IMG/VR virus record: IMGVR_UViG_3300047548_001368 | Coordinates: 1 to 28,042 of that record | Direction: 5' to 3' (one strand) | From: a virus | DNA: 28,042 nt | Part shown: in pieces, positions 1-28,042 of the stretch | How the letters are laid out: each line of letters starts with the position of its first letter | Position numbering within the stretch: the stretch's first letter is position 1 | Position numbers and translations under genes: made by a program | Notes under the pieces: generated by a model | Databases searched by the model: none | Seen by the model: the letters and a program-made list of their open reading frames with translations, nothing else | Told to the model about the DNA's origin: nothing

Positions 1-105
1 ATGTTTGGGGTAGACAGCATCCGGGATGGTGTATGCCCAGACGGTGTTGCATACGATTGGAACAAAGCCAGTCGTATTGGTCGCGTCAAGCGCGAACGAG
101 TTTAA
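1..105 (+). CDS. C-terminal end of an unidentified protein (partial)
   Basis: Frame 1 is open from the window edge to a TAA at 103-105 and gives 34 residues ending in RIGRVKRERV. The basic tail and the even codon use look like a real protein end, but too little is present to recognise a family. The frame begins with ATG at the first base, which may be an internal Met or the true start. It lies directly upstream of the tRNA cluster. Moderate to low confidence. Confidence 0.4.
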   Translation: MFGVDSIRDGVCPDGVAYDWNKASRIGRVKRERV

Positions 106-106
106 A

Positions 107-181
107 GGGGGCAGCAGAGGGCTGCGGTGTTCGCTGGCAGCGATCATGTCTAGAGGGGATCGTTACCCCCGGCCTCCACCA
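107..181 (+). other. tRNA-like element, degenerate
   Basis: The segment has tRNA length (75 nt) and ends in an encoded CCA after discriminator A. Bases 107-113 pair 6 of 7 (one G-U) with 171-177. GCAG/CTGC (114-117/122-125) can form a D-like stem, and GGGG/CCCC (155-158/166-169) a T stem. The T loop ATCGTTA has positions 54 and 58 swapped relative to the usual T and A. No acceptable anticodon arm with U33 is visible; a TCGCT/AGCGA hairpin sits there instead. It is probably a decayed tRNA or a tRNA mimic. Confidence 0.28.
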
Positions 182-186
182 AATAT

Positions 187-275
187 AGAGGGTTAACTGA
201 GCTGGGCTCAGCACTGTCTCGAAAACAGATGGACTGCGAAAGCGGTTGGAGTTCGATTCTGCCATCCCTCTGCCA
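187..275 (+). tRNA. tRNA-Ser (anticodon CGA)
   Basis: This 89-nt class II tRNA has acceptor AGAGGGT/TCCCTCT, D stem CTGA/TCAG with GG in the loop, and anticodon stem CTGT/ACAG around CTCGAAA, which gives anticodon CGA. The long variable arm ACTGC-GAAA-GCGGT is the serine hallmark. The T loop is TTCGATT, with discriminator G and encoded CCA. The T stem has mismatches, so it may be an imperfect but functional gene. Confidence 0.72.
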
Positions 276-280
276 ACAAT

Positions 281-352
281 GGGTCCACTCTGGCTGATCT
301 TTGGGTGTCCAAAGCCTCGAAGTCGAAGGTTCAATTCCTGAAGGGCCTGCCA
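281..352 (+). tRNA. Trp-like tRNA (anticodon CCA), D arm degenerate
   Basis: Acceptor GGGTCCA (281-287) pairs 6 of 7 with AGGGCCT (342-348, with G-U pairs), followed by discriminator G and encoded CCA. The T loop TTCAATT is canonical and correctly spaced. The anticodon loop GTCCAAA (307-313) reads CCA for Trp on a four-pair stem. Only 13 nt lie where the D arm should be and no D stem forms. It may be a truncated, non-functional tRNA or an unusual armless one. Confidence 0.38.
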
Positions 353-356
353 TTTT

Positions 357-434
357 CGGAGTATAGCGCAGCCTGGTTAGCGCACTGGTCTGGGGGACCA
401 GGGGTCGCAAGTTCGAATCTTGCTATTCCGACCA
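357..434 (+). tRNA. tRNA-Pro (anticodon GGG)
   Basis: This is a canonical 78-nt cloverleaf. Acceptor CGGAGTA/TATTCCG has the C1-G72 pair typical of bacterial tRNA-Pro. The D arm is GCGC...GCGC with GGTTAG in its loop. The anticodon stem CTGGT/ACCAG encloses CTGGGGG, so the anticodon is GGG. The T arm has GTTCGAATC, the discriminator is A, and CCA is encoded. It is the best preserved member of the cluster. Confidence 0.93.
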
Positions 435-442
435 CAATCTGG

Positions 443-471
443 TTTACAGCAAATCGGATTTCAAGTATAAT
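443..471 (+). promoter_or_regulatory. sigma70 promoter for the RNase H-like gene
   Basis: A -35 TTTACA (443-448), a 17-bp spacer and a perfect -10 TATAAT (466-471) begin 8 bp after the tRNA-Pro gene. Transcription would start near 478, about 48 bases before the ATG at 526. Confidence 0.8.
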
Positions 472-525
472 ATATACTTGAACACAACGCCTGGAAACAC
501 AGGCACTATTCATAGAAAGCCAAAA

Positions 526-996
526 ATGAAGAAGATCAATCTAGAAGAAGTTCGCCAGTTTATCGAAGCACAAACCCCTGAGACCAAAATCTACCTGGGT
601 TGTGATTCGGAACGCCTGCGAGTTGACGGCAAGTGGTACGCCGACTACATTCTAGCGATCGTTGTCCACATCAATGGCAACAACGGTTGTAAGATTTTCG
701 GCGAAGTACATCGTGAACCAGTGTGGGACGCAAAGCCAGGCAAGCCAGCTATGCGTCTAATGACTGAAGTCTACAAGGTTTCAGAACTGTACTTGCAGTT
801 GGCAGAAGTCTTGGAAGGCCGACATGTTGAAGTTCACTTGGACATCAATCCAGACGAACACTACGGCTCAAGCTGTGTTATTTCACAGGCTGTGGGCTAC
901 ATCAAAGGCACTTGCAACGTGGTTCCATTTGTGAAGCCACACGCTTTTGCTGCCAGCTATGCTGCTGACCGATTCAAAGGTCTGCGAGCAGCTTAA
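526..996 (+). CDS. YkuK/DUF458-family RNase H-fold protein
   Basis: A 156-residue protein of the YkuK (DUF458, RNase H-like) family, which is predicted to have a ribonuclease H fold but has no settled activity. Family signatures are visible: strand plus acidic motif YLGCDSER near residues 23-30 (D27), VHLDINPDE near 103-111 (D106), and the C-terminal VKPHAFAASYAADRF block near 136-150, typical of the family. The length matches bacterial YkuK. I chose ATG 526; an in-frame upstream TTG at 478 coincides with the predicted transcription start and has no ribosome-binding site. Only a weak GAAAG precedes 526. It is a single gene between its own promoter and a downstream hairpin. Family is confident; role in the phage is unknown. 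Confidence 0.85.
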   Translation: MKKINLEEVRQFIEAQTPETKIYLGCDSERLRVDGKWYADYILAIVVHINGNNGCKIFGEVHREPVWDAKPGKPAMRLMTEVYKVSELYLQLAEVLEGRHVEVHLDINPDEHYGSSCVISQAVGYIKGTCNVVPFVKPHAFAASYAADRFKGLRAA

Positions 997-1003
997 CCAA
1001 AAT

Positions 1004-1035
1004 CACTAGGCAGAGTTATCTGCCTAGTGTATAAT
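1004..1035 (+). promoter_or_regulatory. Perfect 11-bp inverted repeat abutting a TATAAT box
   Basis: CACTAGGCAGA (1004-1014), loop GTTA, TCTGCCTAGTG (1019-1029) form a perfect hairpin 7 nt after the stop of the RNase H-like gene. TATAAT (1030-1035) follows at once, then a short run of T. It may terminate the upstream transcript, serve as an operator over a promoter, or both. No good -35 is visible at 17 bp. Confidence 0.55.
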
Positions 1036-1359
1036 ATGTTTTTGTTCAGTAGCAATGCTGAACCGGCAAGATAAGGGTAGATGAGAACTGACTCCGTATC
1101 GTTGTAGGCTTCACGCCTTACGATGCATCATAACAATGGACATTCAGTCTTGAAAACTGAACCGTGCTTGTGTGCTCTGGAACCCCTTGATTGGATATCG
1201 ACTTTGTGATTTGACAACCAGAACTATACCGGCCCCTGTGTCTTGTGACTTGTGGCTTGTATGAGACAACTGCCAAAAGCCTGTTGTCGCCTGCATTTTG
1301 TTCTGTCGGTCACTTGACTTTTATCTTGCCACCCCATTTTGTTTATTGAAAGGCAACAC
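1036..1359. other. Non-coding, structured gap
   Basis: I see no convincing gene on either strand. The stretch holds small hairpins: GTTCAG/CTGAAC around 1043-1062, GTAGGC/GCCTTAC around 1104-1121, and TTCAGT-CTTGAAA-ACTGAA at 1143-1161, whose 7-nt loop equals a tRNA-Ser(UGA) anticodon loop without the rest of a tRNA. Bases 1160-1290 are rich in CTTGTG-like words. A non-coding RNA starting at the TATAAT box at 1030 is possible. TTGACT at 1315 could be a weak -35 for the next gene. Confidence 0.4.
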
Positions 1360-1926
1360 ATGAAAATTACTCTCCGCAAAGCCAACGCTCTCCAAAACAA
1401 TATCAATGACGCACTCAAGCAGATCCTTGTGGTCAGCGAAGTTGCTCTAACTGAATTCCACAAGCCCGAAGACGAGATTGCTCGTGTTCGTGCCGAAGCA
1501 GAAAAAAACATTCAGCGCCGTGAGCGCCTGAACCATGCGCTGTATGACATCCGTCAACGTGTGGCCGGCGCTAATACCAACGCTGGCATCAACATCAACC
1601 TAACCTTGGTTGCTGAGATCGAAAAGCAGATCCAGTTCTACACTGGCATTGCTGGCAAAGAAGTTCGTCAGAGCGCAGATGTTGTAGCAGGTAAACTGCG
1701 CAAGATCAGCGAAAGCAAGAGCGATCGTACCATTTACGGCTACAATGACACTGTGAGCACCAGTGTTTGGACTGCTGAAGATCTTGCAGGCTTTAAGAAG
1801 ACTGTGAGCGATCTCAAGAAGAGCAAGCAACAACTTCAGGACGTGATACTGGAAACCAACGTTCGTACTGAGATTGAACTCAGCGACGAAACTGTTGCAG
1901 TTCTGCAGGCCGAAGGGCTTGTTTGA
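1360..1926 (+). CDS. Helical phage protein of unknown function
   Basis: A 188-residue protein I cannot assign. It is rich in Lys, Glu, Gln and Ala with long heptad-like stretches (residues about 3-70 and 140-175), so it is probably mostly helical or coiled coil; no Cys and no membrane segment. The ATG at 1360 follows AAAGG (1349-1353) at a normal distance; an earlier in-frame TTG at 1339 has none. A strong terminator begins two bases after the stop, so it is a one-gene unit. Codon use resembles the neighbours. Confidence 0.8.
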   Translation: MKITLRKANALQNNINDALKQILVVSEVALTEFHKPEDEIARVRAEAEKNIQRRERLNHALYDIRQRVAGANTNAGININLTLVAEIEKQIQFYTGIAGKEVRQSADVVAGKLRKISESKSDRTIYGYNDTVSTSVWTAEDLAGFKKTVSDLKKSKQQLQDVILETNVRTEIELSDETVAVLQAEGLV

Positions 1927-1927
1927 C

Positions 1928-1952
1928 AAAAGGTCCTTCGGGACCTTTTTTT
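1928..1952 (+). terminator. Rho-independent terminator
   Basis: AAAAGGTCC, tetraloop TTCG, GGACC and seven T residues. This is a textbook intrinsic terminator two bases after the stop of the preceding gene. Confidence 0.95.
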
Positions 1953-1999
1953 GTATCCTAAAAATTTTGGGATAAAATATATTACTATCGCAAAGTGAT

Positions 2000-2314
2000 A
2001 TGAGCAACGATCTAGCAAAATTTTTAAACTCGCGCCGACGTCACAAAACTGATGTACACATTGCTCGGCAAGTTAAGATTGCCCGGCAACACGGTTTGGG
2101 CTTCAACGACAAACACATCAAAGAACCACATCGACATGCAAAACATCATGCCATGGATTGCGGAAATCCCAAATGTACATTGTGTGGCAACCCTCGCAGA
2201 AATGCTTGGTTCAAGAAAAATCGCTTAACAGCACAGGAACAGCGATTGTTCCAAGACACAGATCGAACAACAGATAAACACAGCAACGGACTACCACCAA
2301 ATGAAGAAACTTGA
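2000..2314 (+). CDS. Small Cys/His-rich protein with CGNP motifs
   Basis: A 104-residue basic protein. Residues 43-62 contain several His followed by DCGNPKCTLCGNPRR (C54, C59, C62), a pattern seen in short uncharacterised phage and bacterial proteins and likely to bind a metal, perhaps zinc. An AT-rich TAAAAT-like box lies about 25 bp upstream, but no clear Shine-Dalgarno. Its 3' end overlaps the omega gene by 14 bases, implying co-transcription and translational coupling. Function unknown. Confidence 0.75.
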   Translation: MSNDLAKFLNSRRRHKTDVHIARQVKIARQHGLGFNDKHIKEPHRHAKHHAMDCGNPKCTLCGNPRRNAWFKKNRLTAQEQRLFQDTDRTTDKHSNGLPPNEET

Positions 2315-2555
2315 CGAACTAACCGGAATTACCAGCGGTGCCGCTGTAGAAGCAGTGGGCAATAGATACGATCTTATTTTGATTGCTGCTACTCGAACCC
2401 GCGAACTGCATGCTGGACACCAGCCCAAGCTGTTGAGCCGACACAGTGCCGGAGTTACGGCTCTGGGTGAAATTGAACACGGCTTGATTGGTCGCAGTTA
2501 CTTGCTCAAAGACAGCCCACAACAACAACGCAATAGGCGCAGACCACAAAAGTAA
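2301..2555 (+). CDS. rpoZ: RNA polymerase omega subunit homolog
   Basis: An 84-residue homolog of RpoZ, the small subunit that wraps the C-terminal tail of beta-prime and assists polymerase assembly. Residues about 16-35 read AVEAVGNRYDLILIAATRTR, matching the conserved omega pattern AVE.(I/V)GNR(F/Y)DL(V/I)L(V/I)AA.R.R, and VTALGEIEHGLI (about 52-63) matches T(V/A)(I/V)AL.EIE.GLI of the bacterial protein. Length equals bacterial omega; the tail is basic (QQQRNRRRPQK) instead of the acidic tail of enterobacterial omega. It overlaps the upstream gene and lacks its own Shine-Dalgarno, so it is likely translationally coupled. In a phage it could replace host omega or redirect host RNA polymerase. 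Confidence 0.88.
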   Translation: MKKLDELTGITSGAAVEAVGNRYDLILIAATRTRELHAGHQPKLLSRHSAGVTALGEIEHGLIGRSYLLKDSPQQQRNRRRPQK

Positions 2556-2597
2556 TACTTTTTACTACTTGACCCGAATCTCCTATTGTGTTATAAT
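2551..2597 (+). promoter_or_regulatory. GTAATAC motif plus strong sigma70 promoter
   Basis: GTAATAC (2552-2558) and TACTAC (2563-2568) directly precede -35 TTGACC (2569-2574); a 17-bp spacer leads to TATAAT (2592-2597). It drives the phosphatase operon from about 2604. The same upstream motif recurs before promoters at 4324, 8754 and 13178. Confidence 0.9.
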
Positions 2598-2618
2598 TGC
2601 ACATTAGGAGATTTTTTT

Positions 2619-3098
2619 ATGGCCTGGATTGAAAACGTTGCTGCGGCTGATGTTCCGTTAAGGTTCCATCACGAGGCTGGCCCAAACTCAATGCTGATCC
2701 AAATCATGGATCCTGCACCCAGTTGGTGGCCTACACCTGCTCACGAGTTCAAAGAAACGCATCGTTTTGAATTCCTGGATGCTGAAGACAATGACGGCTT
2801 TGCTGAAGAAGCAAAGATCTCGGATGAGCAAGCCGCAGAGATTGTGCGTCTGCTGAAACATGCTTTGGACAACAAAATGAACGTGGTTGTTCACTGCTAT
2901 GCAGGTCTGTGCCGCAGTGGCGCTGTAGCAGAAGTTGGTGTGATGATGGGTTTCCAAGACACTGAGCGAACCAGGATTCCTAATCTGCGTGTCAAGCAAA
3001 AGTTAATGAAGCAGTTGGGTTGGACGTACGACAGCACTGAACAACCTTACAATCACGCCGAAGATTGGCGTAATACAAAAATTGGATGGGAGCGATAA
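2619..3098 (+). CDS. Tyrosine/dual-specificity protein phosphatase
   Basis: A 159-residue cysteine phosphatase-fold protein. The P-loop HCYAGLCRSG (residues 92-101) fits HCX5R(S/T), with catalytic Cys93 and Arg99 preceded by the hydrophobic strand MNVVV. The length suits a minimal cytoplasmic dual-specificity phosphatase; there is no signal peptide. ATG 2619 follows TAGGAGA (2605-2611); upstream in-frame ATG 2586 precedes the -10 box and cannot be used from this promoter. First gene of an operon with the kinase (stop/start overlap TAATG) and phosphoesterase. It may remove phosphate from a host or phage protein, or from nucleic acid or nucleotide ends given its neighbours. Substrate unknown. 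Confidence 0.85.
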   Translation: MAWIENVAAADVPLRFHHEAGPNSMLIQIMDPAPSWWPTPAHEFKETHRFEFLDAEDNDGFAEEAKISDEQAAEIVRLLKHALDNKMNVVVHCYAGLCRSGAVAEVGVMMGFQDTERTRIPNLRVKQKLMKQLGWTYDSTEQPYNHAEDWRNTKIGWER

Positions 3099-3562
3099 TG
3101 CCTCGTTGTTATCAAATGATTGGTGTGCCTGGATCGGGCAAGACTACCTGGATCAGGTCGCAAGACTGGGCCCAGGATTGTGTAATTGTAAGCACAGATG
3201 ATTTTGTTGAAGACTATGCTCGCGAATGCGGGTCTACTTACAATGAAGTGTTTGACGATTACATGCCTACCGCTGTAAAGCTAATGGCAGAACAAGTTGT
3301 TCAAGCACGTGAAGCAGGCCGAGACATTATCTGGGATCAAACCAGTGTGTCAGAGAAGAGTCGACGCAAAAAGTTTTCAATGTTGCCCGACTATGAACAC
3401 ATTGCTGTGGTTTTTGCTGTGCCTGAGCCAGCAGAATTGGACCGCAGACTAAACAGTCGCCCAGGCAAGACTATTCCTTGGAATATAATGCAGGGCATGA
3501 TTAAACATTTTGAGCAGCCCTCAGAAGAAGAAGGCTTCTCAGAAATTTGGAGAGTACAATGA
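3098..3562 (+). CDS. P-loop kinase, polynucleotide-kinase/zeta-toxin-like
   Basis: A 154-residue single-domain P-loop kinase. Walker A GVPGSGKTT is at residues 9-17; STDDF (about 33-37) supplies the acidic substrate-side residues; WDQTSVSEKSR resembles the D-x-T-N/S-x-x-x-x-x-R segment of the T4 polynucleotide kinase 5'-kinase domain; the Arg-containing lid follows (RRLNSR). It lacks the phosphatase domain of T4 Pnk, but a separate phosphoesterase follows. ATG 3098 overlaps the previous stop as TAATG with GGGAG upstream. With an RNA ligase 2 kb on, a role in RNA end healing is plausible; a small-molecule or toxin-type kinase is the alternative. Confidence 0.8.
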   Translation: MPRCYQMIGVPGSGKTTWIRSQDWAQDCVIVSTDDFVEDYARECGSTYNEVFDDYMPTAVKLMAEQVVQAREAGRDIIWDQTSVSEKSRRKKFSMLPDYEHIAVVFAVPEPAELDRRLNSRPGKTIPWNIMQGMIKHFEQPSEEEGFSEIWRVQ

Positions 3563-4101
3563 AAAAGTGGATTACAAGTGATTTGCACTTTGGCCATGCT
3601 AACATCATGAAGTTCTGTCCCGTTACCCGTTATGGGTTTGCTGATGTAACGGACATGCGTGAAAAGATGATCGCAGAGTGGAATGCTAGCGTAGCACAGG
3701 AAGATGAAACATTCATCTTGGGCGACTTTGCGTTCTTGCCTGCCCGGGACGCTGTAGACATCTTGCGCCGTTTGAATGGCACAAAGATTTTGATCGAAGG
3801 AAACCACGATCGCAAATTGTTAAACGACCCTGCCTTCCGTGGGGAGTTCAAGGAAGTGCATCCTTACTTGCGATATAACCATGACGGACAGATTGTGATT
3901 ATGTTTCACTATCCCATCCACGAGTGGGACCAGATGCACCGCGGCGCTGTTCATTTCTATGGACACGTTCACGGAGGCAAAACTGGCTTGGAAAAGTATC
4001 GCGCTCGAGACGTAGCGTTTGACGCTACAGGGCGAGTGGTCAGCGACTTTGACGCTATGATAGCAGATGCGTTAAAGGGAGAAATCCGGGCACACCACTG
4101 A
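3559..4101 (+). CDS. Calcineurin-like metallophosphoesterase
   Basis: A 180-residue calcineurin-like phosphoesterase with all five metal-binding blocks in order: SDLHFGH (7-13), GDF (55-57), GNHDR (81-85), HYPIHEW (117-123) and GHVHGG (135-140). These bind two metal ions and hydrolyse phosphomono- or diesters. The start overlaps the kinase stop as ATGA, with GGAGAG upstream, so the two are translationally coupled. This class is common in T4-like phages. With the kinase and the downstream ligase it could supply the 3'-end processing step of RNA repair; a 2',3'-cyclic nucleotide or general phosphatase role is equally possible. Confidence 0.9.
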   Translation: MKKWITSDLHFGHANIMKFCPVTRYGFADVTDMREKMIAEWNASVAQEDETFILGDFAFLPARDAVDILRRLNGTKILIEGNHDRKLLNDPAFRGEFKEVHPYLRYNHDGQIVIMFHYPIHEWDQMHRGAVHFYGHVHGGKTGLEKYRARDVAFDATGRVVSDFDAMIADALKGEIRAHH

Positions 4102-4292
4102 TGAAACTTCGCAAGTTTAAAGTATTGTCTGTTAAGTTAAACCCAGGCGGCCCAGGGCCAGAGCGATTATGGGAATGTGAGTGTAGTTTCATAAAAGACA
4201 AGCAACACATTCAACAGATGCTTTGGTCAATGGGCCGCACTGCCGACGAAGCAAAAAGAAAGTTAGAACAACGCTACGGTGGAAAGAACTAA
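4101..4292 (+). CDS. Small protein of unknown function
   Basis: A 63-residue basic protein starting at an ATGA overlap with the phosphoesterase stop. It has one CEC pair in the middle and a charged C-terminal helix (DEAKRKLEQRY). No family recognised. Last gene of the operon; a hairpin and the next promoter begin at its stop codon. Confidence 0.7.
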   Translation: MKLRKFKVLSVKLNPGGPGPERLWECECSFIKDKQHIQQMLWSMGRTADEAKRKLEQRYGGKN

Positions 4293-4352
4293 AAAGTAAT
4301 ACTTTCGCAGTATTACCTTTTGGTTGACCCAAAATGCCCAAAATGCTATAAT
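4291..4352 (+). promoter_or_regulatory. Inverted repeat/terminator plus strong sigma70 promoter
   Basis: GTAATACT (4296-4303), loop TTCGC, AGTATTAC (4309-4316) is a perfect 8-bp stem flanked by A-run and CTTTT, resembling a bidirectional terminator. It is followed by -35 TTGACC (4324-4329), a 17-bp spacer and TATAAT (4347-4352). The unit would end the upstream operon and start the hydrolase-ligase operon near 4359. Confidence 0.9.
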
Positions 4353-4377
4353 ACAAGTGTTGAATAAGGAGTTAGCT

Positions 4378-4914
4378 ATGGAAGGATTTACAATGCAACT
4401 TGACGGAATGGACGTGGTCCGCAAGGCACAAGTCTATGCCATAGCTGCTCACGCCGCAGTGGGACAAAGGCGCAAGTACACAAACGAGCCCTACATCGTT
4501 CACCCTGCAGAGGTTGCTAGCATTGTGGCGTCGGTTCCGGGTAGTACACCCGACATGGTTGCGGCTGCTTGGCTTCATGATGTTGTGGAAGACACTGGTT
4601 GTACCTTTACTGACATCCATCTTGCGTTTGGTGCTGACATTGCTGCTCTTGTTGGTTGGCTTACAGATGTGAGTCGTCCCGAAGATGGCAACCGTGCCGC
4701 TCGCAAGGCAATAGACCGTGCTCACACTGCTGAAGCACCTGCTGAGGCTCAGACCATCAAGCTCGCTGACCTTATCAGCAACAGTCGAAGCATTGTGGAA
4801 CATGATCCTGAGTTTGCCAAGACTTACCTTGAGGAAAAGAGACTTCTCCTTGAAGTTCTTACTCGCGGTGATGCTGGGCTTCATGCTCGGGCCAGAGAGT
4901 TTGTAGGAGTTTGA
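4378..4914 (+). CDS. HD-domain (p)ppGpp hydrolase-like protein (SpoT/MESH1 type)
   Basis: A 178-residue stand-alone HD hydrolase like the N-terminal hydrolase domain of RelA/SpoT and the small MESH1 enzymes. It shows R-x-Y then PYIVHP (H42), WLHDVVEDT (H67, D68 metal ligands, ED-T loop at 71-73) and IKLADLISN (D131), the four HD blocks in family order. There is no synthetase or TGS domain. ATG 4378 follows AAGGAG (4366-4371); an in-frame TTG at 4324 is inside the promoter. It could hydrolyse (p)ppGpp and relieve the stringent response during infection, or act on another pyrophosphate nucleotide. First gene of an operon with a small protein and the RNA ligase. Confidence 0.85.
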   Translation: MEGFTMQLDGMDVVRKAQVYAIAAHAAVGQRRKYTNEPYIVHPAEVASIVASVPGSTPDMVAAAWLHDVVEDTGCTFTDIHLAFGADIAALVGWLTDVSRPEDGNRAARKAIDRAHTAEAPAEAQTIKLADLISNSRSIVEHDPEFAKTYLEEKRLLLEVLTRGDAGLHARAREFVGV

Positions 4915-4915
4915 C

Positions 4916-5152
4916 ATGACTTTAGAGGAAGCTAAGAATCTAAAGTCATTCAAACACTATTGTAATTGCGGCGGCTCTGCTTGGAATATGAACGGCAGAA
5001 ATCCCGCAAGGCCTCATATGTCTTGGTGTCCTCAAATCGAAGAATATAACGAATGGTACGATTTGGTCGGTGAAGAGTTTTTTAAGAATTTGGACAGAAA
5101 AGAAATCAAATCAAAACTTAGTTATTCACGAATTGGATTAAGAAATGTTTAA
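4916..5152 (+). CDS. Small Cys-containing protein of unknown function
   Basis: A 78-residue protein starting one base after the hydrolase stop and overlapping the RNA ligase start by 8 bases. Residues about 14-39 contain HYCNCGG and, further on, HMSWCP, a possible small metal site (H/C-x-C ... H-x3-C). The rest is acidic and aromatic. No family recognised. Position implies co-expression with the ligase. Confidence 0.7.
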   Translation: MTLEEAKNLKSFKHYCNCGGSAWNMNGRNPARPHMSWCPQIEEYNEWYDLVGEEFFKNLDRKEIKSKLSYSRIGLRNV

Positions 5153-6044
5153 AGATAAATTAAAGGAGTATGTAGAAACCTCAGGGCTGGTGAATATGAA
5201 GCCAGCCGGAGATGGTATCTATGTGCTAAAGTATAAGAAGAAGGTATTCTACGATAACCTGTGGAACGACTACATTGCCGAATGCCGCGGGACTATCGTA
5301 GATGCTGACTTCAATGTTGTAGCATACCCTTTCACAAAGATCTATAACTACGGCATCGAAAAGGAAGCGCCAGTCTTAGACAACGACACCCATGTCATAG
5401 CATATCGCAAAGTCAACGGCTTTATGGTATCTGTTACATGGCATGCAGGAGATCTGTTGGTGTCTACTACAGGTTCCACTGACAGCGACTTTGTGGGTTA
5501 CGCAAAAGAAATGATGCTGACTCACATGTCGTGGGCAGACTGGCAAATGGCCTTTGCCGCAGACGACATGCGTGACTTGACTGTGATGTTTGAGTGTGTT
5601 CATCCCAATGACCCGCACATCATTCCAGAAAAGCCAGGCATGTATGTGCTGGGGTATCGTGAAAATTCATGGGGAGCCGAAGTGGGGCATAACCCTACAG
5701 TGTTGGAAATCATGAGCAAAGAACTTAACTGTTTCATGCCAGAAGTTTACCGGACCACTGTGGGCAACTTGGTTGAACAGACCAAGAATGTGCGCCACGA
5801 AGGTTTTGTAGCATACACCGAAGACGGACAATCTTTTAAGATTAAGAGCCCTTATTACCTTACAAGTAAGTGGGTCGCAAGGAATCCTAAAACCGATAAA
5901 CTAGTCGACTTGAACAGAGACATTAAGCACAATATCGACGAGGAGTATTATGATCTCATCGATAAGATCCGTGCTAATATAGAAGCCTATACTGCTATGT
6001 CCGAACAAGAAAGACTAGAATGGGTTAGGGGGGTTTTGGGCTAA
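5145..6044 (+). CDS. rnlA: T4 Rnl1-type RNA ligase
   Basis: A 299-residue ATP-dependent RNA ligase of the T4 RnlA family, which seals RNA ends such as host-cleaved tRNA anticodons. The nucleotidyltransferase motifs are in order: upstream ECRGT (46-50), motif I KVNG (K89 is the predicted adenylated lysine), motif III LTVMFECVHP (145-154), motif IV HEGFVAY (218-224) and motif V FKIKSPYYL (231-239). T4 Rnl1 is 374 residues, so the C-terminal tRNA-specificity domain is reduced. It overlaps the preceding gene by 8 bases; its last 30 bases overlap the convergent GIY-YIG gene. With the P-loop kinase and phosphoesterase it makes a plausible RNA repair set. Confidence 0.92.
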   Translation: MFKDKLKEYVETSGLVNMKPAGDGIYVLKYKKKVFYDNLWNDYIAECRGTIVDADFNVVAYPFTKIYNYGIEKEAPVLDNDTHVIAYRKVNGFMVSVTWHAGDLLVSTTGSTDSDFVGYAKEMMLTHMSWADWQMAFAADDMRDLTVMFECVHPNDPHIIPEKPGMYVLGYRENSWGAEVGHNPTVLEIMSKELNCFMPEVYRTTVGNLVEQTKNVRHEGFVAYTEDGQSFKIKSPYYLTSKWVARNPKTDKLVDLNRDIKHNIDEEYYDLIDKIRANIEAYTAMSEQERLEWVRGVLG

Positions 6045-6707
6045 TTTTTTAGTCCAGAAAAGGTGTTTAATATCGGGAAGCCGCTGACAAGCATTTACAT
6101 AAGTGTATTCTTTCTTGGTGTCAACAATACATAAGAACTTCTGTTTTGACACCGAGTTGAGCACTTTAGAACTGTTTGGCGGCTTTCCTTTTTTAGCAAT
6201 GCTTTTTTTCAGTTTGGTCTCGTCAGAGTCAGCAATGCCTTTTTTGAGTTTACTGTATAATCGTTTATTTTCTTCGGAGCATTTTCTACCTCGCATTTTA
6301 GCAAGGGCCTCGCTAGTGTGTTTCCGTCCGTAAAATGGATTCGCCTCACCTTTTCGGGAGGTTCCATACATTGGATTGTTTTTTCCGGATTGGTCCATGT
6401 CAGTGAAACTATCATATGCGGCATATGACTTGTTAATGTATAAGGGACTCTTGACGGCATCGACTTTCTTTTGAAATTCTCGCTCCCGGAGCGTAGCCTC
6501 TTTCCGATCATTGTGTGTTGAAATAATTTTTGTTTCAAACAGATGTGGGTTGTGAGCAAGTTCTTGTTTCCAGATAGATTTATATTCTCTTGAGCAAACT
6601 GAACCGTGATAGCCGTTGTTTACTTTTTCAACTGAACTTGACCCAATGTAAAAGGGTGGGAGTTTAGAACCTTTGTAGGTAGTTAGATAAACGCAGTAAA
6701 TACTCAT
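6015..6707 (-). CDS. GIY-YIG homing endonuclease with NUMOD3 repeats
   Basis: A 230-residue free-standing homing endonuclease. The N terminus MSIYCVYLTTY followed by PPFYIGSS is the GIY-YIG core (YCVYL ... FYIGS), with catalytic R (SREYK) and E further on. NPMYG and NPFYGRKHTSEALAKM are NUMOD3 DNA-binding modules, with a helix-turn-helix-like C-terminal part. An in-frame ATG exists at 6728, but ATG 6707 aligns exactly with the start of the second GIY-YIG gene of the window (both CAGCATGA followed by TATTTACT), so I chose it. It runs opposite to its neighbours, carries its own leader hairpin and late-like promoter, and invades the end of the RNA ligase gene by 30 bases. It is probably a selfish element homing into the ligase locus. 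Confidence 0.88.
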   Translation of the reverse strand: MSIYCVYLTTYKGSKLPPFYIGSSSVEKVNNGYHGSVCSREYKSIWKQELAHNPHLFETKIISTHNDRKEATLREREFQKKVDAVKSPLYINKSYAAYDSFTDMDQSGKNNPMYGTSRKGEANPFYGRKHTSEALAKMRGRKCSEENKRLYSKLKKGIADSDETKLKKSIAKKGKPPNSSKVLNSVSKQKFLCIVDTKKEYTYVNACQRLPDIKHLFWTKKLAQNPPNPF

Positions 6708-6729
6708 GCTGATTGCTTCTTGTAGCATT

Positions 6730-6766
6730 AGAGTCCCTGGATTTGTGGTGAATCGCGAGGGACACT
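6730..6766 (-). promoter_or_regulatory. Leader hairpin of the first GIY-YIG gene
   Basis: On the minus strand AGTGTCCCT (6766-6758) pairs with AGGGACTCT (6738-6730) with a single T-T mismatch at the third pair; inside, GATT pairs with AATC. AATAAAAGTG lies just upstream and the start codon 23 bases downstream. The same fold with different paired bases precedes the GIY-YIG gene at 23435. Confidence 0.75.
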
Positions 6767-6770
6767 TTTA

Positions 6771-6799
6771 TTGACATGAAATATCTTTCATGCTATACT
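6771..6799 (+). promoter_or_regulatory. sigma70 promoter with palindrome in its spacer
   Basis: TTGACA (6771-6776), a 17-bp spacer and TATACT (6794-6799). The spacer holds the perfect inverted repeat CATGAAA-TATC-TTTCATG (6775-6792), a likely operator for a dimeric repressor. It drives the small-protein operon 6832-7420. Confidence 0.8.
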
Positions 6800-6807
6800 T
6801 ATTTATA
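6800..6807 (-). promoter_or_regulatory. T4-late-like TATAAATA box
   Basis: The minus strand reads TATAAATA, identical to the T4 late consensus, about 93 bases upstream of the GIY-YIG start at 6707. A second AATAAAAG box lies nearer the leader hairpin. Either could start the endonuclease transcript late in infection. Confidence 0.5.
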
Positions 6808-6831
6808 CCGAAACGAATATTTGTCGATAAA

Positions 6832-7020
6832 ATGAGCGAAGTGGACATGAGTTATGTGTATATCACACCAGATGATATTAAACCTGAATTTGGAGCCTGG
6901 AGTAATCGCAAAGAATGGTGTGAAAAGAATTGTAATGGCAAATGGAATTACCAACTACAAGGTAAGTTCGTTTTCAATGACGAAAAAGATTATGTGTTGT
7001 TTATGTTGAGGTGGTCGTGA
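6832..7020 (+). CDS. Small protein of the C-terminal LRW family
   Basis: A 62-residue (from ATG 6832) or 57-residue (from ATG 6847) protein ending in FVFNDEKDYVLFMLRWS. That tail recurs in five other small proteins of this window. The N-terminal part is aromatic and charged with two Cys (EWCEKNC). The in-frame ATG at 6790 lies in the promoter spacer and cannot be used from it. The codons for LRW (TTGAGGTGG) form the ribosome-binding site of the next gene, whose GTG start overlaps the stop. Function unknown. Confidence 0.75.
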   Translation: MSEVDMSYVYITPDDIKPEFGAWSNRKEWCEKNCNGKWNYQLQGKFVFNDEKDYVLFMLRWS

Positions 7021-7235
7021 TCAAAAGACAATACCATTATGGCAACGAATATGGCGACGGCATCAATTCACAATACTTTAGAAATTTTCTAAACTCACTC
7101 GACGGTGAGCGTAGTATGTGGGAAATACTTGAGGAATACGGTGCCCGAAAAGCAAAGTGTAAAAAGAAATGGTGTTATAATGTTAAATGGCACGATGAAC
7201 AAAAGTATATGATGTTTATGTTGAGGTGGTTATGA
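7017..7235 (+). CDS. Small protein of the C-terminal LRW family (paralog)
   Basis: A 72-residue protein beginning with GTG at 7017, which overlaps the previous stop as GTGA and follows GAGGTGG. It ends in WHDEQKYMMFMLRWL, a clear paralog of the tail of the preceding protein (DEKDYVLFMLRWS). The middle contains a basic KKKW block. The last codons again read TTGAGGTGG and serve as ribosome-binding site for the next gene. It probably arose by tandem duplication followed by divergence of the N-terminal part. Confidence 0.75.
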   Translation: MIKRQYHYGNEYGDGINSQYFRNFLNSLDGERSMWEILEEYGARKAKCKKKWCYNVKWHDEQKYMMFMLRWL

Positions 7236-7420
7236 AAGACGAAAGTCACTTGCCAGTAAGTGAGCAGAGCCTGGTATTCAGGCTCCGCAAACGAGCAGAG
7301 ATACGTAGGCAGATACAGGATCGTAAGTCAGTGCAAGAAGGTCGACCGGACCGTATTGCAGACTTGTTGGAAGAAGCTGCTGCTCGCATAGAGCAGTTAG
7401 AAGGTGGCGCCACGCCTTGA
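7232..7420 (+). CDS. Small helical protein
   Basis: A 62-residue protein starting at an ATGA overlap, with GAGGTGG upstream. Residues about 14-60 are strongly helical with regular Arg/Glu/Leu spacing, ending in RIADLLEEAAARIEQL, a short coiled-coil pattern common in small phage proteins of unknown function. Last gene of the operon; the 98 bases after it hold no gene and separate it from the convergent glycosyltransferase-like gene. Confidence 0.72.
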   Translation: MKDESHLPVSEQSLVFRLRKRAEIRRQIQDRKSVQEGRPDRIADLLEEAAARIEQLEGGATP

Positions 7421-7518
7421 CCTCTGTGAGAGCATGTTGAAGTAGCAGGCGGGTGAAAGGTAGGCGTTAGACGTCGAGCGGCAAGAACCAAATGCTTGCA
7501 CCGTATTCGTAAGCGGTT

Positions 7519-8682
7519 TTATTTTAATAATTTTTTTACGCCTGCCAAATCGACTTTATGCAATGGCAGTTCTCTACCGTCGACCCGACCGTTGTTCCAA
7601 AGTCGAATTGCGGTTTCGAAATTGTCAACGAGCTCGTTGACAATACGCTTTTTAAAATCCCCGTAGAAATGCTCGAAGTTGTGCTCTAGCACAGGCATCA
7701 TTTCTTGATGCATGTCTTGCAGATCACTGCGACTCATTGAACATAAACGTTGAGTTTGATCAACAATGGCTTGTAGTCGTTGATCGGGATCCTGGATGTT
7801 GTCGTAACTTTCGTCAATCCAGCGATCAAATGTTTCGAATCCGTAACTCTTGAGATATGCTAGATTACCAGGTGCTGCTGCTAACATAAACGGACGCTGT
7901 GCTACAATAGGTTTGAAAATCTTCTCAGTGAGATGCAGCTTATCGTAGTAAAACACTGTTTCTGTCACGATATGCCAGAATCCTGACTCCCATAATTCAA
8001 TCTCCTGATTTCCAAAATCAGCACTGATATTTCCTGTGCTATTTTTTCGATCTAGTACCAATGCATTCTTGATATTTTTTTGAATCAACTTGCAGGCTGA
8101 TTCACTGAGTTTGGTATGCGGATTTGCAATCTCTTGTTGCCAGGTTCCGTATTCAGTTTGCTCTAGCTGCAAACTTACATGCCCTTGATCTAATAGATTG
8201 CAATGAGCAAGACGTGCTACTAAGTTAAGGCGATAGCTGCGATCATTGACATAAAGTCGATTCAATGATAGATATGGTCGTGACCATTCTGAGTTGTGTT
8301 TGACATATTGTCCGTCTCTATACCAATCCAATGCAGCAAAGCCGTGAAAAAAGTAATACCAATCCTGATAATTCTGCTGCCTACAGACATCTTTTTTTAG
8401 TTTGCTAATTTCGCTGTTGGCCAACAGTTGGCATTTTTTACTTGAGGTAAATGTTGATAGATTTTTAACACTGTCGATGTAAATAGGTTCTTGATCAAAA
8501 TAATAACAAGAATTTTCTAGGCTAGACGCTCTCTGAATCCTATACAGACTGGTTGCGTATCTTCCTCGACACAGATCTTTGAGGTCAACTGACCCGAACC
8601 GCAAGAACATTACGTCTTGTAAGTTCAGTGGTCCTAGTAGGTGTCGGTAGAGGATGTAGTAAAAATTTTCGATAGAAAACAT
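7519..8682 (-). CDS. Glycosyltransferase-like protein (paralog of the gene at 27206)
   Basis: A 387-residue cytoplasmic protein. It shares ordered blocks with the truncated gene at 27206-28042: FDQEPIYID, DWYYFFHGFAALDWYR and, near the C terminus, ETVFYYDKLHLTEKIFKPIVAQRPFMLAAAP. The last block (T-E-K-I/T-F-K-x-I-x-x-x-x-P-F) resembles the nucleotide-sugar-binding C-terminal part of GT-B-type fucosyltransferase-like enzymes. I infer transfer of a sugar to DNA, a virion protein or a surface glycan; the substrate cannot be read from sequence. No Shine-Dalgarno is visible; TTTAAATA (8701-8694 on the minus strand) lies 12 bases before the ATG and may be a late promoter. Confidence 0.7.
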   Translation of the reverse strand: MFSIENFYYILYRHLLGPLNLQDVMFLRFGSVDLKDLCRGRYATSLYRIQRASSLENSCYYFDQEPIYIDSVKNLSTFTSSKKCQLLANSEISKLKKDVCRQQNYQDWYYFFHGFAALDWYRDGQYVKHNSEWSRPYLSLNRLYVNDRSYRLNLVARLAHCNLLDQGHVSLQLEQTEYGTWQQEIANPHTKLSESACKLIQKNIKNALVLDRKNSTGNISADFGNQEIELWESGFWHIVTETVFYYDKLHLTEKIFKPIVAQRPFMLAAAPGNLAYLKSYGFETFDRWIDESYDNIQDPDQRLQAIVDQTQRLCSMSRSDLQDMHQEMMPVLEHNFEHFYGDFKKRIVNELVDNFETAIRLWNNGRVDGRELPLHKVDLAGVKKLLK

Positions 8683-8703
8683 AGCAGATTCTGTATTTAA
8701 ACG

Positions 8704-8782
8704 GTAATACCCAAGTACTACATTTAATACCCGACCATTGTGTCGGGTTTCTCTTGGCCGGAAATTCGCGTTTTGCTATAAT
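8704..8782 (+). promoter_or_regulatory. GTAATAC motif, terminator-like hairpin and sigma70 promoter
   Basis: GTAATAC (8704-8710) and AGTACTAC (8714-8721) are followed by hairpin CCCGAC/GTCGGG (8730-8735/8742-8747) with TTT, then -35 TTGGCC (8754-8759), a 17-bp spacer and TATAAT (8777-8782). The hairpin may insulate the promoter from read-through. Confidence 0.85.
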
Positions 8783-8811
8783 ACATTTACTGAAGCAACA
8801 AGGAGTCCAAA

Positions 8812-8988
8812 TTGAGCCAAGTTAAAGAACTAGTCCTGGACATCGAGTACCTGCTGGAGCAAGGCCGGAGCTTTGCCGAAGTAGCTCGTGAACTGGAAAT
8901 TCCTATCAATTTTGTGATTGAAGCTGCTGAAGTAATTGAGCAAAGCCAATTGGAAGACTGTAGCCCTTACGCAACAATCAACAGTTGA
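8812..8988 (+). CDS. Small HTH-like protein, TTG start
   Basis: A 58-residue protein starting at TTG 8812, six bases after AAGGAG (8800-8805). Residues 20-41 (SFAEVARELEIPINFVIEAA) have the helix-turn-helix pattern of short phage DNA-binding proteins, and the C terminus is polar. The predicted transcript starts near 8789. The stop codon TGA (8986-8988) lies inside the -35 box of the next promoter. It may regulate that promoter; this is inference from position. Confidence 0.78.
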   Translation: MSQVKELVLDIEYLLEQGRSFAEVARELEIPINFVIEAAEVIEQSQLEDCSPYATINS

Positions 8989-9013
8989 CCACAAATTCCC
9001 AATCCGTTACAAT
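8985..9013 (+). promoter_or_regulatory. sigma70 promoter of the AAA+ gene, overlapping a stop codon
   Basis: TTGACC (8985-8990), a 17-bp spacer and TACAAT (9008-9013). The TGA inside TTGACC is the stop codon of the preceding gene, the same arrangement as at 13954. Confidence 0.75.
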
Positions 9014-9055
9014 AACGACTTAACAACATTTTTCAACCCCCTCCGAAAGGTAATT

Positions 9056-10138
9056 ATGTCTGATTCACGCACCGTCACTTCTACCCAGGCTCGCAAGTCC
9101 ATCCTGCAAGCCTTCAAGGTTCAACGTCCCATCTTCCTGTGGGGCCCTCCTGGTATCGGCAAATCCGAACTGGTTGAAGGTATTACCAAAGAACTCGGCG
9201 GTGTCATGTATGACCTGCGCCTTGGCCAGATGGAACCCACTGACATTCGTGGTATTCCGTTCTACAACAAGGACACTGGTATGATGGACTGGGCGGCTCC
9301 TGTGGACCTGCCCGACGAAGCAACTGCTAGCCAGTATCCCATTGTCGTCTTGTTCTTGGACGAAATGAACTCGGCCCCTGCCTCAGTGCAATCGGCTGCC
9401 TACCAGCTGATCCTGAACCGCCGAATTGGCAAGTACAAACTGCCCAACAACGTTGTCATGGTTGCCGCAGGTAACCGTGAGTCGGACAAAGGTGTTACTT
9501 TCCGCATGCCGACTCCGCTGGCAAACCGCTTCATCCACCAAGAGATGAAGGTTGATTTCCCCAGCTGGCAAGAGTGGGCTGTGCAGAACAAGATTCACAA
9601 GGACGTGGTTGGTTACTTGAGCTTTGCCAAGCAAGACCTCTACGACTTTGACGCCAAGTCCGCAAGCCGTGCGTTCGCTACTCCGCGTAGCTGGAGCTTC
9701 GTGTCGCAACTGCTGGACGACCAAGTGGAAGACGACACCCTGGTTAACCTGATTGCAGGTACTGTGGGCGAAGGTCTTGCTGTGAAGTTCATGGCACACC
9801 GCAAGGTTGCCAGCAAGATGCCGAACCCTGTGGATATCCTCAAGGGCAAGGTCAAGGACTTGCAGGTCAAAGAAGTTTCGGCTATGTACTCGCTGGTTAT
9901 CAGCATGTGCTATGAGCTCAAGGGTGCGGTTGAGAACAAGACCGCAGACAAGGACTTCCACGAGATGGCCGATAACTTCCTGGGCTACATGATGAAGAAC
10001 TTCGAGACTGAGCTGGTTGTGATGGGCGCTCGTATTGCTCTTACCACATACGATCTGCCGTTCCTGCCTACCAAGCTCAAGAACTTCGACGAGTTCCATA
10101 GCCGTTATGGCAAGTACATCCTGCAAGCTAGTGCTTGA
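9056..10138 (+). CDS. MoxR/CobS-like AAA+ ATPase
   Basis: A 360-residue AAA+ ATPase of the MoxR branch. Walker A GPPGIGKSE is at 30-38, Walker B VVLFLDEMN at about 97-105, sensor 1 VAAGN at 136-140 and the arginine-finger region PLANRF at 154-159. The C-terminal 190 residues form a helical domain. ATG 9056 follows GAAAGG; an open frame upstream overlaps the small HTH gene and the promoter and is not used. MoxR ATPases act with VWA-domain proteins to mature or remodel complexes, or, as CobS with CobT, in cobalt insertion; related AAA+ genes in marine T4-like phages are often called cobS. The VWA partner is at 14009. A strong terminator follows. Confidence 0.92.
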   Translation: MSDSRTVTSTQARKSILQAFKVQRPIFLWGPPGIGKSELVEGITKELGGVMYDLRLGQMEPTDIRGIPFYNKDTGMMDWAAPVDLPDEATASQYPIVVLFLDEMNSAPASVQSAAYQLILNRRIGKYKLPNNVVMVAAGNRESDKGVTFRMPTPLANRFIHQEMKVDFPSWQEWAVQNKIHKDVVGYLSFAKQDLYDFDAKSASRAFATPRSWSFVSQLLDDQVEDDTLVNLIAGTVGEGLAVKFMAHRKVASKMPNPVDILKGKVKDLQVKEVSAMYSLVISMCYELKGAVENKTADKDFHEMADNFLGYMMKNFETELVVMGARIALTTYDLPFLPTKLKNFDEFHSRYGKYILQASA

Positions 10139-10151
10139 TAGGTGAGGGGGT

Positions 10152-10178
10152 GGGGCAGTGGCAACACTGCCCCTTTTT
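10152..10178 (+). terminator. Rho-independent terminator
   Basis: GGGGCAGTG, loop GCAA, CACTGCCCC and TTTTT form a perfect 9-bp stem with T-run, starting 13 bases after the AAA+ gene stop. Confidence 0.95.
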
Positions 10179-10180
10179 CT

Positions 10181-10510
10181 ATGAAGTACAAGGTAACTAA
10201 ACTCGATGGGCGTTATTCCTACAGTGCCAGTTTTTGCTGGTGCCTAGAGTTTACTCGCAGTGAATGGAAGGGCTCGGGTGTGCTGGATTTTGATCAAGCA
10301 CGGCGTTGGATGAATGAGACCTGGGGCTGGAGTCAAGACGTTGAAACCATGAACGACATGGCCCGAGAACTCAACAAAAAATTTCAACCCTGGGACGACA
10401 TAATTAATCGGCATTGGGCCTACTCTATCAAGTATCGAGACTATCGCATATATCTCAAAAGCGATGCTGAACTGAGTTGGTTTCAGCTAGCTCACCCAAA
10501 TGAAATCTAA
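10181..10510 (+). CDS. Small aromatic-rich protein (distant LRW-family member)
   Basis: A 109-residue protein rich in Trp, Tyr and Arg. The first ATG after the terminator is at 10181, only two bases past its T-run, with no Shine-Dalgarno, so expression depends on read-through or an unseen signal. The C terminus YLKSDAELSWFQLAHPN is a divergent version of the tail shared by the small paralogs at 6832, 7017, 20221 and 20535. Overlaps the next gene by 11 bases. Function unknown. Confidence 0.65.
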   Translation: MKYKVTKLDGRYSYSASFCWCLEFTRSEWKGSGVLDFDQARRWMNETWGWSQDVETMNDMARELNKKFQPWDDIINRHWAYSIKYRDYRIYLKSDAELSWFQLAHPNEI

Positions 10511-10781
10511 AGTCATTGTCAAAAAGAACTTGATTATCTTTCGCAACCGCGGAGAATGGTCAGATATCTATGCTCGGATTCTCAAAGAATTTGGCATGGG
10601 CATGGCTGTGCGTACACGACTGCGTCGCGAACTAGGGTTTACATATCGCACTTACCAAGAGTGGATTGTGTTTGATCGCACAGGGGATCGCGAACGCCGG
10701 TATTGCGAAGAACAAGTACACTTAGATTTTTACAACGAAGCCGCGCAGAGTTGGTTCCAATTAAAATATCTAAATTTGTAA
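10500..10781 (+). CDS. Small basic protein (distant LRW-family member)
   Basis: A 93-residue basic protein with an Arg-rich centre (RTRLRRELGFTYRTYQEW). It ends in LDFYNEAAQSWFQLKYLNL, close to the end of the preceding protein (DAELSWFQL), so the two form a tandem paralogous pair like 6832/7017 and 20221/20535. No ribosome-binding site of its own; start overlaps the previous gene. Function unknown. Confidence 0.65.
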   Translation: MKSKVIVKKNLIIFRNRGEWSDIYARILKEFGMGMAVRTRLRRELGFTYRTYQEWIVFDRTGDRERRYCEEQVHLDFYNEAAQSWFQLKYLNL

Positions 10782-10790
10782 ATTTTTAGA

Positions 10791-10798
10791 CATAAATA
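10791..10798 (+). promoter_or_regulatory. Late-promoter-like CATAAATA box
   Basis: CATAAATA fits the NATAAATA late consensus described for T4-like cyanophages and lies 28 bases upstream of the PP-loop gene start. No sigma70-type -35 is visible. Confidence 0.5.
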
Positions 10799-10826
10799 AT
10801 AGTCTTCATTTAGCTTCACCTCTAGT

Positions 10827-12029
10827 ATGTTTACAAACCACAAACCCGTGGATACCACGGCTCCGTTGTCTTTCTTTTCTCACCAAGGATACTATGTAGT
10901 TGGCAAAGATATTTTTCGTAACAAGGTATACGCTATGCAAGAAGCGACCAGAAAACGAATGTCGCCCGAGGAAATGCGTTGGGTGTTTAACGACGAAACA
11001 TTTAAAAAATTAGACTGGAAAAACTCATCTGGTGTATCGTTAACTGAACTGTATAGGATGCGGGCACAGCAACTCCGTGAAAAATATAATTATTTGATTT
11101 TGACGTTCAGTGGCGGTGGCGACAGCACCAACGTGCTAGATTCCTTCATTCTCAATAACATCCACCTTGACGAAGTAGTAGTGACTTGGGCAAGATCGCA
11201 AACTGCAGGCAGATATACGCCTAGTCTGAACACTGATGCTACGAATTACAATAGCGAATGGGACTTTCTTGTAGAACCAAAATTAAAATGGCTAGAAAAG
11301 GTTGCGCCAAAGACAAAAATTACTATTCTAGATAATTTCGAAGACATGCGCCCCGAAGAACCTTATGACGATTTTATGTCACTGACTGGAAAACATGGCT
11401 GGCAGTCAATCAAGAGATGGGCAGGGGTCGACCAGTTACTAATGTCACGGCAAGAGCAACACAAGAATTGTGCAGTGATAATGGGTGTTAACCCTCCACT
11501 TGTGTGTCGACTTAAAAGACATTTTTTGGCTTTTTTTGCCGATGGCCAAACAACTACGTACATGTCTGATTATACGCCACGTGGCGAAAGAAAAATAGAA
11601 TTTTTTTATTGGACTCCAGACATGCCCGAAATTGTCAAAGAACAATCTCATGCACTTTTAAAAAATCTAAAGTTGAATCCACAGTTTCAGAATCTGATTC
11701 AAGAAATTCAAATCAACAAATCTGAAACCACAACCAAACTTACCAAAAGACAACGTGAAGATCAACGTCGTTGGATTAAGTCTGTTCTATATCCAACATA
11801 TGACTATCAATCTCTTCAAGTTGATAAAAACAGCAGACCTATCGGTCGATCGGAATGGTTTTCGTGGTTGTTTAACAACCCACACTCAGAAGAAATTGTT
11901 CAGCCACATTTTAGTGCTGTAACGTCTCATCAGAATATCATTGATCCACGGTTTTTTGTATCAGAAAACGAAGAAGTGTGCGATTACCGTCCTTATTTTT
12001 CAAAATTTTATTACATAGGAGATTTGTAA
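10827..12029 (+). CDS. PP-loop ATPase of unknown substrate
   Basis: A 400-residue protein with a PP-loop pyrophosphatase motif LTFSGGGDST (92-101) after a hydrophobic strand, as in enzymes that adenylate a carbonyl or amide before amidation, thiolation or similar chemistry (asparagine synthase, QueC, PAPS reductase, TilS). A roughly 90-residue N-terminal region precedes it and about 300 residues follow, which does not fit QueC or TilS architecture I know. No signal peptide or membrane segment. It follows the late-like CATAAATA box and has no Shine-Dalgarno; the next gene begins one base after its stop. It may modify a nucleobase or a small molecule. Confidence 0.72.
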   Translation: MFTNHKPVDTTAPLSFFSHQGYYVVGKDIFRNKVYAMQEATRKRMSPEEMRWVFNDETFKKLDWKNSSGVSLTELYRMRAQQLREKYNYLILTFSGGGDSTNVLDSFILNNIHLDEVVVTWARSQTAGRYTPSLNTDATNYNSEWDFLVEPKLKWLEKVAPKTKITILDNFEDMRPEEPYDDFMSLTGKHGWQSIKRWAGVDQLLMSRQEQHKNCAVIMGVNPPLVCRLKRHFLAFFADGQTTTYMSDYTPRGERKIEFFYWTPDMPEIVKEQSHALLKNLKLNPQFQNLIQEIQINKSETTTKLTKRQREDQRRWIKSVLYPTYDYQSLQVDKNSRPIGRSEWFSWLFNNPHSEEIVQPHFSAVTSHQNIIDPRFFVSENEEVCDYRPYFSKFYYIGDL

Positions 12030-12030
12030 A

Positions 12031-13041
12031 ATGTTTCATTTTTTAAGGAGAACCAAGTTGAAACTTATTAATTTATTAAAATCATTTGCTATAGTACTAG
12101 GTATTTCAGCAAGTTCAGCTCTATTGCCAGCGGCTGCTAGCCAACCTTGGCCCGCCAGGCCAATTCAGATCATTGCACCAATCGATGCCGGGACTTTGCA
12201 AGATACTCTCGCTAGAAAGCTGGCAACTGATTTGTCAGCTCGGTGGAATCAAACTGTGACCGTGGTCAACCAGCCCGGAGCAGCAGGCGCACTTGGCACA
12301 AAGACCGTTGCTGACTCTCCGGCCGACGGATATACCATTGGACTAATTAGTGCAACCTTTACTGGTACTATGGCTACCAGAAACAACTTGCCATTCAGCA
12401 GAGATAAACTCACTGGTGTAGTAAAATTTGCCACACAAGAGTTTATAATCTTTGCTAACAAAAATGCACCGTTTGACAACGTTCAACAGATGGTTGCCTT
12501 TGCTCGCGCCAACCCGGGTAAACTGGACTACGCAACACCCGGAGCAGGTTCTTATGTGAACATAACCATGGAGCACTTGGCCAAAACACAAGATTTACAA
12601 TTTGTTCACGTGCCGTATCGCAATCTAATGCAAGCAGCACCTGACGTAGTCGGTGGTCGACTCCAGATGATGATTACCAGTGCAAATAGCACCTTGGACG
12701 GATTGGTCTCCAAAGGAGACATGAAGATTATCGGGGGACTAGGAAAAACTCCAAAGCACAAAGGCACAGCAATTCAATCGTTGTCCTTGGTATCGCCCTC
12801 GGTGCATGCAAATGGTTATTATGGAATCGTTGTTCCTGCTGGTACACCTGCCCCGGTAGTAGAAAAGATCCACAAGGATGTAATTGACATTGTCTCTGCT
12901 CCTGCATTCCAACAAGCGGTTATTACACTAGGTGGCCTCCCTGCACCAGCTAGTGTGCCAGGCGAGTTCAATCGCTGGATCGACGACGAAGTTGAAAGAC
13001 TTAAAAAAATCATTGTGCAAGCCAACGTAAAGATTGAGTAA
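12031..13041 (+). CDS. TctC/Bug-family periplasmic substrate-binding protein
   Basis: A 336-residue extracytoplasmic binding protein of the Bug/TctC family, which captures carboxylates or similar solutes for tripartite tricarboxylate transporters. After a signal peptide (hydrophobic core about 15-34, AAAS near 34-37) the mature part begins WPARPIQIIAP, then VNQPGAAGALGTK..ADSPADGYTIG, YATPGAGSYVN, VPYRN, GGRLQMM and GYYGIVVPAGTPAPVV, all family hallmarks. ATG 12031 follows AGGAG (12017-12021); a TTG at 12058 with AAGGAG would give a neater signal peptide and cannot be excluded. No transporter membrane genes are nearby. It is a likely auxiliary gene taken from a betaproteobacterial host. A terminator follows. 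Confidence 0.93.
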   Translation: MFHFLRRTKLKLINLLKSFAIVLGISASSALLPAAASQPWPARPIQIIAPIDAGTLQDTLARKLATDLSARWNQTVTVVNQPGAAGALGTKTVADSPADGYTIGLISATFTGTMATRNNLPFSRDKLTGVVKFATQEFIIFANKNAPFDNVQQMVAFARANPGKLDYATPGAGSYVNITMEHLAKTQDLQFVHVPYRNLMQAAPDVVGGRLQMMITSANSTLDGLVSKGDMKIIGGLGKTPKHKGTAIQSLSLVSPSVHANGYYGIVVPAGTPAPVVEKIHKDVIDIVSAPAFQQAVITLGGLPAPASVPGEFNRWIDDEVERLKKIIVQANVKIE

Positions 13042-13054
13042 GTACAAAGTATAC

Positions 13055-13081
13055 AAAAAGCTCGCTTAGGCGGGCTTTTTT
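13055..13081 (+). terminator. Rho-independent terminator
   Basis: AAAAA-GCTCGC, loop TTAG, GCGGGC-TTTTTT (one G-T pair) begins 14 bases after the binding-protein stop and closes the PP-loop/TctC unit. Confidence 0.92.
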
Positions 13082-13149
13082 GTGGCCGCACTACACAGAT
13101 ACACAAATCATCTAAAGAATTGCTGTAAAACGCCCGAAACCCAAAAAAT

Positions 13150-13206
13150 GTATACTTTTTTAGTACTACTTTTTTGGTTGACCCAAAATCGCCAATTTGC
13201 TATAAT
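13150..13206 (+). promoter_or_regulatory. GTATAC/AGTACTAC motif plus strong sigma70 promoter
   Basis: GTATAC (13150-13155) and AGTACTAC (13162-13169) followed by TTTTTTGG, -35 TTGACC (13178-13183), a 17-bp spacer and TATAAT (13201-13206). From the T-run to the -10 it is nearly identical to the promoter at 4324. Confidence 0.9.
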
Positions 13207-13237
13207 ATACACATAGAGCAGCAAAAAGGAGCACTTG

Positions 13238-13525
13238 ATGGAATACGCAATCGGTTACATCGCAATCGCTTTCATCATCCAAGCAATCGCCGCAATCCGC
13301 GCACCCCACAATGACGCACAGACTGTATTTGTTGCCAGCTGGTTCTGGATTGTGATTCTGCCCTTGGTTGCCGGTTCGTTTGCCCTGGACGCTGTTGGTT
13401 GGAAATTTGACATGATGCGTAGTCCCAAGTGGGTTGGCTTCCGCCGGAGTCCTAACCCCCAAATCACTGGCTATGCTGTGAGCCTGCTGAAGTTCGAGTT
13501 CCAACTATTCAAAGTGAAAGCCTAA
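13238..13525 (+). CDS. Small membrane protein
   Basis: A 95-residue protein with two hydrophobic segments, about residues 4-21 and 30-49, and a polar C-terminal half. The N terminus MEYAIGYIAIAFIIQAIAAI is a plain transmembrane helix. ATG 13238 follows AAAGGAG (13225-13231). First gene of the operon from the promoter at 13178. Probably inserted in the host inner membrane; function unknown. Confidence 0.8.
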   Translation: MEYAIGYIAIAFIIQAIAAIRAPHNDAQTVFVASWFWIVILPLVAGSFALDAVGWKFDMMRSPKWVGFRRSPNPQITGYAVSLLKFEFQLFKVKA

Positions 13526-13526
13526 C

Positions 13527-13670
13527 ATGTCAGTCTACATTGTCATCCGCAACGATAAAATTGATTCTGTGTTTCTAACCCAAGAACAGGCTCAGGCACA
13601 CATAGACAGCATCAAAGGTTGGAATCTTTGGAAGATCATTGAAAAAGACATCGAAGGAACATTGGTATGA
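13527..13670 (+). CDS. Small protein of unknown function (47 aa)
   Basis: A 47-residue protein starting one base after the membrane-protein stop. It reads MSVYIVIRNDKIDSVFLTQ then EQAQAHIDSIKGWNLWKI, a strand-strand-helix-strand pattern typical of short phage proteins. Its stop overlaps the next start as ATGA. It is too short for default gene finding but is supported by position and even codon use. Confidence 0.72.
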   Translation: MSVYIVIRNDKIDSVFLTQEQAQAHIDSIKGWNLWKIIEKDIEGTLV

Positions 13671-13957
13671 ACATCCAAACTGTAGCAGAAAATCTGCGTA
13701 ACACAATCGCCGGCAAGGAAGAATTGCTGAAACATATTCGTGCTAAAATGTTGTACGAAGATGTGACTGGCAATGTCATGGCTAACCGAGCAACACATGA
13801 CTTCCTTGAAATCAACATTGGCGAACTCAAGCGTATCCTACAGGATGTAGAGAAGTGTTGCGAAAAAACCACATACGATAGTTGGAAAGAGAATCCAGAT
13901 CGCATGGGCGGGCAGTTCACTGACGAAGAAATCAGCCGCGCCAACGAGTGGCGTTGA
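13667..13957 (+). CDS. Small acidic helical protein
   Basis: A 96-residue mostly helical protein beginning at an ATGA overlap with the 47-residue gene. It contains a CC pair (EKCCEKTTYDSW) and acidic C-terminal part. No family recognised. Its TGA stop (13955-13957) lies within the -35 box of the next promoter. Confidence 0.75.
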   Translation: MNIQTVAENLRNTIAGKEELLKHIRAKMLYEDVTGNVMANRATHDFLEINIGELKRILQDVEKCCEKTTYDSWKENPDRMGGQFTDEEISRANEWR

Positions 13958-13982
13958 CCAATAATTCACCCCGTGTTATAAT
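13954..13982 (+). promoter_or_regulatory. sigma70 promoter of the VWA gene, overlapping a stop codon
   Basis: TTGACC (13954-13959), a 17-bp spacer and TATAAT (13977-13982), preceded by the coding sequence of the upstream gene, whose TGA stop is part of the -35. Confidence 0.88.
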
Positions 13983-14008
13983 ATACACATATTCACACAA
14001 GGACTCAC

Positions 14009-15313
14009 ATGCACTACTTCAACTCTGACGTTCTTCATGCTCGTGCTGGCACCACTGCCAACAAAGACGACAAAGAAAAATTTGCCAATCTCATTGGTCC
14101 CATGGACCCCAAGCTGGACCGTGAAGTCCGCGAAAAACTGATCACTGCCCGTGTGGGTCTCCTGCTTCGTGCCAGCTTCTTTGGCAACTTGGCTACCCGA
14201 CTCAAGCTGGTCAACGCCGACGAATGGTGCGGTACTGCTGCCACAGACGGCCGCCACTTCTACTACAACAGTCGCTTCGTGAACATGCTCCGTCCCAAAG
14301 AGATCGAGTTCCTGTTTGGCCACGAAGTGCTTCACTGTGTGTATGACCACTTTGGTCGCCGCGGCGATCGCGATCCCAAGATTTGGAACATTGCCAACGA
14401 TTTCTGCGTCAACGCAGACTTGGTTGAACACCGTGTTGGCGAGAAGATCACCACAGTGCCTTGCCTTTTTGATCCCAAGTACAAAGGCATGAGTTCCGAA
14501 GAAGTCTACGATGACTTGATGAAGAACGCACAAAAGATCAGTATCGACGACCTCATCAATCAAATGATTGACGAGCACTTGGACGGCGAAGGCGACGGCG
14601 ATGGCGAAGGTGAAGACGGCGAAGGCAAAGGTCGTCCCAAGCTCAGCGAAGCTGAAAAGCAGGCCATCCGCGACGAGATCAAGGAAGCCATGCTGGCTGC
14701 GGCTGCTACTGTGGACGGTGCTGGCAACTTGCCCGCTGGTGTCAAGCGACTGATTCAAGAGCTCACCGAGCCCAAGATGAACTGGCGCGAACTGCTTCGC
14801 ATGCAACTGGAGTCTACTATCAAGTCGGACTACACCTGGATGCGTACTGGTCGCAAAGGCTGGCACATGGACGCTATCATGCCTGGCATGAAGCTGGATC
14901 CCATGATTGACATTGCTGTGGCCATTGACACTTCGGGTTCAATCGGCGAAGCCATGCTCAAGGACTTCCTCAGCGAAATCCAAGGCATCATGGACTCGTT
15001 CCCTGCTTACCGCATTCATGTGTTCTGCTTCGACACTGAGGTTCACAATCCTGCTCAGTACGATTCTGACAACCTGGATTCCATCACTGAGTACGAACCC
15101 GGTGGCGGCGGCGGCACTGACTTCACTGCTATCTACGACTACTTGAAGCGTGAAGAAATTGAACCCAAGCGTATGGTTGTGTTCACAGACGGCTACCCGT
15201 TTGGTTCGTGGGGCGATGAGAACTACACCGACACTGTGTGGATCTTGCATGGTACCACTACCATTGTTCCGCCCTGGGGCCAATACGCCTACTACGAAGA
15301 AAGCAAGGAATGA
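14009..15313 (+). CDS. DUF2201/VWA protein, partner of the AAA+ ATPase
   Basis: A 434-residue protein with an N-terminal metallopeptidase-like domain containing GHEVLHCVYDH (104-114, HExxH at 105-109), an acidic Gly/Asp/Glu linker (about 189-208) and a C-terminal von Willebrand A-like domain. MIDAS elements are visible: DTSGS (307-311), TD (370-371) and TDG (393-395). This is the DUF2201 architecture, usually encoded with a MoxR ATPase, here at 9056. The acidic linker before a VWA domain also recalls CobT, partner of CobS. Whether HExxH is proteolytic is uncertain. ATG 14009 follows AAGGA. It heads an operon of small proteins. Confidence 0.9.
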   Translation: MHYFNSDVLHARAGTTANKDDKEKFANLIGPMDPKLDREVREKLITARVGLLLRASFFGNLATRLKLVNADEWCGTAATDGRHFYYNSRFVNMLRPKEIEFLFGHEVLHCVYDHFGRRGDRDPKIWNIANDFCVNADLVEHRVGEKITTVPCLFDPKYKGMSSEEVYDDLMKNAQKISIDDLINQMIDEHLDGEGDGDGEGEDGEGKGRPKLSEAEKQAIRDEIKEAMLAAAATVDGAGNLPAGVKRLIQELTEPKMNWRELLRMQLESTIKSDYTWMRTGRKGWHMDAIMPGMKLDPMIDIAVAIDTSGSIGEAMLKDFLSEIQGIMDSFPAYRIHVFCFDTEVHNPAQYDSDNLDSITEYEPGGGGGTDFTAIYDYLKREEIEPKRMVVFTDGYPFGSWGDENYTDTVWILHGTTTIVPPWGQYAYYEESKE

Positions 15314-15441
15314 AAACAGCATTGGCTGTATTTGGTGGGTTTGTATTGTGCCTGGCGATACTAGGTTCATTGAACATTGGCAACTTTGTGCTAATGTATA
15401 GCCCAGACAAAATTTCTTGCACCAAAGGAGTCGAAGAATGA
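15310..15441 (+). CDS. Small single-pass membrane protein (43 aa)
   Basis: A 43-residue protein starting inside the VWA stop (ATGA), with AAGGA upstream. A hydrophobic segment covers residues about 3-29, followed by a short polar tail with one Cys. Probably an inner-membrane peptide. Coupled to the next gene by another ATGA overlap. Confidence 0.7.
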   Translation: MKTALAVFGGFVLCLAILGSLNIGNFVLMYSPDKISCTKGVEE

Positions 15442-15623
15442 TTGAACTGCGTTGGTTGGTGCCTGTAGAAGGCGAAAAGAAACTACAGTATCGTCAACAA
15501 GTTGATGTCACTGTGCGAGCAGGTATGTGGGATCGTGAATCTACTTCGGCCACTGCCAACATGCAGTGGTCCAGTTGGCGAGATGTTCCTGTTGTTGCTG
15601 AACGTGATCCTAGTTATCCTTGA
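15438..15623 (+). CDS. Small soluble protein
   Basis: A 61-residue protein starting at ATGA with AAAGGAG 8 bases upstream. It reads as beta-rich (IELRWLVPV, KKLQYRQQVDVTV) and ends WSSWRDVPVVAERDPSYP, a W-x-x-V-P-V-V pattern I associate with short phage proteins that report on nothing known. Function unknown. Confidence 0.72.
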   Translation: MIELRWLVPVEGEKKLQYRQQVDVTVRAGMWDRESTSATANMQWSSWRDVPVVAERDPSYP

Positions 15624-15632
15624 GGAAAGAAC

Positions 15633-15791
15633 ATGGAAATCAAATGGGTTATGATTGGTATTGCTGTAATGTTTGGCGGTATGTTTGCTGCCATGGGCGT
15701 AGAGAAATACAGTGAATCACAATGTCGCATCGAGGCTATCAAGGCCGGCGTCGAAGCAGACAAAATCAAAACGGCCTGTGGGATTCGATAA
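15633..15791 (+). CDS. Small membrane-anchored protein (52 aa)
   Basis: A 52-residue protein after GAGGAAAG. Residues 5-22 (WVMIGIAVMFGGMFAAMG) form a transmembrane helix; the tail has two Cys (SQCRIEAIKAG ... ACGIR), possibly disulphide-bonded in the periplasm. Similar short proteins occur in T4-like environmental phages. Function unknown. Confidence 0.72.
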   Translation: MEIKWVMIGIAVMFGGMFAAMGVEKYSESQCRIEAIKAGVEADKIKTACGIR

Positions 15792-15792
15792 C

Positions 15793-15969
15793 ATGTCGAG
15801 AATGATTTTGATTTGGCTGGTTCTCAGTGTTGCCATTGGTTTTGGCATCAGTGCCTGGCGCAGCCTAGCTGGCAAAGAGCAATGGCAGTTGACGAAATAT
15901 ATTGCCTATGCTACAATGTGTTCACTGTTAGCAGTTGTCGTGTTAGCAGGACTGGTAGTTTTCTTCTAA
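15793..15969 (+). CDS. Small two-helix membrane protein (58 aa)
   Basis: A 58-residue protein starting one base after the previous stop. Two hydrophobic helices, about residues 4-22 and 36-58, are joined by a short loop (RSLAGKEQWQLTK), a hairpin membrane topology like small holin-type or envelope peptides, though nothing identifies it as a holin. Function unknown. Confidence 0.7.
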   Translation: MSRMILIWLVLSVAIGFGISAWRSLAGKEQWQLTKYIAYATMCSLLAVVVLAGLVVFF

Positions 15970-15978
15970 GGACTAACA

Positions 15979-16065
15979 ATGTTTCCTGACTTTCTTTTGA
16001 GACCTTTGTATTTTGTACTTGGTTTCGTTCTGTGTTTCTTTCTTTTTTCTACTGGAGTTCTTTAA
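15979..16065 (+). CDS. Very small membrane peptide (28 aa)
   Basis: A 28-residue open frame, MFPDFLLRPLYFVLGFVLCF then FLFSTGVL, almost wholly hydrophobic, starting six bases after an AAGGAC ribosome-binding site. Its last codons contain the GGAG used by the lipoprotein gene that starts two bases after its stop. It could be a membrane peptide or a leader that couples translation; short length keeps confidence low. Confidence 0.5.
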   Translation: MFPDFLLRPLYFVLGFVLCFFLFSTGVL

Positions 16066-16066
16066 T

Positions 16067-16864
16067 ATGAAACGTTTTGGTTTTATGGCTGCTGTTTTGG
16101 GCCTGGCTGTTTTGGCCACTGGTTGTACCCGTATCGAAACTGGTGAAGTTGGTGTGCGAGTTGGTTTTGACAAACAAGTCAAGCCCGGCGAACTTGAGCC
16201 TGGTAGTTTCAATCAGGTGTTGATCGGCGATGTGCTGACTTTCCCTTACAAGGACGTCAACGTGGTTCTGGAGAATATGACTCCTGTTGCCAAAGACAAC
16301 AGTACCATGAAAGACCTTGATGCTGTGGTTGTTTACAACATCAACAAGAATCAAGCCGCAGAACTGTATAGTTCTAAGAACCGTAGCTTCCACGCTGACT
16401 TTAAAGGCGATGTGTACCTGATGTACAACTACGTGGTTCAAAATGCTCGTAATGCTATCTACAAGGCTGCTCGTAAGTACGAAGCATTGGACATGGCGGA
16501 CAATCGAGACAACATGGAAAACTTCATCAAGGAAGAAATGACTAAGAATCTTGCTGAAGAAAAGCTGGACGGTAGTATTACTATTACACAGGTCATGATT
16601 CGTAATGTAACTCCTGCTGATAGTGTTGTTCAGAGTGCCAACGAACTGGTTCGTAGCAAGAACGAACTCAAGCAGAAAGAAATTGAAGTCAAGACTGCTG
16701 AAGCAGAAGCACGTCGAATGGCAGCACTGGCCAACAACAGTTCCAGTTCCATTGCGTTCATGAATGCCCAAGCTGCTCTTAACATCTCAGAAGGTATCAA
16801 GAACGGCAAGGTGCAGACTATTGTTGTACCCAGCAACATGACCAGCTTGATGCTGCCCAAATAA
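16067..16864 (+). CDS. SPFH/band-7 (prohibitin-like) lipoprotein
   Basis: A 265-residue protein. Residues 1-18 end in the lipobox LATGC, predicting a diacylated Cys at position 18. The body matches the SPFH/prohibitin fold: TGEVGVRVGFDKQVKPGELE at the start, DLDAVVVYNIN in the centre and a long Glu/Ala/Lys helical region (about 185-225) typical of the oligomerising flotillin coil. ATG 16067 follows GGAG; an upstream in-frame ATG lies in the small membrane peptide. SPFH proteins build ring scaffolds at membranes and guard FtsH-type proteases; a phage lipoprotein version could protect or remodel the infected cell envelope. It is surrounded by small membrane proteins. Confidence 0.88.
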   Translation: MKRFGFMAAVLGLAVLATGCTRIETGEVGVRVGFDKQVKPGELEPGSFNQVLIGDVLTFPYKDVNVVLENMTPVAKDNSTMKDLDAVVVYNINKNQAAELYSSKNRSFHADFKGDVYLMYNYVVQNARNAIYKAARKYEALDMADNRDNMENFIKEEMTKNLAEEKLDGSITITQVMIRNVTPADSVVQSANELVRSKNELKQKEIEVKTAEAEARRMAALANNSSSSIAFMNAQAALNISEGIKNGKVQTIVVPSNMTSLMLPK

Positions 16865-16875
16865 AGGAAACAATC

Positions 16876-17106
16876 ATGCCCACAGTTTACACTGAAGTTG
16901 AAGTAGACGTAGATCTTGACAGCTTTGACGACGATGATCTTATTGAAGAAATCGAGCGTCGTGGGCTTGACCTCAACACCAAATACATCAGCGGTGACGA
17001 AATGCGTGAGCTGTTGACTCGGGTCTGGCAGAATCGCAGAGAAGGCAAGGACTATCAACGCGACTTAGATCAACTGATTTGGTATGGTATCGGAAAGATT
17101 GTATGA
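16876..17106 (+). CDS. Small acidic protein
   Basis: A 76-residue strongly acidic protein (TEVEVDVDLDSFDDDDLIEE), preceded by AAAGGAAAC. The N-terminal pattern VDVDLDDFDxxDLIEELE is shared by short proteins in many phages and bacteria, without known function. Its stop overlaps the next start as ATGA. Confidence 0.78.
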   Translation: MPTVYTEVEVDVDLDSFDDDDLIEEIERRGLDLNTKYISGDEMRELLTRVWQNRREGKDYQRDLDQLIWYGIGKIV

Positions 17107-17252
17107 GCTGGGAAGATATTAGAGACGCGGCTAGCTATTTTATCTACGGTGCTGTGTTAGGATACTTCTGGCATCCTATTTGGGCAATTATCAAGAAAAT
17201 TGTACATGAAGCAAAGGTGGCAAAAAATGAGTGGCGAAAACCCAACCCGTGA
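17103..17252 (+). CDS. Small membrane-associated protein (49 aa)
   Basis: A 49-residue protein starting at ATGA. Residues 10-33 (AASYFIYGAVLGYFWHPIWA) form an aromatic hydrophobic helix, followed by a basic amphipathic tail. Overlaps the next gene by 26 bases. Function unknown. Confidence 0.65.
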   Translation: MSWEDIRDAASYFIYGAVLGYFWHPIWAIIKKIVHEAKVAKNEWRKPNP

Positions 17253-17424
17253 TCGATTTGATCTCGAACAAGAAATCCTCGAGTGCTGGCGAGTCACCGA
17301 GGATATCAAGCTTTTTACAGAGCAAGGTGCTGACATCACTGTGTTGAGTCAGTACTACGAACAAAAGTTTCAAAGACTCTGGAATACGTTTGAACAACTA
17401 ACAACTGAAAGAAAAATTACATGA
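17227..17424 (+). CDS. Small helical protein (65 aa)
   Basis: A 65-residue polar, helical protein with AAGGTGG (17213-17219) upstream of ATG 17227. It is acidic in the first half and lacks membrane segments. Overlaps both neighbours (26 bases and ATGA). No family recognised. Confidence 0.7.
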   Translation: MSGENPTRDRFDLEQEILECWRVTEDIKLFTEQGADITVLSQYYEQKFQRLWNTFEQLTTERKIT

Positions 17425-17597
17425 GCAAGTTTCGTGAATGGTACGTTCAGCACCAAGATGCTATTACTTGGTTCCTTGTTGGCTTGCTGACATCGGGCAT
17501 GATAGAACAGTTGGCCAAGGCTAACTATGGCCTAGCTGTACTGTCAGCAGTGCTGATCTGGGCCAACTACAAAATGCTTGATTACAAGATAAAGTAA
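17421..17597 (+). CDS. Small two-helix membrane protein (58 aa)
   Basis: A 58-residue protein starting at ATGA. Hydrophobic segments lie at about residues 15-28 (ITWFLVGLLTSGMI) and 37-49 (GLAVLSAVLIWAN), giving a membrane hairpin. Its stop overlaps the next start as TAATG. Function unknown. Confidence 0.7.
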   Translation: MSKFREWYVQHQDAITWFLVGLLTSGMIEQLAKANYGLAVLSAVLIWANYKMLDYKIK

Positions 17598-17836
17598 TGG
17601 GCAACCAAACTGATTACTTCAACCGGATTGGCTACAGGCCCACTTACGAAATCGGCGACCGCGTGATTGGCAAATGGAACAAGATTCCATTTGTAGGTAC
17701 CGTAGGCAACGACACAGTGATCAGTGAGCTGGAAGGGCCGCGCATTAGCGTACACTTGGACCTTCCTATCAAATACAAAGATCAAATACGCACAGTGATC
17801 TTTGTGCAACACCGAGATGTAAAGCCATATCGATGA
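17597..17836 (+). CDS. Small beta-rich (SH3/KOW-like) protein
   Basis: A 79-residue protein beginning at TAATG overlap. The pattern YEIGDRVIGKWNKIPFVGTV ... ISVHLDLPI ... VIFVQHRDVKP has the alternating strands of a small barrel such as SH3 or KOW. It recurs in T4-like environmental phages without known role. Overlaps next gene as ATGA. Confidence 0.75.
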   Translation: MGNQTDYFNRIGYRPTYEIGDRVIGKWNKIPFVGTVGNDTVISELEGPRISVHLDLPIKYKDQIRTVIFVQHRDVKPYR

Positions 17837-18069
17837 ACAACGAACGTGATCAAGTAATCCTAGAGATGTGCGTTTCATATCGCCCGGATTACCATGTTGT
17901 CAAACTGCCCACTGACCCTCCTTGGCTAGTGGGCATGACTGATTTTGAGCGTGAAGGATTGTGGCGCACCATGGCTGACATCTACGATAATCAAATAAAA
18001 CCAAAAACAAACAATGAAAAAACAACTACTAGAAAACGTAAAAACAGACACCAGCGGAAAGTGGGTTAG
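17833..18069 (+). CDS. Small protein with basic tail
   Basis: A 78-residue protein. The first 58 residues are ordered-looking (VVKLPTDPPWLVGMTDFERE, then LWRTMADIYDNQ) and the last 20 are Lys/Arg/Thr-rich (RKRKNRHQRKVG), a tail that could contact nucleic acid. The tail is encoded in the 56-base overlap with the next gene, so it may be an extension that arose by stop loss. Confidence 0.68.
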   Translation: MNNERDQVILEMCVSYRPDYHVVKLPTDPPWLVGMTDFEREGLWRTMADIYDNQIKPKTNNEKTTTRKRKNRHQRKVG

Positions 18070-18235
18070 CATCGAGAACGTCGAAGCTCTGGTCGAATCT
18101 GTGGTAGCAGAAGCTATTTCGGCTGTGGAAGGCACTGGCAAGCAATGTGCATACACCACTCATGATTTGATTGCTGTAAACTGCACCATTGATCAATGTG
18201 TGCAATCACTAAAAACTCATTTTGGGTCGGCATAA
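18014..18235 (+). CDS. Small acidic protein overlapping its neighbour
   Basis: A 73-residue protein (WVSIENVEALVESVVAEA, then two Cys in TIDQCVQSL). No ribosome-binding site is seen before ATG 18014, which sits 56 bases inside the upstream gene; coupling is likely. Sequence quality looks coding. Function unknown. Last gene of the long operon; AT-rich late-like sequence follows. Confidence 0.68.
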   Translation: MKKQLLENVKTDTSGKWVSIENVEALVESVVAEAISAVEGTGKQCAYTTHDLIAVNCTIDQCVQSLKTHFGSA

Positions 18236-18259
18236 AAATACAGCGCAGATATATTCATC

Positions 18260-18266
18260 TTAAATA
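18260..18266 (+). promoter_or_regulatory. Late-like TTAAATA box five bases before an ATG
   Basis: TTAAATA followed by TTTGC and ATG (18272). The same TAAATATTTG-N-ATG arrangement occurs at 23513-23526. If used like a T4 late promoter, transcription would begin at about the start codon. No Shine-Dalgarno precedes the gene. Confidence 0.4.
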
Positions 18267-18271
18267 TTTGC

Positions 18272-18475
18272 ATGGAAAACGCTCAACTTACCCTTACCGA
18301 CATTGTATCAGTAAAGAATCTCATTGAAGCCGCAAGCACTAGAGGTGCATTCAAGGCTCATGAATTAAAGTCTGTCGGCGAACTGTACGAGAAGATTGCT
18401 CGCTTCATCGAAGTTAGCATGCCTCAAGTACAAGAGCCACAGACCGACCAAGCACAAGGAGAAACAAATGCTTAA
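18272..18475 (+). CDS. Small T4-like conserved-type protein
   Basis: A 67-residue protein: LTLTDIVSVKNLIEAASTRG then FKAHELKSVGELYEKIARF, an HTH-like or helical bundle pattern that I have seen in short proteins of T4-like marine phages; the tail is Gln/Pro-rich. It lacks a Shine-Dalgarno and follows the TTAAATA box at once. It overlaps the next gene by 8 bases. Function unknown. Confidence 0.75.
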   Translation: MENAQLTLTDIVSVKNLIEAASTRGAFKAHELKSVGELYEKIARFIEVSMPQVQEPQTDQAQGETNA

Positions 18476-19223
18476 ACATATTGGACGTCATGGCGATCGC
18501 AAGGTTGCTATCTTGTTTAGAGAAGTACCCGGTGAAGATCACATGTGCCTTGTGATTTATCCCGAAACATTGCCCACTCACATCCATGATTCAATCATGA
18601 AGACTCTAGAGAGTCCAGTGGGCCAGCAGGCCACCAACTTGGCAGATGCTCTGCATCGCAACTTGCTGCCCGATGGTCGTGTGCAATTAGAAGCACTGCA
18701 CCGCGAAGGCATGATCAAGAAGATCCCTACTAACCAAGTTATCGTTACGCCCAACGCTACTAGCTCAGTCAAGCTAGACGAACTCAACCGCATTGTGCGC
18801 GAAATGGAAATGGGCGACGATGCTCGCAAGCGTTTGGAGCAGCTAGACCAAAGCAAAGGCTTGGTTGATCCTGCTGTGAAGCGTGAACAGGAACGTGAAT
18901 TCAAGCGCCAGCGTCTGGAGCAAGAAGCAGCTCAACGTGCTCGTGGCGAAATGCCGCAGCCAGTGACTGCCGACGGTGCATTGGATGACAAAAACTTGGC
19001 AACCACTATGTTGAATCAAGCCAAGAAAATGGAAGTTGAAGCCAAAGGTCTTATCGCGGAAGCAGCCCGCATGAAGAAAGAAGCTCAACGTATGTACCCA
19101 GGTGTTAATCTTGACGGCTTTACTGAGCCAGCACCTGTTGCCACTCCAGCTGCTACTGAACCCGTGAAACGCAGCCGTGGTCGCCCTAAAACAAAGGCAG
19201 TGACTCCGGATGCAGTTCAATGA
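18468..19223 (+). CDS. Conserved T4-like phage protein of unknown function
   Basis: A 251-residue protein. The N-terminal half (HIGRHGDRKVAILFREVPGE, then LPTHIHDSIMKTLESPVGQ and a VIVTPNATSSVKLDELNRI block) looks conserved among T4-like marine phages as I recall; the second half is a charged coiled coil (about 105-210) and the end is Pro/Ala/Arg-rich with KRSRGRPKTK, an AT-hook-like basic motif. ATG 18468 follows AAGGAG (18456-18461). Overlaps the next gene by 14 bases. Possibly nucleoprotein or assembly related; not assigned. Confidence 0.72.
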   Translation: MLKHIGRHGDRKVAILFREVPGEDHMCLVIYPETLPTHIHDSIMKTLESPVGQQATNLADALHRNLLPDGRVQLEALHREGMIKKIPTNQVIVTPNATSSVKLDELNRIVREMEMGDDARKRLEQLDQSKGLVDPAVKREQEREFKRQRLEQEAAQRARGEMPQPVTADGALDDKNLATTMLNQAKKMEVEAKGLIAEAARMKKEAQRMYPGVNLDGFTEPAPVATPAATEPVKRSRGRPKTKAVTPDAVQ

Positions 19224-19512
19224 AGAAGCTCTGAGCAAGTGGGAAAAACTGCTGAGCGAAGTTAACAAGACAGAAGTACCACTTGAATGCATTAAAAAAG
19301 TTATTGTGAAGCTGTCGGGTAAACGACAGCACACAATCAACTTACATACGCTACGAAAGCAAGGTCTAGACATTGAAGAAATCGAAGTTATCTTGACCAG
19401 GAAACTGGCCGAGCTCGGAGATGATATTCGTGACCTAGACTTTGTGGTTGATATCGTAGCTGTAGCAGAAATTGTTCAACCCGAAACCGATAAACTACTC
19501 AACGGACTATAA
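19210..19512 (+). CDS. Conserved small T4-like protein
   Basis: A 100-residue protein: WEKLLSEVNKTEVPLECIKK, then INLHTLRKQGLDIEEIEVIL and a C-terminal VVDIVAVAEIVQPETDKLL. Charged alpha-helical profile with no Cys-metal or membrane motif. It overlaps the 251-residue gene and its stop TAA is within the TATAAATA box at 19508. Its consistent pairing with the upstream gene suggests shared function, unknown. Confidence 0.72.
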   Translation: MQFNEEALSKWEKLLSEVNKTEVPLECIKKVIVKLSGKRQHTINLHTLRKQGLDIEEIEVILTRKLAELGDDIRDLDFVVDIVAVAEIVQPETDKLLNGL

Positions 19513-19515
19513 ATA
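19508..19515 (+). promoter_or_regulatory. TATAAATA box at the thyX start
   Basis: An exact T4 late consensus, but only one base before the ATG of thyX, so a transcript from it would start inside the gene. It may be coincidental or serve an unrecognised start. Confidence 0.25.
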
Positions 19516-19516
19516 T

Positions 19517-20203
19517 ATGGATGTTAAACTTGTCTCCTATTCACAGCCAACCGACGAATTTGCAGACCGAGGCATTGACAACGTACAGGAACTCATTGCC
19601 TATTGCGCCCGCGTCTCCAACCCGGCCAACCAATTCAATACCGAAACATCAGATCGACTCATCCGGTACCTTATTAAACACCAACACTGGAGTCCTCTTG
19701 AAATGGTGTCGGCATGTATGGAAATTGTTACTACCCGGGACATCGCTCGTCAGATCCTCCGTCACAGAAGTTTCAGTTTCCAAGAGTTCAGTCAGCGATA
19801 TGCAGACCCCACCGCCGAACTCGAAAGTGCGTTTGTATTACGAGACGCAAGATTCCAGGACACCAAGAATCGACAAAACAGCATAGACATCGATGCCGAA
19901 GATGAAGCCCAACGTCTGTTGGCCATTGAGTGGGAACGTGCCCAAAAGCGTGTGTTGTATGCTGTGGAAAAGGAATACAAGTGGGCCATTGCCAACGGTA
20001 TTGCCAAAGAACAAGCCCGCGCTGTGTTGCCCGAAGGACTCACTGTCTCTCGCATGTATATGAACGGTACACTGCGTAGCTGGATTCACTTTATCGAACT
20101 GCGTAGTGCCAACGGTACACAAAAAGAGCATCAGCAGATTGCACTGGAATGTGCCCGAGTCATCAGTAAAATCTTTCCAATGGCCAATGACCTTGTAGCA
20201 TAA
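19517..20203 (+). CDS. thyX: Flavin-dependent thymidylate synthase ThyX
   Basis: A 228-residue ThyX, which methylates dUMP to dTMP with methylene-tetrahydrofolate, FAD and NADPH. The signature RHRSFSFQEFSQRY (RHRxxSxxExSxRY, about residues 80-93) is intact; NQFNTETSDRLIRYLIKHQHWSPLE before it and PEGLTVSRMYMNGTLRSWIHFIELR near the end are further family blocks. The length fits bacterial and phage ThyX. ATG 19517 gives MDVKLVSYSQ; the start lies a few bases after the preceding stop. Supplies thymidylate for phage DNA synthesis. Confidence 0.96.
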   Translation: MDVKLVSYSQPTDEFADRGIDNVQELIAYCARVSNPANQFNTETSDRLIRYLIKHQHWSPLEMVSACMEIVTTRDIARQILRHRSFSFQEFSQRYADPTAELESAFVLRDARFQDTKNRQNSIDIDAEDEAQRLLAIEWERAQKRVLYAVEKEYKWAIANGIAKEQARAVLPEGLTVSRMYMNGTLRSWIHFIELRSANGTQKEHQQIALECARVISKIFPMANDLVA

Positions 20204-20215
20204 TGATGCTATAAT
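20187..20215 (+). promoter_or_regulatory. sigma70-like promoter at the end of thyX
   Basis: ATGACC (20187-20192), a 17-bp spacer and TATAAT (20210-20215). TAGCAT-AATG-ATGCTA (20196-20211) is an inverted repeat overlapping the -10, and TAGCAT recurs at 20217. Predicted start (about 20222) coincides with the ATG of the next gene, so that mRNA would be leaderless, or the promoter mainly serves 20535 onward. Confidence 0.55.
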
Positions 20216-20220
20216 GTAGC

Positions 20221-20556
20221 ATGGCTATTGTACGAAACCATCAAGCAGAATATTCGCACTGGCGTCCCGAGGAGGTAAGAATCATCGATGACGTACCAGT
20301 GCGTTTTTCTGACGTATGTGTTCATGAGTTCATACTCAGCGACGTAGACGATGTAGAAATTTATGCGGCTGCTCCAATTTGGGAATGGCAGCAAAGCGCC
20401 GCAGGTTGTTGGGTCATGGAGCATGCTATCAACAAGCCTTATTGGATACAGCACATGGACACAATAGGATATAGATACAAAATACGCATCATGGCTAGAC
20501 TCAGTGACAAGGATCAAACATTCTGGAGGCTCAAATGGGCTGGACGCAACACGTAG
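20221..20556 (+). CDS. Small protein of the LRW family
   Basis: A 111-residue acidic/aromatic protein ending IMARLSDKDQTFWRLKWAG, a variant of the D-x-x-x-x-F-x-L-(R/K)-W tail found in 6832 and 7017. The codons for FWR (TTCTGGAGG) carry the GGAGG that serves the next gene, whose ATG overlaps it by 22 bases. No Shine-Dalgarno of its own is possible within the predicted transcript. Function unknown. Confidence 0.7.
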   Translation: MAIVRNHQAEYSHWRPEEVRIIDDVPVRFSDVCVHEFILSDVDDVEIYAAAPIWEWQQSAAGCWVMEHAINKPYWIQHMDTIGYRYKIRIMARLSDKDQTFWRLKWAGRNT

Positions 20557-20798
20557 AGTATATAGACGCCGAAGATGTTGATATCCCAAGGGTGATCAAG
20601 AAGCAGGTATGGAACGGCAAAGAATTTATACCTGTTGTTATGTACAGACGCGATGGGGTGCTTAACGATGCAAAGAAGACATGGTTATTCGAGCAGTTTG
20701 GCGCACGTGGGCCTCGTTGGGACTACAGCTTAACTGGTAATTTTTATGTAATGGACGAACAAGTTTATGCTTGGTTCAACTTAAAATGGGGAAAGTAA
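20535..20798 (+). CDS. Small protein of the LRW family (paralog)
   Basis: An 87-residue protein starting at ATG 20535 five bases after GGAGG. The C terminus FYVMDEQVYAWFNLKWGK matches DEQKYMMFMLRWL of the protein at 7017. The preceding GPRWDYSLTGNF is also similar to GKWNYQLQGKFVF of the protein at 6832, so homology covers at least the last 30 residues. The next gene, an epimerase, begins directly after its stop. Confidence 0.75.
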   Translation: MGWTQHVEYIDAEDVDIPRVIKKQVWNGKEFIPVVMYRRDGVLNDAKKTWLFEQFGARGPRWDYSLTGNFYVMDEQVYAWFNLKWGK

Positions 20799-21776
20799 AT
20801 GAGTAAGTTTTTAATCACAGGCGGGCATGGACTCATCGGTCACAATGTTGTGGCTCGACTACAAGAACGCGACGAAGAAGTTGTAGTGGTAGATACACAC
20901 ACTACCTATGGTATTATTCCGCAAAGCGAAGTAGACTACCTAATGAAGGAACGTCTAGCCAAGCTGCGACATCACACTTGGTATCCTAATTCTATAACTG
21001 AAGCAGATGCCATGGAGCGTATTATTTCAGAAGAAAAGCCCAGCACTATTATCCACATGGCCAGCTTTCCTAGACAAAAAGTTGTCAATGCCGACCCGCG
21101 CCATGGCAGCGAAGTCATGATGACAGGGTTGATCAACTTGCTCGAGAGTGCCAAATCGCACGGTGTTGAGCGTTTTGTGTACATCAGTTCTAGCATGGTT
21201 TACGGTGACTTTGAAGATCAAGTGCTAGAGGATGATGATTGTAATCCGCAGGGGCAATACGGCATCATGAAGCTTGCAGGAGAACACCTTGTCAAAGATT
21301 ACGCTCGCCGAACTGGCATGGAATACGTTATCATCCGGCCTTCGGCTGTTTATGGTCCGCTGGATGTTGAAGATCGCGTGGTTGCAAAATTTATGCTTAC
21401 CGCAATGCGTGGTGGAACCCTCAAGGTTAATGGCGCCGGGGAGACGCTGGACTTTACGTATGTGGATGACGCTGCGGCTGGCATTGTTGCAGCATCAACT
21501 CGCATCACGAGCAAGAACAATACTTACAATATTACTAAATCTCATTCAGTCACCCTGCTCCAAGCCGCCGAAATGGTGGTTGATATTGTGGGCAAAGGCA
21601 GCATCGATGTCCGCGACAAAGACGCAGACTTCCCCAGCCGAGGCGCCTTAAATATTGATCGTGCTAGGACCATCTTGGGCTACGACCCCAAGGTTGATGT
21701 GGAAGAAGGCTTCCGCGAGTACTACAAATGGTTGAGCACCAGCGAGTATTGGAAATGCCAACTACCACAGGACTAA
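20799..21776 (+). CDS. NAD-dependent epimerase/dehydratase (extended SDR)
   Basis: A 325-residue extended short-chain dehydrogenase acting on a nucleotide sugar. The Rossmann motif TGGHGLIGHN (7-16) is the TGxxGxxG type; ISSSMVYG supplies the Ser, and YGIMK the catalytic Tyr-x-x-x-Lys; IRPSAVYGP follows as in UDP-sugar 4-epimerases and decarboxylases. ATG 20799 follows GGGGAAAG. The downstream aminotransferase overlaps its end, suggesting sequential steps toward an amino sugar. The exact product (epimerised, dehydrated or decarboxylated sugar) cannot be told. Confidence 0.9.
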   Translation: MSKFLITGGHGLIGHNVVARLQERDEEVVVVDTHTTYGIIPQSEVDYLMKERLAKLRHHTWYPNSITEADAMERIISEEKPSTIIHMASFPRQKVVNADPRHGSEVMMTGLINLLESAKSHGVERFVYISSSMVYGDFEDQVLEDDDCNPQGQYGIMKLAGEHLVKDYARRTGMEYVIIRPSAVYGPLDVEDRVVAKFMLTAMRGGTLKVNGAGETLDFTYVDDAAAGIVAASTRITSKNNTYNITKSHSVTLLQAAEMVVDIVGKGSIDVRDKDADFPSRGALNIDRARTILGYDPKVDVEEGFREYYKWLSTSEYWKCQLPQD

Positions 21777-22861
21777 CAATCCCTTTTACTGGTCTTCGAA
21801 AACAGTACAACTCACTGCGTACTGAAATCCTGGACGTCACTGACGAAGTGTTGCGTTCAGGACAACTTATGAACGGCAACAACACTGCCGAACTCGAACA
21901 CTGGCTTGCTAAAAAGAATCGTGTAAAGTATGCTGTAACTTGTCACTCAGGCACGCAGGCGCTAGAAATCATTGCAGAATATTGGGCTACTCAACTAACT
22001 CTGCATCCTAAAGTATTCATGCCTAGCTTTACATACGTAGCTACAGCCAATGCGTTTATACGTGCTGGCTGGGACATACATTTCATTGACACCGATGCCT
22101 ATGGCATCATGGACGACACAAAGTTTCCCCAAGGCGTGGACTATGATGCTGTGGTCCTTGTGGGTCTGTACGGCAAGTCAATCACACACTCTGCTCATGT
22201 ACGTAGTTGGAATACCTGGGTAGCTACCAACACCATTGTAATTGAAGATGCTGCCCAGCACTGGCTGGCCAACGATTGTACTCGTATCGGCGATGCTGCT
22301 GCTATCAGTTTTGATCCTATGAAGAACTTGGCTTGCTACGGCAATGGTGGTGCTGTGGTCACAGACAGCTTGGACTTGGCTGAGTTTGCTAGAGCATGGC
22401 GAGACAATGGCAAGCCTAATCACAACTATGCTGGCACGAACAGCCGTATGAGTGAAATAGACTGTGCTACTTTGCTAGTCAAAGCACAGTACCTTGACCG
22501 CTGGCAGGCACGTAGGGCACAAATATCCGATTACTGGCGAGAGCGTTTTGCCAGCAATAACAAAATTCGCTGCTTGATTGACGAAAGCAATGCACACAAT
22601 CACGCACATCACAAGTTTGTGATTGACATTGACAGCAGAGATTCTGTGCGTCAAAAACTAGCCGATCGCAAGATTGAAACCCGCGTACACTACGAGCGTC
22701 CTATTCATGAGATTGATGTGTATCGCCAATGGCCTGGTCCTGATATGTTGGCTGTGAGTTCTAGTCTGGCACGCCGTGTACTGAGCTTGCCACTGTATCC
22801 AGAACTCACTGACCTAGAAGTCGAATACATATCCGACCAAGTTATTTCTTGCGTTTCTTAA
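21755..22861 (+). CDS. DegT/DnrJ/EryC1/StrS-type aminotransferase
   Basis: A 368-residue PLP-dependent aminotransferase of the sugar aminotransferase family. IPFTGLRKQY at the start, VTCHSGTQALEI (phosphate-binding G-T-x-A), MPSFTYVATANAF, VIEDAAQHW and the lysine block ISFDPMKNLACYGNGGAVVT are family hallmarks; K in PMKNL is the predicted Schiff-base lysine. ATG 21755 or the earlier in-frame ATG 21728 are possible; 21755 puts the first conserved block at the expected place. It overlaps the epimerase end by 22 bases and its own last 20 bases overlap the convergent GIY-YIG gene. Likely makes an aminated sugar nucleotide. Confidence 0.9.
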   Translation: MPTTTGLTIPFTGLRKQYNSLRTEILDVTDEVLRSGQLMNGNNTAELEHWLAKKNRVKYAVTCHSGTQALEIIAEYWATQLTLHPKVFMPSFTYVATANAFIRAGWDIHFIDTDAYGIMDDTKFPQGVDYDAVVLVGLYGKSITHSAHVRSWNTWVATNTIVIEDAAQHWLANDCTRIGDAAAISFDPMKNLACYGNGGAVVTDSLDLAEFARAWRDNGKPNHNYAGTNSRMSEIDCATLLVKAQYLDRWQARRAQISDYWRERFASNNKIRCLIDESNAHNHAHHKFVIDIDSRDSVRQKLADRKIETRVHYERPIHEIDVYRQWPGPDMLAVSSSLARRVLSLPLYPELTDLEVEYISDQVISCVS

Positions 22862-23435
22862 GAGATATTTTAGCCTTAGTTTCGTCAGACAACTTTTTTC
22901 CTAATTTAGATTGCCGCATTTTTTCTCGCGTCTGTTCACTAATAGGAGGACGATTTTGTGCAGCCTGTTTATACTTGGCCGATACTTCCGGTAACCGGTT
23001 TTTATGTGCTTCGCTCATTTTACGGCGAGTTTCTTCTGACACAGGCTTTCTTCTTTTGTGTGCTTCAGCAAGTTTTTGACGAGTTTCTTCGGAGTGCTTT
23101 TTTCCAGTATTCCAAGGCACAGAACCTAATTTTGATTGACTAATCTTTTGTTTTACATTGCTTGGCATGATCCAACCGGAGTTGCTTTCCCCACCATCGG
23201 TTAAATTAATCAAGCAACCAGTTTTTTGATCTTTACGCCCATACCAACGAATGTATCTTCGTTCTAGTGCTAGGGCGCCTACCTCGGTTAGGTTGCATTC
23301 TAAAAATACAATGCGGTTTATATCTTTTGGAAAACTTCTGTGATTTTTAGCATAGGCTCTGTTATCTTTGCCCTTGCCAATGTAATAAGGTGTGCCATCT
23401 TTACGCAGATATGCGTAAACGTAGTAAATATTCAT
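22842..23435 (-). CDS. GIY-YIG homing endonuclease with NUMOD3 repeats
   Basis: A 197-residue free-standing endonuclease. MNIYYVYAYLRKDGTPYYIG contains the GIY-YIG core (YYVY ... YYIG), R (RYIRWYGRKD) and E residues follow, and at least five NUMOD3-like DNA-binding modules lie downstream, including SEETRQKLAEAHKRRKP and SEETRRKMSEAHKN. AAAGGA (23450-23445 on the minus strand) precedes the ATG. It invades the 3' end of the aminotransferase gene by 20 bases, as the other GIY-YIG gene invades the RNA ligase. Leader hairpin and late-like promoter match the first copy, though the proteins are diverged. Confidence 0.92.
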   Translation of the reverse strand: MNIYYVYAYLRKDGTPYYIGKGKDNRAYAKNHRSFPKDINRIVFLECNLTEVGALALERRYIRWYGRKDQKTGCLINLTDGGESNSGWIMPSNVKQKISQSKLGSVPWNTGKKHSEETRQKLAEAHKRRKPVSEETRRKMSEAHKNRLPEVSAKYKQAAQNRPPISEQTREKMRQSKLGKKLSDETKAKISLKKRKK

Positions 23436-23457
23436 GCTGTGATTCCTTTACAATCAT

Positions 23458-23493
23458 AGAGTAGTTGGGAACGCCAATTCCGCGAACTACACT
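23458..23493 (-). promoter_or_regulatory. Leader hairpin of the second GIY-YIG gene
   Basis: On the minus strand AGTGTAGTT (23493-23485) pairs with AACTACTCT (23466-23458), with one T-T mismatch at the third pair, exactly as in the leader at 6730-6766 but with different variable bases; an inner stem GGAA/TTCC replaces GATT/AATC. Conserved unpaired elements are AATAAAAGTG and CGCG. Confidence 0.75.
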
Positions 23494-23495
23494 TT

Positions 23496-23503
23496 TATTT
23501 ATA
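23496..23503 (-). promoter_or_regulatory. T4-late-like TATAAATA box
   Basis: The minus strand reads TATAAATAAAAGTG, an exact late-type box fused to the conserved leader element, 61 bases upstream of the GIY-YIG start. In the first copy the corresponding bases are TCAATAAAAGTG. Confidence 0.55.
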
Positions 23504-23511
23504 TTTTTAGA

Positions 23512-23518
23512 CTAAATA
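23512..23518 (+). promoter_or_regulatory. Late-like CTAAATA box five bases before an ATG
   Basis: CTAAATA then TTTGT and ATG (23524), matching the arrangement before the gene at 18272. No Shine-Dalgarno is present. A T4-type late start would fall at the initiation codon. Confidence 0.4.
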
Positions 23519-23523
23519 TTTGT

Positions 23524-24186
23524 ATGAAAACTCTACGCGAAATGATGAATTTGATTGAGGCTGCTCAGCAACCAGTAGCAGAAGGCCCGGCTTTTGATAA
23601 GTGGGCAGATGAAAGAGCAGCATCACAACTTTACAAACTAAGACCCGGATTTGATGGCACAGATGCCGCAGGTCGTCCAGTGGATCAAGAATTGGTAAAG
23701 CGACAGGAAAAATACTGGAATCAAGCGGCCAAAGAAAAAAAACAACAAGAACTAAAGCGTAGTAAAGAACTTAGAAAGCCGGGCGTAGCCGAAGCAACAC
23801 AAGACTTAACTACTATTTCTACCGAACGACTAAAAGCATACCTTGCTAAAAATTGGGGCGGCGGGGTTCCGGCATTTGGTACAGGGGCAATGTGCCGTCG
23901 TGTCATGGCCGAACTAAAGCGTAGAGGAGAAAGTTTAGATGAAGGTTTGGGCAAAGACCTAAAGCGTTTGGCCACAGGTAAGGACGTCAAAAGCCGTGCC
24001 GGACAAGAGATTGCTCGAGCACAGCAAGCCAGTATGACTGGAGATAACAAAACTGCTAACAAGCATTTCAAACGTTATGACAAGTTAGACAAGTTAGCGA
24101 ACAAAGAGCAAGGTGTAGCAGAAGACCAACTTGAAGAAACCACACCGGACGCACTAGCAAAAATTGACGAATTAACCCGCAAATAA
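23524..24186 (+). CDS. Candidate capsid-targeted internal/core protein
   Basis: A 220-residue Lys/Ala/Glu-rich protein. Its N terminus MKTLREMMNLIEAAQQ resembles the capsid-targeting sequence of T4 internal proteins (MKTYQEFI-x-E-A), which directs proteins into the prohead and is cut by the gp21 protease after Glu. LIE/A at residues 10-13 would fit that cleavage, and QPVAEG, GVAEA and GVAED (near residues 17-22, 87-92 and 198-203) provide further (I/L/V)-x-E sites. No enzyme domain is recognised; the body is helical and basic, as for DNA-packing core or internal proteins. It is preceded by a late-like box. The capsid role is inferred. Confidence 0.62.
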   Translation: MKTLREMMNLIEAAQQPVAEGPAFDKWADERAASQLYKLRPGFDGTDAAGRPVDQELVKRQEKYWNQAAKEKKQQELKRSKELRKPGVAEATQDLTTISTERLKAYLAKNWGGGVPAFGTGAMCRRVMAELKRRGESLDEGLGKDLKRLATGKDVKSRAGQEIARAQQASMTGDNKTANKHFKRYDKLDKLANKEQGVAEDQLEETTPDALAKIDELTRK

Positions 24187-24192
24187 CATATA

Positions 24193-27100
24193 TCAGCGAT
24201 CAGGTGTTAAGTTGCGTCGCATAAACGCATAACTAGCCAACCAATCCCACTCGTAACTCTTCCGCAGGGCGTTAAAATCGCCCTGAACTTCTTCATAGTA
24301 GGCCACAGCATCTTCGGCGCCCTTCATGCTCCATTGGCCTTTGCTGCTGTCTTTAGTGAGCCAGGTGTTGAGGCGGTATTCACTTTCCACGTCGGGCATG
24401 CTGGCTCGAAGTTTTAGTACCTCGCGGAATGCTGTGCGCCAGGCCATCCAAGGCGTATCATCATAGTAAGCAGTGCCCGAATTGATAGGCACAACTTCGT
24501 GGGCGCTGTCTAGCGTAAAGTCCAGCCCATGTCCAGTATTTGCTAATACCAAGTCACGGTTGTAGGCAATCATAGCTTGGTGACCGTACTCTAACCCATT
24601 GACAGGGTTATTTGCGTGGAAAATATAGTGCTTGGGCTGCTGCATGCGGTCCGGTTGCCAATCCCAAGGAAAGTCCATGCGTACATGTAGCTTGGCAAAC
24701 ACCGCAAAGAACCAAGGTGTCGATGACGCACGGGCCGCAGCATGATAAGCAGCCACTCGTCCGTTGATGCCATCCACGCGATGCAGAAGATTGTTCTTGT
24801 TGTAAGTGCTGTCTAATAAACGACCGTAATTTTGTTCAGCACTGTATTCGCCGTTGCTGATGAATACAATGTCCAAAGGCCGATCTCCCATACGACGATT
24901 GTTGGTTTTGTCTATGTGCGGGTAGTCGTACAACTGTGTCTGGATACTGCCTTTGGCTGCTTTGGGTACAATTACTGCACTGGCGCCTAGGCTCAATGGC
25001 ACAATGGTTCTTGTTTCGTCACGCCATAAACTAACAGTAGGCCGGGTAATAGGCTCGCCATTGACAGTGAACATTGCTAGTGGGCCTGACCAATCTGTGT
25101 TCTTGATCACATCAACATGACTGTCGCTGTCGTGCTCAAACACAGGCATGGGTCTACGTGGCACACCTTTGCGTGATACAAAGTTCACACTATACCATTC
25201 CATCAATGCTTTCTTTTCAGCACGTTGAGCAAAGGTAGGAACGTGCATGTAGAAAGTATCGCCAAACTTTTGATCATTGCTAGGGAACACATGCAGCATT
25301 GTGCTCTGCCATTTCTCTGGGTGCCATGTAAAGTCAAAGTTTGAATAGTCACAGATGCTACTACACACCCACACAAACTCATGCTCGCCTTGCAAGCTCT
25401 TGGCCAAGCGAATCAACGTATCTCTGTAATTGTCAAAGAAACGTATCCTTTTGATAGCACCCGGGATCTTGCCAGCATTGCCGTCCATGTGATCAATTTC
25501 AACAATGGGCACAGTTTCTACTTCGATCTTGATCTCAATGTGTTCAAGGTATTTGATTTCTGTTGCGCCGGGTACAGTGTACACAGGACCCCCGGTCTTC
25601 TGGTGTTGTGTAGCAAACTGATAGATGTAAGGAGGTTCACCGGGATCGGGTACCCAGGAGAAGTCCACAGTGTCAGGATTTATGCCTACTGGCAACGTCC
25701 AGTTGGTTTGATCAGGCAGCAACTCAGCACGTGGCCAGTCTACATACTTTGTAGGCGTGGATTCATCAGCATCGGGATGCAGCCATTCAATGGTAGGCAT
25801 AACCTCTGCTGAATGCCATTGGTTGCCAAACACATAGCGGTAAGGTTCATCGCCGGGATCTGGTTGCCATGAATAATCAAATGTGTATTTGTTGTCGACG
25901 AGACTACGCCAACCTGTGTTGTTGGGCAACAAACGAGCTACAGGTTCCATCATGTATTTGCGTTCTGTTGCTCCAGGTACTGTGTAAGTCACTGTGGGCC
26001 ACTTTTCTGCAGGCCACCATTGATTACCAAACACATAGATGTAGGGTGGGTCCCCAGGATCCGGCACCCAGCTATAATCCCACTCACAGTCCTCTATTGT
26101 ATGCCAATGATTGCTGTGGCGTTCGGGCAGTCGGGCCACAATGTCATGCATGTATTTTTTCTCTGTAGCACCAGGCACTCGATACTCAACTGTTGACATT
26201 ATTTCCGCAGCATGCCATTGGTTACCGAACACATAGATGTAAGGTGGTGAACCAGGGTCAGGATGCCAGGAGTAATCAAACGATTCTACTGCACAGTGCT
26301 GGTAGTAGTGTGTTGTGTTAGGCTGCACACGAGCGATAATGTCATGCACATACTTGCGTTCAGTAGCACCGGGTGCATGATACTCAACTGTGGGTTCAAC
26401 TTCTGCTGAGTACCATTGATTGCCAAACACATAGATATAGGGTGGGTCAAACGGGTTAGGTTCCCAGCTATAATCAAATTCTTCAACATTTAACAGCACA
26501 CGCCAATTGTTGCCGTAATTAGGCAGGCGCTGTGTGCGTCGATCCATGTACTTGCGTTCAGTGGCACCGGGTACATGGTATTCTACGCTGGCTTTGAACT
26601 CAGGTTCGTTCCACTGATTGCCAAACACATAGATGTAAGGAGGTTCTAATGCATCAGGATGCCATGACCAGTCCCAAGCTTCTTCGTCAATGACTTCGTG
26701 GGTTTTCCAATTTGCTTTGTTAGGCACAGCTACCGCAGCTTGATCGGTTACCAGTTTGATTGATGCTGTGCCACAATACACTGGACCGCCACTGTTTTGC
26801 CACTGTGTAGGGAAATGATACTGATAAGGTTCTGGATCACTGGGATCAGGATGCCAGCTGAAATCAAACTGTGCTGTGTCAATGTTGTCCGGGACCATCC
26901 AATTGTTGACTTCGGGCAAACGCTGAATTGCAGGCGCTGTGTGATAGTTTGTTTCCTTGCCGTCCCAGTCACAAGGCACAAGGTAAACACCAGCATCTCG
27001 TTGCCATTGGCTAGGCCAAGCGTGTCGTTGATGGCCTTGCCATGGCGCTGGTTCCCAAAGAAAGTCCCACGTATTGAGATCTGCTAAGTATGTTACCCAC

Positions 27101-27207
27101 CAAAAATATCTTGTACGGCTTAATTTTTGAGCATGCTCGACACTATCTGCCTGCTGTTCATGAGCAAACAAATTAGGTTTCTTCCCTGAATAAAAAATAT
27201 CAAACAT
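24193..27207 (-). CDS. Giant repeat protein with glycosyltransferase-like C terminus
   Basis: A 1004-residue protein. After MFDIFYSGKKPNLFAHEQQA and SRTRYFWWV, it carries about eight to ten modules beginning FDYSWxPDPxxPPYIYVFGNQW, several followed by TVEYxVPGATERKYM. Four adjacent modules are spaced by exactly 66 residues. After residue about 700 comes GDRPLDIVFISNGEYSAEQN and RVDGINGRVAAYHAAARAS, resembling the start of GT-A-type glycosyltransferases, plus a divergent module (DFPWDWQPD). No signal peptide or membrane helix. Repeats may bind a glycan or form an extended surface; I infer a virion- or glycan-modifying enzyme. Its ATG overlaps that of the divergent gene at 27206, and no Shine-Dalgarno is seen. 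Confidence 0.7.
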   Translation of the reverse strand: MFDIFYSGKKPNLFAHEQQADSVEHAQKLSRTRYFWWVTYLADLNTWDFLWEPAPWQGHQRHAWPSQWQRDAGVYLVPCDWDGKETNYHTAPAIQRLPEVNNWMVPDNIDTAQFDFSWHPDPSDPEPYQYHFPTQWQNSGGPVYCGTASIKLVTDQAAVAVPNKANWKTHEVIDEEAWDWSWHPDALEPPYIYVFGNQWNEPEFKASVEYHVPGATERKYMDRRTQRLPNYGNNWRVLLNVEEFDYSWEPNPFDPPYIYVFGNQWYSAEVEPTVEYHAPGATERKYVHDIIARVQPNTTHYYQHCAVESFDYSWHPDPGSPPYIYVFGNQWHAAEIMSTVEYRVPGATEKKYMHDIVARLPERHSNHWHTIEDCEWDYSWVPDPGDPPYIYVFGNQWWPAEKWPTVTYTVPGATERKYMMEPVARLLPNNTGWRSLVDNKYTFDYSWQPDPGDEPYRYVFGNQWHSAEVMPTIEWLHPDADESTPTKYVDWPRAELLPDQTNWTLPVGINPDTVDFSWVPDPGEPPYIYQFATQHQKTGGPVYTVPGATEIKYLEHIEIKIEVETVPIVEIDHMDGNAGKIPGAIKRIRFFDNYRDTLIRLAKSLQGEHEFVWVCSSICDYSNFDFTWHPEKWQSTMLHVFPSNDQKFGDTFYMHVPTFAQRAEKKALMEWYSVNFVSRKGVPRRPMPVFEHDSDSHVDVIKNTDWSGPLAMFTVNGEPITRPTVSLWRDETRTIVPLSLGASAVIVPKAAKGSIQTQLYDYPHIDKTNNRRMGDRPLDIVFISNGEYSAEQNYGRLLDSTYNKNNLLHRVDGINGRVAAYHAAARASSTPWFFAVFAKLHVRMDFPWDWQPDRMQQPKHYIFHANNPVNGLEYGHQAMIAYNRDLVLANTGHGLDFTLDSAHEVVPINSGTAYYDDTPWMAWRTAFREVLKLRASMPDVESEYRLNTWLTKDSSKGQWSMKGAEDAVAYYEEVQGDFNALRKSYEWDWLASYAFMRRNLTPDR
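25816..26643. repeat. Tandem 198-bp coding repeats
   Basis: The plus-strand word CCATTG(A/G)TT(A/G)CC followed by (A/G)AACACATAGATGTA recurs at 26017, 26215, 26413 and 26611 with an exact 198-bp period, and at 25816 with a 201-bp offset. They encode the W(V/H)PDP...YIYVFGNQW modules of the large minus-strand gene. High nucleotide similarity points to recent duplication or gene conversion. Confidence 0.9.
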
Positions 27208-28042
27208 GATTAGAATTGACGAGATTTACAACAATACCTTTTGGCCTTGGATCAATCAACACATCCCCGGCACTAGAACTTTTTTCTGTGATCCACCGGG
27301 GCGCAGTGACCCTGATGCACTATTCAACTACGGCAGAGATGACATTGCTGAAAACAACTTTGTTTTCTTACACGATCAAGAACCCATACACCTAGACCTA
27401 CACAAGCCATTGTTCGATGACGTTAAGCTGAGAACCAATGATATCACTCGGGACGGATCCAACAGCATCAAAGGTCATGTAATCGTTAGTGAAAAGGGAG
27501 AATATGTCCAAAAGCTCACTGATATATATGGCTGGAAAAGCCATTATTACTTTTATCACGGCTGGGCCTGCAAGGATTGGTTCCGCGGCTATGACAAAAC
27601 TTTCTTAATCCCCAGGGCAGAACACAGAGCACCAACTCGCACCTTTATGAGTCCAAACCGGATTGTTGCCGGTAAGAGAGACCATAGAGTTTTGTTTTTG
27701 TACAATGTATTCCGTCACGGCTTGGATCACAATTACATTTCGGCTCCTAGGATATGTCCCTACGAAAACGTCGATATATCACAAATAGCACTGAAGTATA
27801 ATAACATATATGCTGACATAGAACAAGTGTTCTTGGATGCTGAATTACCTAAACTGTTTGCTGGCGAAGAAACACAAATTATGACCTCTTGTTGGTTAGG
27901 CAACTACGCAGAAGCACAGGATAGTTTGGTGTATGTGCCCACTGAAACAGTGTACTTTGGCCAGCGCCTGCACATTACTGAAAAAACGTTCAAAGCCATT
28001 GCTCTGGAAATGCCTTTTGTATTGGTTGCTCCTGCGCATAGC
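27206..28042 (+). CDS. Glycosyltransferase-like protein (partial, runs off the window)
   Basis: The first 279 residues of a paralog of the gene at 7519-8682. Shared blocks in order: HDQEPIHLDL, HYYFYHGWACKDWFR, a central (S/D)xxVY-rich part, and PTETVYFGQRLHITEKTFKAI with ALEMPFVLVAPAHS at the window edge; the last matches HLTEKIFKPIVAQRPFMLAAAP. The C-terminal half is missing. The frame has a stop at 27191-27193, so ATG 27206 is the first usable start. It overlaps the divergent start codon of the large repeat gene; no Shine-Dalgarno is present. Confidence 0.75.
   Translation, partial: MIRIDEIYNNTFWPWINQHIPGTRTFFCDPPGRSDPDALFNYGRDDIAENNFVFLHDQEPIHLDLHKPLFDDVKLRTNDITRDGSNSIKGHVIVSEKGEYVQKLTDIYGWKSHYYFYHGWACKDWFRGYDKTFLIPRAEHRAPTRTFMSPNRIVAGKRDHRVLFLYNVFRHGLDHNYISAPRICPYENVDISQIALKYNNIYADIEQVFLDAELPKLFAGEETQIMTSCWLGNYAEAQDSLVYVPTETVYFGQRLHITEKTFKAIALEMPFVLVAPAHS

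Follow-up and report, generated by a model that had tools for sequence, protein, structure and literature searches.

The window, i.e., the whole stretch of 28,042 nt of viral DNA that was analysed, contained two homing nuclease genes on the minus strand, gene 1 (6015 to 6707; 230 aa from the conserved ATG) and gene 2 (22842 to 23435; 197 aa), both oriented against their neighbours. Pfam returned NUMOD3 alone for the two proteins, and PHROGs classified both as homing endonucleases; their GIY-YIG identity was taken from the motif YYVY...YYIGKG (recognized by eye in gene 2). The conserved start of gene 1 was the ATG at 6707 to 6705, and not the upstream ATG at 6728.

Both genes were preceded by a leader with two hairpins, P1 and P2, on the minus strand. 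The leaders lay where an earlier note on this DNA had placed them, with AATAAAAGTG at 6772 to 6763 and at 23499 to 23490. Hairpin P1 of leader 1 (6733 to 6763) consisted of GTCCCT/AGGGAC, a CGC/C internal loop and GATT/AATC, and that of leader 2 (23461 to 23490) of GTAGTT/AACTAC, the same CGC/C loop and GGAA/TTCC; the outer arms (CCCT/AGGG vs. AGTT/AACT), the inner arms and the T-T mismatch at the same place were all as previously described. Hairpin P2 occupied 6709 to 6731 in leader 1 (CTAATGCT...AGC(A)ATCAG; Shine-Dalgarno AAGAAG) and 23437 to 23459 in leader 2 (CTATGATT...AATCACAG; Shine-Dalgarno AAAGGA in the loop and 3' arm). Each window leader alone folded only moderately well (z from -1.05 to -2.66), so the window by itself left the matter undecided.

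The motif AATAAAAGTGT..CGCG..ACTCT, sought in IMG/VR contigs with any letters allowed in the stem, matched at least 119 viral stretches, nearly all with an ORF start approximately 21 to 25 nt further on. Among bacterial and archaeal contigs totalling 257 Gb, the same pattern matched only 22 times, with no TA before the box and no consistent pairing. A covariance model recovered more copies beyond the fixed pattern; a second scan fixed the P1 core alone, and 185 copies were curated, TA[TC]TTA being required in curation. Most P1 copies were gathered with parts of P1 fixed, and invariance in those parts is therefore by design; conclusions on P2 and TATTTA are independent of the patterns, except for ACTCT (first set) and TA[TC]TTA (185-copy set). 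The element occurred in hundreds of contigs of environmental phages, one with 13 leader copies and another with 12. Rfam had no match for either window leader or for the element, consensus blastn gave no match in cultured phages, and a description of this element was not found in the literature searched, which left out most subscription journals.

Pairing in P1 was kept by changes on both sides, and with the relatives included it far exceeded chance. In an alignment of 86 sequences, 95.8% of the cells were paired (81.1% shuffled), pairing fell to 19 to 50% when the alignment was slid by 1 to 3 columns, and both sides had changed in 169 cells (34.7 shuffled). The 109-sequence set gave 97.1% paired and 225 double-changed cells (44 shuffled), figures that lean towards the covariance model because the set was fitted to it. 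Stem letters varied yet paired (AGTT/AACT, CAGT/ACTG, CTGT/ACAG, CCCT/AGGG, TCCT/AGGA, CGAT/ATCG, GAGC/GCTC and more), and 732 of 740 P1 cells in the 185 curated copies were Watson-Crick. The two leaders are true copies of one structured element, and the compensatory changes that had been read as selection on a fold were borne out by both alignments, with pairing preserved in the other copies. The shared box described earlier was only partly upheld, as AAAAG and the lower GTG/CTC part with its T-T mismatch were not strictly conserved among copies gathered with these parts left free; in the core-only scan AAAAG was variable and [AC]TAAATA was kept.

Hairpin P2 lay between ACTCT and the start codon, the CT of ACTCT doubling as its base, and ended one base before the start codon. 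The Shine-Dalgarno site was in its loop and 3' arm; the earlier note, which placed the hairpin upstream of the ribosome-binding site, had missed this second hairpin, which contains the site. The P2 stem had at least three pairs in 86 of 88 linkers, and none of 300 chimera controls reached the observed mean. P2 extended outwards, with C52-U53-A54 opposite the CAG that directly precedes the start codon; in five copies the outer pair had changed from C-G to U-A (TTTA with CAAC). As with P1, P2 covaries.

Boxes of TAAATA flanked the leader in both directions. Published late promoters have TATAAATA in T4 and NATAAATA in cyanophages (PMC2984593). Upstream of 1067 ORFs, [AC]TAAATA occurred 214 times in the sense and 86 times in the reverse direction, and in the fetched contigs TAAATA stood exactly 5 nt before the ATG of 82 ORFs, compared with 2 on the reverse strand. 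This peak fits a start at the sixth base, and therefore calibrates the start site. Between sense TAAATA and the G of P1 lay 5 nt in 171 of 185 copies, and between reversed TAAATA and the G preceding P2' lay 5 nt in 148 of 185. The reversed box, read as TATTTA inside the gene, was thus at a spacing equal to that of the sense box; it was present in 90 of 91 copies and in all three nuclease reading frames (63:14:14), with its distance fixed to CAGC and not to the reading frame. A few TACTTA variants of it appeared in the core-only scan. TATTTA was found near the gene start neither in six cultured-phage relatives nor in a leaderless nuclease gene (L210) at the same site as leader-bearing units. 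TAAATA has the features of a T4-type late promoter, being TATAAATA-like, at a fixed distance from the start and upstream of genes; the two boxes of the element are, on strong sequence indications, putative convergent late promoters of this type. The element would thus set the start of the transcript, as the earlier note had guessed, judging from promoter geometry; its limits had been drawn too narrowly there, TATTTA inside the gene start also belonging to it.

The putative sense promoter of gene 2 was at 23496 to 23501 (minus strand), with 5 nt between it and the opening G of P1, and the putative antisense promoters were on the plus strand at 23425 to 23430 (leader 2; TATTTA in the gene) and 6697 to 6702 (leader 1). 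Leader 1 had TCAATA (6774 to 6769) where other copies have TAAATA. The two copies that lacked TAAATA, this leader and L129, both had ATAAATA 33 to 34 nt upstream (6800 to 6806, minus strand, in leader 1). By the calibrated start site, most of the lower GTG/CTC part would be excluded from the late mRNA. With the predicted late start, P1 and P2 would both stay whole, unlike the T4-type arrangement, in which late transcripts begin within or beyond the hairpin and thereby free the ribosome-binding site. A switch between a read-through and a late transcript was rejected, predicted start-site access being the same in both. A closing helix between TAAATA and TATTTA was also discarded (mean probability 0.22; flanks without covariation; uncompensated in the two TCAATA copies), and TAAATA as a target-site duplication was suggested at the terminase-small-subunit-like site described below and was not general.

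The two strands differed in how completely P2 paired. In the 185 copies, P2 cells were 1168 Watson-Crick, 301 sense A-C, 2 sense G-U and 9 other, and since a sense A-C is an antisense G-U, P2 was 99% paired in the antisense RNA and 79% in the sense RNA; these cells are not independent events, because the leaders are related and recombine. One P2 position was an invariant A-C (184 cells), without which about 117 A-C vs. 2 G-U cells remained, at several positions. The asymmetry in P1 was 7 sense A-C vs. 1 G-U cells in the 185 copies; by pair types it was 9 vs. 1 after dropping one misparsed copy (10 vs. 3 with it), a weaker check than the cell count, as the parser kept 44 copies. Predicted energy of P2 alone was -5.25 kcal/mol in the antisense and -2.49 kcal/mol in the sense direction, compared with an average difference of -0.13 in base-shuffled segments. 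With no structure given, RNAalifold found 18 pairs in P1 and P2 in the antisense direction (-15.9 kcal/mol) and 13 pairs, in P1 only, in the sense direction (-12.6 kcal/mol). Stem lengths counted with Watson-Crick plus G-U or with Watson-Crick plus A-C pairs did not separate the strands in the P2 linkers, from which the outer P2 pairs were left out. The excess of A-C over G-U and the antisense RNAalifold result point to a structured antisense RNA under selection, and selection has probably acted on pairing in the antisense strand. Selection on a fold had been suggested in the earlier note and stands; the antisense strand had been overlooked.

Control by the sense 5' UTR only is a rather unlikely account of these results. 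In it, P1 would open the late mRNA, protecting its 5' end or being bound by a protein, P2 would tune access to the Shine-Dalgarno site, and TATTTA would be mere AU-rich start context. It agrees with the calibrated sense start exactly at the base of P1, with the Shine-Dalgarno site within P2 and with the precedents of T4 homing-gene hairpins. A divergent leader of a cultured phage (L356) also retained P1 and P2 and lacked TATTTA, and part of the structure may therefore have a role in the sense strand. However, sense P2 carried the 301 A-C against 2 G-U cells, was weak although it holds the Shine-Dalgarno site, and was missing from the sense RNAalifold structure, and the distance of TATTTA was kept to CAGC rather than to the reading frame.

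The leader preceded homing nucleases of several folds (NUMOD3/GIY-YIG, HNH, HNH_3, HNH_5, TnsA-like, DUF7487 and DUF559), so that the previously proposed family before homing nucleases was confirmed and its tie to GIY-YIG genes was not. Judged against empty sites, the unit begins on the left with the leader and ends on the right near the stop codon, in agreement with the earlier guess of an end of the mobile unit. Before a terminase-small-subunit-like gene, most of 80 fetched contigs had no leader and 6 had one; in cyanophage S-N03, a related nuclease stood directly before a gene annotated as terminase small subunit. Two units at this site, L160 (GIY-YIG) and L161 (HNH), followed the same leader plan and differed in their catalytic domains; their 3' ends were identical over at least 250 bases, and 396 of 400 bases matched beyond. 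They would represent a domain swap between the leader and the 3' end.

An element acting as DNA, with cruciform or single-stranded hairpins serving as a mobile-unit end or as a recombination spot for cassette exchange, would accord with the leader marking the left boundary of the unit, with the domain exchange adjoining it and with the mostly strict Watson-Crick pairing. It is nevertheless very improbable, as it leaves unexplained the bias of A-C over G-U by gene direction, the position of the Shine-Dalgarno site and the two promoter boxes at start-site distance, and inspection of the right ends of units revealed no matching hairpin or common motif. Insulation, in which P1' and a T-rich tail would be a terminator against opposing transcripts, separating the nuclease gene from neighbouring transcription, is the least probable account: CTTTTATTTA followed P1' in many copies and the window nuclease genes both opposed their neighbours, but the T-tract was not kept in unbiased copies whereas TAAATA was, other units were co-directional with their neighbours, and there would be no need for P2' or an antisense promoter. 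The 8 nt after P1' had 5 T in AAAGT copies and mostly 3 to 5 in the others, and a scanner found no intrinsic terminators, i.e., no hairpin with a conserved T-tract.

The favoured explanation, held with moderate confidence, is a portable late-expression cassette with an antisense RNA of approximately 60 nt, complementary to the whole 5' leader and probably limiting nuclease translation. Leader and homing nuclease gene would form a mobile unit in environmental T4-like phages, with the cassette at its left end. From the sense TAAATA, transcription of the nuclease mRNA would begin at the base of P1; from the antisense TAAATA, that of the antisense RNA would begin with the nucleotide immediately preceding the start codon. 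In the window, the predicted RNAs extend from 23436 to 23495 (leader 2) and from 6708 to 6768 (leader 1) on the plus strand, with uncertain 3' ends. The RNA would fold into P2' and P1' and be complementary to the entire mRNA leader, including the Shine-Dalgarno site. Late in infection it would pair with the leader and limit nuclease translation, and in exchanges of nuclease domains the leader would supply a shared 5' end. The cassette could work before any nuclease, because its control needs promoters and RNA only. The parts of this explanation differ in strength: the structure and its covariation are established from the aligned copies, the two promoters and the antisense RNA are strongly indicated although predicted from sequence, and repression of the nuclease is less certain. 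The T-rich tail at the antisense 3' end was variable and formed no strong terminator, and such a terminator was discarded as the T-tract was not kept in unbiased copies. An antisense small ORF was also discarded, no frame being kept because loop lengths differ by single bases, as reasoned from the alignments.

In T4, homing genes are held back by RNA structure together with late promoters (PMC2988022). The T4-group leader hairpins of I-TevI, I-TevII, I-TevIII, segB and Aeh1 mobE, and of seg43 of Aeromonas phage 25, are among the nearest known systems; they share with the present element a leader hairpin, a late promoter close by, a Shine-Dalgarno site in or next to the hairpin and a homing nuclease (PMC2988022). 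They have been described gene by gene, whereas here one covarying two-hairpin leader is common to many nuclease families, its putative inward-facing late-promoter box is conserved and its pairing favours the antisense strand. In cyanophage S-PM2, experiments have demonstrated CfrI, an RNA antisense to the gene of a homing endonuclease (PMC2984593, PMC5931967). RNA restraint of homing genes thus has precedent in T4 homing-gene control and CfrI. Like CfrI, the RNA predicted here from sequence would be complementary to a homing gene of a T4-like phage; CfrI differs in that it is approximately 225 nt long, is antisense to psbA as well as to the homing gene, and has not been presented as a conserved, portable leader.

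RNA-OUT of IS10, which limits transposase, and CopA of plasmid R1 are cis-antisense RNAs of mobile elements. The predicted RNA resembles them in being short, structured and complementary to the region where translation of the gene that mobilises the element begins; they differ in sequence and promoters, both promoters here being putatively of the phage late type and serving many unrelated nucleases. End structures are tied to a mobile nuclease gene in HEARO and IS200-IS605, which likewise combine structured nucleic acid with such a gene; unlike those, the present units had no paired second end on inspection, no transposase and no Rfam match, and do not fit these groups.

With up to 13 similar copies in one phage contig, action in trans is conceivable: it is possible, though doubtful, that the leaders constitute an antisense-RNA family, portable among unrelated homing nucleases, through which nuclease genes restrain each other and in which stem and loop variants would form separate groups. 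The favoured cassette, if real, would amount to a conserved RNA-based control system that homing nucleases of different folds have in common. It suggests a way for free-standing homing genes to remain expressible at each new site, and one for the exchange of their catalytic domains. Control of nuclease dose would be directly testable, and the leader could be a marker for mapping homing-gene units. The peak of TAAATA at 5 nt before the ATG also suggests that many late genes of these phages may have leaderless mRNAs.

At the site before the terminase-small-subunit-like gene, one fetched viral contig carried a GIY-YIG nuclease (L160:1770-2504) and another an HNH nuclease (L161:1736-2504), and the 3' ends of the two genes were identical over at least 250 nt. 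By sequence comparison, the catalytic domain, flanked by the leader on one side and the DNA-binding end on the other, has evidently been swapped. A third contig had a leader-free nuclease gene at the same site (L210 1900-2500), immediately preceded by the native CTAAATA box.

A divergent leader was present in the cultured Pseudoalteromonas phage vB_Psh_XG4 (L356:516-606). Its P1 was GCTAAT/ATTAGC, with the CGC/C internal loop unchanged, and it had a P2-like hairpin, GAATT/AATTC. TATTTA, the putative antisense late-promoter box, was absent from this copy.

A near-consensus sigma-70 promoter, as judged from its sequence (TTGACA-17-TATACT; window 6771-6799, +), began on the opposite strand at the border of leader 1. 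Opposite-strand TTGAC boxes 10-19 nt upstream were enriched among other leaders too.

In the viral contigs fetched, an ATG lay exactly 5 nt after [AC]TAAATA, the putative T4-type late-promoter box, in 82 ORFs versus 2 on the reverse strand; examples in the window were at 19509 and 23512 (+). With this box-to-ATG spacing, these phages may make many of their late mRNAs in leaderless form.

Elsewhere in the window, 24193-27207 (-) encoded a protein of 1004 aa in which a SWxPDPxxPPYIYVFGNQW-type repeat occurs about ten times; no convincing family assignment was found for this protein. A TctC-type tripartite tricarboxylate transporter receptor gene, an unusual cargo for a viral record, was located at 12031-13041 (+; Pfam PF03401, E 2e-48).
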